In this document: one piece after another, positions 1-53,026 of the stretch | Position numbering within the stretch: the stretch's first letter is position 1 | Layout: each line of letters opens with the position of its first letter | Virus record (IMG/VR): IMGVR_UViG_3300042691_041916 | Coordinates: 1 to 53,026 of that record | Length of the DNA: 53,026 nucleotides | Direction: 5' to 3' (one strand) | Source of the DNA: a virus | Notes under the pieces: model-generated | Database searches by the model: none | Told to the model about the DNA's origin: nothing | What the model saw: the letters and a program-made list of their open reading frames with translations, nothing else | Translations under genes and position numbers: made by a program

Positions 1-94
1 AGGGAGGGTCTGCCAAAACCATGTCCACTGAGTTGTCAGGGATAGCCACCATTTCGCTAAGACAATCCCCCGAAATCAAGTTTATGCTGCTCAT
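1..94 (-). CDS. DNA methyltransferase, N-terminal fragment cut by the window edge
   Basis: Only the first 31 codons are inside the window. They read like the start of a beta-type N6-adenine/N4-cytosine methyltransferase: ISGDCLSEM, then NSVDMVLADPP, which is motif IV (DPPY) at the expected distance from the start. The ATG overlaps the TGA of the gene above it (ATGA), so the two are translationally coupled. The fragment resembles the N-terminus of the methyltransferase at 396-839 (VQGDCLDKM...SIDMILCDLPY), so this is a second, related enzyme in tandem. Target base and sequence cannot be read. Confidence 0.8.
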   Translation of the reverse strand, partial: MSSINLISGDCLSEMVAIPDNSVDMVLADPP

Positions 95-399
95 TTATCT
101 AGGTTAACCTTGTGAGTTTCGATTCTTTCCTTAGCCAACTCAAAAAACTTGCAATCTTTCTCGATTCCGATAAAGTTGCGTCCAGTGTTAAGGCAGGCTA
201 CTCCGGTTGACCCTGACCCCATACAATTATCCAAAACCGTCTCCCCTTCCAGTGTATAGGTGCGGATGAGGTATTCAAGCAAAGGAACGGGTTTCTGTGT
301 CGGATGGATTGACTTCACGGAACTCCCGGCATTAGACTGGACAATAATGTTCTTCGGGTACCATTCATCATACACCTTGTTTTTGGGTGCATTGCTCAC
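91..399 (-). CDS. DNA methyltransferase, C-terminal half (split gene)
   Basis: This 102-residue frame carries the AdoMet-binding motif I (LDNCMGSGSTGVA) and the preceding THPTQKP-type segment (SIHPTQKPVPLLEYLI) found in the C-terminal half of beta-class N6-adenine/N4-cytosine DNA methyltransferases. The N-terminal half with the catalytic DLPY motif is the next frame upstream (396-839). The halves overlap by 4 nt at a run of seven G. One more G, or a -1 slip on that run, would join them into one enzyme of about 250 residues, the usual size. A GTG codon right after the G-run could start this half on its own. The end overlaps the next gene by ATGA. Confidence 0.85.
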   Translation of the reverse strand: MSNAPKNKVYDEWYPKNIIVQSNAGSSVKSIHPTQKPVPLLEYLIRTYTLEGETVLDNCMGSGSTGVACLNTGRNFIGIEKDCKFFELAKERIETHKVNLDK

Positions 400-839
400 C
401 CCCCCATTATCTCAGTCCTTGCGTATTCTGTGACCTTCCTAACCTCAATTTTATCGGGTGGCCTCTTTACCATCTGAGGGTAATACACTGTCCCGCCAAA
501 CACACTGATGTACTCAGTTTGCTGCATTGGCCTCTTCTTGGCGACAAGGTGCCCCCTTGCCGTAACCTTATCCCAAACCCAATCATACTTGTATCGCTTT
601 AGATTTGACAATCTGAGGTGAGAGCTGAATGGCTCTGTGCCGAACAGCACTGCTACCCCTTGCGGCTTAAGCACCCTATTGTAATGTTCCCATAGCCGAT
701 CAAACGGCAAGACAACATCCCACTTGCAAGCAGTGGTGCCATAAGGCAAGTCGCACAAGATCATGTCTATTGATTTATCAGGTATCTCACTCATCTTATC
801 TAAGCAATCTCCCTGCACTAGCTGCACCCCTAAGCCCAT
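396..839 (-). CDS. DNA methyltransferase, N-terminal half (split gene)
   Basis: The 147-residue frame begins VQLVQGDCLDKM and carries motif IV as DLPYG at about residue 31, the catalytic motif of N6-adenine/N4-cytosine methyltransferases (DLPYG favours adenine, by family knowledge). The middle (VLKPQGVAVLFGTEPF, DWVWDK) fits the same fold. The frame stops right after a G7 run (ATG GGG GGG TGA) before motif I is reached, so alone it lacks the AdoMet pocket. The rest continues in the -1 frame at 91-399. A promoter-like TATAAT lies at 866-871. The start has no clear Shine-Dalgarno. Confidence 0.85.
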   Translation of the reverse strand: MGLGVQLVQGDCLDKMSEIPDKSIDMILCDLPYGTTACKWDVVLPFDRLWEHYNRVLKPQGVAVLFGTEPFSSHLRLSNLKRYKYDWVWDKVTARGHLVAKKRPMQQTEYISVFGGTVYYPQMVKRPPDKIEVRKVTEYARTEIMGG

Positions 840-865
840 ACTGCACTTATTTGTTTACCGCCCCT

Positions 866-894
866 ATTATAGGTGGCTCTGGTGGTAGGTAAAC
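866..894 (-). promoter_or_regulatory. Probable sigma70-type promoter of the methyltransferase genes
   Basis: On the minus strand a perfect TATAAT (866-871) is preceded at 16-17 bp by a weak TTTACC/GTTTAC. The leader to the ATG at 839 has no GC-rich hairpin, unlike most promoters further right. Confidence 0.5.
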
Positions 895-909
895 CAACTT
901 AAGGTAAAC

Positions 910-1179
910 TTAAGGTTTCACCTTACTGCAAAGAAAAACATCCTTAATCTCACCACCCACCAGTATAGCGGCATTAGGATGATTGCCAAAGTTTTCATCA
1001 ACCGAGTTCAGCACGTCAAGTGCTGTGCTGTATGGAACACCTATCAGCCCGTGAACATAGGTAAACCCTCTCACAGGTTGCCTGTCACAAATTGCTTTTT
1101 TCACTTTGAGCAATGTCGTTAAAATGCCATTGGCATCTTCCTCAGTGAAAAAGAATAGGTTGCACACAGGGTCAGACAT
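910..1179 (-). CDS. Small protein of a four-member paralogous family (VxGF family)
   Basis: Function unknown. 89 residues. It shares a pattern with the products at 1218-1481, 2535-2825 and 33299-33604: a start near CNLFFF, then KKAIC, V-x-GFTY, and a C-terminal AAILVGGEIKDVFL. Spacing between these blocks is similar in all four, so they are diverged duplicates. No known domain is recognised. No clear Shine-Dalgarno precedes the ATG. Confidence 0.8.
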   Translation of the reverse strand: MSDPVCNLFFFTEEDANGILTTLLKVKKAICDRQPVRGFTYVHGLIGVPYSTALDVLNSVDENFGNHPNAAILVGGEIKDVFLCSKVKP

Positions 1180-1217
1180 TTTTACAGATTTCTTACGAAC
1201 AGGATTAACTACCCTAC

Positions 1218-1481
1218 TTAGAAAGCATTGAGATGCACCTCAACCACCTCATTTTCTTGGTCCAAAATAGCAACGTTAGTGGGTCTTTTGAAAATGAAAC
1301 CCACCTGTCCTAGCACCCTTTGAACCTCTTCCCAACTGGCATCTATTAAGCCTGCCCCGTAGGTAAACCCCTCAACAGGTTCCCCCTTGCAAATTGCCTT
1401 ACTAACTTTTAGCAATGCCGTTGCAATGTCGCACTCTTCGCTATCCTCGAAGAAATATAGCGAAAACTTGTTGTTTTCCAT
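1218..1481 (-). CDS. Small protein of the VxGF paralogous family
   Basis: Function unknown. The internal ATG at 1481 (MENNKFSLYFF) is chosen over an upstream in-frame start because it aligns with the starts of its paralogs and does not overlap the neighbour ending at 1484. The 87 residues keep the family landmarks SLYFF, SKAIC, V-EGFTY and the C-terminal VAIL...VEVHL. Neighbour to a second copy at 910-1179, suggesting local duplication. Confidence 0.8.
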   Translation of the reverse strand: MENNKFSLYFFEDSEECDIATALLKVSKAICKGEPVEGFTYGAGLIDASWEEVQRVLGQVGFIFKRPTNVAILDQENEVVEVHLNAF

Positions 1482-1483
1482 AA

Positions 1484-2008
1484 TCACGTAGTCCTCACAG
1501 GGATTTGAAGAAGCACACATTGCCAATTACTCACCCACACATGGTGATACTGATGGTCAAACATAAACACGTCCCCCATCATAATCTCTCCCACCACAGT
1601 CTCCTGAGGATACTTTACAATTATGGTGGGAGGGGGGCTACTATAGTCGTCACCAAGTTCAGGGGAAATCAGGGGCTCGCAATGAATCAACCAGCTTAAG
1701 GTAAGGGCATTCTCCGGTTCGTAGTCCTTGTGCCATCCTGATGATCCCCTTATTGGCAGGATGACCATGTCACTATGGTACTCATCAGCTACCTCTTCGT
1801 TAAATGACGGCCACGTTGCAGTAGTAAAACCCCTGCTTTTGATAAGTTCTCTGAGGGGGTCAACCCAGTCAGAGTGGTGCTTTTTAAGGAAACACGGGGA
1901 AAGCTCCCCTAAAGAAACCCCCTCCATGCACTTTTGGCATAGCTCCCCAACCTTTTCGGAGGATGGTACAGGTAGGTTGCCCAGGTGCTCAAATTGAGTG
2001 CCCATCAT
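1484..2008 (-). CDS. Possible 2-oxoglutarate/Fe(II) oxygenase-like protein, copy A
   Basis: 174 residues, tandem paralog of 2009-2527. Shared blocks are GSSGWHKDYE (copy B GSSSWHTDEG) and GDVFMFDHQYHHVWVSNWQC (copy B GDVFVFNANRGHAWVSNWDC), ending LQIPV. An H-x-D motif and a distal histidine after a GDVF-type beta strand is the metal-ligand layout of the double-stranded beta-helix Fe(II)/2-oxoglutarate oxygenases. An arginine near the end (IPVR) could bind 2-oxoglutarate but lies further from the distal His than usual. The family assignment is inference. Substrate is unknown; DNA or protein modification is possible. The ATG follows the stop of copy B directly. Confidence 0.65.
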   Translation of the reverse strand: MMGTQFEHLGNLPVPSSEKVGELCQKCMEGVSLGELSPCFLKKHHSDWVDPLRELIKSRGFTTATWPSFNEEVADEYHSDMVILPIRGSSGWHKDYEPENALTLSWLIHCEPLISPELGDDYSSPPPTIIVKYPQETVVGEIMMGDVFMFDHQYHHVWVSNWQCVLLQIPVRTT

Positions 2009-2527
2009 TTACTGGGATAGTTGGACAGGGATCTGCAGAAAGGCGCAATCCCAGTTACTAACCCAGGCATGTCCCCTATTAGCATTAAACACAAAAACGT
2101 CACCGAGACCAATTTCAACAGCGTTCAGGCTACAGTCTTCCGTAATCAAGGTCGGGAATCTAAGACCAGAGGCAATCTGAAATGAATGCCGATCATAGTA
2201 TACCATCCAGTTCAACAACAACCCTAAACCCTCATCCGTGTGCCAAGATGATGACCCCTTAAGGGTTGTAAACATTACATTGCTCAAGTGCTCTGGCATT
2301 TTTTCATCGCCTAACCACTCACTAAGGTTAAACCCTTCCTTAAAACCTAAACCCTTCATGCTCATCACTGGCGTCAAGGATTTAACTAGACTCTTATAGT
2401 ATTTTGGCAAATGAAAGGAGTAAACGTTTCTAGAAGTAGCATCTTCCAATCTGCCTTTAACAAGCGATTCAACAGAGAATCTTTTGGGCACGGACATGTT
2501 ACCGATATGCCTAAACTCTTTTTTCAT
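2009..2527 (-). CDS. Possible 2-oxoglutarate/Fe(II) oxygenase-like protein, copy B
   Basis: 172 residues from the ATG at 2527 (MKKEFRHIGNMSVP), chosen because it aligns with the start of copy A (MGTQFEHLGNLPVP) and follows the previous stop closely. It keeps the H-x-D motif (WHTDEG), the GDVFVF strand and the distal His in GHAWVSNW, but ends IPVQLSQ, so it lacks the C-terminal arginine seen in copy A. If the fold assignment is right, this copy may bind a different co-substrate or be inactive. Confidence 0.65.
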   Translation of the reverse strand: MKKEFRHIGNMSVPKRFSVESLVKGRLEDATSRNVYSFHLPKYYKSLVKSLTPVMSMKGLGFKEGFNLSEWLGDEKMPEHLSNVMFTTLKGSSSWHTDEGLGLLLNWMVYYDRHSFQIASGLRFPTLITEDCSLNAVEIGLGDVFVFNANRGHAWVSNWDCAFLQIPVQLSQ

Positions 2528-2534
2528 AATTACT

Positions 2535-2825
2535 CTAACCTGTGACAAGGGAATCGGAAAGGAAAACATCAAGGATGACACCATCGTAGCGAATAATTGC
2601 TGAGTATGGGTAACGACCTTTCCATGTTTCCCTAGTCTGCTCCCTAAGGATCTTAGCTTTACTGTACTGGGTCAGTGTAGATGTCTCCCTAACAAATGAG
2701 AACCCTTCGACTGTGCCATATTCACAGATGACCCGTTTGATTTGGGGGTGAATGGAAAGGATGCCACCCTTTGCTGTGCAGGAGAAGAAGTAAAGGTGGC
2801 ACAAGGGGTTAGGGGCTTTCCTCAT
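2535..2825 (-). CDS. Small protein of the VxGF paralogous family
   Basis: Function unknown. 96 residues with the family pattern NPLCHLYFF, IKRVIC, V-EGFSF and SAIIRYDGVILDVFL. It is closest in wording to the distant copy at 33299-33604 (NPLCSVYFF, VKGFSFKRETS, AAIVRYDG). The ATG overlaps the stop of the frame above (ATGA), so it is coupled to it. Confidence 0.8.
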   Translation of the reverse strand: MRKAPNPLCHLYFFSCTAKGGILSIHPQIKRVICEYGTVEGFSFVRETSTLTQYSKAKILREQTRETWKGRYPYSAIIRYDGVILDVFLSDSLVTG

Positions 2826-3018
2826 GACCCCTCTTGCGACTGATCCGAGTCATATTGACCCTCACCTACAACTACCCACATCTCTCTCCCGTCCAAAGCG
2901 AAGCAGTAAACCCTCCCATCTTCCCCAGAGCTACATACCTCCCTGCGGCACTGCGTTCAGGGCTCCCATAGCTGTACCCTGGATAGAACTTGACATCAAC
3001 AAATTTCGGTAGTTTCAT
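2822..3018 (-). pseudogene. Small gene broken by a one-base frameshift (or using -1 frameshifting)
   Basis: From the ATG at 3018 the frame reads MKLPKFVDVKFYPGYSYGS and stops at 2872. In the -1 frame the second half continues cleanly (GEDGRVYCFALDGREMW, VVVGEGQYDSDQSQ) to a TGA at 2822 that overlaps the ATG of the next gene, as is usual in this phage. The two halves join at the run of four G at 2923-2926 (..RYVALG / EDGRVY..): one extra G restores a 65-residue product. Either a base is missing from the assembly, the gene is truly broken, or ribosomes slip. Function unknown. Confidence 0.65.
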
Positions 3019-3048
3019 TGCTCTTTAGTGTATTTATAGGGGGGGCAT

Positions 3049-3450
3049 TCAGCAAGCTGGGGCAAGTTGGCGGTAATAGCGACCGCTCTGATAACCTTCC
3101 CGCCACATTGCGCTTTCCCGCTCAAACTTCCCCCATGTTACAGCACGCTTGCCCATGTAACCCCGCTTGAACCCTTCCCTATAATCCTCATTATCCTTTT
3201 CCCTAAAGGAAATAAGGTAATCTTCGCAGGTTTGGTTAATCATGGATCCTGCATAGTATTCTCCACCGTGCAGGACACGCATCTTGCCGTCACCGAGGAA
3301 GATGCCACGATAATGACCGTCAGGCAAGGTGGGAGATCCGTCGATGGGTTCAACATCCCATAGGGTACGGATGTACTGGTTGTCTATGGAGGAATCTTCG
3401 TACCCTCTAACGAGCATACCTTGGGAAATGATGATGAGTTCGGTGTTCAT
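3049..3450 (-). CDS. Hypothetical protein with repeated Y-x-x-G-Y/F-x-x-G C-terminus
   Basis: 133 residues from the ATG at 3450. The frame is open further upstream only because it reads through the promoter hairpin. The C-terminal part is rich in charged and Tyr/Gly residues in a repeating manner (YREGFKRGYMGK, WREGYQSGRYYRQL). No known domain recognised. It has its own hairpin-leader promoter at 3462-3519. Confidence 0.75.
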   Translation of the reverse strand: MNTELIIISQGMLVRGYEDSSIDNQYIRTLWDVEPIDGSPTLPDGHYRGIFLGDGKMRVLHGGEYYAGSMINQTCEDYLISFREKDNEDYREGFKRGYMGKRAVTWGKFERESAMWREGYQSGRYYRQLAPAC

Positions 3451-3461
3451 GGGTCTGGAGC

Positions 3462-3519
3462 GGTGGGGACCCCGCCCCCTTACCCCCATAATTATACTTG
3501 CTTTAATGGGATGTGTCAA
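3462..3519 (-). promoter_or_regulatory. Hairpin-leader promoter cassette, copy 1
   Basis: TTGACA (3514-3519), 17 bp spacer, TATAAT (3491-3496), then GGTAAGGGGGC...CCCCACC forming a GC-rich stem just before the ATG at 3450. The stem here is GGGG/CCCC instead of the usual GGCGGC/GCCGCC, a compensated change. Confidence 0.85.
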
Positions 3520-3836
3520 CCCTCCCCAACCCAGCTCGGGTCAGTGGCTTTGTGATGAACCCACTCGGGCAGGTCGGCTGATGGTTCATACGGTTCCTTG
3601 CCTTGATAGCAACGCTTGCATAGTTGAACAAATTCCCCGTCGACCTTGTGATAACTTAGGTGTTCACGGCAGAAGTAAAGCCCACACCCGTGTTCACCTC
3701 CGTAAGGCTGACCTCCACAAACATGGGCTAAACCACGGTTAATCTCTGCCGTACAGTTTGGATGATCGCACTGTGACGGAACCCCGTACCCTATGTCCCT
3801 TTGCCAATTGCTATCGTAACCAATTGACCAACCCAT
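3516..3836 (-). CDS. Cysteine/histidine-rich probable zinc-binding protein
   Basis: 106 residues with C-D-H-P-N-C near residue 23, then HVCGG, GCGLYFCREHL and LCKRC, a set of Cys/His pairs that fits a treble-clef or small double zinc finger. Preceded by a strong Shine-Dalgarno (AAGGAGG, 5 nt before the ATG) and a canonical promoter (3858-3886), with no hairpin between. Role unknown; nucleic-acid or protein binding is likely. Confidence 0.8.
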   Translation of the reverse strand: MGWSIGYDSNWQRDIGYGVPSQCDHPNCTAEINRGLAHVCGGQPYGGEHGCGLYFCREHLSYHKVDGEFVQLCKRCYQGKEPYEPSADLPEWVHHKATDPSWVGEG

Positions 3837-3857
3837 TTTACCTCCTTAACTAAAGGC

Positions 3858-3886
3858 ATGGTAGGAAACTAGGGAAACGATGTCAA
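3858..3886 (-). promoter_or_regulatory. Sigma70-type promoter without leader hairpin
   Basis: TTGACA (3881-3886), 17 bp, TACCAT (3858-3863), then a short leader with AAGGAGG before the ATG at 3836. This is one of the few Shine-Dalgarno-type leaders in the accessory region. Confidence 0.75.
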
Positions 3887-4134
3887 CCCCTGGGGTTCAG
3901 CTCCAAGGGGCACGAGTAGCGATGGTAAATTTCCCAGGTAGCCCGGAGCAGGATGCGCTCAGTTAGACTCAGATCGAACCAGCGAAGCTCCATGTCAATC
4001 CGGCGGATTGCATCCTTGGCACTTTCGCTAAGTTCGCAAAGGTGACTACCATCATTCAGGGCAGCCGACACAGCCTCCTGCAGATTGTGAATCTGGCTCA
4101 GAGGGACTTTGGACAGGGATACGGTGGCAGTCAT
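3883..4134 (-). CDS. Hypothetical small helical protein
   Basis: 83 residues from the ATG at 4134 (MTATVSLSKVPLSQ), chosen because it directly follows hairpin cassette 2. Predicted mainly helical (NLQEAVSAALND, KDAIRRIDMELRWFDLSLTERI). No domain recognised. Confidence 0.7.
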   Translation of the reverse strand: MTATVSLSKVPLSQIHNLQEAVSAALNDGSHLCELSESAKDAIRRIDMELRWFDLSLTERILLRATWEIYHRYSCPLELNPRG

Positions 4135-4145
4135 TGCTTTGGTGC

Positions 4146-4202
4146 GGTGGCGGCCTTGCCGCCTTACCCTATAATTATAGCACATGGGGCAAGGGCACAT
4201 AA
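4146..4202 (-). promoter_or_regulatory. Hairpin-leader promoter cassette, copy 2
   Basis: TATAAT (4174-4179) with a weak -35 (TTATGT, 4197-4202), followed by the stem GGCGGC-AAG-GCCGCC and the ATG at 4134. Confidence 0.75.
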
Positions 4203-4253
4203 GGCAAAGCCCCGGCTTTCGCCAGGGCGCTCCCATCGCTTGACCCAGGGCCA

Positions 4254-4469
4254 TCAGGCAAGGGCATGGCGCTGCATGAGCACGCTCACAGCGCTGCGAA
4301 CAGAGCCCGTCAGGTAGTCCAGGAGGTGCTCGGCCTCAGGGTCGGTGACCTCGGCCAGGGCCTCCTGAGCGGTAATGCCATAGTGCTGGGCGATGCTGTT
4401 CAGAACGTCCCGGCGGGTAGCGGCATCGGTGGCAGCGAGGAATGCAGCGTTCTTTTGGGAAGCGGTCAT
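4254..4469 (-). CDS. Hypothetical small helical protein
   Basis: 71 residues from the ATG at 4469 (MTASQKNAAFLAATDAATRR), right after hairpin cassette 3. Ala- and Glu-rich, probably all helical (ITAQEALAEVTDPEAEHLLDYL). No domain recognised. Confidence 0.7.
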   Translation of the reverse strand: MTASQKNAAFLAATDAATRRDVLNSIAQHYGITAQEALAEVTDPEAEHLLDYLTGSVRSAVSVLMQRHALA

Positions 4470-4480
4470 GGGTCTGAAGC

Positions 4481-4538
4481 GGTGGCGGCTGCGCCGCCTT
4501 ACCCCCATATTATAGCACACTGCCTTAGGTGCTGTGAG
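4481..4538 (-). promoter_or_regulatory. Hairpin-leader promoter cassette, copy 3
   Basis: TATAAT (4509-4514), weak -35 overlapping the 3' end of the upstream gene, then stem GGCGGC-GCA-GCCGCC and the ATG at 4469. Confidence 0.7.
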
Positions 4539-4965
4539 CGTGAGGAGGCATGGCCCCTGCCTCTTGCTGAGCCAGTAGCCATAGCTTTCTTACAGCCTCA
4601 GGCTCATCGGTAAGCTGCCTCAGGCGCACCCACAGCTCCCTTAGGTCGTCAGGCACGCTCGCCACCTTTACCCCTTCTGCCTTAGGCACTCCATTCTCAT
4701 TAACATAAGCAGCAATGCAATCTGCCAACCCCTTACCTCCATACTCCGCAAAGAAGTTGTCTTCTTCGGTCCATTCCCACCTCCCCTCATCACCCCGAAA
4801 AAGTTGCCCTTGCCAAAGAAACTCCTCCCACTTCTGTTTAGTAACCTCCTCAATATGGACTAAACCTTCCTCAACAGAAAGAAGGCGCAAGTATAAGGGG
4901 TGGCCCTTGTATTTTACAGAAAAATGGAAGTATTCGGAGCGAGTGTAGGCTGGCTTTGCAATCAT
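4525..4965 (-). CDS. Hypothetical protein
   Basis: 146 residues, acidic and Trp-rich in the middle (WEEFLWQGQLFRGDEGRWEWTEEDNFF), helical C-terminus. No domain recognised. No hairpin cassette or good Shine-Dalgarno before the ATG at 4965. It lies just downstream of the XRE gene and may be in its operon. Confidence 0.7.
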   Translation of the reverse strand: MIAKPAYTRSEYFHFSVKYKGHPLYLRLLSVEEGLVHIEEVTKQKWEEFLWQGQLFRGDEGRWEWTEEDNFFAEYGGKGLADCIAAYVNENGVPKAEGVKVASVPDDLRELWVRLRQLTDEPEAVRKLWLLAQQEAGAMPPHAHST

Positions 4966-5002
4966 TGCTTTTAACGAGGTAGCAGTAAGCTGATTACCCT
5001 AC

Positions 5003-5209
5003 TCAATCTGGTGGGAAGTGGGCGCAATTTGCAAAGATAGCTGTAGCTATCAGAGCAAAGAAAAGTGCAAGTGGATAGATCCCCAATGCCGTAAAAACTA
5101 CAGTTAGAACAGTGAGGACGAGGTAGATCCTCAATGCCCTTTTGATAGGGGTCTTAGTGAAAAATTGAACAATAAACCCTCTGATTGCATGGCGAATCCT
5201 CTCAGGCTC
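5003..5209 (-). other. Membrane-spanning extension of the XRE gene in the -1 frame
   Basis: After the A8 run in the XRE gene, the -1 frame continues EPERIRHAIRGFIVQFF and then two hydrophobic segments (IYLVLTVLTVVFTALGIY and LALFFALIATAIFA) to a TGA at 5003. This frame has no ATG of its own between its upstream TAG and the hydrophobic part, so it is best explained as the second half of the regulator, reached by a -1 slip or broken off by a missing A. Confidence 0.6.
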
Positions 5210-5556
5210 TTTTTTTTCACTGAACTAGCGGCTGTATACGGGGGAGCATACTGAGCGTCCTCTGAGAGATTCTGACTATCCTCGGCCAGTTCAGAGTAAG
5301 GGATGAACTTTACAGACAGGGCGCAGTCAAATACCTTCGCCACCTTGACAAGGGTCTCAAGTGGGTATTCCCCAATTTCAGGGTCTTCCAGCTCTTGCAT
5401 CATGGGCAAACTAATCCCCATGGCCTTAGCCAGGTCCTCTTGTGTGATTCCCCGCTTTTGGCGGTTAATCCGGATCTGCCATGCAATTCCCTGTTCTAAA
5501 GAAGCCTCAAGATAAGCTTCACGGTACTCCCTGTCTTGCCACTCAGGTTTGCTCAT
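5131..5556 (-). CDS. XRE-family helix-turn-helix regulator, with a possible -1 frameshift to a membrane tail
   Basis: From the ATG at 5556 (MSKPEW) the zero frame gives 141 residues. Residues about 28-80 form an XRE/Cro-type HTH (IRINRQKRGITQEDLAKAMG, LETLVKVAKVFD). Residues 113-117 are encoded by GTG AAA AAA AAG AGC, containing the dnaX-type slippery heptamer A AAA AAG (T8 on the plus strand at 5210-5217). Staying in frame adds a nondescript tail; slipping -1 adds a basic segment and two hydrophobic helices to about 184 residues in total. Shine-Dalgarno-like AGAGGG precedes the ATG. It is the second gene of an operon with 5561-5746 and is a candidate regulator of the promoter cassettes. Confidence 0.8.
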   Translation of the reverse strand: MSKPEWQDREYREAYLEASLEQGIAWQIRINRQKRGITQEDLAKAMGISLPMMQELEDPEIGEYPLETLVKVAKVFDCALSVKFIPYSELAEDSQNLSEDAQYAPPYTAASSVKKKSLRGFAMQSEGLLFNFSLRPLSKGH

Positions 5557-5560
5557 ACTG

Positions 5561-5746
5561 TCATCCCTCTTGACCATCGAAAACCTTGGCAAACTCCTCA
5601 GCCGCCTCAAATGCCATTTCTGCGAGAGTCTTAAGCATTGCCCGGCGATCTCGGGGATCAAGGGTTCCAAGCCCTGACGATTGATTCAGCCAACCCGTGT
5701 AAAGGGTCTGACCAATGTTTACGAAGCGCTCTTGAGAGAAATTCAT
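5561..5746 (-). CDS. Hypothetical small protein upstream of the XRE gene
   Basis: 61 residues from the ATG at 5746 (MNFSQERFVNIGQTLYTGW), after hairpin cassette 4. Helical, with an Ala/Glu-rich end (LAEMAFEAAEEFAKVFDG). Four bases separate its stop from the XRE start, so the two are co-transcribed. Confidence 0.75.
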   Translation of the reverse strand: MNFSQERFVNIGQTLYTGWLNQSSGLGTLDPRDRRAMLKTLAEMAFEAAEEFAKVFDGQEG

Positions 5747-5758
5747 GGTTTTATGGCG

Positions 5759-5814
5759 GTGGGGCCCCGGCCCCTTACACATCAATTATAGCACCCCCTT
5801 AAAGGGACTGTCAA
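5759..5814 (-). promoter_or_regulatory. Hairpin-leader promoter cassette, copy 4
   Basis: TTGACA (5809-5814), 18 bp, TATAAT (5785-5790), then the stem GGGGCC-GG-GGCCCC. Both arms differ from the usual GGCGGC/GCCGCC in a pairing-preserving way. Confidence 0.85.
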
Positions 5815-5817
5815 CCC

Positions 5818-6252
5818 TCAGGCAAGGTTGTAGAGGGAGAGGAGACGGTCGAACTCGTTACGGTCGAACTTAGGGTGGGCAAACCACCGCTTTTGGATAG
5901 AGTTAAAGTCAAAGCGATAATGGCCATCAGGGTAGGCAACCCTGTAAAACTGGCAGCGGATAGCCTGGCCGGTGGGGCTGTAGTCCTCAGCGACAGCCTC
6001 AGGCAGATCCACTCCATCCTTCTCCGCCTGCTCCAGCGCCTCCCGCTTCCATGTCTCCCGCTTGCTGCGGATAGACTCACGCAGCTCCTGGTTGTACTGA
6101 TCCATGGCCTCAGAGTAGGCCTGGCGGCGCTCCTGCATCTCCTGCAGCTCATCGTCGGTCATCACGTCACGGACACGCTGACGGTTGCGGAGCGCATCCC
6201 GCAGACGGGCGCTCAGGGCTTCGTAACGTTCGTCGGTGGCAGGCATGGGCAT
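5818..6252 (-). CDS. Hypothetical charged helical protein
   Basis: 144 residues. The N-terminal 90 residues are highly charged and likely coiled coil (SARLRDALRNRQRVRDVM, ELQEMQERRQAYSEAMDQY). The C-terminal part is mixed (IRCQFYRVAYPDGHYRFDF). No domain recognised. The ATG at 6252 follows hairpin cassette 5; a second in-frame ATG at 6246 is also possible. Confidence 0.75.
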   Translation of the reverse strand: MPMPATDERYEALSARLRDALRNRQRVRDVMTDDELQEMQERRQAYSEAMDQYNQELRESIRSKRETWKREALEQAEKDGVDLPEAVAEDYSPTGQAIRCQFYRVAYPDGHYRFDFNSIQKRWFAHPKFDRNEFDRLLSLYNLA

Positions 6253-6264
6253 GGTTTCTGAAGC

Positions 6265-6322
6265 GGTGGCGGCTCAGCCGCCTTACCCTATTATTGTAGC
6301 ACCTTGCTCCCAGGGTTGACGA
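6265..6322 (-). promoter_or_regulatory. Hairpin-leader promoter cassette, copy 5
   Basis: TCGTCA (6317-6322), 18 bp spacer, TACAAT (6293-6298), stem GGCGGC-TGA-GCCGCC, then the ATG at 6252. A run of 11 C (plus strand, from 6365) lies between this cassette and the gene upstream. Confidence 0.8.
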
Positions 6323-6396
6323 CTCCGGGGACTAGGCCGGGGAGCCTTGGCTTAAAGCAGGGATCCCCCCCCCCCAGAACCTGCACGGGGTCTTAA

Positions 6397-6591
6397 CTAT
6401 TCCTTTATTTCCCTAATATCCTCTACCCTTGAGGAAGCGCAGAAAGCAGAGGCATAGTGAGGATCTTTGCTAACCCTGTCCATCCCAAACCTGTCACTTT
6501 TTAAAAATTCATTCGCAACAGCATCCACGTCGTAGCGATCAGGGAAACTCACCTCAAGAGTCAATGAGAAGGTAATGCTGGCTTTTTTCAT
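6397..6591 (-). CDS. Hypothetical small protein
   Basis: 64 residues (MKKASITFSLTLEVSFPDRY...). It begins with two likely beta strands and then a helix. No domain recognised. No hairpin cassette; close behind 6620-6796, so probably in the operon started upstream. Confidence 0.65.
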   Translation of the reverse strand: MKKASITFSLTLEVSFPDRYDVDAVANEFLKSDRFGMDRVSKDPHYASAFCASSRVEDIREIKE

Positions 6592-6619
6592 TTTGCGGGA
6601 AGCTTACAGGGAGGGGGCG

Positions 6620-6796
6620 TCAAATCTGTGGAACAATCTCAAAATCATCGGGGGTAAGTGTTTTGTCCATAAAATAGCCACGTTTGCAATACTCTGGGAT
6701 TACCTTATTCAGGTGCCTCTGAGCACTTTCCTGAGAATCGAAAATAGCGTGGATGACATTGTGGTTTCTTTTCTCTGTTAGGTAGAACTTTTCCAT
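6620..6796 (-). CDS. Hypothetical small protein
   Basis: 58 residues from the ATG at 6796 (MEKFYLTEKRNHNVIHAIFD). The longer open frame upstream overlaps the neighbouring gene and is not used. No domain recognised. Confidence 0.65.
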   Translation of the reverse strand: MEKFYLTEKRNHNVIHAIFDSQESAQRHLNKVIPEYCKRGYFMDKTLTPDDFEIVPQI

Positions 6797-6809
6797 AGGG
6801 CTACGCAGA

Positions 6810-7682
6810 TTAAGCACACTGGAGCAGGGTGGCCTTAGTGGGGCGGCTAAAGAATCCAAACTTATCATCGTCGTTCGACACCGTAACCTTGGCATCGAAG
6901 CGAACATAGCAACCCCGCTCAATTCCCTCCCTCAGCAAGGAAGTAGGAGCACTGCCATACACCTTCCAGCCCTCATCCGAAACCACCAAGATTTTCGTCA
7001 TTGTCCCAAAGTCACTGTCAACTTGTTTGACGGAAAGGACTTTTCCTTTAATGGTGCCCCTGACATTGTTGAAGGGGACAGGTTGAGCCGCTTCCTTCTC
7101 AGCTTTACGCTCCGCCTCAATGCGCTCTTTGTTTTCCTCCCAATGATCGTGTTGCTCGATGAGCTTTCCAAGGAAGGCAAATTGTTTCTCAGTCAGATCC
7201 CCATACTTAACAAGCTTACCCACAAGGTCTTTGATAATCGGCCGTTGACGGTTATGAGCAGACCAATCCATTTGAGATATCTCCCAAGCCCTTTCCAAGC
7301 TCATTTCCTTAAGAACAAGCTGGGCTTTTGCCTTACCGGCCTTAGCCTTCTTAGCCCGTGCCACCTCATCTTTCAGGCGACGGAAAACATCAGCGTCCCC
7401 TCCACCGAGTTTCTCGGCGCAGTCATACCCCGTAGCAATGTAGGTGTTTGAGGGACGGTGAAACCAGATAACACGGTAGAAAGCGAGAGCGCCGCAGACG
7501 TGGCAGCTCCCTCCGTGGGCATGATCGCTCATGCGCCCGCCAGTGCGCAGCCGATGGGCATTAAACGCCTCCATTTCCTGGCGGCCCGTCCCCAGCTCTT
7601 CGTCCCCGAACGTGGCCACATAATCGTAGTCGTCGGGGATGATGGCGGAGGGGCGATGAATGTCAGTGCGCTGCTGAGCCAT
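6810..7682 (-). CDS. Zinc-finger protein with possible OB-fold C-terminus
   Basis: 290 residues from the ATG at 7682 (MAQQRTDIHRPS), following hairpin cassette 6. Around residues 60-95 is CHVCGALAFYRVIW...ATGYDCAEKL, a likely zinc-binding segment. A basic helical stretch follows (RRLKDEVARAKKAKAGKAKA). The last 90 residues (IKGKVLSVKQVDSDFGTMTK, WKVYGSAP, RGCYVRFDAKVTVS) look like a small beta-barrel (OB-type) domain. Nucleic-acid binding is the likely general role; the exact function is not known. Confidence 0.75.
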   Translation of the reverse strand: MAQQRTDIHRPSAIIPDDYDYVATFGDEELGTGRQEMEAFNAHRLRTGGRMSDHAHGGSCHVCGALAFYRVIWFHRPSNTYIATGYDCAEKLGGGDADVFRRLKDEVARAKKAKAGKAKAQLVLKEMSLERAWEISQMDWSAHNRQRPIIKDLVGKLVKYGDLTEKQFAFLGKLIEQHDHWEENKERIEAERKAEKEAAQPVPFNNVRGTIKGKVLSVKQVDSDFGTMTKILVVSDEGWKVYGSAPTSLLREGIERGCYVRFDAKVTVSNDDDKFGFFSRPTKATLLQCA

Positions 7683-7693
7683 GATTCTGTAGC

Positions 7694-7751
7694 AGTGGCG
7701 GCCTTGCCGCCTTACCCGGATATTGTAGCACCTTGCCCTTAGGGTTGACGA
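7694..7751 (-). promoter_or_regulatory. Hairpin-leader promoter cassette, copy 6
   Basis: TCGTCA (7746-7751), spacer with CCCTAAGGG, TACAAT (7722-7727), stem GGCGGC-AAG-GCCGCC and the ATG at 7682. Confidence 0.8.
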
Positions 7752-7806
7752 CTCCCGGAGTTCGGAGGGGCAAGGGGCTTCCATTATTTAGAAACCCCTC
7801 GCACAA

Positions 7807-8268
7807 TCAACCCTTGAAAGAAGACAGCCACCAACCAATTTCCCCTTCAGGAGCAATCTCAAATTCTTCCATAAAGTTGATGAGGCGGCGGCGATCTTCC
7901 TCTTCAACTTTCAGATAATCTGAGGGGATTCCTACGGGGTAACCCCGATTGGCCTCAATGTGCTTAACAGCAAGGATGTACATGGGGTAATCCCCGCTAC
8001 AATAGTTGACTAGTTCGATAGGCAAGGGATTAGCCCTACGCCACTCGTTCCTTTTAGTAAAGTAGTTAGAAACTTCGGGCGAACCTGAATGAATACCGGG
8101 CTTAAACTCGCCAAACTCATCGAAAGGGTAGTCAACCGTTCCAGTAAAACCACGGACATCCTCCCACCATTCGTCAATGTCTCCCTCATACTTCTCATCG
8201 TCCCAAGGAAACTCAAATCCCTCCTCAAAGACGCAACCGTAGCTAAGCTGACCGTCTGTAGCACCCAT
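7807..8268 (-). CDS. Hypothetical acidic protein
   Basis: 153 residues from the ATG at 8268 (MGATDGQLSYGCVFEEGFEF), placed after hairpin cassette 7. Very acidic and Trp-rich (DDEKYEGDIDEWWEDVRGF; C-terminal EEDRRRLINFMEEFE). No domain recognised. Small acidic phage proteins often act as inhibitors or DNA mimics, but nothing here proves that. Confidence 0.75.
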   Translation of the reverse strand: MGATDGQLSYGCVFEEGFEFPWDDEKYEGDIDEWWEDVRGFTGTVDYPFDEFGEFKPGIHSGSPEVSNYFTKRNEWRRANPLPIELVNYCSGDYPMYILAVKHIEANRGYPVGIPSDYLKVEEEDRRRLINFMEEFEIAPEGEIGWWLSSFKG

Positions 8269-8284
8269 TGTTTTAACCAGTAGT

Positions 8285-8341
8285 GGCAGCCTCAGGCTGC
8301 CGAACTCAGACATTGTAGCACATTGCTTCCAAGGTTGCAAA
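8285..8341 (-). promoter_or_regulatory. Hairpin-leader promoter cassette, copy 7 (variant stem)
   Basis: TTTGCA (8336-8341), 18 bp, TACAAT (8312-8317). The stem is GGCAGCC-TGA-GGCTGCC, a double change that keeps pairing and so supports an RNA structure. Confidence 0.8.
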
Positions 8342-8371
8342 CTACGGGGTTCAAGGCAGGGAGCATCAACC

Positions 8372-8608
8372 CTAACGTTTGTCACATGACATCTGCACCC
8401 TTAACCAATACCCATCGCTTAACCCAAAGTATTCGCATAGGGTTTTTCCAATTCCTTCTGTGATCCTCAATTCTCCGCTGATAACCCCTTTAACTTGGCT
8501 CTCATCCAAACCTGTATCTCTGCAGAGTTGACTTATAGTTATGCCCATCGGGTCAAGAAACTCCTCTTTAAGGATTTCCCCCGGAGTGACCGGTTCAAGG
8601 TTTTGCAT
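8372..8608 (-). CDS. HigA-like XRE antitoxin-type protein
   Basis: 78 residues from the ATG at 8608 (MQNLEPVTPGEILKEEFLD), chosen over an upstream TTG because this is the usual start of the HigA family. The sequence PGEILKEEFLDPMGIT, an HTH (ISQLCRDTGLDESQVKGVI), and LCEYFGLSDGYWLRVQ match HigA/VapI-type antidotes. No HigB-type toxin is seen next to it, so it is either an orphan antidote or simply a transcriptional regulator. It follows 8636-8917 in the same operon. Confidence 0.85.
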   Translation of the reverse strand: MQNLEPVTPGEILKEEFLDPMGITISQLCRDTGLDESQVKGVISGELRITEGIGKTLCEYFGLSDGYWLRVQMSCDKR

Positions 8609-8635
8609 GGTTGTTTTGAGTTGAAAGTGGGACAA

Positions 8636-8917
8636 TTAGGCGTGAGCAACACCGACCATACGTTCCAGGGCTTGATGCAGACTGAAGCCTGCCAGACGAA
8701 GCTCATGGAATTTGATAGCTTCGCACCAGAGCTGGGGGCGATCGTAGTGAGGCACTCGTTCAGCCCCAATGTAGGTAAAGTCCTTTTCAAGGTTGCCATA
8801 GCGGCCCGCCTCAAGCTCCTGAGTCAGCCATTGCAGCCGCTCTTGCTTCCACTCAGTGTCCGGCCATTGCGACTCCTCATGGAGACACATCCTTTCAACG
8901 GTGACAGTAGTAATCAT
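8636..8917 (-). CDS. Hypothetical protein upstream of the HigA-like gene
   Basis: 93 residues, start at 8917 after hairpin cassette 8. Helical, with WKQERLQWLTQELEAGRYGN and a C-terminal LRLAGFSLHQALERM. It does not look like HigB/RelE. Its stop directly precedes the HigA-like gene. Confidence 0.75.
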   Translation of the reverse strand: MITTVTVERMCLHEESQWPDTEWKQERLQWLTQELEAGRYGNLEKDFTYIGAERVPHYDRPQLWCEAIKFHELRLAGFSLHQALERMVGVAHA

Positions 8918-8929
8918 TGCTCTTGCGGC

Positions 8930-8987
8930 GGTGGCGGCTGGGCCGCCTTACCACCGTATTATACCATTCCTTGCTACTGGCAGGACA
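8930..8987 (-). promoter_or_regulatory. Hairpin-leader promoter cassette, copy 8
   Basis: TATAAT (8958-8963), -35 TGTCCT (8982-8987) inside the end of the upstream gene, stem GGCGGC-CCA-GCCGCC before the ATG at 8917. Confidence 0.75.
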
Positions 8988-9222
8988 ACCCACGGGCCTT
9001 AAAAAAGCTCCGTAACAATTCGCAGGCTTCATGCTGCCACCCCAGCAAGCATTCCAAATGGCCCACCGCATCTTTCGGTTTACGGTTCTCACCGTAGCAC
9101 CGGTCATTGATGAACCACGTCGCTACCCCATTAGGGAGTAAGGTTAGGGCAAACTTGTCGGGGGTGCTAATGCCTGGCCATTCCAGACATATGCGCTCCG
9201 ACGTACCGAGAGTTTCCATCAT
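8974..9222 (-). CDS. Hypothetical protein
   Basis: 82 residues. Mixed strands then helix (FALTLLPNGVATWFINDRCYG, GHLECLLGWQHEACELLRSFF). The ATG codons at 9222 and 9219 are both possible. Close behind 9229-9435, so co-transcribed with it. No domain recognised. Confidence 0.7.
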   Translation of the reverse strand: MMETLGTSERICLEWPGISTPDKFALTLLPNGVATWFINDRCYGENRKPKDAVGHLECLLGWQHEACELLRSFFKARGLSCQ

Positions 9223-9228
9223 GGTGGT

Positions 9229-9435
9229 TTAGGGCAGCGGATTAATAACGGTTGTTTTAGACTTAGACCTTTTAACATCAAGGCTGACCCATTGGCCCAC
9301 GTTCCAGTCAAAGTCAACATCCCACCCTTTCTTACTGAAGTGAGAATGGAGGATTTCCTCAATCTCGTCAGTGTCAAGAGTGAAACGCTCAGTCTCTGTT
9401 GTGGTAACTTGTCGCTTTACTTTGGAGCTTTCCAT
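9229..9435 (-). CDS. Hypothetical small protein
   Basis: 68 residues from the ATG at 9435 (MESSKVKRQVTTTETERFTL). Strand-helix-strand look (DEIEEILHSHFSKKGWDVDFD, VSLDVKRSKSKTTV). No domain recognised. First gene behind the promoter at 9458-9487, back to back with the only plus-strand gene. Confidence 0.7.
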   Translation of the reverse strand: MESSKVKRQVTTTETERFTLDTDEIEEILHSHFSKKGWDVDFDWNVGQWVSLDVKRSKSKTTVINPLP

Positions 9436-9457
9436 TTTGCATTTACAGGTCGTCAGC

Positions 9458-9487
9458 ATCGTAGCACCTTGCCCCTAGAGCTGTCAA
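9458..9487 (-). promoter_or_regulatory. Promoter of the repeated type without leader hairpin
   Basis: TTGACA (9482-9487), the conserved 18 bp spacer, TACGAT (9458-9463). The leader to 9435 contains no GC-rich stem. This lies in the divergent region facing the plus-strand gene at 9554. Confidence 0.75.
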
Positions 9488-9553
9488 CCCCCCTCAAGTG
9501 CTGCTTTAAGAGGTGAAAGGGGTAAATTACTTATAGTTAAAAATTGAAGAAAA

Positions 9554-11236
9554 ATGTATAACCCTAACCAAGACATTGTTGCAGGGAGAACAGCCTCCCA
9601 GATCGAGTCTGCGAAGCGCCGTGCTGTCAAAGGTGGGGGGAGAAAAAGGTGTAAGAAGGGTAAGAGCTGCGGAGCAACTTGTATTAACGGCAGTAAGGTT
9701 TGCTTAGTGGATTTGCCCTGGGTTTCTTCCAACGGTTTAACCAAAGTTGTTAAGGAGATTCAAGGTGTTTCAAGAGAGAATCCAGTAGAGAAAGCTGCTA
9801 CCAGAGTTGATAAAAGGTCAATGAGCCAATTGTTGGGGGAAATGGAGGGGCACTATAAGGAAATTAGAAAGATTAACGATGCAAGTATGCCGGATGGGGA
9901 GAAGGCTTGGAGGAGAGAGGAACTTTGGGCCAAGATTGATGCAGTCAGGAGTAAAATTGAGGCAGAGGCTGGTAAGGCAGGTGATAAAACGGGGGCATTG
10001 AAAGAGCTTAAGGACAAGGAGGATGACTTTAGGATCATGTCCCTAGGTAATGAAAAACTTGGCAAAGAGGCTAGGGGCGCCCTTACAAATGTAATAGCTT
10101 CTAAGTCCGTTTTAATGACAAATAAAAACTTAGATGATACCCAAGTTAAAACCCTGAGGGAAGGTATAGACTCTAACTTGAAACGGGCAGAGAAGTATGT
10201 AGGATTTATGGATCCGGGCAGGGATAAGGAATCTCTGGCACGTACCATAGGTATTTATACTGGCAGGATTCAGCCACTTTCCCAAGGTTCCTTAGATGAA
10301 GTAAGCAAAGCAGGTAAAGCATTCATGGATAAATACCGAAACAGATTAGATTCTGCGTTCAGTATTTGGAATCGGAGGGTTGCCCTGGAGGCTGCGATAA
10401 CGAGAAAGCTTAAAGACGACGAATCCTTAACGTTTAAACAAAGAATGCGACTTAGAAGGGTGTTAGAAAGTATAATCAGCAGAAGTGTGAGAGCTAACGA
10501 GAGATCATTCAAACTGATGGAGGAAATGAGAGCGGAACTTCTTAAGACAAAGCTCTCTGAGGATGACATTAAGGGTATTATGGGTCGCCTAAAGATAACA
10601 GGTAAAAACACACCGGACAACGACCCCTCAATCAAACAGGTTAGGGGACAAGTTGAAGAATTTGCTCGAATGTTTAATGGTAAAGGGTTGTTGGAAGTTA
10701 CGGGAGATAGCGGGATGCCTACCGGTTATCTAAGGGAGATGTTAGTGAGTCCTAAGGAACGGGCATACCAGCAGCACGGCTTCGTTATGACTAGCGGAAT
10801 CCCCAGGGTAACCTTCCACGAAATTGCTCACATCGTGGAACTTGGCAGGGGTTGGTTAGCCAATTATGCAGAGAAGTGGAGGGACGGTAAAGCCTTTAAT
10901 GTGAGGCAAGTTGAAAACGCTAAGGGGATGGAAAGGATTATAAGAGATGGAGATGGTAAGCTAATCCCCTATGCGACTCAAGACCTGTCGGGGAGAAACC
11001 TTCCCGTATTTAGATTGAAAGAAATGCCCATCCATAAAAACTCTATCTACGATCCCAATGAGATTGCGGTGGTAGACAAGTTTATGGACTTGTATATGGG
11101 GAAGGTTTATACATGGAAAGGCTCTGAGGTTATTTCAATGGGAATGGAAAAGTTTGCCTCCCCTCAGGACATGCGCCATCTCTACATGAACCATCCCGAC
11201 CTTTTCGAAACAATTGTTGGGCTTGCTCTCACATAG
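9554..11236 (+). CDS. Large protein with cysteine motif, coiled coil and HExxH metallopeptidase motif
   Basis: 560 residues and the only sizeable plus-strand gene. Residues 28-50 hold a basic segment with four cysteines (C33, C39, C43, C50) in a K-S-C-G-A-T-C-I context followed by VCLVDLP. Residues about 60-360 are charged and helical, probably long coiled coils (MEGHYKEIRKI, EELWAKIDAVRSKIEAEAGK). Residues 418-428 read PRVTFHEIAHIVE, a zincin HExxH motif (H422, E423, H426); the third ligand is unclear. Phages often carry such late, injected or virion-associated proteins, but that role is inference. Start chosen at the ATG with GAAG just upstream. It converges with the gene ending at 11246. 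Confidence 0.85.
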   Translation: MYNPNQDIVAGRTASQIESAKRRAVKGGGRKRCKKGKSCGATCINGSKVCLVDLPWVSSNGLTKVVKEIQGVSRENPVEKAATRVDKRSMSQLLGEMEGHYKEIRKINDASMPDGEKAWRREELWAKIDAVRSKIEAEAGKAGDKTGALKELKDKEDDFRIMSLGNEKLGKEARGALTNVIASKSVLMTNKNLDDTQVKTLREGIDSNLKRAEKYVGFMDPGRDKESLARTIGIYTGRIQPLSQGSLDEVSKAGKAFMDKYRNRLDSAFSIWNRRVALEAAITRKLKDDESLTFKQRMRLRRVLESIISRSVRANERSFKLMEEMRAELLKTKLSEDDIKGIMGRLKITGKNTPDNDPSIKQVRGQVEEFARMFNGKGLLEVTGDSGMPTGYLREMLVSPKERAYQQHGFVMTSGIPRVTFHEIAHIVELGRGWLANYAEKWRDGKAFNVRQVENAKGMERIIRDGDGKLIPYATQDLSGRNLPVFRLKEMPIHKNSIYDPNEIAVVDKFMDLYMGKVYTWKGSEVISMGMEKFASPQDMRHLYMNHPDLFETIVGLALT

Positions 11237-11245
11237 TGAACATAC

Positions 11246-11554
11246 TTACGTCATTGCCCCTTTAGGAAGCGGATGTTCCTTTTCGTACCGAACCTCTTTA
11301 GCAATTTGCTCCTTTGCCTCAGCGCTCAAAGTGTAGTCGTCGGGGCCAAACGCAGTGGCAACCGCTGTAACCAAATCCCTAAAGAAGCAGTTTTCTACAT
11401 CAAGGGTATGCCCGTACATCCCGTACATCCCCTTATCTTGTAAGAATTTCCAGTAGGCTACCACTCTATTACTCCCTTTTGCCGAGGCACTTCGGTCTTT
11501 CCACGTCAGTGTGAGCGGTTCTCCATAAGGAGTCTTTGCTGTGATTGTAACCAT
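11246..11554 (-). CDS. Hypothetical protein
   Basis: 102 residues (MVTITAKTPYGEPLTLTWKD...). N-terminal beta strands, then helix; ends in a charged tail (EQIAKEVRYEKEHPLPKG). A Shine-Dalgarno GGAGG lies about 9-11 nt before the ATG. Its end is 10 bp from the end of the plus-strand gene. No domain recognised. Confidence 0.75.
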   Translation of the reverse strand: MVTITAKTPYGEPLTLTWKDRSASAKGSNRVVAYWKFLQDKGMYGMYGHTLDVENCFFRDLVTAVATAFGPDDYTLSAEAKEQIAKEVRYEKEHPLPKGAMT

Positions 11555-11597
11555 TTTCTTAGCCTCCCGTCATCAGAGTGTTTTACCCAGCTTGCGC

Positions 11598-11804
11598 TCA
11601 ATCCTCGAAAACATCCTCACCATTAAGGAAACCCACGGCATACTTCAGTTTGGCACTGACGTGGCGGATGCTGCCCACATGACCCCAGTTGATCGGCGTG
11701 TCACCGTCAGGGGCGGGCATGTTTTCGATGCTCTCCTGAAGCTGCTCCAGAAGGGCCATGGCTTCGGAGTGGCGGAGAGAGTAGGCTTGCTCGGCAGGTG
11801 TCAT
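11598..11804 (-). CDS. Hypothetical small helical protein
   Basis: 68 residues after hairpin cassette 9. Helical N-terminus (AEQAYSLRHSEAMALLEQLQ). No domain recognised. Confidence 0.7.
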   Translation of the reverse strand: MTPAEQAYSLRHSEAMALLEQLQESIENMPAPDGDTPINWGHVGSIRHVSAKLKYAVGFLNGEDVFED

Positions 11805-11816
11805 CGGGGTTAGGGC

Positions 11817-11874
11817 GGTGGCGGCTGAGCCGCCGTTCTCTAAGATTGTAGCACCTTGCCCTTAGGGGTGACTA
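11817..11874 (-). promoter_or_regulatory. Hairpin-leader promoter cassette, copy 9
   Basis: TAGTCA (11869-11874), 18 bp, TACAAT (11845-11850), stem GGCGGC-TCA-GCCGCC, then the ATG at 11804. Confidence 0.75.
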
Positions 11875-11889
11875 CCCCCCGCCAGGGCC

Positions 11890-12027
11890 TCAATGCCGGA
11901 GCACCCTGAGCCATACAGCCCCCGCTCCCCAACACACAGCGAGTAGAAAGAGAAAAGTATTCTGCGATGAGAGTGCTCCTGCTAAGTAAATAGAGGAGCA
12001 GATAACAGCAACTTGACTTTCTTTCAT
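11890..12027 (-). CDS. Very small two-helix membrane protein
   Basis: 45 residues: MKESQVAVICSSIYLAGALS, then a second hydrophobic segment FLFLLAVCWGAGAVWL and a basic end. The ATG overlaps the stop of the gene above (ATGA), with GGAGG 5 nt upstream, so both a ribosome site and coupling support it. It ends the nine-gene operon that begins at 14577. Function unknown; size and layout would allow a holin or membrane-perturbing role, but there is no direct evidence. Confidence 0.75.
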   Translation of the reverse strand: MKESQVAVICSSIYLAGALSSQNTFLFLLAVCWGAGAVWLRVLRH

Positions 12028-12533
12028 TTTTCCTCCTTTTGCTTAGAACCCATAATAGCCTCCATGTGGTTCCTGGCAAGCGCCCTAAGGGATTCCCGCC
12101 TCTCCTTATCTGAGAGAATGTGCTTGACGTCAGTGGCAATCTCAGTAGCCATGTGATTAACCATCCGATTTGCCAGTTCCTCCTCCACCCTCCTAGCAAA
12201 ATGCTCCTGCAACTTATCCTTATCTATGCTTTCCCAGCACTTTTGAATCCATTCCTTAGGCACCCTAAACCGGCTATTATAGTCGGCATTTAGCCAATCT
12301 CCTTTTGAGATCATGTTGAGCACAGCTTTCTCAGCCGCCTTCTTTACCTCAATTTCAAACGCACTAAGCGGTGCTGGGTGATTGCTTCCGGGGAGAGTGT
12401 CCGCTATGTCCTTTAGCCTTTGACACACCCCTTCAATTTGGTTGAATAGGGGGTCATTGCTCATGACCCTTTGCTTGAAAATCCTGTCAGAAATGTGGTA
12501 CAGGAACTCTTTGTCAGAAGTAGGCTCAATCAT
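12024..12533 (-). CDS. Hypothetical helical protein
   Basis: 169 residues, highly charged and helical (IEGVCQRLKDIADTL, LQEHFARRVEEELANRM, ERRESLRALARNHMEAIMG). It overlaps the genes on both sides by 4-8 nt. No domain recognised. Confidence 0.8.
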   Translation of the reverse strand: MIEPTSDKEFLYHISDRIFKQRVMSNDPLFNQIEGVCQRLKDIADTLPGSNHPAPLSAFEIEVKKAAEKAVLNMISKGDWLNADYNSRFRVPKEWIQKCWESIDKDKLQEHFARRVEEELANRMVNHMATEIATDVKHILSDKERRESLRALARNHMEAIMGSKQKEEK

Positions 12534-12741
12534 TGCAGGAAAAATAAGGGGACTTAGATTGGGCGAATTTCACCAAAGCCTTAAGCACATTGGGCTCCAG
12601 ATAGCAGACAGGTTCATTGCGGTGGTCATTCACAGAAATAGCAATTCCAAATCCGTCGAAGTGAGCATAGATGCCATCACCGACGTGCTCAGATTGAGGG
12701 GCATTATTATCCCCGTAGTATCCTTGCTCTGGACTACACAT
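12526..12741 (-). CDS. Hypothetical small protein
   Basis: 71 residues from the ATG at 12741 (MCSPEQGYYGDNN). Strand-rich middle (YAHFDGFGIAISVND). The start overlaps the stop of the upstream gene by 8 nt. No domain recognised. Confidence 0.75.
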   Translation of the reverse strand: MCSPEQGYYGDNNAPQSEHVGDGIYAHFDGFGIAISVNDHRNEPVCYLEPNVLKALVKFAQSKSPYFSCND

Positions 12742-13069
12742 TGTCCCCTCCGTGTTGTGGTTCTTTAGAATCGAGGAAAGCCTTGATATCGGGCCTCCAC
12801 TCAAGATAGGTGCAGTCAGGATCGCAGGCGTTGTCAACCAGGGTTCTGTAACCAACCATAATCTTAGCCCACACATCTCCAGCCCCGTAACCCCAGTCAC
12901 CTTCCCACACACCCCTAAGAACGTCAAGGAATTGTTCCGGTGTTGGCTCCTGAGGGGGCTCATCCTCACCTTTCGGGGAATAAGTCCCAAACTTCATGTA
13001 TTCGTCAACAAGTAGAAGAAATTGCTCCAGTTTGTCAATCTGTGCAGGGGTTGCCTTAGATAGCTTCAT
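12734..13069 (-). CDS. Hypothetical protein
   Basis: 111 residues. Helical N-terminus (TPAQIDKLEQFLLLVDEYM), acidic/Pro linker, then WEGDWGYGAGDVWAKI. No domain recognised. Member of the 14577-11890 operon. Confidence 0.75.
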   Translation of the reverse strand: MKLSKATPAQIDKLEQFLLLVDEYMKFGTYSPKGEDEPPQEPTPEQFLDVLRGVWEGDWGYGAGDVWAKIMVGYRTLVDNACDPDCTYLEWRPDIKAFLDSKEPQHGGDNV

Positions 13070-13080
13070 TGGCTTAGGTG

Positions 13081-13626
13081 TCAGAGAAGGTTGTTGTAGG
13101 TTTCAACGGCTGTCTCCACTTGATGGCCATCATAAATGGTAGAGAAACCTTTCTTTACGGTAAAACGCAATGTTCCCGACACCTGGAGACAAAGGTGCTC
13201 ACCGTCACGTGCCCTACCACTAGCATAAACCGTAACATGTTCACCTAACCATTCCACCATCTCCTCTGAACTCAACATTAACTTTTCCCTCTCCAAAGAT
13301 TCTGAAGATGTGGTGGGCTGAGGTAGTATCCACGTAAACTCCCCACGTTTCTTAGCCTCTTCCATGTCGAGTTTACCGTGAACCCTCTCAATGATACCTA
13401 AGCAGTGATTCCATCTATCTAACCCACTCCCCTCAGCAGTGGAGAAGGGCTTCAGGTCACGGGTAGCCCTATCTAACTTATCCTCAGCCTCCTGCCTTGA
13501 GCAACCGTTTTCCAAACAGGATTCTATAGCCTGATCTTCTGTAAGATTCATATTGGTAAAATGATCCACTACATCAGAAAACCTTGCAAATAATCCGTTG
13601 GGTTGCCTGACAATTCTTGAACCCAT
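13081..13626 (-). CDS. Hypothetical protein
   Basis: 181 residues. The N-terminal half is helical with LTEDQAIESCLENGCSRQEAE, resembling short helix-hairpin repeats. The C-terminal half is strand-rich (VTVYASGRARDGEHLCLQVS). No family recognised. Member of the 14577-11890 operon. Confidence 0.75.
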   Translation of the reverse strand: MGSRIVRQPNGLFARFSDVVDHFTNMNLTEDQAIESCLENGCSRQEAEDKLDRATRDLKPFSTAEGSGLDRWNHCLGIIERVHGKLDMEEAKKRGEFTWILPQPTTSSESLEREKLMLSSEEMVEWLGEHVTVYASGRARDGEHLCLQVSGTLRFTVKKGFSTIYDGHQVETAVETYNNLL

Positions 13627-13629
13627 TTG

Positions 13630-13908
13630 TCAGTTCCTTCTAGTGGTTGTAATCAGTTTTGATGGATTTACAAAGTCTACCTGGTGTACTTCACCCCACC
13701 CGTGGCTTTCATCCTGCAGAAGTTCAGACACTTTTGGCTCATACTCAAAGTCCTCCACAAGGTGGCGACTAACACTGACCCTAACTACTAGCTTAGATTC
13801 ACCCCTTGGCGGAAGGTCACTAAAGTAAGTGGCTTTACCAGCATGGCTGCTTGAAAATTTAACCACAGTGTCCCCATAAACTTTAAGGAACTCCTCAAGA
13901 GGTATCAT
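13630..13908 (-). CDS. Hypothetical protein
   Basis: 92 residues, mixed strands and helices (GESKLVVRVSVSRHLVEDFE). No domain recognised. Packed between genes of the 14577-11890 operon. Confidence 0.75.
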   Translation of the reverse strand: MIPLEEFLKVYGDTVVKFSSSHAGKATYFSDLPPRGESKLVVRVSVSRHLVEDFEYEPKVSELLQDESHGWGEVHQVDFVNPSKLITTTRRN

Positions 13909-13909
13909 A

Positions 13910-14104
13910 TCAAGGCCCCCACAAAAGAACTGAGTATACTAGTGACTCTACTAAAACAAATAGGTTCTTGTTGAGCACCCTCAACGAATCACCCAGGAGT
14001 GAGAGGGTAAACGCTGCCAGGTCTAGGGCCAAAATGAGAAGAAAGACTGGGCTTAAAGCAGTGTAGACAAGCACCACCATCAGCCTACGAATAAGAAATG
14101 CCAT
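13910..14104 (-). CDS. Small membrane protein
   Basis: 64 residues from the ATG at 14104. Almost entirely hydrophobic with about two to three membrane segments (MVVLVYTALSPVFLLILALD, FTLSLL, LFVLVESLVYSVLLWG). The longer frame upstream overlaps the neighbouring gene and is not used. Function unknown. Confidence 0.75.
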   Translation of the reverse strand: MAFLIRRLMVVLVYTALSPVFLLILALDLAAFTLSLLGDSLRVLNKNLFVLVESLVYSVLLWGP

Positions 14105-14111
14105 AGCAGAC

Positions 14112-14411
14112 TCAGTAGACAGGTAGTTGGATGGTGCGAGAAATACGGTGAGCGGGACTAATGGCCACAGCGGCGTAAGTCTTGCTCCATGATCTGTACC
14201 ACTTCCTGGCAACATTGAGTTCAACCACAGGGCTGCACCGATTCCAACCTGGTTTATTAGTTGCTTTGACCCACAGGACTGCAGGGTACTCCAGGTCCCC
14301 TCGACCCTCCAGAATGGCAACTTCACTCATTGACGGATCATACACCTCATAAACTGCTTTTTTGACCGTTTGAGGATTGTTCATCTCTCTGGGGGAGTCA
14401 GTAATTGGCAT
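14112..14411 (-). CDS. Hypothetical protein
   Basis: 99 residues from the ATG at 14411 (MPITDSPREMNN). Strand-rich centre (AVYEVYDPSMSEVAILEG, LEYPAVLWVKATN). It overlaps the end of 14398-14577. No domain recognised. Confidence 0.75.
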   Translation of the reverse strand: MPITDSPREMNNPQTVKKAVYEVYDPSMSEVAILEGRGDLEYPAVLWVKATNKPGWNRCSPVVELNVARKWYRSWSKTYAAVAISPAHRISRTIQLPVY

Positions 14412-14577
14412 CGTCACCGTAGCAATCCTCCATCAACTTATCGTACAAGTCGGTAAGCTTTGCAACATTTCCCCCAGCCCTCTCTACAGCCTTTTGGACT
14501 GCGTAAGCATCCATGCCGGGAAACTGCCCCAGCTTTTCGATTTCTTCCGTGAGGTAAAGAACCTGGGAGGTAGCCAT
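14398..14577 (-). CDS. Small helical protein, first gene of a nine-gene operon
   Basis: 59 residues (MATSQVLYLTEEIEKLGQF, then DAYAVQKAVERAGGNVAKL and LYDKLMEDCYGDD). It sits directly behind hairpin cassette 10, and its end overlaps the next start. No domain recognised; the helical pattern with G-N-V resembles short UBA/CUE-like folds, but this is weak. Confidence 0.75.
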   Translation of the reverse strand: MATSQVLYLTEEIEKLGQFPGMDAYAVQKAVERAGGNVAKLTDLYDKLMEDCYGDDANY

Positions 14578-14588
14578 GGTTTCAGTGC

Positions 14589-14646
14589 GGTGGCGGCTGT
14601 GCCGCCTTACAGAACCATATTAGCACACCTCCCTAGCGATGGCAAC
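14589..14646 (-). promoter_or_regulatory. Hairpin-leader promoter cassette, copy 10
   Basis: TAATAT (14617-14622) with GTTGCC (14641-14646) at 18 bp, then stem GGCGGC-ACA-GCCGCC and the ATG at 14577. Weaker -10 and -35 than the other copies. Confidence 0.65.
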
Positions 14647-14885
14647 TATTGACCCTGGTAGTTCCCCCAGTTGGCTGCGATCTCTTGAGCGTTGACCCCC
14701 AGGAAGGTGTAAACCCGGCAGGGGGGCATGGTCCGACCCAGAATCTCACAGCAGCGCTCAAGCTCATCCCCATCGGCCTGAATGCTTACCACGCTCGTAG
14801 AATAGATGGGCAGATTTGTCTTAAGGCCAGGGTCATCGACGTGTCCCGAGAGGGCGTAGTCGATGTTGGTGTCTGCGTACAACAT
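14646..14885 (-). CDS. Hypothetical protein
   Basis: 79 residues from the ATG at 14885 (MLYADTNIDYALSGHVDD). Contains CCEILGRTMPPCRVY and ends NWGNYQGQ. No domain recognised. Own cassette (copy 11). Confidence 0.7.
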   Translation of the reverse strand: MLYADTNIDYALSGHVDDPGLKTNLPIYSTSVVSIQADGDELERCCEILGRTMPPCRVYTFLGVNAQEIAANWGNYQGQ

Positions 14886-14896
14886 GGATTTTAGGC

Positions 14897-14956
14897 GGTG
14901 AGGGCCTCGGACCCCCTTACCCTTACATTGTAGCACCTTGCCCCAGGGTCGGCAAC
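14897..14956 (-). promoter_or_regulatory. Hairpin-leader promoter cassette, copy 11 (variant stem)
   Basis: GTTGCC (14951-14956), 18 bp, TACAAT (14927-14932), stem GGGGGUC-CGA-GGCCCUC. The stem differs from the usual sequence but still pairs (two G-U). Confidence 0.75.
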
Positions 14957-14968
14957 CCCCGGAGCTTT

Positions 14969-15004
14969 AACACCGGGGCAAACACCGGGGCAAACACTGG
15001 GGCA
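14969..15004. repeat. Three tandem copies of a 12-bp unit
   Basis: The unit aacaccggggca occurs three times in a row (third copy has one change), directly followed by cttgcccttagggttga, the -35/spacer part of the promoter cassette without a -10. It looks like slippage or decay of a promoter repeat. Confidence 0.85.
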
Positions 15005-15038
15005 ACCTTGCCCTTAGGGTTGAAAACCCTGGAAGCAA

Positions 15039-16193
15039 TCAGCGACCGGCCAGAGCACGCTGAGTGCTCCCTGTTGTCTGGCGCACCGTCGAGATGCTTC
15101 CTCCGGCAGAGTAGCCAGCGCTGCGGCCCTCAGCGGAACGGGAACCTGCCCCCGACGACCCCTTGCCAAGTTTCGGATTCACTTCATACATGAATTCCTT
15201 AGCAGCCTGCTTCTCCTTTTCAAAGGAAGACTTGAGCACAAGGCCCGGAACATGGCTGATACCATTCGATGCAATCAAACCTTCCTCCATGCGACGGTTA
15301 TGATCGTCATACAGGGAGTTGGCAACACGCTTGGCCACACCTTCACGGAAAGCCATCCAATATGACTTTCCTTTCGGAGCCTCACCCTTCGCCTCACCCT
15401 TCGCCTTAGCAACTACACGGTCAACAGCCTCTGTCAAGTAATCGAGAAGGTCGTAAGACTGGGAGATTTTGATGGGGCGACCGTAAAAGTGAAACTGAGT
15501 GCAGGCCCCATTAGCACGGATGTAAGTATAGACGCAACCCTGCGTATAGGCAACTGCGCTCATGATAGTGGATAGCCAGGTTGCCTTGACTTTGGAGGTC
15601 CAAATGTGTTCTTTGACGATTACGGGCAGACCCTCGGTCAACGCTTCGGAGTGGGCATCCAGAACGATGTTGTTTTGGGCAATAAACTGAGCATACTTGG
15701 CAGCAGCCAGAGCAGCCTCATGCTCGTTAGACGATGTTGTCAGGGCCAGAAGGGCCAATGCTTTTTTCTGCGCCCGTTCCGCTTCTTTCCCTTCAGGGGT
15801 TTTGGCCAGAGAGTGATAAACTTGGACAGCATCACGGTTGAGTTTGCCGTTAACGAAATAGGCAAGTTTGCGGAATTCTTTTCCATGTGAAGGTACGTCG
15901 TACCCGCAGCAGCGTCGCTGAACATGGTGGCACAGCTCGTGCAGCAAAGTATCCTGAATTGCCTCACTTTGCTGAGCGGAGTTTTCAATACCACGGAAAA
16001 AGTCCGGGTCCAGAGAGATAGCATAACCTGTATAGAAACCTGCCCAGCGATCACGCACCCCCTTCGCTTGTTTGGGGCGTTCCCATTTGAACGAAGTCAG
16101 GGGCTCCATGCCCAACCCAAACAGCGAATCCAGCTGCTCATTGAGCCATTGCAGGATCTGAGCTTCGGTGGTATCAACAGAAAGGAGAGTCAT
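15039..16193 (-). CDS. SprT-like zinc metallopeptidase fused to a DUF2786-like domain
   Basis: 384 residues. Residues 80-111 contain LLHELCHHVQ (HExxH: H85, E86, H89) and SHGKEFRKLA, the layout of SprT/Spartan-type domains. Residues about 137-178 (KKALALLALTTSSNEHEAAL, AAKYAQFIAQNNI) match DUF2786, followed by a domain with WLSTIMSAVAYTQGCVYTYI and FYGRPIKISQS as in DUF2786 proteins. The C-terminus is low-complexity Ser/Gly/Arg. SprT-like proteins cleave DNA-protein crosslinks in other systems; here the substrate is unknown. Own cassette (copy 12). Confidence 0.85.
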   Translation of the reverse strand: MTLLSVDTTEAQILQWLNEQLDSLFGLGMEPLTSFKWERPKQAKGVRDRWAGFYTGYAISLDPDFFRGIENSAQQSEAIQDTLLHELCHHVQRRCCGYDVPSHGKEFRKLAYFVNGKLNRDAVQVYHSLAKTPEGKEAERAQKKALALLALTTSSNEHEAALAAAKYAQFIAQNNIVLDAHSEALTEGLPVIVKEHIWTSKVKATWLSTIMSAVAYTQGCVYTYIRANGACTQFHFYGRPIKISQSYDLLDYLTEAVDRVVAKAKGEAKGEAPKGKSYWMAFREGVAKRVANSLYDDHNRRMEEGLIASNGISHVPGLVLKSSFEKEKQAAKEFMYEVNPKLGKGSSGAGSRSAEGRSAGYSAGGSISTVRQTTGSTQRALAGR

Positions 16194-16205
16194 TACTTTT
16201 GGGGC

Positions 16206-16267
16206 GGTGGGGGCGACCGGCGCCCCCGTTCCCCATTATTGTAGCACCTTGCGCTCAGGGCCGTCAA
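16206..16267 (-). promoter_or_regulatory. Hairpin-leader promoter cassette, copy 12 (variant stem)
   Basis: TTGACG (16262-16267), 18 bp, TACAAT (16238-16243), stem GGGGGCG-CCGGT-CGCCCCC, then the ATG at 16193. Longest stem of the family. Confidence 0.85.
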
Positions 16268-16322
16268 CTGCCGGGGTTTAGGGGGGGCGTGTTGCCGTGA
16301 GGCTGGTAACCCTCGGGGGCAA

Positions 16323-16577
16323 TCAGAGAACCCGCTGGATACGGGTGCAATCTTCCTGGGGCATCACCGCAATAACCCCCACATTTTGAAAAGCCCCCTG
16401 GGCAACAACCCACTTCTTAGCCTCAGTAAAGGTCATGGAGGGGGACGCAACGATCCACTCCTGGCGATCCTCAGCGTTCCGCTTGGAGAACGGGCAGAAG
16501 GCCCAGACTCCTCGCCCACGGGGGGAGCGACCGTGCCACAGCTCGTAAGGGGTGGTTTCGATGGTGGGCTTAGGCAT
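16323..16577 (-). CDS. Hypothetical protein
   Basis: 84 residues (MPKPTIETTPYELWHGRSPR...). Strand/helix alternation (VWAFCPFSKRNAEDRQEWI, FTEAKKWVVAQGAFQNVGVI). No domain recognised. Own cassette (copy 13). Confidence 0.75.
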   Translation of the reverse strand: MPKPTIETTPYELWHGRSPRGRGVWAFCPFSKRNAEDRQEWIVASPSMTFTEAKKWVVAQGAFQNVGVIAVMPQEDCTRIQRVL

Positions 16578-16589
16578 GGTTTCTAAAGC

Positions 16590-16647
16590 GGTGGCGGCTG
16601 TGCCGCCTTACCCTATTATCATACACCCTTGCTTGGAGAGCCGTCAA
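16590..16647 (-). promoter_or_regulatory. Hairpin-leader promoter cassette, copy 13
   Basis: TTGACG (16642-16647), 18 bp, TATGAT (16618-16623), stem GGCGGC-ACA-GCCGCC, ATG at 16577. Confidence 0.8.
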
Positions 16648-16891
16648 CCCCCTCCCTCGGGCGACTCAGCTTTTCATCTAAAACAGACCTATCATAGGCG
16701 CCCCACAAATACAAAGGACCTATGAATGCGCCCATGAATGTAGCACCGCCAAGGGCACCGGCCCATCCGCCACGAATTGCACCAGTGTATGCTCCCATTA
16801 AAACACACACAGCTAGGAAAGCATTTCCAGGGTGGTCTCCGCAGTGCTTTAGATAACCACAACCACGAATCATGTGTCTGATTGTTTTCAT
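16619..16891 (-). CDS. Small glycine-rich membrane protein
   Basis: 90 residues with hydrophobic, Gly/Ala-zipper segments (FLAVCVLMGAYTGAIRGGWA, LGGATFMGAFIGPLYLWG). Glycine-zipper helices of this kind are common in small pore-forming or membrane-associated proteins. Shine-Dalgarno GGAGAGG lies 5-6 nt before the ATG. Function unknown. Confidence 0.8.
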   Translation of the reverse strand: MKTIRHMIRGCGYLKHCGDHPGNAFLAVCVLMGAYTGAIRGGWAGALGGATFMGAFIGPLYLWGAYDRSVLDEKLSRPREGVDGSPSKGV

Positions 16892-16943
16892 TTTAGCCTC
16901 TCCAGCTCAGCTTGAAGCATTTAGGTTAAAGGGATTGTGTGAG

Positions 16944-17141
16944 TCACTTGATTTTCTCCTGATGTTTAAACTGCAACTCAGCTCGTTTCCAAATTGTCTT
17001 ATACTTAAATGAACTGATAAGGAGAGTGAAACTGAAAATACAAATCAACTCGTCAAGAAGTCCTGCAAAGGGGGTGAGAACTCGAAGAAGAAATAACTGA
17101 AGAGTGGGTTCTGGTTGCCTCCAACGTTGAATGATACTCAT
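16944..17141 (-). CDS. Small membrane protein
   Basis: 65 residues; one or two hydrophobic segments (LFLLRVLTPFAGLLDELICI, FSFTLLISSF) and a basic C-terminus. An AAGGG motif sits just before the ATG. No family recognised. Confidence 0.65.
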   Translation of the reverse strand: MSIIQRWRQPEPTLQLFLLRVLTPFAGLLDELICIFSFTLLISSFKYKTIWKRAELQFKHQEKIK

Positions 17142-17175
17142 TTCCCTTGTGGTGCAATTTCAATCGGTTGCCAAT

Positions 17176-17379
17176 TCATTTTAGTTGCTCCAAAACTTGT
17201 TTTTGCAATTCGTCCACATCAGTAGATGTGATTTCAATTTGTTTCACAATTTTACCACCCTCTACTTTAAACATCGGGTACTGACTAATTTGGCGTGCCA
17301 ACATGAACGACCCGATGGTGTAGGGGTTACGGTAGTCAGTTTGGCTTGGGTTACGAACGTCAACTACGAGAAGTTTCAT
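17176..17379 (-). CDS. Hypothetical small protein
   Basis: 67 residues beginning MKLLVVDVRNPSQTDYRN, strand-rich N-terminus and a helical end (DVDELQKQVLEQLK). No domain recognised. Confidence 0.75.
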   Translation of the reverse strand: MKLLVVDVRNPSQTDYRNPYTIGSFMLARQISQYPMFKVEGGKIVKQIEITSTDVDELQKQVLEQLK

Positions 17380-17419
17380 TTTGCTTAAGTGAAGGGATTT
17401 AGGTTAGTGACCAAGGGAA

Positions 17420-17635
17420 TCACGATGCAAGCTCCTTTCGCATTTTCTGAACCATATCAATCGCCTGATCCAGGAATCGCTCAGAGGAGTGAGCACGGCC
17501 CCGATGCACCAGAACCCAGTCAGGTTTCTCGTTGGATTCGATGCGACCGCCACTGCCGATGGTTGCCCTCGTATACTCCAGAGCGTTCCACAGTGAAAGG
17601 AGGTTTTCTTCTGTGAATAGGGTTTCCTTTTCCAT
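17420..17635 (-). CDS. Hypothetical small protein
   Basis: 71 residues (MEKETLFTEENLLSLWNALE...), ending in a charged helix (RFLDQAIDMVQKMRKEL). No domain recognised. Own cassette (copy 14). Confidence 0.75.
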   Translation of the reverse strand: MEKETLFTEENLLSLWNALEYTRATIGSGGRIESNEKPDWVLVHRGRAHSSERFLDQAIDMVQKMRKELAS

Positions 17636-17647
17636 TGGTTTAAGAAA

Positions 17648-17707
17648 GGTGGCAGCCTCAGGCCGCCTTACCCCTTAACTATACAGCCTCATTTGAAGGT
17701 CTGTCAA
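17648..17707 (-). promoter_or_regulatory. Hairpin-leader promoter cassette, copy 14
   Basis: TTGACA (17702-17707), 18 bp, TATAGT (17678-17683), stem GGCGGCC-TGA-GGCTGCC with one G-U pair. Confidence 0.8.
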
Positions 17708-18027
17708 CCCTTATCCGCTACCTGGTTGTCCTGTGAGAGGAGCCAGTGAAGGCGAAGCTTCTCAGGGTGCCATCCGTAGGTTTCCTTGCCCTGAGTGCCG
17801 ACGACACGGAAGCGGCTCCAGTGGTCGATGTCGGTGTTCAGGGCAATGAGCCAGTCGGCACGCCGCTCAGCCAAGCTCTGAACGTAACCGGCCTCCATGA
17901 ATCGCTGAATGAAGAACTCCCGGCTCAGGAAACGGCCGGTGTCCATCACGGCAAAGATCCCCCTGACAGCTTGCTCGGCCTTGGGCTTGCTCAGGTAAAG
18001 GCGGGCTCGGTTCAGATCGTTGCTCAT
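17704..18027 (-). CDS. Hypothetical protein
   Basis: 107 residues from the ATG at 18027 (MSNDLNRARLYLSKPKAEQA). Helical (REFFIQRFMEAGYVQSLAER), C-terminal WHPEKLRLHWLLSQ. Possibly a winged-helix-like fold; not assigned. Own cassette (copy 15). Confidence 0.75.
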   Translation of the reverse strand: MSNDLNRARLYLSKPKAEQAVRGIFAVMDTGRFLSREFFIQRFMEAGYVQSLAERRADWLIALNTDIDHWSRFRVVGTQGKETYGWHPEKLRLHWLLSQDNQVADKG

Positions 18028-18038
18028 TGGCTCAATGC

Positions 18039-18096
18039 GGTGGCGGCTGCGCCGCCTTACCCACATATTGTAGCACCTTGGCCTAGGGGTTGTCGA
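18039..18096 (-). promoter_or_regulatory. Hairpin-leader promoter cassette, copy 15
   Basis: TCGACA (18091-18096), spacer containing CCCCTAGGCC, TACAAT (18067-18072), stem GGCGGC-GCA-GCCGCC. Confidence 0.8.
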
Positions 18097-18110
18097 CTAC
18101 TGTGGTTTAA

Positions 18111-18145
18111 ACGGGGGGCAAGCACCTTGCTCCCAGGGTTGATGG
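18111..18145. repeat. Truncated copy of the promoter repeat lacking a -10
   Basis: Carries the spacer and -35 part (gcaccttgctcccagggttgatgg) but has cttgcccccc where TACAAT would be. The 24 bases at 18111-18134 recur unchanged at 29486-29509. Confidence 0.75.
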
Positions 18146-18229
18146 CCCCCTGAGCTTCACCATCGGGGAATCCCTCAGGTGCTGCCCCAGCAGTCTTTTC
18201 TGGGTTCCCTTTCAAGAGGGAAAACGTGG

Positions 18230-18481
18230 CTAAATTAGATAATCGTCCATGGACTTCCACCCTTCAGGGTACTGAGCTAAGATAGTAAACTCAGATAAGT
18301 CTTTAAAAATTGTTATACCGCAGCCCCCATACTCACTATAGTTACGGGCTTCCCACCATTCAGATGTCTCGTACCGGGTAGATAGGGGTGAGTATCTACT
18401 TATAGTATAGCCAAAGTTGTAGTAGGGGGAAGCGGTATAGGTGTGGCCATCTGGCCCCCTCAAAAGGATTGATCCGCTCAT
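18230..18481 (-). CDS. Hypothetical protein
   Basis: 83 residues (MSGSILLRGPDGHTYTASPY...), Tyr-rich, strand-rich. No domain recognised. Last gene of the run that starts at 20577. Confidence 0.7.
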   Translation of the reverse strand: MSGSILLRGPDGHTYTASPYYNFGYTISRYSPLSTRYETSEWWEARNYSEYGGCGITIFKDLSEFTILAQYPEGWKSMDDYLI

Positions 18482-18528
18482 TGCACCCTGAGTTGAATGA
18501 TTTTAAGTCTATCGGTAAAGGGTTAAAT

Positions 18529-18819
18529 CTAGAGGGAACCATCAAAAATTTGCAATCTATTGGGGGTGTCTTCACCATTCCCAAAACTGATAATGACAGT
18601 TCCGAACTTTTTTGAAAAAGTTTCCAATTCCCCCAAAGAGTTTATTTGAATTGTGGGGCTGGGGCGACTTTCGTCAATTAACCACCTTGCCTCATCAGGG
18701 TTATTGAAAATCTCCCCACCGGGAGGTGGCACAAATCGAAACCCCAAGGGCTCAAGTTTCCTTACCTGTTCCCCTGTGTAGAACAGGCGTGTTGTTGTTA
18801 AAGAGAATAAGGTGTTCAC
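18529..18819 (-). CDS. Hypothetical protein
   Basis: 96 residues (MNTLFSLTTTRLFYTGEQVR...), mixed strands (GFRFVPPPGGEIF, FGTVIISFGNGED). No domain recognised. Confidence 0.7.
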   Translation of the reverse strand: MNTLFSLTTTRLFYTGEQVRKLEPLGFRFVPPPGGEIFNNPDEARWLIDESRPSPTIQINSLGELETFSKKFGTVIISFGNGEDTPNRLQIFDGSL

Positions 18820-18872
18820 TTGTCTTAAGGAGGTAGTTTAAGGGGGGTTAATCATTCAACTTCCCTTTCGGG

Positions 18873-19052
18873 TCATTGTCCTCCAGTTTCATCATAGCAG
18901 CCGTCATCATACCCCTCTAAGTAGATAGCACGGGCAAACCTAAGCAAACTTTCGTCTGTAGCGGCCCAGTCAGAGAGTTCTAGGTCGTCAAAGTATCCCC
19001 CTTTATCCAGATGGGCAGAAGCTATTCTCATTATTTGAGAATAAGTTATCAT
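18873..19052 (-). CDS. Hypothetical small acidic protein
   Basis: 59 residues from the ATG at 19052 (MITYSQIMRIASAHLDKGGY); a GTG at 19058 overlapping the upstream TGA is an alternative. Helical and acidic (DDLELSDWAATDESLLRFAR). No domain recognised. Confidence 0.7.
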   Translation of the reverse strand: MITYSQIMRIASAHLDKGGYFDDLELSDWAATDESLLRFARAIYLEGYDDGCYDETGGQ

Positions 19053-19054
19053 TG

Positions 19055-20206
19055 TCACAGGTTAGAATTGTTAAAGGTGGGTAGAATAGTTTCACAAAGC
19101 TCGTTAATCAGAGAACGATCAATGTGACCAGGGAGCACGCATTCATTTTTAATGACATGCTCAGATTTTTCAAAAAGCTCACTAACCATGCTGTTCAGCT
19201 CAGCATAGGGAACCCTTCCATACTTAATGTCCAAAAGCAACTGGTGATCCCCAGCCTTTTTACGGTTAACAATAATTTCTCCGGTGCGAAGCCCTTCGAT
19301 GGCCATGTTCATCAGCCGAACACAGTGGCTGGCGTTCTTGCCATCATACCCGCACTCTCTCTCAATCTCAGAGCGTTTCACGTTGCGATTTTTCAACCAA
19401 TCCTGATAATTGCTCCAGCGTTTGCAATCTGAGCGGTATCTTTGGCTGGCCCTAAGCAAAACCATGTATTCATCGCTGGCCCTCGTCATTTCCTGCGAAG
19501 TTGCCATGCACTCATCAGGGAGAACGGTCTGCTTAAGCACCCCTTTCCAGTCGACCTTATCATTCAAAATTTCATACAAATCCTTAGCAACCTGATAATA
19601 TTCTATTCTGTCCTTAATCAACAAGTATAAGTATTCGATGAAGGACTCTATCTGGGTGCTTGTTAGGTTATTTGATGGAACCCCGTAGTCTTCCCATTCA
19701 GGTTTCTTCATCGGTGGGTCAAGCAACCATTTCCGATGGGTCTCCATCTTCTTGATCTGCGCCCGTGCGTACTGCACAAACGTCCCCGCAATTTTCTTGG
19801 AGAGAAGTCTTTCCCTATTTGCAATAAGGACTTTGCCAAGATCCGTAAGGTGGATGTAATCTTGGGGTTCTTGCCACAGCATTTCCAAGATATTTGGGTT
19901 TTGCGATTGCAACAACCTAAGGTAACGCCGAACTTCATACACTACCGTGTCTGATCCGTCCAGCTCAGGGAACTTGGTATCAGGGCAAGGCTCTTCCTCC
20001 CACCCCTTATCCTTCTGTTCGAACTCTTCTAAAGTTACGTAGAAGCGTCGGGGGGCAATGCAAATCCCTTTATAGTCCCTATCAGACATTTCCGTGTTAA
20101 GACCATAGGCATGGGATCCTGACATGCAGAATAGGATCATGCCCTTTTCAATTTCGGCCCTTGTAATTGACACTTTTTCTAAAAAAGAGGTTATGGGAGT
20201 ATTCAA
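19055..20206 (-). CDS. RlaP-type nucleotidyltransferase (DNA polymerase beta superfamily)
   Basis: 383 residues. Residues 30-48 read GSHAYGLNTEMSDRDYKGI, the G-S...D-x-D signature of the polymerase beta-like nucleotidyltransferases (D42, D44), followed by helices typical of the predicted RNA-repair RlaP family found in many large phages. No tRNA ligase or kinase partner is visible nearby. The role (RNA or nucleotide modification) is from family knowledge only. Confidence 0.85.
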   Translation of the reverse strand: MNTPITSFLEKVSITRAEIEKGMILFCMSGSHAYGLNTEMSDRDYKGICIAPRRFYVTLEEFEQKDKGWEEEPCPDTKFPELDGSDTVVYEVRRYLRLLQSQNPNILEMLWQEPQDYIHLTDLGKVLIANRERLLSKKIAGTFVQYARAQIKKMETHRKWLLDPPMKKPEWEDYGVPSNNLTSTQIESFIEYLYLLIKDRIEYYQVAKDLYEILNDKVDWKGVLKQTVLPDECMATSQEMTRASDEYMVLLRASQRYRSDCKRWSNYQDWLKNRNVKRSEIERECGYDGKNASHCVRLMNMAIEGLRTGEIIVNRKKAGDHQLLLDIKYGRVPYAELNSMVSELFEKSEHVIKNECVLPGHIDRSLINELCETILPTFNNSNL

Positions 20207-20224
20207 CTCACTTGTGATCCACCC

Positions 20225-20374
20225 TTAAAAATTCCAAATACCTTGATCGTAGAGGGCTTCTGCCTCAGCTTGAGCCCTCATGTCTTCAATCTGCTCACGC
20301 TCAATCTTCTTAGCCTCCTCTTTAGAGTAGCCGTGTGACTCCCAGTATTCAGCAATTGTCGTGGGGTGTTTCAT
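20225..20374 (-). CDS. Small charged helical protein
   Basis: 49 residues (MKHPTTIAEYWESHGYSKEE, then helical EAKKIEREQIEDMRAQAEAE). Lies 11 bp behind the gene above in the same operon. Function unknown. Confidence 0.75.
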   Translation of the reverse strand: MKHPTTIAEYWESHGYSKEEAKKIEREQIEDMRAQAEAEALYDQGIWNF

Positions 20375-20385
20375 GGCGTAAGCAA

Positions 20386-20577
20386 TCAGACAACAGAGCT
20401 AATGGTGCCGTTCTCATAGCGAACAGCGTGATAGGTGCGCTTACCACGGGGGCGCTTCAGGTAAAGCGTGGTTCGGGTCACAGGGTGCTTCAAAGAGGAA
20501 ACCTCCTTGGAAGTGAGCACAAAATCCTTTTCCCGAAGAATTTCGTATTTGATGCCGTCGATGATGATGGTGGGCAT
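20386..20577 (-). CDS. Small beta-rich hypothetical protein
   Basis: 63 residues from the ATG at 20577 (MPTIIIDGIKYEILREKDFV), rich in short strands and basic residues (TTLYLKRPRGKRTYHAVRYE). First gene of the operon behind cassette 16. A GGAG motif precedes the ATG. Confidence 0.75.
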   Translation of the reverse strand: MPTIIIDGIKYEILREKDFVLTSKEVSSLKHPVTRTTLYLKRPRGKRTYHAVRYENGTISSVV

Positions 20578-20594
20578 GGGGACTCCTGGGGCAG

Positions 20595-20651
20595 GGTGGC
20601 GGCTCAGCCGCCTTACCCCATAATTATACACCTCTGGCCAAACGGTGTCAA
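20595..20651 (-). promoter_or_regulatory. Hairpin-leader promoter cassette, copy 16
   Basis: TTGACA (20646-20651), 17 bp, TATAAT (20623-20628), stem GGCGGC-TGA-GCCGCC. Confidence 0.85.
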
Positions 20652-20724
20652 CCTACCTCCCCAGGCTGCCGGGGGGGGTGCCTGTTGCCTGCACACTGTC
20701 AACCCCGGCAGGGGCTGCTCTAAA

Positions 20725-20835
20725 CTATTTAGCAAACAAGGTACCAGTGGTATAACCATGCACAATAATCCCTGTGATTCCACCGACAAAGAATCCCCAC
20801 AAGAAAACATAAAATCTGTCCATTTGCTTAAACAT
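20725..20835 (-). CDS. Very small membrane protein
   Basis: 36 residues: MFKQMDRFYVFLWGFFVGGI then TGIIVHGYTTGTLFAK. One membrane helix with glycine zippers. It resembles the broken product at 20849-20952 (DKLYYYLFGV...SGIVLGV), so the two look like tandem duplicates. Last gene of the operon from 21765. Confidence 0.65.
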   Translation of the reverse strand: MFKQMDRFYVFLWGFFVGGITGIIVHGYTTGTLFAK

Positions 20836-20848
20836 CTGGCTAGAGGCT

Positions 20849-20952
20849 TCAGTTGAGGAGTGAGTAAAATAGAAAATGTAGAGAAACCCCAAGAACTATC
20901 CCTGAAAAAAAAAAAAAACTCCAAACAAGTAGTAGTAAAGTTTGTCTCCCAT
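20849..20952 (-). pseudogene. Very small membrane protein split at a T14 run
   Basis: From the ATG at 20952 the frame reads MGDKLYYYLFGV and then enters 14 T (A14 on the plus strand at 20905-20918). As given it stops soon after. With 15 (or 12) T it continues FFFFSGIVLGVSLHFLFYSL to a TGA at 20849, giving a plausible 34-residue membrane protein like its neighbour. The length of this homopolymer is hard to sequence, so the break may not be real. Confidence 0.55.
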
Positions 20953-20960
20953 GACTGCAC

Positions 20961-21140
20961 TTAGATGGATTGGTTTGGTAAGTTTGTGCGATCCCACTCA
21001 TCCACAGCATTGCTGTAGTAGTTAAGGGCATCCCTGATTACATCAGCTTCGGTTTTGTTTAACCTTGCCGCAAGTTCAGACAAGGCCTCCATAAATTGGT
21101 GGTCTACCTTGATGATTCCACCCATTTCTTTTATACTCAT
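20961..21140 (-). CDS. Ribbon-helix-helix protein
   Basis: 59 residues. GGIIKVDHQFMEALSELAAR followed by LNKTEADVIRDALNYYS is the strand-helix-helix pattern of CopG/Arc-type DNA-binding proteins. The ATG overlaps the upstream stop (ATGA). Likely a small transcription factor. Confidence 0.8.
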   Translation of the reverse strand: MSIKEMGGIIKVDHQFMEALSELAARLNKTEADVIRDALNYYSNAVDEWDRTNLPNQSI

Positions 21141-21373
21141 CTCAGCAAGGGTTCAAGGTGAAAATCTCTGACCAACTTTTCAGCAATTAGAGGTTCCCCT
21201 TCCATCTCAATAATTCCGTTAATTGTAATGATGCGCTTTAGATCCCCTTCCTTGACAGCCGTGAGGGCAGCTAGGCAAGGTTCCGCCAGGCGACTGTCGT
21301 AAGGAGGATAGAAGTTGCTTTCAAGGTGCCACCTTAACATAGGCAGCCAATATTCTTCGGGGTTAACAGTCAT
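21137..21373 (-). CDS. Hypothetical protein
   Basis: 78 residues from the ATG at 21373 (MTVNPEEYWLPMLRWHLES). Helical, ending LIAEKLVRDFHLEPLL. Its stop overlaps the RHH start. No domain recognised. Confidence 0.75.
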   Translation of the reverse strand: MTVNPEEYWLPMLRWHLESNFYPPYDSRLAEPCLAALTAVKEGDLKRIITINGIIEMEGEPLIAEKLVRDFHLEPLLR

Positions 21374-21378
21374 GGTTT

Positions 21379-21765
21379 TCAATGCTGAGTGAACTTAGGT
21401 TGGGGCCAAAAGCGTTTGCGGTTTTCAAGCTCAACCTCCTGTTCCTCCCTGAGTTGGTCATGCCAGTATTTGTAGCGTTTGTCGTTGGCAAAGCACCCGT
21501 AGGTGCCCCTATTTTCTCTATAGTACAAAGTGAGTTTGGAAGCGTACCACTCATCGAACTCTCTGACTAGCTCGGCAGACATTGTGAATTTGCACTCTGG
21601 CACGTCCTCTGTATAAACCCCAAACTTGCGAGTGTGGGCTTTAGGGTTACCTCTCCAAACATCATTCGCACTTAGGCCTTCACCAGAAATAACGCACCAT
21701 TTCTCGACAGGGTGGAGACTGCCGAACGTAGCACGGTAGTGGATACAGGATTGACACGGACTCAT
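21379..21765 (-). CDS. Cysteine-containing hypothetical protein
   Basis: 128 residues starting MSPCQSCIHYRATFG with further cysteines (KWCVISGEG, PECKF, YGCFAND), a possible zinc site near the N-terminus. Strong Shine-Dalgarno AAGGAGG before the ATG and a canonical promoter without hairpin (21788-21816). First gene of a five-gene operon that ends with the small membrane proteins. Confidence 0.75.
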   Translation of the reverse strand: MSPCQSCIHYRATFGSLHPVEKWCVISGEGLSANDVWRGNPKAHTRKFGVYTEDVPECKFTMSAELVREFDEWYASKLTLYYRENRGTYGCFANDKRYKYWHDQLREEQEVELENRKRFWPQPKFTQH

Positions 21766-21787
21766 CTAACCTCCTTTGCTCCCCGGT

Positions 21788-21816
21788 ATCATACTACGCC
21801 CTGAGCCTGCCGTCAA
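21788..21816 (-). promoter_or_regulatory. Sigma70-type promoter without leader hairpin
   Basis: TTGACG (21811-21816), 17 bp, TATGAT (21788-21793), then AAGGAGG and the ATG at 21765. Confidence 0.8.
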
Positions 21817-21827
21817 GGTGCGTGTTT

Positions 21828-22079
21828 TCACTCCGGCAAAGGCCACGCATAGTTCCCGATACGTTCCATCAAACGTCTCCCTTCTTTCGTAAGCAGCGGG
21901 TCATCTGTGATGTACTGGAGCTGCATGGCTTCCCTAAAGCCAGGTCCTTGTGTGATTTCAGCAATCTGAGAGATTAGGCAAGCCTGCTCACTACTGTCAA
22001 GGTGGGCGATAGCATAGGCAAGTTGCTCTATTGTCAACTCAACTTGAACAGTTGTGTTGCATGGAATCGGTTTTACCAT
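21828..22079 (-). CDS. Hypothetical small helical protein
   Basis: 83 residues (VQVELTIEQLAYAIAHLDSS, EQACLISQIAEIT). AAGGA lies 6-7 nt before the ATG. No domain recognised. Confidence 0.75.
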   Translation of the reverse strand: MVKPIPCNTTVQVELTIEQLAYAIAHLDSSEQACLISQIAEITQGPGFREAMQLQYITDDPLLTKEGRRLMERIGNYAWPLPE

Positions 22080-22119
22080 CGTTTTCCTTCAGTGTTTGGA
22101 GGCATAAGGCCGGAAGCTA

Positions 22120-22299
22120 TCAGAGGCAGTCGCTATAGAAGTCCTCCCACCTCTCATCCCAATAGTCGTCATTTTCCTCCTTGCAGATAGGGCAAAGGGT
22201 GACGATGTTAAGCTTGTGATCAACATAGCGTGTTCTTTGCTCATAAGTGATTGCGCCAGGGCTGCCGCAGCGTTGGCATTTGTTTACGGTTGATTCCAT
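22120..22299 (-). CDS. Zinc-ribbon protein
   Basis: 59 residues with two Cys pairs (KCQRCGSPG and TLCPICKEE) about 27 residues apart, a typical zinc ribbon, followed by an acidic aromatic tail (NDDYWDERWEDFYSDC). The start overlaps the end of 22284-22445. Confidence 0.75.
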   Translation of the reverse strand: MESTVNKCQRCGSPGAITYEQRTRYVDHKLNIVTLCPICKEENDDYWDERWEDFYSDCL

Positions 22300-22445
22300 A
22301 CCTTATAGAAAGCACTCCACCATTCAGAGATGTACTGAGGCACAAACTCAACAATTGCCATGAATGGTCTAGCTACAAAATAGAAAAAGGACCAACCAAT
22401 GATGGCAAGGCGACGAAGGTGGCGGTTTTTGATTCTGGAAATCAT
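22284..22445 (-). CDS. Very small membrane protein
   Basis: 53 residues: basic start MISRIKNRHLRR, hydrophobic LAIIGWSFFYFVARPFMAIV, amphipathic end. Overlaps both neighbours (ATGA at the start), so it is part of a tightly packed operon. Function unknown. Confidence 0.7.
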   Translation of the reverse strand: MISRIKNRHLRRLAIIGWSFFYFVARPFMAIVEFVPQYISEWWSAFYKVWNQP

Positions 22446-22660
22446 TGCTCTGACCTCTTGTTTGGTAGGGGGTTTTTGTACTTTCTCAATGGCTCTAGAG
22501 CATGGATTGCTCTCCCAATCGCTAGATTTGCTGTGGCAATTTCAGCAAGACTTCCGACTGGGACTGAGTCATTGTGGACTGACGGAAGTTGATCCATCAG
22601 CTTGTTCAACCTAGCTACCAGCTCATTTAGCTGGGTTTTCTCAGAGGACCATTCAATCAT
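22442..22660 (-). CDS. Small coiled-coil protein
   Basis: 72 residues with a heptad-like segment (QLNELVARLNKLMDQLPSV) and a second helix (EIATANLAIGRAIHALEPL). It overlaps the next small membrane gene. Layout (coiled coil followed by a membrane protein) recalls spanin/holin modules, but there is no signal peptide here. Confidence 0.7.
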   Translation of the reverse strand: MIEWSSEKTQLNELVARLNKLMDQLPSVHNDSVPVGSLAEIATANLAIGRAIHALEPLRKYKNPLPNKRSEQ

Positions 22661-22671
22661 TTAGACACCTT

Positions 22672-23082
22672 CTACAGTTGTGAGGGGATAGGTAGAGAGT
22701 GAGCTGGTAGCCAAAACTCATCTTGTGGGTGAACCTTGCACAGCTCCCATGATGGGTTTAGCTCCTGGTCCTTACTATCATATTCGTCTGTCGCTTCACC
22801 ATAGCCAACCCAGCACCTTCCCCTATCGTCGCAATCCGTTGCCTCCGGCAACCTTTTGGATACAGGCACTGGGGCAGGTGTTGTGCGGTGGTTCCACCTT
22901 TCTACGGCAGATTGCCTGAACGATTCCCAGTAACTATCTGGAAAGTCCTGCTCTGGCTCAGGGGCTCGGTCGCCCATAACGCCAGCGCCACAACTAGAGC
23001 AGCGGACAAACCAACACAGGCGATGATCCTCAAGGTCAGCAGAGCTTCCGCAAAACGGGCAAGGTTTTAGATCGTTTTTCAC
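22672..23082 (-). CDS. Lar-type zinc protein with DUF551-like C-terminus
   Basis: 136 residues from a GTG at 23082 that overlaps the TGA upstream (GTGA). The N-terminus VKNDLKPCPFCGSSADLED, FVRCSSCGAGV and AVERWNHRT is the Lar (restriction alleviation) family pattern with a Cys4 zinc site. The second half (RLPEATDCDDRGRCW...FWLPAHSLPIP) matches a module also seen in 23878-24240, 24259-24615 and 25281-26168. Classical Lar modulates type I restriction, but most phage members are uncharacterised. Confidence 0.8.
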   Translation of the reverse strand: MKNDLKPCPFCGSSADLEDHRLCWFVRCSSCGAGVMGDRAPEPEQDFPDSYWESFRQSAVERWNHRTTPAPVPVSKRLPEATDCDDRGRCWVGYGEATDEYDSKDQELNPSWELCKVHPQDEFWLPAHSLPIPSQL

Positions 23083-23873
23083 AGTGTTTCCGTGGAGGTA
23101 TCCTGGTAGTCCGGCAAGGGTGCAGCGTGGGTGAACAGCGGGATTGGACTTCCGGGTCTGGCACAGTATTCGGCTAATTTCCGATCCATCGTCGTTTGCC
23201 ATTTATCATGCCATTTGCTACCGTCAAAGTACGGTTCTGCGGGGCACATCCATGCGACAGGCCCCTTAGCTTCTCCATTAGTATGTATTGGAAGATACCG
23301 CAGCAAATCGGCAGCTCGGGTAAGCTTGCGGGCCTGAAGGTGCCTTTCCTTTGCGCTAAGGATGTCAGCAATAGCATGTAGGTCTGCCACCGCATTTGCT
23401 ACATACCCTTTAACCTGGGCCGGGGAGGATGCAAACTGATTCTCCAGCAGCTCAGCAATACGGATGTGCATGTTTTCCGCATCATGGTACCCGTTTCTTT
23501 GAGCCGACCCGGCGCAGTCTCTCATCCACCTTGCCAAAATAGCCACCTCCCCTTCGGCAGGAGTCGGGGTGGTGGTGACACTGGTTGAATCACGGCGAAT
23601 AATCAAAATGTCTGGATGCTGTAGAAGTTCATCTGCAAAGTCCTCGGAGCTTGACAGCGGAGAACAAAGAACATCGCGAGACGGCTCAAGCTCGCTAATA
23701 ATTGCTGCAAGCTCATCCTTGGCCACTGGCACCGGGGCAGGGCAACCCCACCGCTCTAGTGCGGCTCGGACAACGGTACGGACGTCAAAACCATCCTCCC
23801 CAAGGCAATCATGCACAAGGGCATCTATTTGAGCATCTGTTGGAACCATCTGGTTAAACTCTTTAGGGATCAT
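23079..23873 (-). CDS. Hypothetical modular phage protein
   Basis: 264 residues from the ATG at 23873 (MIPKEFNQMVPTDAQIDALV). Contains EVAILARWMRDCAGSA, a helical middle, and a C-terminal PVAWMCPAEPYFDGSKW...IPLFTHAAPLP, the kind of short beta module common at the end of phage accessory proteins. Overlaps the Lar gene by GTGA. Function unknown. Confidence 0.75.
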   Translation of the reverse strand: MIPKEFNQMVPTDAQIDALVHDCLGEDGFDVRTVVRAALERWGCPAPVPVAKDELAAIISELEPSRDVLCSPLSSSEDFADELLQHPDILIIRRDSTSVTTTPTPAEGEVAILARWMRDCAGSAQRNGYHDAENMHIRIAELLENQFASSPAQVKGYVANAVADLHAIADILSAKERHLQARKLTRAADLLRYLPIHTNGEAKGPVAWMCPAEPYFDGSKWHDKWQTTMDRKLAEYCARPGSPIPLFTHAAPLPDYQDTSTETL

Positions 23874-23877
23874 ACCA

Positions 23878-24240
23878 TTATAGCGGGGGGTGGGCAGGAA
23901 GCCACTGAGTGTTGAAGGGCAACCAATGGGTGTACCCATCGGATATGGCCCCTGTGGGGTTGCAGTCAATTAACCAGCGCCAACCTAGAGCAGTCTGTCT
24001 CCCAGCCCAAAAGTTTCCCTCATTGTCACAGTCAACAGGTTCAGGAAACCTTTCCGTGAGGGGAATTGGTGCCGTGGGTCTTATCGACCTATCGGCAGAA
24101 GTAGGGGGTGAACTCCCCCAAATGACAAGGACGGCTTTGGCAGTACGCTCAGCCTCTAACGGGTTTAGACCACAAGTAAATCGAAGGAAATGAGCTAAAT
24201 CCTTAACCTCATCGGGGTCGGTCAATGAGCCTCCGTGCAT
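23878..24240 (-). CDS. DUF551-like hypothetical protein
   Basis: 120 residues. Helical N-terminus (VKDLAHFLRFTCGLNPLEAE), then ERFPEPVDCDNEGNFWAG...YTHWLPFNTQWLPAHPPL, the W-P/THWLP module resembling DUF551. Function unknown. Confidence 0.75.
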   Translation of the reverse strand: MHGGSLTDPDEVKDLAHFLRFTCGLNPLEAERTAKAVLVIWGSSPPTSADRSIRPTAPIPLTERFPEPVDCDNEGNFWAGRQTALGWRWLIDCNPTGAISDGYTHWLPFNTQWLPAHPPL

Positions 24241-24258
24241 TGTTATAGGGGACCTGGA

Positions 24259-24615
24259 CTACTTGTTTGCGTTAATAGGCACTAACTCATAGCGTGTGCC
24301 ATTAAACTCTGCAATTAGCTCTTCAGGGGGGTAACAACGCAGAGGCAATGCTTCGACGTTATGGGGCAACCAATGGGTGTACCCTTCTTGAATTGCAAAA
24401 ACAGCTTCACTTAAGGGCCACTCCCCCCATAACCACCCAGAATGTGCGGTATAAAGAGCAGTCCTAAATTCTCCCTCCAAATTACAATCACCTCGGCTAG
24501 GTTCTCGCTCAGAGAAGGAAATGGGTTTGGGGACAAGAATAGTGGATGGATCAATTGGCTTCAGTGTATAGTTCCTACCCCCAATTGACAACGTAATTTT
24601 GTTTTCAGAGTTCAT
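24259..24615 (-). CDS. DUF551-like hypothetical protein
   Basis: 118 residues from the ATG at 24615 (MNSENKITLSIGGRNYTLKP). Central EREPSRGDCNLEGEF...YTHWLPHNVEALPL is the same DUF551-like module as in the neighbours. Promoter-like TACAAT lies at 24655-24660 next to the upstream stop. Confidence 0.75.
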   Translation of the reverse strand: MNSENKITLSIGGRNYTLKPIDPSTILVPKPISFSEREPSRGDCNLEGEFRTALYTAHSGWLWGEWPLSEAVFAIQEGYTHWLPHNVEALPLRCYPPEELIAEFNGTRYELVPINANK

Positions 24616-24663
24616 GAATAAAGCCCCCTTGTAGAGAGTAGAGGTTGGTCCCATTGTAGCACA

Positions 24664-25272
24664 CTAACCATGGGGAGGCAGTGTGCCGGTGGTAACCAAC
24701 TGTATAAAGGCTTGTTTCTGAAAAGTCAAGGTTGACTCCCGTGAACCGGGGGTGGTCTCAAAGGAAGCAGCCCTGGCAGCAGCCCTAGCAGTCCCTAAGG
24801 CGGCATCAGAAGCAGGGTTCCATGAGATAGCCCTGGCAGCAGCCACAGCAGCCCAGCCGGTGGATTGGGATGTGCCCCAAGAGTTACGCTCAGCAGCCCA
24901 AGCGGCAGCCCAAGCATCCCAAGGGTTATACGACCCATCATCCCTGACCCTATTATAGCAGTTCTCAGCTATGTCAAGAGCTTCAAAACTACGCTCGTCG
25001 GTCATCAGGTGTTGAACCTGCCTTGCGCACCATGCTGCATACTTCCTCCACACCAACTCATACTGAGGCTCGACTCTGCAGCACCACAAGGCGTCAAATA
25101 AAGGCTCAGATTTACAGCACCATGTAGCATCTTCAAGAGCGATGGAACCGTAAGTTACGGGTTCATCATCGGGAGATGATTTACCCGCAGTTTTCAACAC
25201 ATGGCTCTTAACTCTGTCACACGGGTCGTATGCCCAGATACGGTTTAAAGTTGTGGTTAAAGGAAAAGTCAT
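24664..25272 (-). CDS. Alanine/tryptophan-rich repeat protein, copy A
   Basis: 202 residues from the ATG at 25272 (MTFPLTTTLNRIWAYDPC). Paralog of 26181-26723. It shares RxW...WCARQVQHLMTDERSFEALD and an Ala/Trp-rich helical C-terminal half (WDAWAAAWAAERN, ARAAARAASF) ending FIQLVTTGTLPP. A short segment is duplicated inside this copy (LEDATWCCKSEP followed by DALWCCRVEP). This is a family often seen in phage accessory regions; I know of no proven function, and a link to immunity-type Ala-rich proteins is only a resemblance. Confidence 0.75.
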   Translation of the reverse strand: MTFPLTTTLNRIWAYDPCDRVKSHVLKTAGKSSPDDEPVTYGSIALEDATWCCKSEPLFDALWCCRVEPQYELVWRKYAAWCARQVQHLMTDERSFEALDIAENCYNRVRDDGSYNPWDAWAAAWAAERNSWGTSQSTGWAAVAAARAISWNPASDAALGTARAAARAASFETTPGSRESTLTFQKQAFIQLVTTGTLPPHG

Positions 25273-25280
25273 AGGTGAAA

Positions 25281-26168
25281 TTAAGGCTTCTGTACGGGGT
25301 TTTGAGATGATGGTAGAGCATGATAGGGCAACCATTCCTTGTAGTAGAGCTGCAAAGCACCATCGAACAGGGAAGCAGGGGCAAATAGCCGCCACGTAGG
25401 CCCATCCGGCTCATACTTGCGGCGAAGCCAACACCTCCCCCTTTCGTCTAAATCATCAGGTCCCGGAACCCTACTTTCTACTGAAATTGGCTGTAGTTGG
25501 TCAACGCTGATGCAAAGATGCACGTTATCCCCATTCCTGTCAACCCACCACACTTTAGCCTCTCGGGAGTCCCCCTGTGGCATTTCCAATGTGTATCTAA
25601 CAGGTTTTTCGACCCGCACCTCTCCAACCTCTAGCAACTCAACTGCTTTTTTAAGGTTTTCATGTATCTTCCTGGGGCCTTGCCAACTTTCCGTTACTCT
25701 TTTCAAGACCTTTATTACATCTTTAAATTCTTCCTCAGAGGTACCTGATGGATGGTCAACCTTTTTTCCGGCGTCAGCACAACGGTTGTTTCCGTTGTAT
25801 TGATGGCTAAGGTCATGTAAAGCAGCACAGGCAACACTGATGGCATCATGGTGATCAACGTTCCTGGTCCATTTGTTGTTATAAGGGTCTCGCCTACATT
25901 TGGTCACCCAAGCAGAAATTTCCTCAAGGGTTAGCCCTTTACCATTGCTAGTCTCTGGAGATTTTACAGGTTCTGACTCATCGGGATTTGTTGTTAAAGG
26001 TCCCAATGAAATCAGAGTGGAAAGGGCACGTTCTGCCCCTGCATACGCTTCCTTAGCCCATGCCAACCTGTGGTATTCGTTTGCCGTTGGGTTGCTTAAA
26101 CCCCTCGCAGCCTTCTGAAGTGAATCAATGAGGCTCAGGCATAGGTCGTTTAGGATTGACTCAGACAT
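25281..26168 (-). CDS. Hypothetical protein with DUF551-like C-terminus
   Basis: 295 residues. N-terminal helical part (LCLSLIDSLQKAARGLSN, RLAWAKEAYAGAERALSTLI), a middle with DVIKVLKRVTESWQG, and the DUF551-like end (RVPGPDDLDERGRCW...YYKEWLPYHALP). Located between the two Ala/Trp-rich paralogs. Function unknown. Confidence 0.75.
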   Translation of the reverse strand: MSESILNDLCLSLIDSLQKAARGLSNPTANEYHRLAWAKEAYAGAERALSTLISLGPLTTNPDESEPVKSPETSNGKGLTLEEISAWVTKCRRDPYNNKWTRNVDHHDAISVACAALHDLSHQYNGNNRCADAGKKVDHPSGTSEEEFKDVIKVLKRVTESWQGPRKIHENLKKAVELLEVGEVRVEKPVRYTLEMPQGDSREAKVWWVDRNGDNVHLCISVDQLQPISVESRVPGPDDLDERGRCWLRRKYEPDGPTWRLFAPASLFDGALQLYYKEWLPYHALPSSQNPVQKP

Positions 26169-26180
26169 GACTAGCTTTAC

Positions 26181-26723
26181 TCAAAGTTTTGTTAAGGGAG
26201 GAAGTTTGCCTGTTGTAACCAACTGAATGAACGCAGTTCGCTGAGCGGCCCTGCTGGCGTCCCTGATGCGGGTGGCGGCGGCCCAAGCGGCTTCCCAGGC
26301 GGTGGGCCAAGTGGCGGCGGCGGCAGTGCCTGCGGCGGTCTCGGCACCGGTCTCGGCAGCAGCAGAGACAGACAGCAGCACAGCGGCGGCCCTGGCGGTG
26401 GCCAATTCTTCTTTCGTCGCCTGGCCGTGTGCATAACGTTCTGCCACATCAAGTGCGTCAATGCTGCGCTTGTCTTTCATCAGGGGCTGCACTTGTCGTG
26501 CGCACCAAACGGCAAACAGGCGCCATTCTCTGCTGAACTGCGGTTCTGCTCGGCAACACCACAAGGCATCTTCAAGGTCAACAGCTTCAATAATCTGCTG
26601 ATACGTGATTGGTTCATCGTCTGGTGCATCTTTACCAGCCGCTTTCAATGCACGCTCCTTCCCTTCCGCACATGGGTTGCAAGCCCAGATACGGTTAAGT
26701 GTTGTAGTGATTGGGTAGGTCAT
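26181..26723 (-). CDS. Alanine/tryptophan-rich repeat protein, copy B
   Basis: 180 residues (MTYPITTTLNRIWACNPC). Same layout as copy A: EDALWCCRAEPQF, WRLFAVWCARQVQPLMKD, IDALDVAERYAHGQATKEEL, then an Ala-rich tail (AETGAETAAGTAAAATW, WEAAWAAATRIRDASRAA) ending FIQLVTTGKLPP. GC content of the Ala-rich part is clearly higher than its surroundings because of GCG/GCC codons. Confidence 0.75.
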   Translation of the reverse strand: MTYPITTTLNRIWACNPCAEGKERALKAAGKDAPDDEPITYQQIIEAVDLEDALWCCRAEPQFSREWRLFAVWCARQVQPLMKDKRSIDALDVAERYAHGQATKEELATARAAAVLLSVSAAAETGAETAAGTAAAATWPTAWEAAWAAATRIRDASRAAQRTAFIQLVTTGKLPPLTKL

Positions 26724-26752
26724 TTTCTCTTATAATGCTGGAGAGGTTTAGC

Positions 26753-26920
26753 TTAACGCACTCGGCGGGGCAGGAAGTAGAAGAGATTGTGTTGAAAACA
26801 CTTTCCACATTGAAAGGTGACAACGTGACCGTTCTCTTGAAAAGTCCAGTCAATCTTCTCTGTGCTTTTGCAGTGTTGACAATAGTATTTACTCTGGTGT
26901 TTAGAATTAGTAGTGCCCAT
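26753..26920 (-). CDS. Zinc-ribbon protein
   Basis: 55 residues from the ATG at 26920 (MGTTNSKHQSKYYCQHCKST); Cys pairs CQHC and CGKC about 26 residues apart, basic end. Placed 4 bp after the upstream stop. Confidence 0.7.
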   Translation of the reverse strand: MGTTNSKHQSKYYCQHCKSTEKIDWTFQENGHVVTFQCGKCFQHNLFYFLPRRVR

Positions 26921-26924
26921 GGCC

Positions 26925-27620
26925 TTAGTTAAAGGTGTAACCCAAAAGGGAAAGTTGTTCGTCGCACCATTGCCTAGATTCGGGGTCAAATCCATACGTC
27001 AGGTCAACTTCAGGGTCACCACCTCCAGAACCTTTAGGCCCAGATGCCCAGTTTACACCGTCAGCAAGAAAACTCAATTCATTGGAATAGGGGGCAATGC
27101 GAACCCGTGGCGTTTTCTCAATGAAAGCAACACGATTGGCAACAACGTCAGGGTCAGTGCCTGCGATCACACGGGTTGCGCAATGCCCTTCAACCACAAT
27201 CCACGGAGATAGTTCTTTGGATTGGTCCTCCCATGCCTGACATGCCTTACTGTCCGTATCCTGGACAAGCCGATTAAACTCTTTTACCGCCTCCTCAGGC
27301 GTATCGTAGTCCAAGAGGCGTAACCATTGGATAGGGATTTCCAGATCAGAACCCTCAACAATGCTGCTGAACCCGATGAGGCGAACTCGGCTCACCAAAT
27401 CAGGGTCACGGCTTTGCAGGTCACCGGGATAAATCTTAGTGCAGTCATCTAGATCAAAGCTAATCGAGATTCCAGCCTCAGTGTCCTTGTAGATTCGATG
27501 TTGGAGTGACCCTAGAGAAGAGTCACTTCCCGCATCGCTGAAAATAGCCTGCATGTATTCGGATGTTTGCTCTCCAATGTGAGCATAATCCCGCATGAGT
27601 TCGTAGTTGGGGTAGTTCAT
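26925..27620 (-). CDS. Hypothetical protein
   Basis: 231 residues. Contains GISISFDLDDCTKIYPGD, LEIPIQWLRLLDYDTPEEAV and ATRVIAGTDPDVVANRVAFI. No domain recognised. Its ATG overlaps the stop of 27617-27907. Confidence 0.75.
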   Translation of the reverse strand: MNYPNYELMRDYAHIGEQTSEYMQAIFSDAGSDSSLGSLQHRIYKDTEAGISISFDLDDCTKIYPGDLQSRDPDLVSRVRLIGFSSIVEGSDLEIPIQWLRLLDYDTPEEAVKEFNRLVQDTDSKACQAWEDQSKELSPWIVVEGHCATRVIAGTDPDVVANRVAFIEKTPRVRIAPYSNELSFLADGVNWASGPKGSGGGDPEVDLTYGFDPESRQWCDEQLSLLGYTFN

Positions 27621-27907
27621 GCCTTCACCTCAGTTGCGGGGGCAAATCCGTAAATGTCACACACAGGTTCCCCGCTAACATACCATGCGCCATCAGAAAA
27701 GTCAACCTTTTCGTCCCAGTTATAGTCGCTGGGGTCGTCAGCCACTTCCAGAACCTTCCTCAGGACTTCGGCAGGAGCCTCTACATAGCTGACCACTACA
27801 TGGTTGGGCTTGTCTTCGATGTAGGTGGGCCAGCGGTGAAAGCCGTTGCCTACAGAAGTTCGGGCCAGAACTTGCTCAACGGAGGGAATTTCAATGCGGT
27901 GGTTCAT
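27617..27907 (-). CDS. Hypothetical protein
   Basis: 96 residues (MNHRIEIPSVEQVLARTSVG...), mixed fold with acidic middle (EVADDPSDYNWDEKVDFSD). Coupled to the next gene by ATGA. Confidence 0.75.
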   Translation of the reverse strand: MNHRIEIPSVEQVLARTSVGNGFHRWPTYIEDKPNHVVVSYVEAPAEVLRKVLEVADDPSDYNWDEKVDFSDGAWYVSGEPVCDIYGFAPATEVKA

Positions 27908-27943
27908 TTGCCCAATTAGCGAGTGGTTAATGTTGAAGTGAAG

Positions 27944-28285
27944 TTAGGCGCTCCAGGTTTCAGGAATTAGATCAGCTGTCCAATCCCAACAAGCGGCAAG
28001 GATCAAACCAAGGTTGATAAGATGCTCTTTACAACAGCCATGAATCATCACTCTGTCCTGCTCGTCAAAGTGCCAGTTGCTACAACCATCCCATTTCACA
28101 GAGCCGTGAGAGAAAACCTCTGCCTGCTCAATGCTCTCAGTTGGGTTATCTTCCGAGTCGTTGTAATAGTAAGTGCTAGGGTTGATGCCAAAACCTTGTA
28201 TTTGAAGAACCTTGTACTCAACATGGTGGCTGAGGGGCTTAGCAATAACGGTAAACCCCAGTTCCTCGAAATGGCGTATGTTCAT
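27944..28285 (-). CDS. Hypothetical protein
   Basis: 113 residues from the ATG at 28285 (MNIRHFEELGFTVIAKPLSH). Contains C-x-N-W-H, HGCCKEHL and a hydrophobic INLGLILAACWDWTADLI. No domain recognised. Confidence 0.7.
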   Translation of the reverse strand: MNIRHFEELGFTVIAKPLSHHVEYKVLQIQGFGINPSTYYYNDSEDNPTESIEQAEVFSHGSVKWDGCSNWHFDEQDRVMIHGCCKEHLINLGLILAACWDWTADLIPETWSA

Positions 28286-28290
28286 TGTAA

Positions 28291-28488
28291 TTAGAGGGAG
28301 CGGCTGCAATCTTCGATTTCCATTTGCAGCACGTCGTCAAAGTAAGGGTCGTCCTTGTGCTTAGCCATAAAGCCATCAACGTGAAACTGAGCAGAGACTT
28401 CAGGCTTGTAGTGATCTTGCTTTTGGTAAACAGAAAGCAGAACCTCGTACAACTCTTTGATCTTTTCCTGGTGCTTCGTTACGATCAT
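28291..28488 (-). CDS. Hypothetical small protein
   Basis: 65 residues from the ATG at 28488 (MIVTKHQEKIKELYEVLLSV). Helical, acidic end. First gene of a long run of closely spaced genes down to 21828. A perfect hairpin (28508-28539) lies just upstream. Confidence 0.7.
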   Translation of the reverse strand: MIVTKHQEKIKELYEVLLSVYQKQDHYKPEVSAQFHVDGFMAKHKDDPYFDDVLQMEIEDCSRSL

Positions 28489-28507
28489 GGCCAAAGGGGC
28501 AAAGGGC

Positions 28508-28539
28508 AAGTGCCGGGATAGGCTCCCGGCGGGCCACTT
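28508..28539 (-). promoter_or_regulatory. Intergenic hairpin of unknown role
   Basis: On the minus strand GCCGGGA-GCCTA-TCCCGGC forms a perfect 7-bp stem, flanked by AAGT/ACTT that can extend it. No U-run follows, so a standard intrinsic terminator is unlikely; an RNA-stability or processing element is possible. Confidence 0.55.
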
Positions 28540-28548
28540 ACGGGGCAA

Positions 28549-29118
28549 TCAAGCAGCCATAATCATAGCAGCCAGCTTGGCCTTAGGGTAGCGGCTGCGG
28601 GTCCCCGCCATCTCTCGGAGGGTGGTGGCGGGAAGGGCCATCAGGGCGTCCATTTTATTTACAAGCGTGGCCCCAAAATTTCCTTCAACTTCCTTAACAA
28701 TTCTCCCGGCATTGTTATCGTCAAGTTGCAACCAGTTAACGAAGGCGGAAGCGGCGGAATTTGTCACGGCAATGACCGGAGCGGCGAGAGGGGCAAGCGG
28801 GGCCATTTCTTCGGGCATTTCCTTCAATGCTACGGCAGAGGCGGAGCCAATTCTCTCAACCCAATTCCTTGTGACCATGCCAGCCTTATAGACGGCTTCA
28901 GCGGTGACAAAAGCGGAGGCAACAGCCATCACGGCAGCGTTGCGGATTTGCTGGCGACGCTCATAGGTGATCTCAGCCACCATCACGACAGCCATAGCAG
29001 CAAGCTGAGCGATGACGTAGGAAATACGGGCAGCGGCGGCGGTGCGGCTGCCCACAGCTCGCCAATCAATGTTCTTGAGGGTTTGGATCATGGGGTTGAA
29101 AGCGGAGTAAAAAATCAT
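28549..29118 (-). CDS. Alanine-rich helical, possibly membrane-associated protein
   Basis: 189 residues from the ATG at 29118 (MIFYSAFNPMIQTLKNIDWR). Long Ala/Val-rich helices (ISYVIAQLAAMAVVMVAEIT, NAAVMAVASAFVTAEAVYKA, MAPLAPLAAPVIAVTNSAAS) suggest membrane association or a helical bundle. No family recognised. Own cassette (copy 17). Confidence 0.75.
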   Translation of the reverse strand: MIFYSAFNPMIQTLKNIDWRAVGSRTAAAARISYVIAQLAAMAVVMVAEITYERRQQIRNAAVMAVASAFVTAEAVYKAGMVTRNWVERIGSASAVALKEMPEEMAPLAPLAAPVIAVTNSAASAFVNWLQLDDNNAGRIVKEVEGNFGATLVNKMDALMALPATTLREMAGTRSRYPKAKLAAMIMAA

Positions 29119-29129
29119 GGTTTTGATGC

Positions 29130-29189
29130 GGTGGCGGCCTCGGGCCGCCGGACTTAGATATTGTAGCACCTTTGTCTTGGCGGTGCAAG
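29130..29189 (-). promoter_or_regulatory. Hairpin-leader promoter cassette, copy 17
   Basis: CTTGCA (29184-29189), 18 bp, TACAAT (29160-29165), stem GGCGGCC-CGA-GGCCGCC, ATG at 29118. Confidence 0.75.
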
Positions 29190-29199
29190 TTCCGCAGGA

Positions 29200-29403
29200 T
29201 CAGAGGCCGAAGCTCAAAGCAAGGCGTTCAGCCCCACCGAGATCCTCGTCAATGGTAGCACAGATGCCCCCTTGATTATACTCCCGGATAATGTCCCCCT
29301 TGCTCAGGTGCGACGTGCGACCATACTGTAGAAGGAGATAGGCCAACACGTAGCGGGCTCGGGCTTCGTCAATGGAAAGGATGCCAGCGATGGTCTTTTT
29401 CAT
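29200..29403 (-). CDS. Hypothetical small protein
   Basis: 67 residues (MKKTIAGILSIDEARARYVL...), helical. No domain recognised. Own cassette (copy 18). Confidence 0.75.
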   Translation of the reverse strand: MKKTIAGILSIDEARARYVLAYLLLQYGRTSHLSKGDIIREYNQGGICATIDEDLGGAERLALSFGL

Positions 29404-29414
29404 TTACTTGGGGC

Positions 29415-29473
29415 AGTGGCGGCTCCGGCCGCCTTACCCACTAATTGTAGCACCTTGACCTTGGGGCTGTCAA
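29415..29473 (-). promoter_or_regulatory. Hairpin-leader promoter cassette, copy 18
   Basis: TTGACA (29468-29473), 18 bp, TACAAT (29444-29449), stem GGCGGC-CGGA-GCCGCC. Confidence 0.8.
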
Positions 29474-29485
29474 CTCTGGGGTTTT

Positions 29486-29519
29486 ACGGGGGGCAAGCAC
29501 CTTGCTCCCTGGGTTGTGG
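29486..29519. repeat. Truncated copy of the promoter repeat lacking a -10
   Basis: Same truncated repeat as at 18111-18145; 24 bases are identical between the two. No TACAAT-like box where one is expected. Confidence 0.75.
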
Positions 29520-29585
29520 CTCTGGAAGGGGGAGGCACGTTAGCAATTAGTAACATTGCTTCGGTGGAGGGAGGTTAGAAGCAAA

Positions 29586-29760
29586 TTAAACAATGCCAAG
29601 AATGTATTTGTCCTCTTCAGACAGAGAGCTTAGCAGTTCTTTTCTCCTATCAAGAAACCTTTGCCTCTCCCCGGTAAGACTGCCTCCGGCCAAACTTCCC
29701 GTAAACTTTGCTATACGGTCCAATTCAGCTTTGACTGTATCGAACTCATCTCCGCTTTGA
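29586..29760 (-). pseudogene. 3' part of the phage gene interrupted by the TnpB element
   Basis: Reads QSGDEFDTVKAELDRIAKFT...SLSEEDKYILGIV to its stop. It is the continuation of the frame at 31041-31270. Joining the two across the element gives ..GCFWV-D-QSGDEF.. in one frame, 134 residues in total. Helical and charged; function unknown. Confidence 0.85.
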
Positions 29761-29835
29761 TTGACGTCCTCCCCACCGTTAACGGTGGGGATTCCTAACC
29801 TCACGATTAGGGTTTCCTGTTTCTTCCCCTTAAAC
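29761..29835 (-). ncRNA. Probable 3' part of the TnpB guide RNA (omega RNA)
   Basis: The 75 bases between the tnpB stop and the right end carry GTGAGGTTAGGAATCCCC and the terminal hairpin, the position of omega-RNA scaffolds in this family. The guide would then be the flanking phage sequence starting TCAAAGCGGAGATGAG (29760 downward), with TTGA as the target-adjacent motif. Inferred from family knowledge. Confidence 0.5.
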
Positions 29836-30981
29836 TTAAGTATGGCTTAAGGATCCACAGGCTAACGCCGCTCGCCCAGCGGCTAAAACATTCTTAGCTG
29901 CGTTAACATCCCTATCTAATAGGGTTCCGCAGTTTTGACACTCCCAGCTTCTTTCGCTAAGAGTTAATTTTTCAGATTTTCTGGAATTACAAACGTTGCA
30001 AACTTGGCTGCTGGGGTAGAAACGGTCAATTTTAACAACCGTTCTTCCATACCACTCAGCTTTATACTCCAACTGTCTTGTAAACTCATACCAGCTTGCA
30101 TCGTAGATAGACTTTCTTAAACCTTTACTGGCGTTTTTAACCATCTCGGTAACACAGAGGTCTTCAACAAAAATCGTTTGGTTTTCACGAATCAATGTTG
30201 TTGACAATTTGTGTAAAAAGTCCAGTCTGCAGTTTACTATGTCTTCATGAACCTTAGCAACTTTTCTTTTTTGTTTTAGATAGTTCCTACTACCTTTTTG
30301 TTTCCTACTAAGCCTCCTTTGTTCCTTAGCTAATTTATGCTGAAACTTCCTATAGAACCTAGGGTTCTCAACCTTAAAACCCTTGTCGGTAGTAAGATAG
30401 GTTTGTAAACCCAAATCTAAACCTACGGAGTTTTTACAATGTGGGAGTTTCTGAAGCTCAGGCCCTTTAAACTTAAGGGAAACAAACCACCTCCCACTAC
30501 CTTTACGGGTAATTGTGATGGATGATGGTTCTAAACCTTCGGGTAAAGGACGGGAGTAAACAACAGGCAAAGGGTCTTTGACCTTAGCAATGTAAAGCTC
30601 CTTCCCTTTAAAACTAAAGGCGTTTTTAGTCAGGGTTATACCGTGAGACTTCCATTTCTTTTTAAAGTTAGGAAACCTGGCAAAACCCTTGAAAAAGTTT
30701 TTGAAAGCTCTATCAAGGTGTAAAATCGTCTGTTGTAAACCAACAGAAGAAACATCAAGTAGGAAAAAGAAATTAGCATCCTTTTTCCAAGCGGTTAGCT
30801 TTTTACTAACCGTGTTAACATTCCACTTAGCTTTCTTATCTACTTTCCTTGCTTCTGTATGCTCAAACAAAGCCTTGTTGTAAACAAACCTAGAGCACCC
30901 AAGCGCTTGAACCAGGAACGCTTCCTGCTCCAACGTTGGGTAGAACCTGTATTTGTAAGAGAAAAGACGTTGTTTGCTCAT
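29836..30981 (-). CDS. tnpB: TnpB RNA-guided nuclease (IS200/IS605, IS1341-like)
   Basis: 381 residues, full length. RuvC-like catalytic residues are visible: D189 in SVGLDLGLQT, E273 in FVEDLCVTEM and the aspartates in LLDRDVNAAKN (356/358). A zinc ribbon CNVCNSRKSEKL...WECQNCG precedes the last motif. N-terminal YRFYPTLEQEAFLVQALGCS is typical. By family knowledge TnpB uses an RNA made from its own 3' region plus the flanking DNA as guide. No TnpA is present, so movement would depend on one supplied elsewhere. Confidence 0.95.
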   Translation of the reverse strand: MSKQRLFSYKYRFYPTLEQEAFLVQALGCSRFVYNKALFEHTEARKVDKKAKWNVNTVSKKLTAWKKDANFFFLLDVSSVGLQQTILHLDRAFKNFFKGFARFPNFKKKWKSHGITLTKNAFSFKGKELYIAKVKDPLPVVYSRPLPEGLEPSSITITRKGSGRWFVSLKFKGPELQKLPHCKNSVGLDLGLQTYLTTDKGFKVENPRFYRKFQHKLAKEQRRLSRKQKGSRNYLKQKRKVAKVHEDIVNCRLDFLHKLSTTLIRENQTIFVEDLCVTEMVKNASKGLRKSIYDASWYEFTRQLEYKAEWYGRTVVKIDRFYPSSQVCNVCNSRKSEKLTLSERSWECQNCGTLLDRDVNAAKNVLAAGRAALACGSLSHT

Positions 30982-31040
30982 GACCTTCTTTTACCCAAGC
31001 CTGTTGTTGCTCTCAAAAGCCGGACTGAAGTCCGGGGTTT

Positions 31041-31270
31041 TCAACCCAGAAACAGCCCATGATAAAGGTAGGAATCGTAACTGTATCACTCACTTCTCTG
31101 CCAGGGATAAGGCAATCTGTGACGGTAAAATGAAATACAGTTCCATCACCTCGGTGCCCATACCTCAACTCCATCTCCACACCAACATTCTGCTTTTCCA
31201 TCGCAATGCTGATGGTTTGCAAAAGTTTGACAAGGATGGAGTGGGCTTCGGAAGCGTACAATGGGGTCAT
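31041..31270 (-). pseudogene. 5' part of the phage gene interrupted by the TnpB element
   Basis: Begins MTPLYASEAHSILVKLLQTI and contains VEMELRYGHRGDGTVFHFTV and CLIPGREVSDTV. It runs into the element and stops within it. The ATG overlaps the stop of 31267-31683 (TGA at 31269-31267). Continues at 29586-29760. Function unknown. Confidence 0.85.
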
Positions 31271-31683
31271 TTTGCCTCTTGAGTAGTTGGGATGAAATAA
31301 TCAAATCGCCAGCATGGGTAACCGTTGGACTGGTTGCAATACTCCATTACAAGGATCAGCTTTAGGTCGGGGCAGTCGGTCCAATCCCTCAAAAAAGCCT
31401 CAATTTTCTTAGGCTTGCGATTGTTCCAATACTGACCTTTGTTGCCAAAATGCTTTAGGCAAAGTTCGTCATGCTTATCCCAATCCCACCTCATCAGCCT
31501 ATCAGTGTACACGGTGTTGTTTGCATCACCGTTACAACCCCCACGCCACAACACAAAACCATCGTAGCTGTAAGGGTGGGAGAACTTCGTTCGTTCTACA
31601 GGGTTATCGTGCTCATCTACAAAGAACCCGACTTCACCCAGTGGTCCGCAAAGAGGGATTTCGTCTGAAAAATACGAGATCAT
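31267..31683 (-). CDS. Hypothetical protein
   Basis: 138 residues (MISYFSDEIPLCGPLGEVGF...), Trp- and Asp-rich with several cysteines (WRGGCNGDANN, WTDCPDLKLILVMEYCNQ). No domain recognised. ATGA overlaps at both ends. Confidence 0.75.
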   Translation of the reverse strand: MISYFSDEIPLCGPLGEVGFFVDEHDNPVERTKFSHPYSYDGFVLWRGGCNGDANNTVYTDRLMRWDWDKHDELCLKHFGNKGQYWNNRKPKKIEAFLRDWTDCPDLKLILVMEYCNQSNGYPCWRFDYFIPTTQEAK

Positions 31684-31970
31684 TTTTCGGCAGGGGTAGG
31701 GGGCCAGGGTTGGGGGACGTAGGTTACCATAAATTCGGCAAAACCCTTATCCTCAGGGAAGGGATACCCTTCACATTCCCAATCCCACTGAGAAATACCA
31801 TCGGGGCTATACCAGCCGCCCTCGTCACATTCCCAGCCAGCATCCATTCGGATCTGACCGACTTTCTCCTCATGGGCCATAGCAGCCTCAACTTTGGGAA
31901 GCAGCTCATACCAGTTGGCGTGGATGCCAGACATCCGCACATTGAACTCAACAGAGGGAGATACAGTCAT
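31680..31970 (-). CDS. Hypothetical protein
   Basis: 96 residues (MTVSPSVEFNVRMSGIHANW...), acidic with many Trp/Pro at the end (YVPQPWPPTPAEK). No domain recognised. Confidence 0.7.
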   Translation of the reverse strand: MTVSPSVEFNVRMSGIHANWYELLPKVEAAMAHEEKVGQIRMDAGWECDEGGWYSPDGISQWDWECEGYPFPEDKGFAEFMVTYVPQPWPPTPAEK

Positions 31971-32013
31971 TGCTTTCTTTGGTGAAATTGTCAGAGAGAT
32001 AAACTTAGGGCAG

Positions 32014-32280
32014 TCAGATCAAGGAGGAAAGGAGGGAGCGCAGGGCAACCTTAACGTCAGCAGCCTTATAGGCATCAATGGCCTTCAGAATTGCACCCTG
32101 GGTTGTGTCGGCCCAGAAATGGCGCCCCATGGAGAGGCGATTCATGCCATTGCGCTGAATGTAAATGCTGCACCCGCAAGTTTTCCCGGAGGAAAGACCA
32201 ACCTGCACTTGCTTTCCCTTAGGGGTAGTCAAGGTGAAGAAGTTGGGGCAGGTTTCGGATGTCTTGATTTGGGCGGGCAT
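32014..32280 (-). CDS. Hypothetical protein
   Basis: 88 residues (MPAQIKTSETCPNFFTLTTP...), strand-rich start with GKTCGCSIYIQRNGM and a helical end. No domain recognised. Own cassette (copy 19). Confidence 0.75.
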   Translation of the reverse strand: MPAQIKTSETCPNFFTLTTPKGKQVQVGLSSGKTCGCSIYIQRNGMNRLSMGRHFWADTTQGAILKAIDAYKAADVKVALRSLLSSLI

Positions 32281-32301
32281 CTGATCTGAGCGATGGGGCA
32301 G

Positions 32302-32360
32302 GGTGGCGGCTCAGGCCGCCTCACCCCTAAATTATAGCACCTTGCCCTGAGGGATGACAA
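32302..32360 (-). promoter_or_regulatory. Hairpin-leader promoter cassette, copy 19
   Basis: TTGTCA (32355-32360), 18 bp, TATAAT (32331-32336), stem GGCGGC-CTGA-GCCGCC. Confidence 0.8.
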
Positions 32361-32364
32361 CCCC

Positions 32365-32778
32365 CTAGCAACCCTCATCGTACATATCCGGCTCAGGCAG
32401 GATGATGGTGCCTTCCCTGACTTTACAGTTAAGAAGGGACATACCCGCCTCCTTGAGAGTTTTAATTGCCCCCTCTCTTGCTTTGCTGACGTTAGTGTCA
32501 CTCTCAGCCAGGGCGGAAGTAGCTACGATCATGTCCTCCAAGGACTTGAGCGCATCGCTAATCAGCTCACTGCCCGCCTCTTTAGGCTCCACTCTCTTTT
32601 GCTTAGGCACAAATTGAATTTCTTTCCCTTCTCTATCATTTTTTGCCAGCAATTCAAGGGTGTCAATAGCCGTTCTTATCACCTCTGCCTTTGACACCTT
32701 CATTTGGGACGCCATTTCTTCTAGGCGATCAATGAAAGCGCTGCTCGCCCTAATTTCAATCCGTTCTGTTTTTGCCAT
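32365..32778 (-). CDS. Ribbon-helix-helix regulator
   Basis: 137 residues from the ATG at 32778 (MAKTERIEIRASSAFIDRLE). Residues 1-45 (IEIRASSAFIDRLEEMASQM, KVSKAEVIRTAIDTL) are a CopG/Arc-type ribbon-helix-helix DNA-binding domain, followed by a charged linker and a helical C-terminus (ALKSLEDMIVATSALAE). The long leader holds two palindromes with the core AGGCACTGCCT, likely autoregulatory operators. Confidence 0.85.
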   Translation of the reverse strand: MAKTERIEIRASSAFIDRLEEMASQMKVSKAEVIRTAIDTLELLAKNDREGKEIQFVPKQKRVEPKEAGSELISDALKSLEDMIVATSALAESDTNVSKAREGAIKTLKEAGMSLLNCKVREGTIILPEPDMYDEGC

Positions 32779-32787
32779 GGTGATATT

Positions 32788-32802
32788 CGAGGCACTGCCT
32801 CG
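32788..32802. promoter_or_regulatory. Palindromic site 1 in the leader of the RHH gene
   Basis: CGAGGCA-C-TGCCTCG, a perfect 7+7 palindrome 10 bp before the ATG. It shares the core AGGCACTGCCT with site 2, centre-to-centre 39 bp away. Operator for the RHH protein is the likely meaning; an RNA hairpin is an alternative. Confidence 0.6.
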
Positions 32803-32827
32803 TGCGAGCCACAAGCTCCCCCAGGAA

Positions 32828-32840
32828 CAGGCACTGCCTG
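32828..32840. promoter_or_regulatory. Palindromic site 2 in the leader of the RHH gene
   Basis: CAGGCA-C-TGCCTG, a perfect 6+6 palindrome with the same core as site 1. Confidence 0.6.
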
Positions 32841-32875
32841 CTGTCCGGGACTCACTGGTGCGATGGTGGGTGGTA

Positions 32876-32934
32876 AGGGTGGGGCCAGGCCGCCTCACAA
32901 GTAAATTGTAGCACCTTGCCCCCATAACTGACAA
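32876..32934 (-). promoter_or_regulatory. Promoter cassette, copy 20, with degenerate hairpin and long leader
   Basis: TTGTCA (32929-32934), 18 bp, TACAAT (32905-32910). The GC-rich stem is imperfect here, and the leader to 32778 is about 120 nt instead of the usual 30-40, with the two palindromes inside it. Confidence 0.75.
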
Positions 32935-32992
32935 CCCCCGGAGCCTCAACACCGGGGCAACCTTGCCCCCAGGGCCGTCAGCCTTTGGGGCC

Positions 32993-33169
32993 TCACCCCC
33001 GGTTACCCGCCAACTGGAGGGCCAGAAGCTTATCCGACATCATCTGGGAGCACTCAAGGGTTTTCTGAAACTCTCGGGTGTGCTCCAGGTGAGCATGATT
33101 CCGCATCCACTTGCGGTTGTCTTCGATGGCGGCTTCCAGAAATTCAGCGGAGTCAATACGGCGGTTCAT
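32993..33169 (-). CDS. Small helical protein
   Basis: 58 residues (MNRRIDSAEFLEAAIEDNRK, then WMRNHAHLEHTREFQKTLEC). No domain recognised. It lies right behind cassette 21. Confidence 0.7.
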   Translation of the reverse strand: MNRRIDSAEFLEAAIEDNRKWMRNHAHLEHTREFQKTLECSQMMSDKLLALQLAGNRG

Positions 33170-33181
33170 TTTGCTCTAAGA

Positions 33182-33241
33182 GGTGGGTGGCTGCGCCGCC
33201 CTTACCCATATATTATACCACCTTTCCTTCATGGCTGACGG
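33182..33241 (-). promoter_or_regulatory. Hairpin-leader promoter cassette, copy 21
   Basis: CCGTCA (33236-33241), 18 bp, TATAAT (33212-33217), stem GGGCGGC-GCA-GCCACCC with one mismatch, ATG at 33169. Confidence 0.7.
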
Positions 33242-33298
33242 CTCCAGGAGCCTGAGCACCGGAGCACGGGGCAAGCCCCCTTCAGGGCCAGATGGGCA

Positions 33299-33604
33299 TT
33301 AGTAGTTTCTGTAGACGGTCGTACCATTTGCCAAGTGAGCCCCCATCACATACCCATCATACCGCACAATCGCAGCGTTGGGGTACAGGGTTCTTTGGCT
33401 GACGGCCCCATCAAGTACGTCCATGGCTTTGCCGTAGGTAACATCTTTAGACGTTTCTCTTTTAAAGGAGAAACCTTTTACGGTTTCATACTGGCAAATT
33501 GCCATCTCAATTCTTCTCAAAACTTTACTCAGGTCTAGGAAATCCCCAGGGGAATCCACGTAGGAATCTGAGAAAAAGTAAACGCTGCACAAAGGGTTAG
33601 ACAT
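33299..33604 (-). CDS. Small protein of the VxGF paralogous family
   Basis: 101 residues with NPLCSVYFF, IEMAIC, V-KGFSFKRETS, a helix and AAIVRYDGYVMGAHL. About 30 kb away from its three paralogs at 910-2825 and most like the one at 2535-2825. Own promoter (33630-33658). Function unknown. Confidence 0.8.
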   Translation of the reverse strand: MSNPLCSVYFFSDSYVDSPGDFLDLSKVLRRIEMAICQYETVKGFSFKRETSKDVTYGKAMDVLDGAVSQRTLYPNAAIVRYDGYVMGAHLANGTTVYRNY

Positions 33605-33629
33605 CTTGGCTTAAGGGTCTATCGTCCCC

Positions 33630-33658
33630 AGGGTAGCTGCCTCATGGGGCGATGTCAA
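33630..33658 (-). promoter_or_regulatory. Sigma70-type promoter without leader hairpin
   Basis: TTGACA (33653-33658), 17 bp, TACCCT (33630-33635), ATG at 33604. No GC-rich stem. Confidence 0.65.
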
Positions 33659-33678
33659 CCCTTGCGCCTTAGACGCAT

Positions 33679-33708
33679 AAAAAAAAAGAGGCCCCCAAAG
33701 GAACCTCT
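33679..33708 (-). terminator. Intrinsic terminator of the structural operon
   Basis: On the minus strand GAGGTTCC-TTTG-GGGGCCTC (8-bp stem with two G-T pairs) is followed by nine T. It sits 26 bp after the stop of the last structural gene. Confidence 0.85.
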
Positions 33709-33733
33709 TGCCCAGAGTATAAACCCTAAGGAC

Positions 33734-34240
33734 TTAGTTGAAGGAGACGATAAGGATCATGCGACCGCCGATTTCCACAACCTCACGAATGAGGGGGGTA
33801 GTACCGTCAACGGTGACTAGAACGCCACCATCAGCAACGGTGAGGGCCTTACCTGTGAGGCCAACGGAGAGTTGGCTATTGAGGGTAAAGGCAGCTTCGT
33901 TCAGAGGGTCAACTTCCACAATCAGGGAGCCGCTGGATGCGACAGAAGCCTGACGGGCAGTTTGAGGTTGAGCTAGAGCAGTAGGGATGTATGCCTGGTT
34001 TACTCCAACAACGGCTCCATCAAAGGTTTCAAGGTCGCCAGGGCGGCAAACTTTATTGGTGGGGGCAGCGTCGTAGGTAGCGTAAGCAACGACAGCAAAC
34101 TCAGGGATTTCTACAATGCCGACAGTGGAACCAGCGGCAACAGCATTGTCGGAGCCGGTTTCGGCATCGGTAGCAGCTTCCCAAGTGCTCGAATATCTTA
34201 CGTATTGACGACCGTATACAGGTGCAATGTTAAAAGCCAT
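33734..34240 (-). CDS. Probable head decoration/stabilisation protein
   Basis: 168 residues, last gene of the structural run. Almost all beta, Ala/Val/Gly-rich (VAAGSTVGIVEIPEFAVVAY, LSVGLTGKALTVADGGVLVT). Composition and position behind the protease and gpF-like genes fit a head decoration (DUF2190-like) protein; it is small for a major capsid protein. Shine-Dalgarno GGAAAG before the ATG. Assignment is inference. Confidence 0.6.
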   Translation of the reverse strand: MAFNIAPVYGRQYVRYSSTWEAATDAETGSDNAVAAGSTVGIVEIPEFAVVAYATYDAAPTNKVCRPGDLETFDGAVVGVNQAYIPTALAQPQTARQASVASSGSLIVEVDPLNEAAFTLNSQLSVGLTGKALTVADGGVLVTVDGTTPLIREVVEIGGRMILIVSFN

Positions 34241-34319
34241 TTTTTCTTTCCAATGAATTTAGCGAAGTTTGTTGTTTTCTCTCGGACTGGTTTTTTTACC
34301 GAGTTTGGTTATCTATCTT

Positions 34320-34793
34320 TTACCCATCTTTATCTAAGGGTTCCACCTCAAAAGTAACCTGATCCTTGCCGACATAACCTAGGTACCTTGGTTGGAACGT
34401 TAAGATCAAGTTAGGGGCATCACTTGTCATGTCAAGCCTATCCACATCTAAAAACCTAAATCCAGTCAACTGGCAATCATATGCACGGCAAGCTCCCTCG
34501 GACCACAAATTTTTCTCTGGCCTATGAATAGTTAGAAAAAATCTTTTTTCCTTAAAACTTCTATCTAATACTTTGCTAGCAGATGCCTCTATGCAATACT
34601 CTAAAAGTTTTTCAAAATGCCTCGGATCGTAGGACGTAGCAACCTCTATAGGGTGGAAGTGGGCACAATTACCCTGAAAAGTTACATTGAAACCATTGGA
34701 ACTTATGAAGGACGAGGGAAAGCACAGTTCTCCATCGGTGCTCTCTAATGATATTTCGTAGGTACTCTTTGGATTAAAACTTAAAATTGTCAT
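34320..34793 (-). CDS. Hypothetical structural-region protein
   Basis: 157 residues from the ATG at 34793 (MTILSFNPKSTYEISLESTD). Strand-rich with GFNVTFQGNCAHFHPIEVAT and a C-terminal LILTFQPRYLGYVG. Probably a virion or assembly protein by position. No family recognised. Confidence 0.7.
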   Translation of the reverse strand: MTILSFNPKSTYEISLESTDGELCFPSSFISSNGFNVTFQGNCAHFHPIEVATSYDPRHFEKLLEYCIEASASKVLDRSFKEKRFFLTIHRPEKNLWSEGACRAYDCQLTGFRFLDVDRLDMTSDAPNLILTFQPRYLGYVGKDQVTFEVEPLDKDG

Positions 34794-34818
34794 TTTGCTC
34801 ACATAGTAGTTTAGAAAA

Positions 34819-35592
34819 TCAACGGTACTCAATAACGCAGCGGCACCTATCGTAGCAAGTACACATTTTTCCGGGCATAGGGAGGGAGCCCATAGGTTGC
34901 CACCCAAGAGAAGCAAAATTCTTACAATCTGCACATGTCCTTTTATCTTTTTTGGCTACCCTTCTCATTTCCCTGTACCCCTGATCCCTCTTTATTAGGA
35001 AAATTCCGAGTTGAGCGTGGCCGTAAATGGGGGTAACCATGTAACGTCCCACCCTGTAATACAGCCCCACCCAGGACTTCCCTTTCTTGTCTTTACCCTC
35101 TATTTCCTCTGGATCAAACTCAATGTCTATGTCGTCCTGTAACTCATCGTCGGGAATCTCATCGGGCACATCGCCTAAGGGGGGCATAGCGGAAAAATCC
35201 CATTCGGAGAAATCCTCAGTGGTGTCTCCTATCCTGAGAATGCCCTTATTTACCCTATATTCGGTTTCGGTTAGAAACTTTACAAGAGGGGGCAACATAC
35301 TGCCTACTATTGTAGGCCAGGCATCCTCCATTCTCTTCTCAGGTTTAGAATCCTTGCTGCCAAGGTACACGGCGGCTAGAGCTGAAACCAAAGTCTTTTG
35401 CATTAAAGTCCTAGCATACTCATCCCACTTTATTTGCTTGTCCCTAAGAGCTTTAACCATTATGCGGGCATCCCCTTCCATCAACTTCTCAAGATTATCC
35501 TCATTCTTGGCTTTTTTAGCCAACTGTTTAGCCTCCCGTAAAAAATCCCCCTTCCTTTTGGTCGATTGACTTACTAGGGAAAGGAGATCCAT
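34819..35592 (-). CDS. Mu gpF-like minor head protein
   Basis: 257 residues. The last 60 (YREMRRVAKKDKRTCADCKN, GSLPMPGKMCTCYDRCRC) show the cysteine-rich end of the Mu F-like head morphogenesis family. The N-terminal part is helical and charged (FLREAKQLAKKAKNEDNLEK). Position between protease/scaffold and head genes agrees. Confidence 0.8.
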   Translation of the reverse strand: MDLLSLVSQSTKRKGDFLREAKQLAKKAKNEDNLEKLMEGDARIMVKALRDKQIKWDEYARTLMQKTLVSALAAVYLGSKDSKPEKRMEDAWPTIVGSMLPPLVKFLTETEYRVNKGILRIGDTTEDFSEWDFSAMPPLGDVPDEIPDDELQDDIDIEFDPEEIEGKDKKGKSWVGLYYRVGRYMVTPIYGHAQLGIFLIKRDQGYREMRRVAKKDKRTCADCKNFASLGWQPMGSLPMPGKMCTCYDRCRCVIEYR

Positions 35593-35669
35593 TTTCTCTA
35601 AGGTGTTAGACTACTGGTATTAGGTTTTACCCCCATGTGCAACACAGGGGGCAACAACCCTTATAGAAA

Positions 35670-38600
35670 TTAGCCGTTAGCACCCCAGGGGATGCAACGC
35701 TTGATTGCTTCTACATAGTCTGAGGCCTCACCACTAGCAACCATTCTCATGGCCTTCTCATGGGGGTCAAGATCGTCGTCCTCAGGGTCTTGGAACTTCG
35801 TATTGGCGACAACCTCCCCGAAGTAAACCATGTTAGGCAATCTTTCTAGGATAGAGAACAAGGTGGTGGTAGCAGATTCGCCCTCGGCAAATTCCAGAGT
35901 TCCAAATTCAAGACCTTCGCAATAATTTTGCAACTTGCTTTGGGGGATTACACCGTCGGTAAGTTTGCCTTCGATATAAAGATTTTCCACAAACTCAGCA
36001 ATTTTATTCTTGCGAGCCCTAATCTTTTGCCCTTCGTACTCCTTCTTGAGACGGTCATTTTCCTCCTTAAGGGCCTTAAGTTCCTCAAACATTGCTGTGG
36101 GGTAACCCATAGCCTTGGCTTGGCCAAGAGAGCCCATTCCGCAGAATTCTTCTGTTTCCTTATAACCCTCTTCGATTTCCTCTTCCTCAACTAATACAGG
36201 AGATTTCTGACCGTAGGTAGAACCTTTGCCAGTTTTGGTCATTGGGGTTTTTGCCTTTTCCTTGTGATCAAGGGTAGGAGCATCGCCGGACTTTTGCCTT
36301 ACAATGCGTACTTTCTTGCTCTGTGTGGCATCTTCAAGATCAACAGCCATTTCCAGATTGTCAGGATCTTCCTCAGACTTATCGGGGAATTCCGTAGGAC
36401 CATCATTTCTGCCCATAGGATCCTTCTTACGGGATACCTTAGCGGAGGCAGGTTCGCGGGTTAAACCGTCGGCTTCGCCCTCAGCATAATCAGCTTCTTT
36501 AGCCTCATTCTGAATTTTCTGTCCTTTGACAAAGGCTCTTTTCTCCCCTGCCTTTTGATACACTACTCTGACATCACCACTTTGCTTAACATTCTTCAAC
36601 GGAGTGACAATTTCCTCATTAGAAGGCTCCTCTTCCATCAAAGTAGACACTTTGGTAGGACCTCCGTCTCTGCCATGTGGATCTTTTCCGTCAGAAACCC
36701 CAGGCTTATTAGCTTCAGGGATCCCTTCATCGCTATCATCAAACTGATCGTTGTTCATAGCACGGGAGGCTCCACCAGGCTGCTCAGCCCAACGATCCTC
36801 GGAATCAGCCTTAGCAGTTCTCACCCTATCGGCATCTTGCTCAGAGTGCTTAGAGGTTTTCACCCTATCAGCTTCCTGCTTGCCGTTATCGTCAATGACC
36901 CCTTCCCTATCCTCGGCATGGGATTTTGCCGCAACTTGACGGCTTTCCATGTCATCTTTGCCCTTACCTTTCTCACCCCTACCTGTAGCATCTCCACCTT
37001 TCTCCGAATGGGTGCCAAATGATACCTTGCCATCTTTTGTCACCTTGTGGCCAACACCTTCAGCATGGCTAACTGCATCGGCATGATCGGGGATTTCACC
37101 ACCCTTAAGCGGAGCCCTTCTATCACCGGACCCCTGGTGGAGGACTCTAACGGTTTTATTACCCTTGGTGCTCTTTAAGTCTACGACAAATTCCTCATTG
37201 GAAGGATTTTCTTCCATCAGAGTGGAAACTTTAGTGGGACCGCCATCTCTGCCATGAGGCTCATTGCCATCTGACACCCCAGGCTTAGACCTTTCGGGCA
37301 AACCTTTTTCACCAATATCATACTGATCGGCATTCATCGCCCTCTCCTTGCCATTTTGCTCAGCCCAACGGCTTTCTGCATCCGTGTTCTCCTGGTCGGA
37401 AGCCTTAGCAAGCTTTTCTCTACTTGTATCCTGCTCATTGCTCTTAGAAGTTTTAACCCTCTTATCATCCTGCTCTCCTGAATCATCAGAGGTCATTTCC
37501 CTACCGTCAGCCTCACCCTTGCCGACAGACTGGCGGGCGGCATAACCATCGTCTTCCGATCTCCCAGTAGAACCTCTGCCAGCAGGATTCCCCAGGTCTT
37601 TCTCAGCGTGATGGCCAAATGTTGCCTTACCGTCTTTAACTTTTTTGTCTCCAGACCCCTCAGCAAACATGTCCTCATCGTCTTCCTCAGACAGATAGTC
37701 ATCTTCCTCGTTAGACATGTCAGACTTTTTAGCCTTTTGCTTCATTCTCTTTTCCTTAAACTCCTCACCCTCTTCGTCCATTCCATCCATCATGGCAGAC
37801 TTTTTAGATTTTTTCTTAACAGGGGGGGCTTCCTCAACAGCCTCTTCACCTTCCAAGGACATTCCAGCTGGAACCTTCCCATCCTCCTTAAACTCTTCCA
37901 TTTCTTCCTCATCGCCCTCCTCGACGATAACCGGCTTATGGCTCTTTTTCTTTTTGCCCATTTCCTCATAAACCTGTTCAACAACTTGGACTTCCTGCCC
38001 ATGAGCACCCTTGGAAACTTTCCGGGTCACTCCCTCTTCAAACTCTTCCATAACTTCCTCCTCGGAAACCTCCATTTTGTCTTTTTTGTGAGCTTTTTCT
38101 TTGTGAACTTGCTCCACTACTTGCACTTCCTGACCATGAGCACCTTTGGAAGTTTTCCGGGTCATACCGTCCTCAGCAAATTGATCCTCTACCTCCTCGG
38201 CAATTTCTAAAATTTCCTCAGGACTTGTTTTCTTAACCTTTTTTCCACCATTTTCTTCAAAAACTTCCTCAACAACTTGCACATTATGGCCATGGGCACC
38301 TTGAGCCTTAACCCTCTTAATCCCCTCTTCATAGGAATCAGATGGCATCATTGTCTCCAAATTGGCTAACTTTTGAGACGCCTCAGAGACCTTTTTCTTA
38401 AGTTCGGCAAATTGTGGGGCAGTCATTTCAGGTGCTTGGGGAGCTTCCTCTTGTCCAACATCAACTTGACTCTGTGCATTTTGATTTTTTTCCAAATCTT
38501 TTAGAGAATCTGAGATTTCGCCTCTGATTTCGTCGAGACGTTCCTTAAGAAGTTCTAACGGGCTTTTTTCTTGAATCATGGTAGGGCCTAGGTCTGTGTC

Positions 38601-39062
38601 AAAAATATTTTCAGGGGTTAAGGCAGTAGCATAGTCATACACCCCTTCTTTCTCAGAGAAAGAGAAAGGCTCCAGACCTTTTACGGCCGGTGGAGATGCA
38701 CCTAAAAGGGCAAGGTGCCTGGCGCTCCACTGTCCTTTATGCGGGTTTATAGGGGAGGATGGGGAATAGAATGAAATTGATACCTTTCTATAGTGACCGT
38801 CCTTAACAAGATCCTTGGCTACATCGGTAAAGTTGACATCAGCATAAAGGTCATCACCCTTTCTCACAAATTGTTTGATCCAACCGTAGGAGGGAGCACT
38901 GTCATTGTCACCGGAGTGGCCGATAACAAGGGGAGCTTCATGGGTTTGGGGATCATAGGACTTTACAACCTCATCCAAATCCCTAGGGGTAAATTCCCTC
39001 TCGATTCCCTGAGCAGAGGTCTGAGCACCAGCTTTAAATACGTGAAGACGTTTTGTAAACAC
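35670..39062 (-). CDS. Mu gpI-like prohead protease/scaffold with a very long repetitive insert
   Basis: 1130 residues from a GTG at 39062. Residues 1-150 (FKAGAQTSAQGIEREFTPRD, APLVIGHSGDNDSAPSYGW, VSISFYSPSSP, HLALLGASPPAVKGLEPF) are the Mu I-type protease domain. Residues about 980-1130 (ELKALKEENDRLKKEYEGQK and after) are the coiled scaffold part. Between them lie some 750 low-complexity residues: three copies of a GAHGQEVQVVEQV unit (about 255-370), acidic/Lys blocks (370-470), and two copies plus a partial third of a unit of about 200 residues (KDGKATFGHHAEK at 474; KDGKVSFGTHSEK at 674; GRNDGPTEFPDK near 887). Usual members are 300-400 residues. Confidence 0.85.
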   Translation of the reverse strand: MFTKRLHVFKAGAQTSAQGIEREFTPRDLDEVVKSYDPQTHEAPLVIGHSGDNDSAPSYGWIKQFVRKGDDLYADVNFTDVAKDLVKDGHYRKVSISFYSPSSPINPHKGQWSARHLALLGASPPAVKGLEPFSFSEKEGVYDYATALTPENIFDTDLGPTMIQEKSPLELLKERLDEIRGEISDSLKDLEKNQNAQSQVDVGQEEAPQAPEMTAPQFAELKKKVSEASQKLANLETMMPSDSYEEGIKRVKAQGAHGHNVQVVEEVFEENGGKKVKKTSPEEILEIAEEVEDQFAEDGMTRKTSKGAHGQEVQVVEQVHKEKAHKKDKMEVSEEEVMEEFEEGVTRKVSKGAHGQEVQVVEQVYEEMGKKKKSHKPVIVEEGDEEEMEEFKEDGKVPAGMSLEGEEAVEEAPPVKKKSKKSAMMDGMDEEGEEFKEKRMKQKAKKSDMSNEEDDYLSEEDDEDMFAEGSGDKKVKDGKATFGHHAEKDLGNPAGRGSTGRSEDDGYAARQSVGKGEADGREMTSDDSGEQDDKRVKTSKSNEQDTSREKLAKASDQENTDAESRWAEQNGKERAMNADQYDIGEKGLPERSKPGVSDGNEPHGRDGGPTKVSTLMEENPSNEEFVVDLKSTKGNKTVRVLHQGSGDRRAPLKGGEIPDHADAVSHAEGVGHKVTKDGKVSFGTHSEKGGDATGRGEKGKGKDDMESRQVAAKSHAEDREGVIDDNGKQEADRVKTSKHSEQDADRVRTAKADSEDRWAEQPGGASRAMNNDQFDDSDEGIPEANKPGVSDGKDPHGRDGGPTKVSTLMEEEPSNEEIVTPLKNVKQSGDVRVVYQKAGEKRAFVKGQKIQNEAKEADYAEGEADGLTREPASAKVSRKKDPMGRNDGPTEFPDKSEEDPDNLEMAVDLEDATQSKKVRIVRQKSGDAPTLDHKEKAKTPMTKTGKGSTYGQKSPVLVEEEEIEEGYKETEEFCGMGSLGQAKAMGYPTAMFEELKALKEENDRLKKEYEGQKIRARKNKIAEFVENLYIEGKLTDGVIPQSKLQNYCEGLEFGTLEFAEGESATTTLFSILERLPNMVYFGEVVANTKFQDPEDDDLDPHEKAMRMVASGEASDYVEAIKRCIPWGANG

Positions 39063-39112
39063 TTTTTCAATTAGTAACTGTAAATCTCTTTTACCCTACT
39101 TGCCTAAAGTTA

Positions 39113-40978
39113 TCATTTTTTAGACTTTTTCCCCTTCTTCCCCTTCTTTTTTGTGGGAATTTCTTCCAAGGGTTCCCCCTCAGCTATCCTGTCAATTTCC
39201 TCATCGGTTAGTATGCCTTCCTCTGCCGGGGTTTCCTCTTCGGGGGCAACCTTAGGTGTTTCCTCCGCAGGTGAAACCTCGGGAGTTTCTTCAGTGGGGG
39301 CAACCTCAGGTGTTTCCTCTACTGGAGCCTCCTCAGTAGGGGCAACCTCAGGTGTTTCCTCCGCAGGTGAAACCTCAGGAGTTTCTTCAGTGGGGGCAAC
39401 CTCAGGTGTTTCCTCTACTGAAGCCTCCTCTGGAGTTTCCTCTACCGGAGTTTCTTCAGGGTTCTCCTCAGCAGGAATTTCCCCCTCTGGGGCAACCTCG
39501 GCAGGTGTTTCCTCAGGGGCAACCTCTGGGGTAGCCTCTTCTGGGGCAACTTCGGGAGTTTCCTCTACCGGAGCTTCCTCTGGGGTTTCTTCAGTAGGGG
39601 CAACTTCGGGAGTTTCCTCAGTAGGAGCCCCCTCCGTAGGGTTCTCCCCTCCAGATGCTTCCTCGGGGCCAAAAATAGATTCATACAAATCTTTATCCTT
39701 CTCAGGGTCAAACTTAGTATTCCCCTCCTCCTCTTGCCCACCAGGCTTATATTCTGGGGGTTCTTCCTCAAGGTCAACTCTGAAATGCCTCTCAACCCAC
39801 TCCCTCTTGGGCTTGAACCCTTGCTGCATCAACATGCTAACGTCGGAAACTGTTAACTGTGATTCCTCAATTCTAAATTCTCTTTTTAGGGTGGGGGCAG
39901 CTACATCGACCCCGAAGTTAAGATCCACGACCCAACGTACTAAAGTACGTGTTAAGGTCTGGGAGATAATTTCGGAAAGTTCCGATGCCTTTACCACTCT
40001 AACTACGTTGGCAACTTGGGAGGATGCTCTGGAACCAGACTCTGCTTGTCCGGCCTCATTTTCCCCACAGATAAGCAAACTGATCTCCCTATCAATGTAG
40101 TCGATCAGGTTTTTGAAAACGTCGGGGTTGCCCGTAGGGTTTACAAAATCTAGCTTAAAACCCTCCGGAAGGACAAGGGCAGTTTCTTGGGAAAGGTTGG
40201 AGATGTGGTCGTAAATCTTGTCAACTTCCGCAGTAGATGCGCTTAAGGGGGCTGTTGCTACTACCGTAGGGGTGGCATAACGGTCGCCATAAAGCACATA
40301 GGATTCTATGGCCCTGCGTCTGAATTTTACTAAGGGGTATAGGACTCGGCCTAAGGCGGCACCGTAGGGGTCACCATTATGGAAAGCCCAATGGCGGTTG
40401 ACGATGAATTTTCTGGACGGCAGCTCAATACCTTCAAACATTCTGTTGAAGGTCAGGCAACGCATGGTAAAACCCGTCTGAGATTCTTCATTTTCCTGGA
40501 AGACGAATCTTCTCTGATCTCTCATGCGAATGTCATACGGGATGACGCCACGCTTAGTCTTTTTCCACATGACTTCGCCTACGCTAAAGCCAATGACTAA
40601 TGCTTCGCATAGTCCCTTATAAATTTCATCTAGGGGCAATTCTTCTAAGACTTCGGCCAAATAGTCCCTTACTGCTAAGTCGCCGGGCTTTTGGCTATAT
40701 TCCTCGATGTACCAGGGGCGTGACGTTATTTCCTGAACTAGCTTTGAGAACGAGGCTTGAACATGTTCGTCAAAGAGCAGTCGTTGATAGACGGAAATGG
40801 CCCGGTTGCCGCCTTTGGAGATAAGGAGGTCGTCGCTTGGGCGGACTATAGTGGAACCTGCTCCGGTGAAGGGGGAACTACTTCCGAAGAGAAAAAGTGC
40901 TGATAAATTATAAGGATCACTTACATACGAGCTAACCTCACCAGTAGGAACAGGAGCTGTCTTAAATCTTTGGGCCAT
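39113..40978 (-). CDS. Mu gp29-like portal protein (DUF935 type) with P/E/T-rich tail
   Basis: 621 residues. Residues 1-430 match the Mu-type portal family (NRAISVYQRLLFDEHVQASF, WYIEEYSQKPGD, VIGFSVGEVMWKK, HRWAFHNGDPYGAALGRVLY-like segment, LLICGENEAGQAESGSRASS). From about 440 to 605 the protein is a repeat of Glu/Pro/Thr units (EETPEVAP, EETPEEAP), then a lysine-rich end (KKKGKKGKKSKK). The tail is unusual for a portal. The ATG overlaps the stop of the homing endonuclease above. Confidence 0.85.
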   Translation of the reverse strand: MAQRFKTAPVPTGEVSSYVSDPYNLSALFLFGSSSPFTGAGSTIVRPSDDLLISKGGNRAISVYQRLLFDEHVQASFSKLVQEITSRPWYIEEYSQKPGDLAVRDYLAEVLEELPLDEIYKGLCEALVIGFSVGEVMWKKTKRGVIPYDIRMRDQRRFVFQENEESQTGFTMRCLTFNRMFEGIELPSRKFIVNRHWAFHNGDPYGAALGRVLYPLVKFRRRAIESYVLYGDRYATPTVVATAPLSASTAEVDKIYDHISNLSQETALVLPEGFKLDFVNPTGNPDVFKNLIDYIDREISLLICGENEAGQAESGSRASSQVANVVRVVKASELSEIISQTLTRTLVRWVVDLNFGVDVAAPTLKREFRIEESQLTVSDVSMLMQQGFKPKREWVERHFRVDLEEEPPEYKPGGQEEEGNTKFDPEKDKDLYESIFGPEEASGGENPTEGAPTEETPEVAPTEETPEEAPVEETPEVAPEEATPEVAPEETPAEVAPEGEIPAEENPEETPVEETPEEASVEETPEVAPTEETPEVSPAEETPEVAPTEEAPVEETPEVAPTEETPEVSPAEETPKVAPEEETPAEEGILTDEEIDRIAEGEPLEEIPTKKKGKKGKKSKK

Positions 40979-41880
40979 TATTCCTCCCTTTGGTGCTTAC
41001 GTAAATGTTGATTCAAATTCCCAATCCCCCCTCTAATCTCCTTACCACATACCTCACAAGTTAACATCGGTATGCCAGCCCTGGCCTCAGATAAAGCCTT
41101 CTTGTGCCCCTCCGTAAATTTCCTCCCTCTTTGAGCTTCAGATATTTTCTTCCCTACTGAAGGATCTCTCTTCCCATACTTCTTCCCTCTATGGTAATCA
41201 CCACACCTTAACCTTTCCTCTTCACTCATAGTCTTCCCCCTTCTCCATTCAGGGCCAGGACACTCCACGCTGTAGGTGTTATTTACTCCGTCAGTCCAAG
41301 AAACTTTCCCCTCAGCACTATACTTCCTCCCAGACACCCAACCCTCACCAGGACAAGTTTTAGACCTTGTTTCAACTTCCCCATTAGTCCACCATACACT
41401 TCCAGACCCGCTTTCACTCATTTTTCTAGCTTGCTCTGGACTTACGGATCTTCCCTCCCACCATCCTTTTCCTGGGCACTCCATAGCCACAGTGTTTCTC
41501 TCCCCGTTAGTCCACCAAACGTAAAGCTTCCCTTTTACCCACCCTACCCCAGGACAAGTAAATGACATAGTATGTTCAACTCCGTTATTCCACCAAAACA
41601 TTCCTTCACAGGAAGGAGGACTTATAGCATTTGGATTAGAATTATAGCACCATTCCGTGCCGTAGTAAAAGTCCAGATAAAACTGTTCCTCACTACGATC
41701 CTCCAACCCATCATCTTCACTTACCAGCCAAAAGAAGTTTTCAGGATTTTTTCTCAAAGAGCGGTGAAACTCCGGGTTCATATCAGACCATAGGTGCTGT
41801 TTATACCTACGCCCAAAGTCAGTGGTACTACCAACCTGAAACCTTTTACTGGTTAAATTTATGGCAAAATACGTAAACAC
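40978..41880 (-). CDS. GIY-YIG homing endonuclease with WW-NG repeats and zinc finger
   Basis: 300 residues. Residues 1-75 form a GIY-YIG domain (TYFAINLTSKRFQVGSTTDF, GRRYKQHL; the GIY and YIG positions are YFA and FQVG). Residues 90-215 contain four copies of W-x-N/D-G...CPG-x-GW-x-x-G. Residues 215-270 are NUMOD3-like (GDYHRGKKYGKRDPSVG, KISEAQRGRKFTEGHKKALS). The end (LTCEVCGKEIRGGIGNLNQH) is a C2H2 zinc finger. A stand-alone homing endonuclease inserted between gp25 and portal genes. Confidence 0.85.
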   Translation of the reverse strand: MFTYFAINLTSKRFQVGSTTDFGRRYKQHLWSDMNPEFHRSLRKNPENFFWLVSEDDGLEDRSEEQFYLDFYYGTEWCYNSNPNAISPPSCEGMFWWNNGVEHTMSFTCPGVGWVKGKLYVWWTNGERNTVAMECPGKGWWEGRSVSPEQARKMSESGSGSVWWTNGEVETRSKTCPGEGWVSGRKYSAEGKVSWTDGVNNTYSVECPGPEWRRGKTMSEEERLRCGDYHRGKKYGKRDPSVGKKISEAQRGRKFTEGHKKALSEARAGIPMLTCEVCGKEIRGGIGNLNQHLRKHQREE

Positions 41881-41946
41881 AATAAAATTAAAAATTTACT
41901 ACTTAGCAAACCCAAAAGGGTTTTACCCTACCAGGTTGCCCCCCTA

Positions 41947-42309
41947 TTATAAGCTGAGGGAGAAGTTAAGAGGGGGTTGGGGAACCCCATTAACCGCAAA
42001 GGAAATAAAAACCCTGTAAAGTCCATCATCCCCATTTGTCACCCAGTCCCCTTCAATAGACAACGATGTCAACCCCCCTACAAACTTACTAATTGCATTT
42101 TGGAAATCAGAGTTTACAAGACTTGGGTCTAAAACGTCTAAAGTACGGTCGCTAACGCCATAGTCCGCAGCCATCACCCTTTCAAAAAACCTCGTCTCTA
42201 TAACGCTGCGGATTTCCTGAGTCTTTAGGTCATAGTCCGTGCTGACCCCCAGGTTGCCATTAACTATGGTTAACGGATAGGAAATTCCCCGTATAGAAGG
42301 TGTGCTCAT
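41947..42309 (-). CDS. gp25-like baseplate protein
   Basis: 120 residues. GISYPLTIVNGNLGVSTDYD, IRSVIETRFFERVMAADYGV and VLDPSLVNSD fit the T4 gp25/W-like baseplate wedge family, including the conserved stretch around the Glu of IETRFFER. Family members start sheath assembly at the baseplate. Confidence 0.9.
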   Translation of the reverse strand: MSTPSIRGISYPLTIVNGNLGVSTDYDLKTQEIRSVIETRFFERVMAADYGVSDRTLDVLDPSLVNSDFQNAISKFVGGLTSLSIEGDWVTNGDDGLYRVFISFAVNGVPQPPLNFSLSL

Positions 42310-42363
42310 TGCTCAGGGCCTAACATCTTAGTTATTCTTACCCGTTGCCCTTAAAGCCTTACT

Positions 42364-42636
42364 CTATCTAATAAACCGTGTAATTTGGGTTTCCAAATTC
42401 CTGACCCTCTTGCGAATCTCAACATCAGGTAAATTACTTTGCAAAACTTTCTGAATTTCTTGTCTCAACTCACTATTTGGCAAAGAGATGTAAAGAGCTG
42501 GATCCACCAAATCACACTGCTCTTTCAACAGGGAAAGGCAAAGTGCCTCTATTGAAACACCTTGCCTCCTTGCTCTTTCCCCTAGGGAAGAAAAAAGATT
42601 TTCTGGAACTTGTAGTTTAATCGCCTTATTTGACAT
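42364..42636 (-). CDS. Ribbon-helix-helix (Arc/CopG-type) protein
   Basis: 90 residues. KAIKLQVPENLFSSLGERAR and RQGVSIEALCLSLLKEQCD form a strand-helix-helix; the C-terminus is a likely coiled coil (RKRVRNLETQITRF). It sits inside the structural operon between sheath and gp25, where a DNA-binding protein is unexpected. Confidence 0.8.
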   Translation of the reverse strand: MSNKAIKLQVPENLFSSLGERARRQGVSIEALCLSLLKEQCDLVDPALYISLPNSELRQEIQKVLQSNLPDVEIRKRVRNLETQITRFIR

Positions 42637-42688
42637 TGTTTCCTTAGAGCTTTTAGGGAAGGCCCCACATCTATGAGACCTTACCCTT

Positions 42689-42720
42689 ATTGCCCTTGTA
42701 GGAAACCCCTAAAGGGCAAT
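42689..42720 (-). promoter_or_regulatory. Hairpin directly after the sheath gene
   Basis: ATTGCCCTT and AAGGGCAAT form a perfect 9-bp stem with a 14-nt loop starting at the sheath stop. No U-run follows, so it is more likely an RNA processing or stability element than a full terminator. Confidence 0.6.
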
Positions 42721-45700
42721 CACCCTAGGCCTTGAGATTCAAGCTCTCTGCTCATTTGCCCCACAGACACTCTGATAAGGTCAACTTCGATGCGCTCCAG
42801 TGTGGGAACCGGAACATCAAACACCTTAACATAGATTAAACCATTTTCCAAATTATCGGGGGTGTTGATACGATTATCGCAGATGATCTGGAACGCATCC
42901 GAAGGACGAGCCCCGTAAAGAACACCGGCAATCCATAATTGACTCAACACGCTGTTTCCAATGGAAACGATTTGGTTGAAGATAACATCGAATCCATCAA
43001 TGACGGAGAAAATTTGGTTATCAAAGGCATTCCTCAGTGATCCGTAAACCACGTTCTGAATAACTCTGACGTTCACAAATTGGAACTTGCGTTGATCGGC
43101 AACAGCTTTGTTGATTCTGGTGCGACCACCCCAGATGAACACCGCAGTATCGGGATAACCGGGCAGGGTTCTCACGGCGTTACAACCATCTGGATTCAGC
43201 AGATTTTGCTGAGCAGAGTTGATTGCGATTTGTGTAGAAACAGCATCGGCAAGTTGATACTTGACGCCAGCCGGTGGGAACTGGAACCCTTCTGCTCTGT
43301 AGCGGCGAATTGCCACCCCAGTCACATAAGGTGATGGTGGGATGTATTGACCGGAAGCATTAAGGATGTAAGATCCGTAGAAAGCAATGAAACCAAAAGC
43401 ATTGAAGTAGTTTTGGCTATCTGCGAATAGACGATTGACATTGTCCACACCAGCTTCGATGAATACCGCCTGTGGCTCGCCATTGAATCCAACGCCCCTA
43501 AGAGCATTGTCAATGATTTCGGTAGATGTGATGGCATCAAACCTCCACAGATTGCTGGGAGGGGTTTGTTCGGGGGTCAAGGTCATTTCGACTTGGGCAC
43601 CGTAGCAAACGTGAGCAATAGCGCTCATGTCGCCATCGCCTGAAACCACCGTATCCACATCGATAGAGAAGTTTGTGCCACCCCCTAACAGGGCATCATC
43701 AACAGTAAGGGTCTCCCCTGCAGTGTAACTAAATCCACCATCAGTCAGGGTTACAGAGGTAACAGAGTTTCCTGACACTACAATGGTAGCCAAGGCACCA
43801 TAACCTGCCACAGAGCCTAAGAGAGGGATGCTAGTGTAGGTTCCGTTAGAATAACCAGAACCACCAACCAAAGTTCCATTGTCTAGGGACTTAATCGTTT
43901 TAGCACCAACTGGGGCCACAACTACCCAATTATAGTTGGCGCCATCAAAGACAACTGCCATCCTATCTCCCTCTGCCACAGATTGGTTACCGTCTGGTGT
44001 CAAACCAGAGGAAGTGGCAAGGAAATAAACACCGTCGAGCATGTCGACAACGTTTTGAATGTCCACGTCGCTATCGCCAGCGGACAACCCTACGCTTTGA
44101 GTGTAAAGGGATACGGTGTCTAAGGTGGTGCCAGCAGCATCGTAATCACCACCATAAATGGCTTCGATGGAAGGAACCATGTAAGCATCGGTGGCGAACC
44201 TTTGCTGAACAACGGGGGCACAAACATAGTTATCTACGTCTGTGTTGGCATTTCCATAGTTAGGAAGATCCAGTTTAGGCAACCATCCGGCGTTCACAGT
44301 TTCCCCGTAAGGGAAAATTTGCTCTTCGCCAAGCACAACCGCACTGTTATTCAGGTAGATTGACATTTCAGGGTGACCCGAAGTGTCAACTACATCCCCA
44401 ACGATAAGCTGGAATCCCGTACCGCCAACGGCTGCTGAGGTTAGGATATCTCCAGGAGTGTAACCTGACCCAAAGGAGGTGAATGTTACTGATGAGACGG
44501 AGTTAGAAGTTACAACCAAGGTAGCTTTGGCACCTGAACCTGTACCCCCTGTAAGAGAAGCATTGGTATAATTACCATTTGTGCAACCTGTGCCGTTAAC
44601 CTTTAAAACGTCAATAGAGAAGTTTGAGCCAGCGGGAAGCTGAGTGGTGGTTAAAGTTTCACCGACAGCGTAGGAATGACCCCTGGTTGTAATGGTTACC
44701 GTGGTCACTGAACCCCCTGCAACTACAACAGTTGCTTTAGCTCCCGTTCCATCAATACTGCCATTTAATACAACGTTTGTGTATGTGCCGTCAGTATAAC
44801 CTGAGCCGGCAACAAGAGAAGTAATGTCTAAGGATGCGATGGCATTTTGCTTGAAAGTTAAGATGTAACCTTCAGCGTAGGAAGCTTGGGCATTGTTGAA
44901 GATGTTACCACTGGCAAATCCATACTTTCTGCCACGAATCATCGGAACCGTGGAAAGTTCAGCGAGGTTCAAAGCAGTTAGCTCCCCTCCCAACACTTTA
45001 GAATAAAGGATGGATGGGGTCGTGGTTGTAATAGCACCGGGATACTTGACAAAGTTCGCTGCTAAGTAATTAGCAGAGGAAGACGCCAGCAAGAAGCTAT
45101 CGTTGGTTATTACCTTTACAAAGTAAGGGTTGGTGCCATTGACGGACGTACCCTTGAATAACACCGTAGAATTTCTCAAAATAGGCTGAGTGAAGAACAC
45201 TTGCTGCCCATTTTTCAACCCGTGACCTTCACAAGCAAACAAGCAATTGTTGCTACCTGATAGGGCATAAGAGGTTATAGCTAGGCTGGGGTTGTAGAAC
45301 GTACGGCTAACAAACCCGAGACGATACTCCTTAGTAGGATCCTGAAGGGTGCCCGGAAGGTGCACCGTGTTAACATACTGATTGGCACCAGTGATGTTTT
45401 GAATCAGGTTTGAGGATTGACCGTTGATTTCGACCTGATCAATCAAGTCCCAAGCAGGGGTACCATAGGTGATAGAAGCTGTGCTACCTGTTGGACCGCC
45501 CACGTCAAAAGCATCAGCAGGAGTGGCGACCATGTTGGAAGTGCCACCAGCCGCCAAAACTTCGTTATAAACACTGGATGCCGCCGTAGCAGTCTCAGCA
45601 ATGTAAACAACTTGATTGGTGCCGTTGGATGGGTAAGGCCCGTAAAGACCTTCATTGAACGGTGGAGCAACGATGTAAACTTTGGCAGATGCCTCTCCGT

Positions 45701-47081
45701 TCAGGAGCGGGTCAAAGTCGGTGCCTGCATCAGACAAGGTAACTTCCATAATCTGGAAGTCAGCGGGCCAAATCGCAGATGAGCTAAGTATAAATTTGCC
45801 AAGGTTTGCTTGACCAATTACAGAAGCCAAAGTGAAAACAGCAGGGTCTAGAGCACCTACCTTCTCATCAATCGCAACAGGTTCCACAGATTGCTGAACA
45901 GCGACCTTAGGGTTAGAACCTGCGATAATTGCCTGGTATTGAAGTTTATCGTAGGTTACATCCACCCCGGCCCACTCATAGATAGCATTATCTACGAGGT
46001 ACTTCATGCCGGTGATTAAATCCTCGGCAGGAAGGTGAGGCGTAAAGTCGCTATACTTGTTAACGTCGGTGACAAGGAACGGGCCGGGATCAGCCAGTGC
46101 CATCCACTTGAAGTTGTTATCTTGGCAATGTGCAGCAGCGGCAGCGCCTACGGCCGATCTACCAGCCTCATCAAACTGTGCGTAAGCAGTAGGGGTAACA
46201 AGATAACCTTGGTTGATTTGACCGTCGAAAGCAGTGTTGATGCACTGAATGTAGTCCTGAGGAACTCTTACCAGGCTATTTTCTAAACCGACGATGTTTT
46301 GAACATCATAGCAGTTGTTCATCAGCACCGAGATGGAACCCACAGGGTTCTGCTGAGTAACTACTGATACAGTGCCGTCATAGGTGGCAGCAGCGATGCT
46401 GATAAAGCCGTTTTCGGAGTTGGAAGTTGGCTCCACATCGTTAACCAGCCCGTAATCCCTAACATAGATGGAACTTCTGACACTGGGGTTGCTCTCGATA
46501 GCTTCAGCGATAGCGGTAGAAATTGCCTTAGCGATTTTCCTATTATTTACTACATCCCCTGGAATATAATCTACGGGGATTGTCACAGGGACACCCAACC
46601 ATTCCCCAGATGATGTGTAACCAGTAGAGCCATTGCCAGCTACGAGCTTAAGCCCATTGAGCACCAACTGAGCGTAAACCACATCACCTGCTTCCAGATT
46701 GGAAGGCAAACCTGAATTGTTAATCTTAGTGCCCGACGACACAATCTCAATTTCAACAATTTGGTTAGGGGTTCCCACCCTTACAACCCTTAGATCACCA
46801 ATCTGAGCATTTTGGAAAAATGCGTTGACGCAGTTGTAGCTAAGTAGAGGGATTCTAGAGCTGGGGACGATGCCGCCAACCAAAGCCCTATAATCGGCAA
46901 GTGAGGTTACGGCTACCGGACTGTTGAAGGGGAAAGTAGCAACTGAAACAGATTCCTCCGCTTCTACCAGCATGTAAACCGTGTTAAATGAGGCGATACC
47001 AGCAGAAGCTACGTTTCCTACTGATTCGTTAATGTAAGTACCGGGTGCTCCAGGAGCAGACCCAAAAGAAAAAGTTGCCAT
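42720..47081 (-). CDS. Tail sheath protein, enlarged by repeat domains
   Basis: 1453 residues, two to three times the usual sheath length. N-terminus FGSAPGAPGTYINESVGNVA and the C-terminal 250 residues (GCNAVRTLPGYPDTAVFIWG, GRTRINKAVADQRKFQFVNV, LERIEVDLIRVSVGQM) are clear contractile-sheath signatures. The middle has three repeats (near residues 755-830, 830-905 and 1070-1150) with the pattern Y-x-N/D-GTYT, G-x-GA-x-ATVVV, GYTxGETLT, a beta domain seen in phage surface proteins. The inserts probably decorate the outside of the tail. Confidence 0.9.
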   Translation of the reverse strand: MATFSFGSAPGAPGTYINESVGNVASAGIASFNTVYMLVEAEESVSVATFPFNSPVAVTSLADYRALVGGIVPSSRIPLLSYNCVNAFFQNAQIGDLRVVRVGTPNQIVEIEIVSSGTKINNSGLPSNLEAGDVVYAQLVLNGLKLVAGNGSTGYTSSGEWLGVPVTIPVDYIPGDVVNNRKIAKAISTAIAEAIESNPSVRSSIYVRDYGLVNDVEPTSNSENGFISIAAATYDGTVSVVTQQNPVGSISVLMNNCYDVQNIVGLENSLVRVPQDYIQCINTAFDGQINQGYLVTPTAYAQFDEAGRSAVGAAAAAHCQDNNFKWMALADPGPFLVTDVNKYSDFTPHLPAEDLITGMKYLVDNAIYEWAGVDVTYDKLQYQAIIAGSNPKVAVQQSVEPVAIDEKVGALDPAVFTLASVIGQANLGKFILSSSAIWPADFQIMEVTLSDAGTDFDPLLNGEASAKVYIVAPPFNEGLYGPYPSNGTNQVVYIAETATAASSVYNEVLAAGGTSNMVATPADAFDVGGPTGSTASITYGTPAWDLIDQVEINGQSSNLIQNITGANQYVNTVHLPGTLQDPTKEYRLGFVSRTFYNPSLAITSYALSGSNNCLFACEGHGLKNGQQVFFTQPILRNSTVLFKGTSVNGTNPYFVKVITNDSFLLASSSANYLAANFVKYPGAITTTTPSILYSKVLGGELTALNLAELSTVPMIRGRKYGFASGNIFNNAQASYAEGYILTFKQNAIASLDITSLVAGSGYTDGTYTNVVLNGSIDGTGAKATVVVAGGSVTTVTITTRGHSYAVGETLTTTQLPAGSNFSIDVLKVNGTGCTNGNYTNASLTGGTGSGAKATLVVTSNSVSSVTFTSFGSGYTPGDILTSAAVGGTGFQLIVGDVVDTSGHPEMSIYLNNSAVVLGEEQIFPYGETVNAGWLPKLDLPNYGNANTDVDNYVCAPVVQQRFATDAYMVPSIEAIYGGDYDAAGTTLDTVSLYTQSVGLSAGDSDVDIQNVVDMLDGVYFLATSSGLTPDGNQSVAEGDRMAVVFDGANYNWVVVAPVGAKTIKSLDNGTLVGGSGYSNGTYTSIPLLGSVAGYGALATIVVSGNSVTSVTLTDGGFSYTAGETLTVDDALLGGGTNFSIDVDTVVSGDGDMSAIAHVCYGAQVEMTLTPEQTPPSNLWRFDAITSTEIIDNALRGVGFNGEPQAVFIEAGVDNVNRLFADSQNYFNAFGFIAFYGSYILNASGQYIPPSPYVTGVAIRRYRAEGFQFPPAGVKYQLADAVSTQIAINSAQQNLLNPDGCNAVRTLPGYPDTAVFIWGGRTRINKAVADQRKFQFVNVRVIQNVVYGSLRNAFDNQIFSVIDGFDVIFNQIVSIGNSVLSQLWIAGVLYGARPSDAFQIICDNRINTPDNLENGLIYVKVFDVPVPTLERIEVDLIRVSVGQMSRELESQGLG

Positions 47082-47329
47082 TTTTTGAAATAAATCCTTC
47101 TTTTCCTACCCTTTGTGCTGGCGAGGATGATTCCAGCGGTGGTGCCCGTGGGCCAAAGGTTCAGGTTTACAGTGTCTTGTTTTGACAAGTTGTTACTTTG
47201 CTTTTACCCTATTTTCCTTAGGGGTTTTATTACAGAGGGTTTCCACATGGGGGCAAATACCTAAAAGAAAAACCTTGCCCTCAAGAGAGAACAAGGTGTT
47301 ATTTCTTACCTGGGTTTAATACCTTGAGG
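47082..47329 (-). other. 248-base spacer between the sheath gene and the gene above it
   Basis: Contains the terminator at 47264-47297, a GGGTAAAAG motif (minus strand, 47202-47210), TTGTCA near 47192 without an obvious -10, and a GC-rich GCCCACGGGC palindrome near 47147. No coding frame. It probably separates transcription of the upstream genes from a late promoter for the sheath. Confidence 0.5.
47264..47297 (-). terminator. Probable intrinsic terminator
   Basis: ACCTTG...CAAGGT stem (loop containing CTC-TCTT-GAG) followed by TTTTCTTTT on the minus strand, 30 bp after the stop of 47330-47683. Confidence 0.7.
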
Positions 47330-47683
47330 TTAAGATTGTAATCCTGACAGGACAGGAGTAGAGGTCAAGGACCATCCATTATACCTTTCTACGTCGAGCA
47401 AACTTTGCATGTTGTACCTGTAAAAAGATTTGGAGTATTCTTCGGCGGAATCAAACGGATAGTAAGATTCTGGGTTCTGCGTGGAGCCCATGAGCCCCGT
47501 CTCCATCGTTTGCCCTTTATACTGAGACTCGGGCCTGTACAAAACCGATCCCGGAGGGGGACTGCTTGTAATGTCCCAGATTGGGTTAGCTTCGATAACA
47601 TCTCTGTAGGCCAAGGAGTTAGACATCATGGCATAACCAGCCTTCCTCCATGTCAGTCCAGGTTGGAAAACAAACGTATTCAT
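47330..47683 (-). CDS. Hypothetical structural-region protein
   Basis: 117 residues (MNTFVFQPGLTWRKAGYAMM...), Tyr/Ser/Pro-rich with ESYYPFDSAEEYSKSFYRYN. Possibly a tail or neck component by position; no family recognised. Confidence 0.7.
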   Translation of the reverse strand: MNTFVFQPGLTWRKAGYAMMSNSLAYRDVIEANPIWDITSSPPPGSVLYRPESQYKGQTMETGLMGSTQNPESYYPFDSAEEYSKSFYRYNMQSLLDVERYNGWSLTSTPVLSGLQS

Positions 47684-47713
47684 TGCCTTAGGGCCTCAAC
47701 AGTTAGGTAAAAT

Positions 47714-48181
47714 TTAGCCGTTAGGCCTGCGGGCTCTTGCTAACAGCCTGGCTCCGATCTCAGTGCCCCTGGAGAGAGGAAAACCTTTCTCCCTAGCCAC
47801 TTGGACAACTTCGTTGTCAAGCTGAGCCTGAGGGACGAATGGGTCGGATCTATCCTCATCGGTTTTCTTTGCCAGCTTTTTCTTAACAGAGACTTCGATA
47901 GTCTCTTTGGTTAATTCTTTCGGGGTTTTGCTCTCGTTGCTGCCCACCCTTAACTCCAGATTAACAGGGCTTTTAGGGTCAACCTCCGCTGGCTCTGCTT
48001 TCGCAGGTTCTTCTTTGAGGGCAACTTCGCTGTTTGCCTCAGCTTCCTCTGAGGGAGGTGTGCTAGGGGTTTCACTCGTAAGTGCAACCTCAAGTTCTTG
48101 TTCAACGGGTTCAGTAAGTAGTTCATCCATAGGGGTTTCAGGGGTAGTATCACTGGGGGTAAATTTACGTTTTCTAGCCAT
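47714..48181 (-). CDS. Acidic low-complexity protein
   Basis: 155 residues from the ATG at 48181 (MARKRKFTPSDTTPETPMDE). Residues 15-110 are Glu/Pro/Thr-rich and disordered, like the portal tail. A folded helical end remains (QAQLDNEVVQVAREKGFPLS, GARLLARARRPNG). Function unknown. Confidence 0.75.
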   Translation of the reverse strand: MARKRKFTPSDTTPETPMDELLTEPVEQELEVALTSETPSTPPSEEAEANSEVALKEEPAKAEPAEVDPKSPVNLELRVGSNESKTPKELTKETIEVSVKKKLAKKTDEDRSDPFVPQAQLDNEVVQVAREKGFPLSRGTEIGARLLARARRPNG

Positions 48182-48186
48182 AATCA

Positions 48187-48585
48187 TTATCTGAGAATGT
48201 TTTCTAAGGCAATTTCTGCCAATGTGTCCAACGATCTGAGGGGGACGCCCATCCAAGGTCTTGCGGGCATCTTTTCAGTACCGAACTGATTATAAATACC
48301 TGCGTCAGTGGTTCTTACAAAGAACTGACTCCCCCTTACAAAGATCGAACTTTGATCCAGCATCTCTCCTGAAATTCTTAGTTCAGGTAAATTGCCGTAG
48401 CGCTCTGCCTTCCACTTAGCATATGAGGGAGATAGTGACTTCCAAGGTTTGCCCTCATCATCAACTTGGCGAGACCAGTTTTCCCTATTGTCTAACCAAA
48501 GGTGAGGCACCCATTCCTTTTTAGTAGGAGTCCACCAATTTTTATTAAGGGGCTTAGGTTTGCTTTCAAAACTAAGAATGGGCAT
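48187..48585 (-). CDS. Mu gpG-like phage virion morphogenesis (tail completion) protein
   Basis: 132 residues. WSRQVDDEGKPWKSLSPSYA, LRISGEMLDQSSIFV and YNQFGTEKMPARPWMGVPL match the Mu gpG/P2 gpS-type family that finishes tails or joins them to heads. It overlaps the end of the chaperone extension (stop/start at 48585). Confidence 0.8.
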   Translation of the reverse strand: MPILSFESKPKPLNKNWWTPTKKEWVPHLWLDNRENWSRQVDDEGKPWKSLSPSYAKWKAERYGNLPELRISGEMLDQSSIFVRGSQFFVRTTDAGIYNQFGTEKMPARPWMGVPLRSLDTLAEIALENILR

Positions 48586-49018
48586 TACTTCTTCCTCCGG
48601 GAAGATTTTTTCAGTTCAGCCTCTTGCTGTTCTCCGTGCTTCTTGACAATGTCAATCATTAGTTTTACCTTGCTCATTGGCTGAGTTTCCAACCAATCTA
48701 CAGATTGATCCCACCTCTGCTTGCAAAGATGGAAAGAGATTTCCATCCAATTTTCAACAGTTAGGATACTATCAGAGAAGACATTATCCATGATCCATTC
48801 TGTTAGTGACCTAAAAACGTAAGAAGGCACTACTTCTAAAATTTCAAGGTTTTGGATTAATCTCTTGAGCAAAGGGACAAAACTTCTCTTTTCGTTACGG
48901 AGGATTTGGGCTAGGTAGAAATCTTTTGGGGTGATTTCTCTAATGTGGAAAGGCCCCCAATCATCGAAAGTAACAAGATAAGAGAAGTCTTCTAAATCTT
49001 TAACCTTTACTTTGGGTT
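48585..49018 (-). CDS. Tail assembly chaperone, T part reached by -1 frameshift (GT product)
   Basis: The frame has no good start of its own but is open from the slippery site: KEPKVKVKDLEDFSYLVTFD, HIREITPKDFYLAQILRNEK, and on to LKKSSRRKK. Joined by a -1 slip at GGGAAAG (49019-49025) it extends the chaperone at 49007-49327 to a fusion of about 247 residues, as lambda gpG is extended to gpGT. A TTG at 48872 could only make a truncated version. Confidence 0.8.
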
Positions 49019-49327
49019 CTTTCCCTCCACTTCATCCCCATTGGCTCTGGCAATAAGGTCAGAGATTTTCTTAATGTCTCTAACACCGAGGGACTCCACC
49101 TCGTCGTAGGACAATTTACTATCTCCCACATTGAGCAATTCAATAACATGGAAACTCCTTTTGGTTTCTCCCATGTCAGCCAGCTCCTCTTCAATATAAA
49201 CAAGGTCTTTACCCGTCATTTCCCTGATGGTGACTACCCTGCCATCCCTCAAGGTATCGCTAAAAGTATCTAAAGAAGTGGTAGGTACTTTAATCGAAGC
49301 AAGTTGATTTTCTGTAACAGTTTTCAT
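49007..49327 (-). CDS. Tail assembly chaperone, G part
   Basis: 106 residues (LRDGRVVTIREMTGKDLVYI, SYDEVESLGVRDIKKISDLI), matching the small tail assembly chaperones that precede the tape measure gene in myo- and siphophages. Its last codons are GAG GGA AAG AAC CCA AAG TAA, holding two heptamers that fit X-XXY-YYZ: GGGAAAG (the lambda site) and CCCAAAG right before the stop. The tape measure gene itself is not next to it and may lie outside the window. Confidence 0.85.
   Translation of the reverse strand: MKTVTENQLASIKVPTTSLDTFSDTLRDGRVVTIREMTGKDLVYIEEELADMGETKRSFHVIELLNVGDSKLSYDEVESLGVRDIKKISDLIARANGDEVEGKNPK
49010..49025 (-). promoter_or_regulatory. Tandem -1 ribosomal frameshift sites
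   Basis: GGGAAAG (49019-49025) and CCCAAAG (49010-49016), both in the correct zero-frame phase. The -1 frame is open for 144 codons after the first site. Confidence 0.8.
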
Positions 49328-49380
49328 TTTTATGCAATAGTGATTTGTTTAGTGGTTGCACTGTTCTAACTTTACCCCAA

Positions 49381-49608
49381 CTAGGTTTGATGGAAATTTT
49401 CTAAAAATTCAGCAGTTTGCAAGTATAGGTTGTCCAATTGTGAGCAACTTGTTCCAGGAGGTAGTTGAAAAAGGAGGTTATGGGCTGTTTTTAGACTATG
49501 TTTGGCGCTGTCATAATCCCCCATTTCAACTCTGTCATAAACATCTATTAACCATGAGTAGGCAACCTCCTTTCTAAAGTTTGGGTCTAGTGGTAGGGGG
49601 AATGGCAC
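49381..49608 (-). CDS. Hypothetical small helical protein
   Basis: 75 residues (MPFPLPLDPNFRKEVAYSWL, then YDSAKHSLKTAHNLLFQL). Looks like a short helical-repeat (TPR-like) unit. Function unknown; lies between the polymerase and the tail chaperones. Confidence 0.75.
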   Translation of the reverse strand: MPFPLPLDPNFRKEVAYSWLIDVYDRVEMGDYDSAKHSLKTAHNLLFQLPPGTSCSQLDNLYLQTAEFLENFHQT

Positions 49609-49652
49609 CTTGCTATGTAGTTGTTTATTTTTTTTTCAAAAAAGTTAGCATA

Positions 49653-49847
49653 CTATAGGGACCTTAACATCTCTCTAGCTTCTTCTCTAGTGTAGTATTC
49701 CTGGTTGAATAAGCAATCTACGCAGGATAGAATCTCCTTTTCTTTCCGATCATGGGGGATAGGGTGCCAATATACCCCTACCTTAGTCCTACACACATCA
49801 GTTAAAGCACTTCTAACTCTTTGCTTTTTAATTTTTTTCTTCGACAT
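49653..49847 (-). CDS. Hypothetical small basic protein
   Basis: 64 residues (MSKKKIKKQRVRSALTDVCR...), with CVDCLFNQEYYTREEARE. Basic N-terminus, possibly nucleic-acid binding. Directly downstream of the polymerase gene. Confidence 0.75.
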   Translation of the reverse strand: MSKKKIKKQRVRSALTDVCRTKVGVYWHPIPHDRKEKEILSCVDCLFNQEYYTREEAREMLRSL

Positions 49848-49861
49848 TGTTCTTGGGGTTA

Positions 49862-52807
49862 TTAAATAAGGTTATTTTTGATTGCGTTGTAACGGGTGGT
49901 TAGTTTGGTTACAGCCCCGATTTCTGCCAACTCAGACATAGAATGTTCTACTCCATTAGGCTCCTCAGCCCCGTTTGGATTGGACGGAGTTACCGTACAT
50001 TCCTTGGGAGACTTGCGAACTCTGTCGTCAATGGCAACAGACGAGAAGTATGCCCTGCTTAGGGGTAACTCGGGGATGCCCACTTGGCTATGGAACAAGG
50101 ACCATGTGTACATGTGGGCAATTTGGAATACGACGGCAAATTGTTCGGCGTATTTCTCAGGGGTCATGAACCAAACTTCGTCATGGATGCTAAGGATGAA
50201 TCTGCATGGAATTTTATACTCCTTGGCCAGCCAGTGGATAGATGTTAGGATGATGGACAGGATTTCTGCCCCTGACGATTGAATCGACCAGTTAACCCTA
50301 CCTGTCACGAACTCTTTACCTACCTTGCTGGGCCTTAGCGCAGTTGAAATGCGAGTGCCTAAGCAGGGTAATGTTGGAAGGTCGGATTTAATAGCAATGC
50401 TTTCCATGTAATTAAAGCACCCCGAGTCTGAGCCACCCTCATAAACCCCCTCATCCAGAACTTTCTTAATAACCCCGTTATAACCCTTCTTAGTAACTTT
50501 CTTACCCTTCTTACTTGACAATGCTCTCTCAGCAAATACTTTAACTTCCTCTGGGGACTTATCGGGATAAACCTTCTTAATGTAAGTCTGGATGGCCTTA
50601 GATGCCCCTCCGTACAAAGCAGTAAAGTTGATAACCTTGGCAAGATCCCTTGCCTTAGATAGTTCCTTTTTTCTTTCGTTGCTTAAAGGGGTCAACTCCC
50701 CAGAGTCGGGGTCCTTGTCGCAAACTCCTAATTTACTATCCCATGCTAGGCTGGCATACAGCTCAGGGAAAATGGCTTTAGCGAGGGCAGTGTGAGGGTC
50801 TGTACCCGAGTCCTTAGAACCGCTTAGAACATTGTAGCCAAATGGGGAACATCCGATGTGATGACCCTCCCAACAGTCACTATAGATAGAAGCCACCTGA
50901 ACCTCTTGCCCGTCAAAGTCGGCACCAACAACTTTCCATCCTTCTGGCGCCCTTACCCTTGTCTTCAACTCAGTGCCAATTCTCCAACTTTTTGTGGAGC
51001 ACATTGTGGCAAAGAGGCTTTCTACCGTTCTGCGGGTTACGGTCCCATGGCACAGGATTTCGGGCAAGGTTACTAAGGAGTCTTCCCCGTATGGGTTAGA
51101 GGCAACCATAGCAATTCTGTTAATCACTCTGCTTCTAACCGACGTCCAATAGGATACAGCGTTAGAGATTTCCAAGGCTCTTTTTGCCTCAGGCAGATCG
51201 CTATTTAAACGGCCCACCTCTAGATCGACTACAAAATCCCGAGTTATGAGACCGCCAACATTTTCACCAGTCCCCTTAGGATGAGGTACCTTGGTAACTT
51301 CCCCTTCCTCATTCTTATAGGTCCATCCTGACCCTTTGGTAAACACTAGGGGGGAGCCCTCATACTTCAGTTTAAGAAGCAAATGTGCAAGGATGGATTT
51401 GGTACCAATGTTTTTACCCGGATCCTTAATATAATCTCTAACCCAATTGGGCACACCCGCATACTTTCCCTTCTCTGTCTTAACAAACCAGTCCAATTGA
51501 CTGATCCAAGGATCTTTTTTAACCCACTCATCAGCAAGGGCATAACCTTCCATTCTATCTTCACAACTCTCCACAATACCTTTCCATTCATTATACGTAC
51601 CCCACATCAACTTCTTACACAGATCAGTCATTTCCTGATTGTAGTCATTAAATACCTTTTCAGTATTTTCAATCCAATCAAACCAATCATCTACCAAAGG
51701 TACGATAGAGCCGTTAAGGTGATAATGGCCGCAAAGGGCAACCATAGAAGGTGTGCTCTTTAGGTATTTAGGCCAGATTTCCTTGAACAATTCTGCCGTG
51801 TAAAAAGCATCTTTAACGGCGTATTCCAGAGCCTTATCTAAAACTGCCGTAATCTCATACATGTATTTTGACTTTACGAAAACATCCCTGATTGCCTTAT
51901 CACCCATGTCCAAGGGTTCAACCTCACTTTCGTCAAACCAACTCCTCCCCTTAACAACATGGAAATTATAGCATTCTACCAGGCTATTGGTAGAGCCTTC
52001 GTCGTACCATGCGGGGTTACGTTTCAGCATCCCCCTTTCTTCATCCGTCAAATTTTCTACGTTTTTTCCTTTAAGGGCGTAAAACCAGCGCTGCCCACTT
52101 GCCAACCCTGACACCCCCACGTGAGCTGACAAAGTATCAAAAAAGAAGTTTTCCGGTTCAGTGTTAGAGAGATCATAAGCTTCCTGAGTTCTGATGCGAT
52201 CATAGGAAATGTTATGGCCCGCAATAAACTTTCCCTTACCAATAGGAATCATTCCAAACTGATCCCATTTTTCTTTCTCTAAGGTAGGGATGATAAGTTC
52301 CGACGCTAACCAAATATAAGCAGCTTTGTCAGACAAGGCAGTGCCAATGATAGGGTAAGCCCCCTCATGAACGAACGTCTCCGTGTCAAACGTAAACGCA
52401 TCTTCCAACGGATATTCTACTTGCTCCTTTCTGAAAGATCCCTTATCCTCTAACCATTCGTAACGGGTCCACCCAGGCTGGAGAATAAAATCTTGCCCTT
52501 TCGGGATTCTGGGAAGTTTACACTTTGCAAAAAAATCTGCAAACCTTTTGTAGTGCCCAACTTGCTCTTCAGCAACTTTCTCAAAATGATCTTTGATGCG
52601 TTCGCCACTTATCCCAGGCAATGGCAACTTACCATCGTATAAATTGTCCGGGTAGTCTACAGGGATTTTAATATCAAACCTTCTTAATAACTCTTCAGTA
52701 TGATACCTTTGATCCCGATCCATTTCCTTAGGTTGCTCCTTTCCGAAGAGTTTCTCGTGAACTTCATCAGAAACAACAGGGTATCCTAATTCAGTCAGTT
52801 TGACCAT
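49862..52807 (-). CDS. Family A DNA polymerase of the mitochondrial polymerase gamma type
   Basis: 981 residues, with exonuclease and polymerase domains. Exo motifs: FDTETF (D141, E143), GHNISYDR (D203), YAVKDAFYTAELF (D333), and DTLSAHVGVSGLASGQR (224-240), which mirrors the pol-gamma segment DTMSMHMAISGLSS. Polymerase: HGTVTRRTVE (587), motif A KVVGADFDGQEVQ (D630), O-helix RDLAKVINFTALYG (R720, K724, F728, Y732), motif C SIHDEVWF (D876, E877), and the C-terminal AYFSSVAIDDRVRK...TPSNP, a hallmark of pol gamma. All catalytic residues are present. Likely the phage replicase. Start at the ATG 52807. Confidence 0.95.
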   Translation of the reverse strand: MVKLTELGYPVVSDEVHEKLFGKEQPKEMDRDQRYHTEELLRRFDIKIPVDYPDNLYDGKLPLPGISGERIKDHFEKVAEEQVGHYKRFADFFAKCKLPRIPKGQDFILQPGWTRYEWLEDKGSFRKEQVEYPLEDAFTFDTETFVHEGAYPIIGTALSDKAAYIWLASELIIPTLEKEKWDQFGMIPIGKGKFIAGHNISYDRIRTQEAYDLSNTEPENFFFDTLSAHVGVSGLASGQRWFYALKGKNVENLTDEERGMLKRNPAWYDEGSTNSLVECYNFHVVKGRSWFDESEVEPLDMGDKAIRDVFVKSKYMYEITAVLDKALEYAVKDAFYTAELFKEIWPKYLKSTPSMVALCGHYHLNGSIVPLVDDWFDWIENTEKVFNDYNQEMTDLCKKLMWGTYNEWKGIVESCEDRMEGYALADEWVKKDPWISQLDWFVKTEKGKYAGVPNWVRDYIKDPGKNIGTKSILAHLLLKLKYEGSPLVFTKGSGWTYKNEEGEVTKVPHPKGTGENVGGLITRDFVVDLEVGRLNSDLPEAKRALEISNAVSYWTSVRSRVINRIAMVASNPYGEDSLVTLPEILCHGTVTRRTVESLFATMCSTKSWRIGTELKTRVRAPEGWKVVGADFDGQEVQVASIYSDCWEGHHIGCSPFGYNVLSGSKDSGTDPHTALAKAIFPELYASLAWDSKLGVCDKDPDSGELTPLSNERKKELSKARDLAKVINFTALYGGASKAIQTYIKKVYPDKSPEEVKVFAERALSSKKGKKVTKKGYNGVIKKVLDEGVYEGGSDSGCFNYMESIAIKSDLPTLPCLGTRISTALRPSKVGKEFVTGRVNWSIQSSGAEILSIILTSIHWLAKEYKIPCRFILSIHDEVWFMTPEKYAEQFAVVFQIAHMYTWSLFHSQVGIPELPLSRAYFSSVAIDDRVRKSPKECTVTPSNPNGAEEPNGVEHSMSELAEIGAVTKLTTRYNAIKNNLI

Positions 52808-52856
52808 GGACGTTAGATTTTAGTAGTTTATGGTATGTCTTATTGTAGCGGCAAGG

Positions 52857-53026
52857 TCAAGCCTTTGGCTTAAAAGTTGCTTTATTAGAGCTACCCCCCA
52901 TAAGGTAACCCTCAAACAGGTTGGAAGTGGGGGGAACGGAAGAACTATCTGCTACGGGGTACAGAAAGGAACCCACCCCGGATTGTCCTCTCTGAGGGGG
53001 CTGAGTGTAATAAGGGGTTTTGTCGG
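52857..53026 (-). CDS. 3' end of an unidentified gene, cut by the window edge
   Basis: The frame is open from the right edge for 56 codons: YYTQPPQRGQSGVGSFLYPV, SSSVPPTSNLFEGYLMGGSS, ending KATFKPKA and TGA. Pro/Ser/Gly-rich, a typical disordered C-terminal tail (for example of a recombination or ssDNA-binding protein), but identity cannot be told. It is 50 bp upstream of the polymerase gene. Confidence 0.65.
   Translation of the reverse strand, partial: DKTPYYTQPPQRGQSGVGSFLYPVADSSSVPPTSNLFEGYLMGGSSNKATFKPKA

Follow-up and report, generated by a model that had tools for sequence, protein, structure and literature searches.

Repeated promoter-hairpin units ahead of accessory genes in an S-CBWM1-like cyanophage

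In the ompA-type 5′ stem-loop stabilisers of E. coli, a stable stem-loop sits at the mRNA 5′ end or close to it, with structure mattering over sequence; these are single leaders of individual genes (PMC3997798), whereas the units described here occur in about 20 copies, each directly behind a promoter and with a set spacing to the AUG. The PeSLs (promoter-early stem-loops) of T4-type phages are likewise small repeated cassettes, located in variable regions, in which a strong sigma-70 promoter is combined with a stem-loop (PMC4503421). In the present units, however, the hairpin belongs to the leader of the gene that follows and has no U-tract, and the phage is S-CBWM1-like and not T4-like. Work attributed to Arbiol in 2010 and Comeau in 2014 is said to have described the PeSL stem-loop as a transcription terminator. 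In phage N4, the promoter is the hairpin itself, formed on single-stranded DNA upstream of the start site. These N4 virion RNA polymerase promoters also place a short hairpin with a 3-nt loop in an early phage promoter unit (PMC4496689), while the hairpin here lies downstream of the −10 of a bacterial-type promoter with −35 and −10 elements. The T4 gene 43 translational operator is a phage mRNA leader hairpin upstream of a start codon, in which the binding of gp43 depends on conserved bases of the hairpin tip and loop (PMC3014915); it serves one gene through a protein-bound conserved loop, whereas here the loop letters are free and the unit is shared by about 20 genes. The claim of the original prediction that no phage system of exactly this form has been described agrees with a limited search, in which none turned up.

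The stretch of DNA analysed (the window, 53,026 nt) represents part of a cyanophage genome, that of a relative of Synechococcus phage S-CBWM1, and its DNA polymerase and structural block are kin of S-CBWM1 and not T4-type. A strong sigma-70-type promoter is repeated across the variable accessory region of the window, where the covariance model R1 located 20 full units. These units occupy the minus strand from 3.4 to 33.2 kb, their −10 elements lying between positions 33217 and 3496, and they head about 20 small accessory genes. The predicted family of at least 21 promoter-hairpin cassettes is real, comprising these 20 full units and a 21st promoter (32910) with a degenerate inverted repeat. 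Three related contigs contributed 29 further units (21, 4 and 4), giving a total of 49 with the window. Each unit consists of the promoter, 10 nt, a GC hairpin of 5–7 bp with a loop of 3–5 nt, usually 14–15 nt, and the ATG, the hairpin ranging from 13 to 19 nt in length across the 49 units. The layout predicted earlier holds, but the distances are tighter than stated, with 10 nt from the −10 end to the hairpin in 47/49 units (11 nt in 2/49) and 14–15 nt from the hairpin base to the AUG in 39/49.

The units of the window, all on the minus strand and given with their R1 match scores, are as follows from the highest coordinate downwards. The unit at 33175..33217 (TATAAT; GGGCGGC-gca-GCCACCC with one C.A mismatch; 45.0 bits) has its ATG 15 nt past the hairpin, and the degenerate unit at 32868..32910, which was missed by R1, retains an intact promoter (score 33.7) with a decayed inverted repeat. 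These are followed by 32296..32336 (TATAAT; GGCGGC-ctga-GCCGCC; 39.3 bits), 29408..29449 (TACAAT; GGCGGC-cgga-GCCGCC; 49.8 bits; ortholog G001_78909) and 29123..29165 (TACAAT; GGCGGCC-cga-GGCCGCC; 42.0 bits; ortholog G001_9890). The unit at 20589..20628 (TATAAT; GGCGGC-tga-GCCGCC; 41.0 bits) carries an SD-like AGGAG and has its ATG at 20 nt. Further units were obtained at 18032..18072 (TACAAT; GGCGGC-gca-GCCGCC; 52.1 bits), 17641..17683 (TATAGT; GGCGGCC-tga-GGCTGCC with one G.U; 38.0 bits), 16583..16623 (TATGAT; GGCGGC-aca-GCCGCC; 46.1 bits) and 16199..16243 (TACAAT; GGGGGCG-ccggt-CGCCCCC; 39.1 bits), the last of which precedes a gene with a SprT-like domain in Pfam. Next are 14890..14932 (TACAAT; GGGGGTC-cga-GGCCCTC with two G.U; 41.7 bits), 14582..14622 (TAATAT; GGCGGC-aca-GCCGCC; 31.4 bits; ortholog G001_72588) and 11810..11850 (TACAAT; GGCGGC-tca-GCCGCC; 38.7 bits), and then a hairpin-less promoter of the same class at 9400..9463 (TACGAT; promoter score 32.1), which serves as an internal control. 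The remaining units are 8923..8963 (TATAAT; GGCGGC-cca-GCCGCC; 47.6 bits), 8276..8317 (TACAAT; GGCAGCC-tga-GGCTGCC; 27.9 bits), 7687..7727 (TACAAT; GGCGGC-aag-GCCGCC; 48.9 bits), 6258..6298 (TACAAT; GGCGGC-tga-GCCGCC; 51.0 bits), 5751..5790 (TATAAT; GGGGC-cggg-GCCCC; 41.2 bits), 4474..4514 (TATAAT; GGCGGC-gca-GCCGCC; 56.0 bits), 4139..4179 (TATAAT; GGCGGC-aag-GCCGCC; 50.6 bits) and 3455..3496 (TATAAT; GGGGGC-ggg-GTCCCC with one G.U; 42.9 bits). The stem variants named in the original prediction are present in the window, except that the variant at 5759 reads GGGGC/GCCCC rather than GGGGCC/GGCCCC because a sixth pair would shorten the loop to 2 nt.

The association of hairpin and promoter was also observed when structure was ignored. 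A scan with the promoter and the pre-stem bases only gave 18 window sites scoring ≥16, with the hairpin at 17 of them, and the same scan of contig G001 gave 24 sites, 21 of them with the hairpin. Perfect hairpins of ≥5 bp start at 0.6% of the window positions, against 16/23 promoters at one identical offset, and two other promoters of the class (32910 and 9463) lack a proper hairpin. The mean pairing probability of the stem in the predicted transcripts is 0.94.

Compensatory change in the stem, as claimed earlier, was confirmed by a covariation test against shuffles, on the RNA-sense strand. Over the six stem pairs of 48 aligned units, 98.6% of positions are paired compared with 72.6 ± 1.8% in shuffles, double changes number 53 compared with 15.8, and five of the six stem column pairs rank 1, 2, 3, 4 and 11 of 990 for covariation. 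G.U pairs outnumber A.C (15 vs 2) on the RNA-sense strand, and the structure therefore belongs to the transcribed strand. It is the pairing rather than the sequence that is conserved in the hairpin: internal stem pairs are G-C in some units and C-G in others, and the loops show 26 different sequences in 49 units, their free letters suiting a purely structural role. Since the shape is kept while the letters change among related viruses, the hairpin very probably works in messenger RNA. The closing G-C pair, the preceding GUAA and the following A-C are nearly invariant, and promoters of the class that lack a hairpin likewise have the GUAA and GGU-like bases. The proposed GGU/ACC extension around an AA bulge did not survive, for although most units allow it to be drawn, its positions do not covary, and 413/500 shuffles pair equally well. 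A terminator reading was set aside, the RNA strand having no U-tract after the hairpin; among the hairpins at 3–20 kb the sole terminator-like flag is at 17667, and the region has no excess of terminator-like sites (21 found vs 18.4 expected).

The spacing of 14–15 nt is kept despite the variable hairpin length. Leader length rises 1:1 with hairpin length (slope 1.16 ± 0.17), and the leader minus the hairpin has a median of 25, against 24.5 for hairpin-less leaders (p = 0.81). A Shine-Dalgarno (SD) motif is present in 5/49 units, and all five deviate from the 14–15 nt spacing, whereas 39/44 SD-less units have it (Fisher p = 1.3e-4, post hoc). The fixed spacing in SD-less units points to a link with translation initiation, and common descent of the cassettes may lie behind part of it. 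The suggestion that the hairpin replaces the SD is supported only in part, as SD motifs are at background in structural genes too (2/11 and 5/24) and the orthologous G005 leaders without hairpin are mostly SD-less; a strict SD substitute was therefore rejected. Predicted pairing around the AUG is 0.45 with the hairpin and 0.44 in hairpin-less leaders.

Seven cross-phage ortholog pairs retain the hairpin, and the stem differs in six of them. G001_70014, the ortholog of unit 16199..16243, has a different stem, and the G005 ortholog (80% aa) of unit 4474..4514 has GCGGG/CCCGC. The ortholog of unit 11810..11850 has a GCGGC stem in G001 and no hairpin in G005. Several orthologs are without the hairpin, with gain and loss between orthologs, and the hairpin is therefore dispensable in principle. 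The longest DNA matches between units are 24 nt.

No convincing copy of the unit was found in S-CBWM1 and two more relatives, in 18 portal-related records and four other cyanophages, or in 292 cyanobacterial genomes. Host mimicry was dismissed, as the sole weak match among the cyanobacterial genomes showed neither a matching promoter nor a start codon in the stretch inspected. At the pattern level, a scan of genome contigs gave scattered single matches, and BLAST of the phage database with the consensus gave partial matches only. Weak model matches in G007, S-TIM5 and Mic1 (E ~0.02–0.03) were taken as chance, and no Rfam family matched the window above its gathering score. The view of G002 and G005 as unrelated phages was dropped; many of their genes are common to the S-CBWM1-like group, and the genome parts that they cover are different ones.

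The reading that we favour, at a probability of about 0.5, is that the leader hairpin acts in cis on the mRNA, shielding it against decay and forming a backstop for SD-less initiation. The transcript would be approximately pppG-UAA-hairpin-ACYGC...AUG, with a selected hairpin near its 5′ end, a position also claimed originally and supported by promoter geometry; we infer the start sites, the early timing and the effect on mRNA lifetime or translation. A position 14–15 nt upstream of the AUG corresponds to about the upstream edge of the initiating ribosome. With the hairpin base at this edge and a ribosome in place, almost no free single-stranded leader would be left, so that short SD-poor mRNAs would be shielded from 5′-end-dependent and leader cleavage of the RNase E type, and the start codon would stay accessible to the 30S subunit. 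Protection of the mRNA is plausible, as 5′ structure stabilises E. coli mRNA (PMC3997798), and the catalytic region of cyanobacterial RNase E resembles that of E. coli, RNase E having both a 5′-monophosphate-dependent and a direct-entry mode (PMC10989914). However, if transcription begins at the usual place, seven bases past the −10, about four 5′ bases stay unpaired, and the 5′ end is therefore not fully sequestered. The B. subtilis pyrophosphohydrolase needs at least two unpaired 5′ nucleotides (PMC3997798), and about four are enough for such an enzyme, which counts against protection. Within an RNA-level role we place mRNA protection somewhat ahead of initiation, and both may hold.

A mainly translational role, in which a fixed upstream backstop positions or loads the 30S subunit on SD-less starts with little effect on mRNA lifetime, is possible but doubtful. 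It would account for the spacing of 14–15 nt whatever the hairpin length, the deviants being the SD units and five others, yet SD-less starts are common phage-wide and in hairpin-less G005 leaders, so the hairpin is not required for SD-less initiation, and predicted start-site openness is equal with and without it. The sharing of the unit by about 20 genes per genome and its nearly invariant flanks would suit an RNA operator at which a phage or host protein co-regulates early genes; this is unlikely, because the loop letters vary freely and the internal pairs flip, unlike the T4 gp43 operator, and the GUAA bases recur in hairpin-less promoters. A palindromic repressor site in the DNA just downstream of the −10 is highly improbable: although the palindrome is perfect, often 15 bp, and fixed relative to the promoter, it is pairing and not sequence that is conserved, the preference for G.U over A.C is impossible for a double-stranded site, and the element, whose length ranges over 13–19 nt, keeps its distance to the AUG as well as to the promoter.

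The constant distance directly downstream of the promoter could also indicate a nascent hairpin that makes promoter escape faster, curbs backtracking or modifies RNA polymerase in the manner of HK022 put. We consider this very unlikely, as a single short hairpin with free letters offers no conserved folded RNA, the conserved AUG spacing would be needless for an effect on polymerase, and terminator-like sites are not enriched. Little credit can likewise be given to a PeSL-like cassette serving chiefly as a site for gene shuffling. The units do lie in the accessory region and are repeated within genomes, the gene at unit 8923..8963 (win_8963) has orthologs in G001 and G005 that lack such a promoter immediately upstream, and the four units of G002 form a minus-strand cluster amid conserved plus-strand genes; but the stem-loop has no terminator tail, and the short shared DNA (≤24 nt) and differing stem letters disfavour homologous recombination.

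On the favoured reading of a leader hairpin acting on the mRNA, a broader and tentative proposal is a genome-wide leader code in this cyanophage lineage, in which a portable 5′ hairpin one ribosome footprint before SD-less starts would cap early mRNAs against decay and define where ribosomes land. Little is known of the enzymes that act on RNA ends in cyanobacteria (PMC10989914), and there is at least one phage that increases host RNase E (PMC9692554). The units replicate one RNA leader naturally about 49 times, with different hairpin letters and lengths and with some orthologs lacking the hairpin, so that the bearing of a 5′ hairpin and its AUG distance on mRNA lifetime and SD-independent translation in cyanobacteria is directly testable. 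They also offer compact expression parts and a marker of the S-CBWM1-like phage group.

The window is a viral fragment of 53 kb whose DNA polymerase is nearest to that of Synechococcus phage S-CBWM1 (56% identity). In the block at 33.7–52.8 kb, with its head protease, portal, tail sheath and polymerase genes, most genes are matched by counterparts both in S-CBWM1 and in three contigs of IMG/VR. A homing endonuclease-like gene (phrog_314, 40978–41880) adjoins the portal gene; the related contig G001 (IMGVR_UViG_3300032282_002699) has one too. The units, each comprising a sigma-70-type promoter, a GC-rich leader hairpin and an ATG, are confined to the accessory region (3.4–33.2 kb), all on the minus strand. 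At least 21 such cassettes had been noted; the recurring family was recovered, with 20 units detected by a calibrated covariance model (E-values of 2e-12 to 2e-4), while the promoter at 32910 carries a decayed inverted repeat and that at 9463 is without a hairpin. When promoters were scanned blind to structure, with the score ending before the stem, a hairpin followed 17 of the 18 window sites scoring ≥16 and 21 of the 24 sites in G001; among random window positions, 0.6% begin a perfect hairpin with 5 bp or more. Upstream of several units (29504, 18129, 15002 and near 32960, minus strand) the promoter spacer also recurs in degenerate form, CCCTGGGAGCAAGGTGCTTGCCCCC being one example; these copies have their own inverted repeat, share up to 24 nt with one another and may be decayed or duplicated promoters.

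The hairpin lies 10 nt from the end of the −10 element in 47 of 49 units, and 14–15 nt separate its end from the AUG in 39 of 49. Hairpins range from 13 to 19 nt, and leader length grows with them (slope 1.16 ± 0.17) with no increase in the hairpin–AUG distance (slope 0.17 ± 0.17), the leader minus the hairpin having a median of 25 nt, equal to hairpin-less leaders (24.5 nt). Common ancestry of the cassettes could contribute to this fixed spacing, an account tempered by the post-hairpin leader letters, which are only about 40% alike within one genome. Shine-Dalgarno (SD)-like motifs occur in five units, all off the 14–15 nt spacing, on which 39 of the 44 SD-less units fall (p = 1.3e-4, post hoc). 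The expectation that the units mostly lack an SD holds for 44 of 49, but SD motifs are at background level in the structural genes as well, and their absence is accordingly a trait of the phage as a whole.

Among 48 units aligned with MAFFT on sequence only, rows in which a hairpin had already been recognised, a selection that in itself favours pairing, the six stem pairs had 98.6% of cells paired, as against 72.6% after shuffling. Double changes numbered 53 (15.8 in shuffles), and the covariation score was 0.585, compared with 0.141 for shuffles and ≤0.20 when the pairing was slid. Stem column pairs took ranks 1, 2, 3, 4 and 11 among 990 by the APC-corrected G statistic, and the sixth is almost invariant. 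The recognition filter dropped few promoters of the structure-blind scan in the window and G001, and orthologous leaders, an independent check on this selection, keep the hairpin with other letters: the unit with its −10 at 4514 has GGCGGC/GCCGCC and its ortholog in contig G005 GCGGG/CCCGC (proteins 80% identical), win_16243 has GGGGGCG/CGCCCCC and G001_70014 GGCGGC/GCCGCC (72%), and win_11850 has GGCGGC and G001_73597 GCGGC. Both the compensatory changes noted originally and the covariation sought among the copies were found, and the hairpin structure is under selection. It very probably acts as RNA rather than as double-stranded DNA, because a double-stranded site would show G.U and C.A alike, and the non-Watson-Crick cells of the RNA-sense strand comprise 15 G.U or U.G versus two C.A (one-sided p = 0.0012, rows partly dependent).

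Further units were found in G001 (21), G002 (3300034198_013392; four) and G005 (3300032173_000003; four). The covariance model search found none in S-CBWM1, the relatives G003 and G004, or 18 portal-related records, save two weak matches in one record; no convincing unit was seen in S-TIM5, Mic1, S-CRM01 or A-HIS1, and 292 cyanobacterial genomes gave a single weak match, not unit-like on inspection. Since this distribution is uneven among relatives and the majority of same-class promoters in G005 are without a hairpin, the element is lineage-restricted and open to gain or loss. One hairpin-less G005 ortholog of a G002 unit (−10 at 41872) could form an alternative hairpin, GGGGU/ACCCC with a 9-nt loop, extending back to the start-site G run. 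At 17.3–20.6 kb in G002, four units drive a minus-strand gene cluster, which looks like an insertion because in G003 the plus-strand genes that flank it lie close together, with a distance of about 1.1 kb between them.

Unit-driven genes encode mainly small proteins with no family match, the exceptions being a SprT-like domain protein (win_16243), a DUF6011 protein (G002), an RNA ligase and an AAA/kinase-like protein (G001) and a DNA methylase (G005). An AbrB-like regulator in G002 (17321–17731; PF14250 cyanobacterial AbrB-like domain, E = 2e-24) is also unit-driven and is possibly a host-takeover regulator. The genes served would be expressed early.

Among known repeated cassettes of a promoter and a stem-loop, the promoter-early stem-loops (PeSLs) of T4-type phages come closest; their stem-loop is described as a terminator, a property the present hairpins do not share. 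PeSLs are cited in PMC4503421. The promoter–hairpin arrangement had not been reported earlier in the literature covered, which took in few subscription journals and neither PeSL paper, and within that coverage the view that no phage system of such form has been described was upheld. The ompA-type stabilisers of E. coli act in the manner proposed here for the leader hairpin. In E. coli, RppH and RNase E are hindered by 5′ structure (PMC3997798); cyanobacteria have an RNase E like that of E. coli and no close RppH homolog (PMC10989914), and phage P-SSP7 drives up the RNase E of its host (PMC9692554, PMC10989914). Judging from promoter geometry, transcription would start about four bases before the stem, and these free 5′ bases of the predicted transcripts count as a limit on protection; the predicted openness of the AUG is the same with and without the hairpin (0.45 vs. 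0.44). Overall, we infer that the leader hairpin is a putative protective and initiation-related element, which would shield the phage mRNA and have a role related to initiation.

Follow-up and report, generated by a model that had tools for sequence, protein, structure and literature searches.

A conserved CCCAAAN slippery site and a predicted −1 frameshift in the tail assembly chaperone genes of a cyanophage lineage

Results

Layout of the chaperone locus

The window analyzed here is a 53 kb virus record (53,026 nt, IMG/VR record IMGVR_UViG_3300042691_041916), a fragment that comes without a completeness estimate. We conclude, with a probability of roughly 0.9, that its tail assembly chaperone gene, G, undergoes a programmed −1 frameshift of the lambda G/GT type at the heptamer CCCAAAG, the predicted products being a G–T fusion and G alone. 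The features of the locus are collected in Table 1. On the minus strand, the 3′ end of G reads ...GTG GAG GGA AAG AAC CCA AAG TAA, confirming the initial annotation, which had described a G-type chaperone ending in GGGAAAG and then CCCAAAG before its stop. The two heptamers start 9 nt apart, and each has the X_XXY_YYZ phasing needed for a −1 shift. The −1 frame stays open for 148 codons between stops (49031 to 48585), and T has no ATG, GTG or TTG before the TTG that forms its codon 48, counted from the heptamer; the frame is thus long and lacks a start near its beginning, as had been claimed. The ATG of the tail completion gene overlaps the stop of T (TAATG), and G is preceded on its 5′ side by two small ORFs and the gene for a family A DNA polymerase. 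This enzyme shares 56% identity with its counterpart in the Synechococcus phage S-CBWM1, which makes the window phage a likely cyanophage.

Table 1 Features of the chaperone locus in the window
Feature	Position	Strand	Basis
G, tail assembly chaperone, 106 aa, zero-frame product	49007–49327	−	ORF; PF10109 Phage_TAC_7
CCCAAAG, conserved −1 slippery heptamer, abuts TAA	49010–49016	−	In-register CCCAAA[C/A/G] in 65/65 non-redundant lineages
GGGAAAG, second in-register heptamer, window only, candidate	49019–49025	−	Missing from every other lineage
GGAGG, Shine-Dalgarno-like, candidate stimulator, 7 nt 5′ of CCCAAAG	49024–49028	−	Anti-SD duplex energy
TAA, stop of G	49007–49009	−	Sequence
T extension, −1 frame, 143 codons from CCC, then TAA	48585–49016	−	Start-free for first 47 codons; AlphaFold2 mean pLDDT 90.3
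Next gene, tail completion/Neck1 protein	48187–48585	−	PHROG 26, E = 5.5e-10; PF05069, E = 0.00097

In the proposed mechanism, ribosomes translating G would reach C_CCA_AAG directly 5′ of the TAA, where a fraction would slip back one base, enter the −1 frame and complete a G–T fusion of ~248 residues, and the remaining ribosomes would terminate to give G alone. By analogy with lambda, GT would be the minority product; G would coat the tape measure protein, the T part of GT would recruit tail-tube subunits, and both G and GT would leave the finished tail. The GGAGG element, 7 nt ahead of CCCAAAG, may stimulate the slip in the window phage, and the overlapping, non-conserved GGGAAAG may add some shifting there. 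The predicted junction would read ...VEGKEPKVK after a slip at GGGAAAG and ...VEGKNPKVK after one at CCCAAAG.

Conservation of the slippery site

Relatives (IMG/VR loci similar to T or to G, plus S-CBWM1) were gathered by protein similarity, and the site was then placed by looking for CCCAAA near the stop; 128 loci carry it, corresponding to 65 non-redundant lineages at 90% identity. In −1 frameshifts of the lambda G/GT kind, the first ORF has an in-register XXXYYYZ close to its end; here this is conserved as CCCAAA[C/A/G] in 65/65 lineages, S-CBWM1 included (53 CCCAAAC, 10 CCCAAAA and 2 CCCAAAG). A separate listing of any canonical heptamer, in which CCCAAA was not required, gave the same outcome with zero exceptions. 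The G stop directly follows the heptamer in 62 of the 65 lineages, with one codon between them in the other three. The Pro codon of the heptamer is CCA without exception; the codon before it (GAC, AAC, TTC, AGC, GGC or TCC) varies in the residue encoded (D, N, S, F or G) and is constant in its final C. Given the codon usage, and with only the Pro assumed conserved, the chance of such a fit is ~9% per lineage, a value that cannot validly be multiplied over lineages because they share ancestry, although their divergence is nonetheless large.

The T sequences of the relatives are 34 to 61% identical to that of the window and align from the first residue of T, at the heptamer; upstream of this point the T frame runs into stops, whose distance varies. 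The conservation, the frame, the absent start and the family assignment described below are concordant with the chaperone −1 frameshift and predicted G–T fusion that the initial annotation had proposed. C_CCA_AAG is highly shift-prone in Escherichia coli (PMC5009743). The form found in most relatives is C_CCA_AAC, which counts against frameshifting, since, among A_AAA_AAN heptamers assayed in E. coli, AAC as the second codon made slipping less frequent than AAG did (PMC5009743).

On a tree of the 65 lineages, the early branches mostly carry CCCAAAA or CCCAAAG (Lys codon) and a large nested group carries almost only CCCAAAC (Asn codon), so that the A-site codon changed within one conserved site.

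The second heptamer and candidate stimulators

The initial annotation had suggested that two heptamers in a row could raise or tune the G:GT ratio. In this reading both would be active and set the ratio jointly, with ribosomes that fail to slip at GGGAAAG given a second chance at CCCAAAG. Both heptamers do lie in the productive register and in the open interval, and GGGAAAG is the slippery site of lambda G/GT. The chance of a second heptamer at the window's own 5 productive positions is ~0.5%, and closer to 2% if the rate at which heptamers occur in the window's long ORFs (19 in 4941 positions) is applied; heptamers of both types are highly prone to shifting in E. coli (PMC5009743). However, GGGAAAG was not found in the other 64 non-redundant lineages, and the 441 other in-register positions in the productive interval across the 65 lineages hold 1 heptamer match, against 0.45 expected by chance. 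The pattern of a tandem site, in which the second heptamer is kept by selection, is therefore not seen: as only CCCAAAN is conserved and GGGAAAG is a single, window-only occurrence, CCCAAAN is the site that matters. Moreover, the GGG of GGGAAAG is part of the Shine-Dalgarno-like GGAGG and so may have an alternative reason to be there. We consider joint tuning doubtful and the tandem design unsupported, although GGGAAAG could still work, G_GGA_AAG being shift-prone in E. coli (PMC5009743).

The exact double sequence was also considered as a conserved feature and rejected, as a scan of IMG/VR returned 23 loci, all unrelated. At the end of G in three relatives (L085, L086 and L089) the sequence is AAAAACCCAAAATAG, in which AAACCCA forms a further in-register heptamer that shares bases with the conserved CCCAAAA, a partly doubled arrangement; L085 and L086 have a strong Shine-Dalgarno-like GGAGG upstream as well.

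The anti-SD duplex of the window GGAGG has a calculated energy of −9.8 kcal/mol; within G genes, 0.16% of background positions are as strong. Elements at or below −8 kcal/mol are present in 8/65 lineages, compared with 1.9% of background positions, and those of L085, L086, L109, L159, L117 and L016 are similar to that of the window. Downstream folding with z < −3 occurs in 31% of lineages, compared with 4% of background; the window itself does not show an unusually stable downstream fold, and no covariation was found in downstream helices across the relatives. A single conserved downstream stem was rejected, since RNAalifold returned no pairs and a GGACC/GGTCC helix candidate was without covariation; the GGACC/GGTCC pattern may reflect protein coding. 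The Shine-Dalgarno-like element and downstream structure have a rank correlation of −0.40, but a trade-off between them was also set aside, as the association weakens to p = 0.08 by independent contrasts, with at most 5 independent pairs, once kinship is allowed for. A search of Rfam gave a single sub-threshold match on the opposite strand, which was taken as chance.

Separate translation of T and the cyanophage relatives

T could instead be a separate protein, its translation coupled to that of G and beginning at the G stop or close to it with no frameshift, and two cases among the relatives lend this some weight. The S-TIM5 protein gp148 is homologous to T (hmmsearch E = 9e-15, TM 0.79) and, like T, follows a G-type gene (gp147); unlike in the window, it lies in the +1 frame relative to G and its own ATG overlaps the gp147 stop. 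S-TIM5 and about 20 marine relatives start T at such an overlap without a heptamer: none was found at the G–T junction of S-TIM5 or of 21 related loci, and in 21/21 of the latter T is in the +1 frame with its start ≤14 nt from the G stop. A G–T fusion is thus not universal, as this marine clade gives T its own start and lacks the heptamer. The S-TIM5 T was also sought after the DNA polymerase gene and was not located there. The second case is S-CBWM1, whose gp79 and gp80 are homologous to G and T, with CCCAAAA directly before the stop and with the same neighbors (DNA polymerase upstream, tail completion downstream). Unlike the window, S-CBWM1 has an ATG overlapping the stop (CCCAAAATGA) besides CCCAAAA, which is the start annotated for gp80, so its T could also be made alone.

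Against coupling, the first ATG, GTG or TTG of the window T lies beyond its conserved N-terminal part, and 57 of the 65 lineages have no canonical start within the first 10 codons after the heptamer, whereas the heptamer is kept in all. The conserved second ORF in the −1 frame thus lacks a start of its own in the window and in these 57 lineages, and we regard coupling without frameshifting as highly improbable. One-base errors can imitate such overlaps, but a sequencing or assembly indel in what is really one continuous ORF is refuted by the same arrangement in the 128 loci (65 non-redundant), which come from independent samples and include the cultured S-CBWM1 genome.

The site is unannotated in S-CBWM1, the one cultured member of the lineage, where gp79 and gp80 appear as two separate hypothetical proteins; the analysis corrects this gene model. 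In a literature search of open-access papers, no report of tail-gene frameshifting in this cyanophage lineage was found, and the predicted frameshift adds a conserved, apparently unannotated recoding site to a widespread lineage. T genes that are frameshifted, doubly equipped or separately started provide a natural test of why tail chaperones frameshift.

Identity of G and T

Compared alone with PF10109 (Phage_TAC_7), the window G gives E = 0.014 and misses the cut-off; 30 of 31 members of the G family match Phage_TAC_7 (best E = 2.1e-6), and the tail-chaperone identity given to G in the initial annotation holds. T had no clear family, and a collection of bacterial and archaeal genomes yielded no relative of it. 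The confident AlphaFold2 model of T comprises three strands followed by helices, and matches the S-CBWM1 protein with a TM of 0.83 and the S-TIM5 protein with a TM of 0.79. The T fold had no match in the PDB at E ≤ 0.001 and a best Z of 3.5 with VIA, to unrelated enzymes, neither of which carries weight as evidence of absence. G modeled alone was poor (pLDDT 58).

Comparison of the all-G with the all-T profile gave a probability of 94% and E = 9.6e-8 (a single-comparison E-value) over 67 columns, with reversed controls at ≤7.6%, and the G profile alone detects the S-TIM5 T at E = 1.9e-4 (again for a single comparison). From these matches, T probably includes a G domain that has diverged, with a helical extension after it. 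In one proposal, which we hold to be evenly balanced, T arose from duplication of G, the frameshift would link two copies of a single chaperone domain, and the family has switched between a frameshift (window clade), an overlapping start (S-TIM5 clade) and possibly both (S-CBWM1); were this true, the need for a covalent G–T link in tail assembly would become directly testable.

Position of the tape measure gene

With the S-CBWM1 tape measure as the query, nothing was found in the window. The initial annotation had noted that no tape measure gene follows the extension, which is correct, the next gene being that for tail completion; its description of this as unusual does not stand. In S-CBWM1 the annotated tape measure (90321–94568), which matches PHROG 167 (tail length tape measure protein) with E = 1.9e-5, is 42 kb beyond the chaperone, and in five large relatives a homologue, identified by a short match in two cases and by a weak one in one case, lies ~61 to 69 kb from G. 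As the window is a fragment and the relatives keep the gene 42 to 69 kb away, its absence next to T is ordinary here. The pair is therefore not directly upstream of a tape measure gene, which bears on its usual position and not on the mechanism.

Comparison with known systems

The lambda G/GT mechanism is widely conserved in long-tailed phages, T4 excepted (PMC5009743). The window shares with lambda a small chaperone ORF with a start-less −1 extension, and an XXXYYYZ heptamer near the end of G. It differs in that the conserved site is CCCAAA[C/A/G] and abuts the stop, the extension looks like another G domain, the pair adjoins DNA polymerase and tail completion genes with the tape measure 42 to 69 kb off, and the gene set is that of a contractile tail. 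P2 gpE/E+E′ and Mu gp41 belong to the same Pfam family as G (Phage_TAC_7, PF10109) and come from phages with a sheath; the window portal is also of the Mu type. Presumably the window site differs from these two in its slippery sequence, its longer extension and the lack of an adjoining tape measure gene.

Other genes in the window

Several further genes of the window, all on the minus strand, deserve mention. The tail sheath protein (42720–47081) has 1453 residues, much above the usual length; its C-terminal end matches sheath proteins and its middle matches virion, fiber and baseplate families. The Mu-type portal (39113–40978; PF06074, E = 2.5e-71) has a long Pro/Glu/Thr-rich repeat tail and is followed by a 1130-residue acidic repetitive protein (35670–39062), without a Pfam match, in the position of the S-CBWM1 head maturation protease. 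Between the baseplate and portal genes is a probable GIY-YIG homing endonuclease (40978–41880) with repeated WWTNG-type motifs, whose match to PF01541 (E = 1.8e-4) falls slightly short of the cut-off. A TnpB/IS605 OrfB-type protein is encoded at 29836–30981 (PF01385, E = 4.6e-28; Cas12f1-like TNB domain, E = 4.9e-25).
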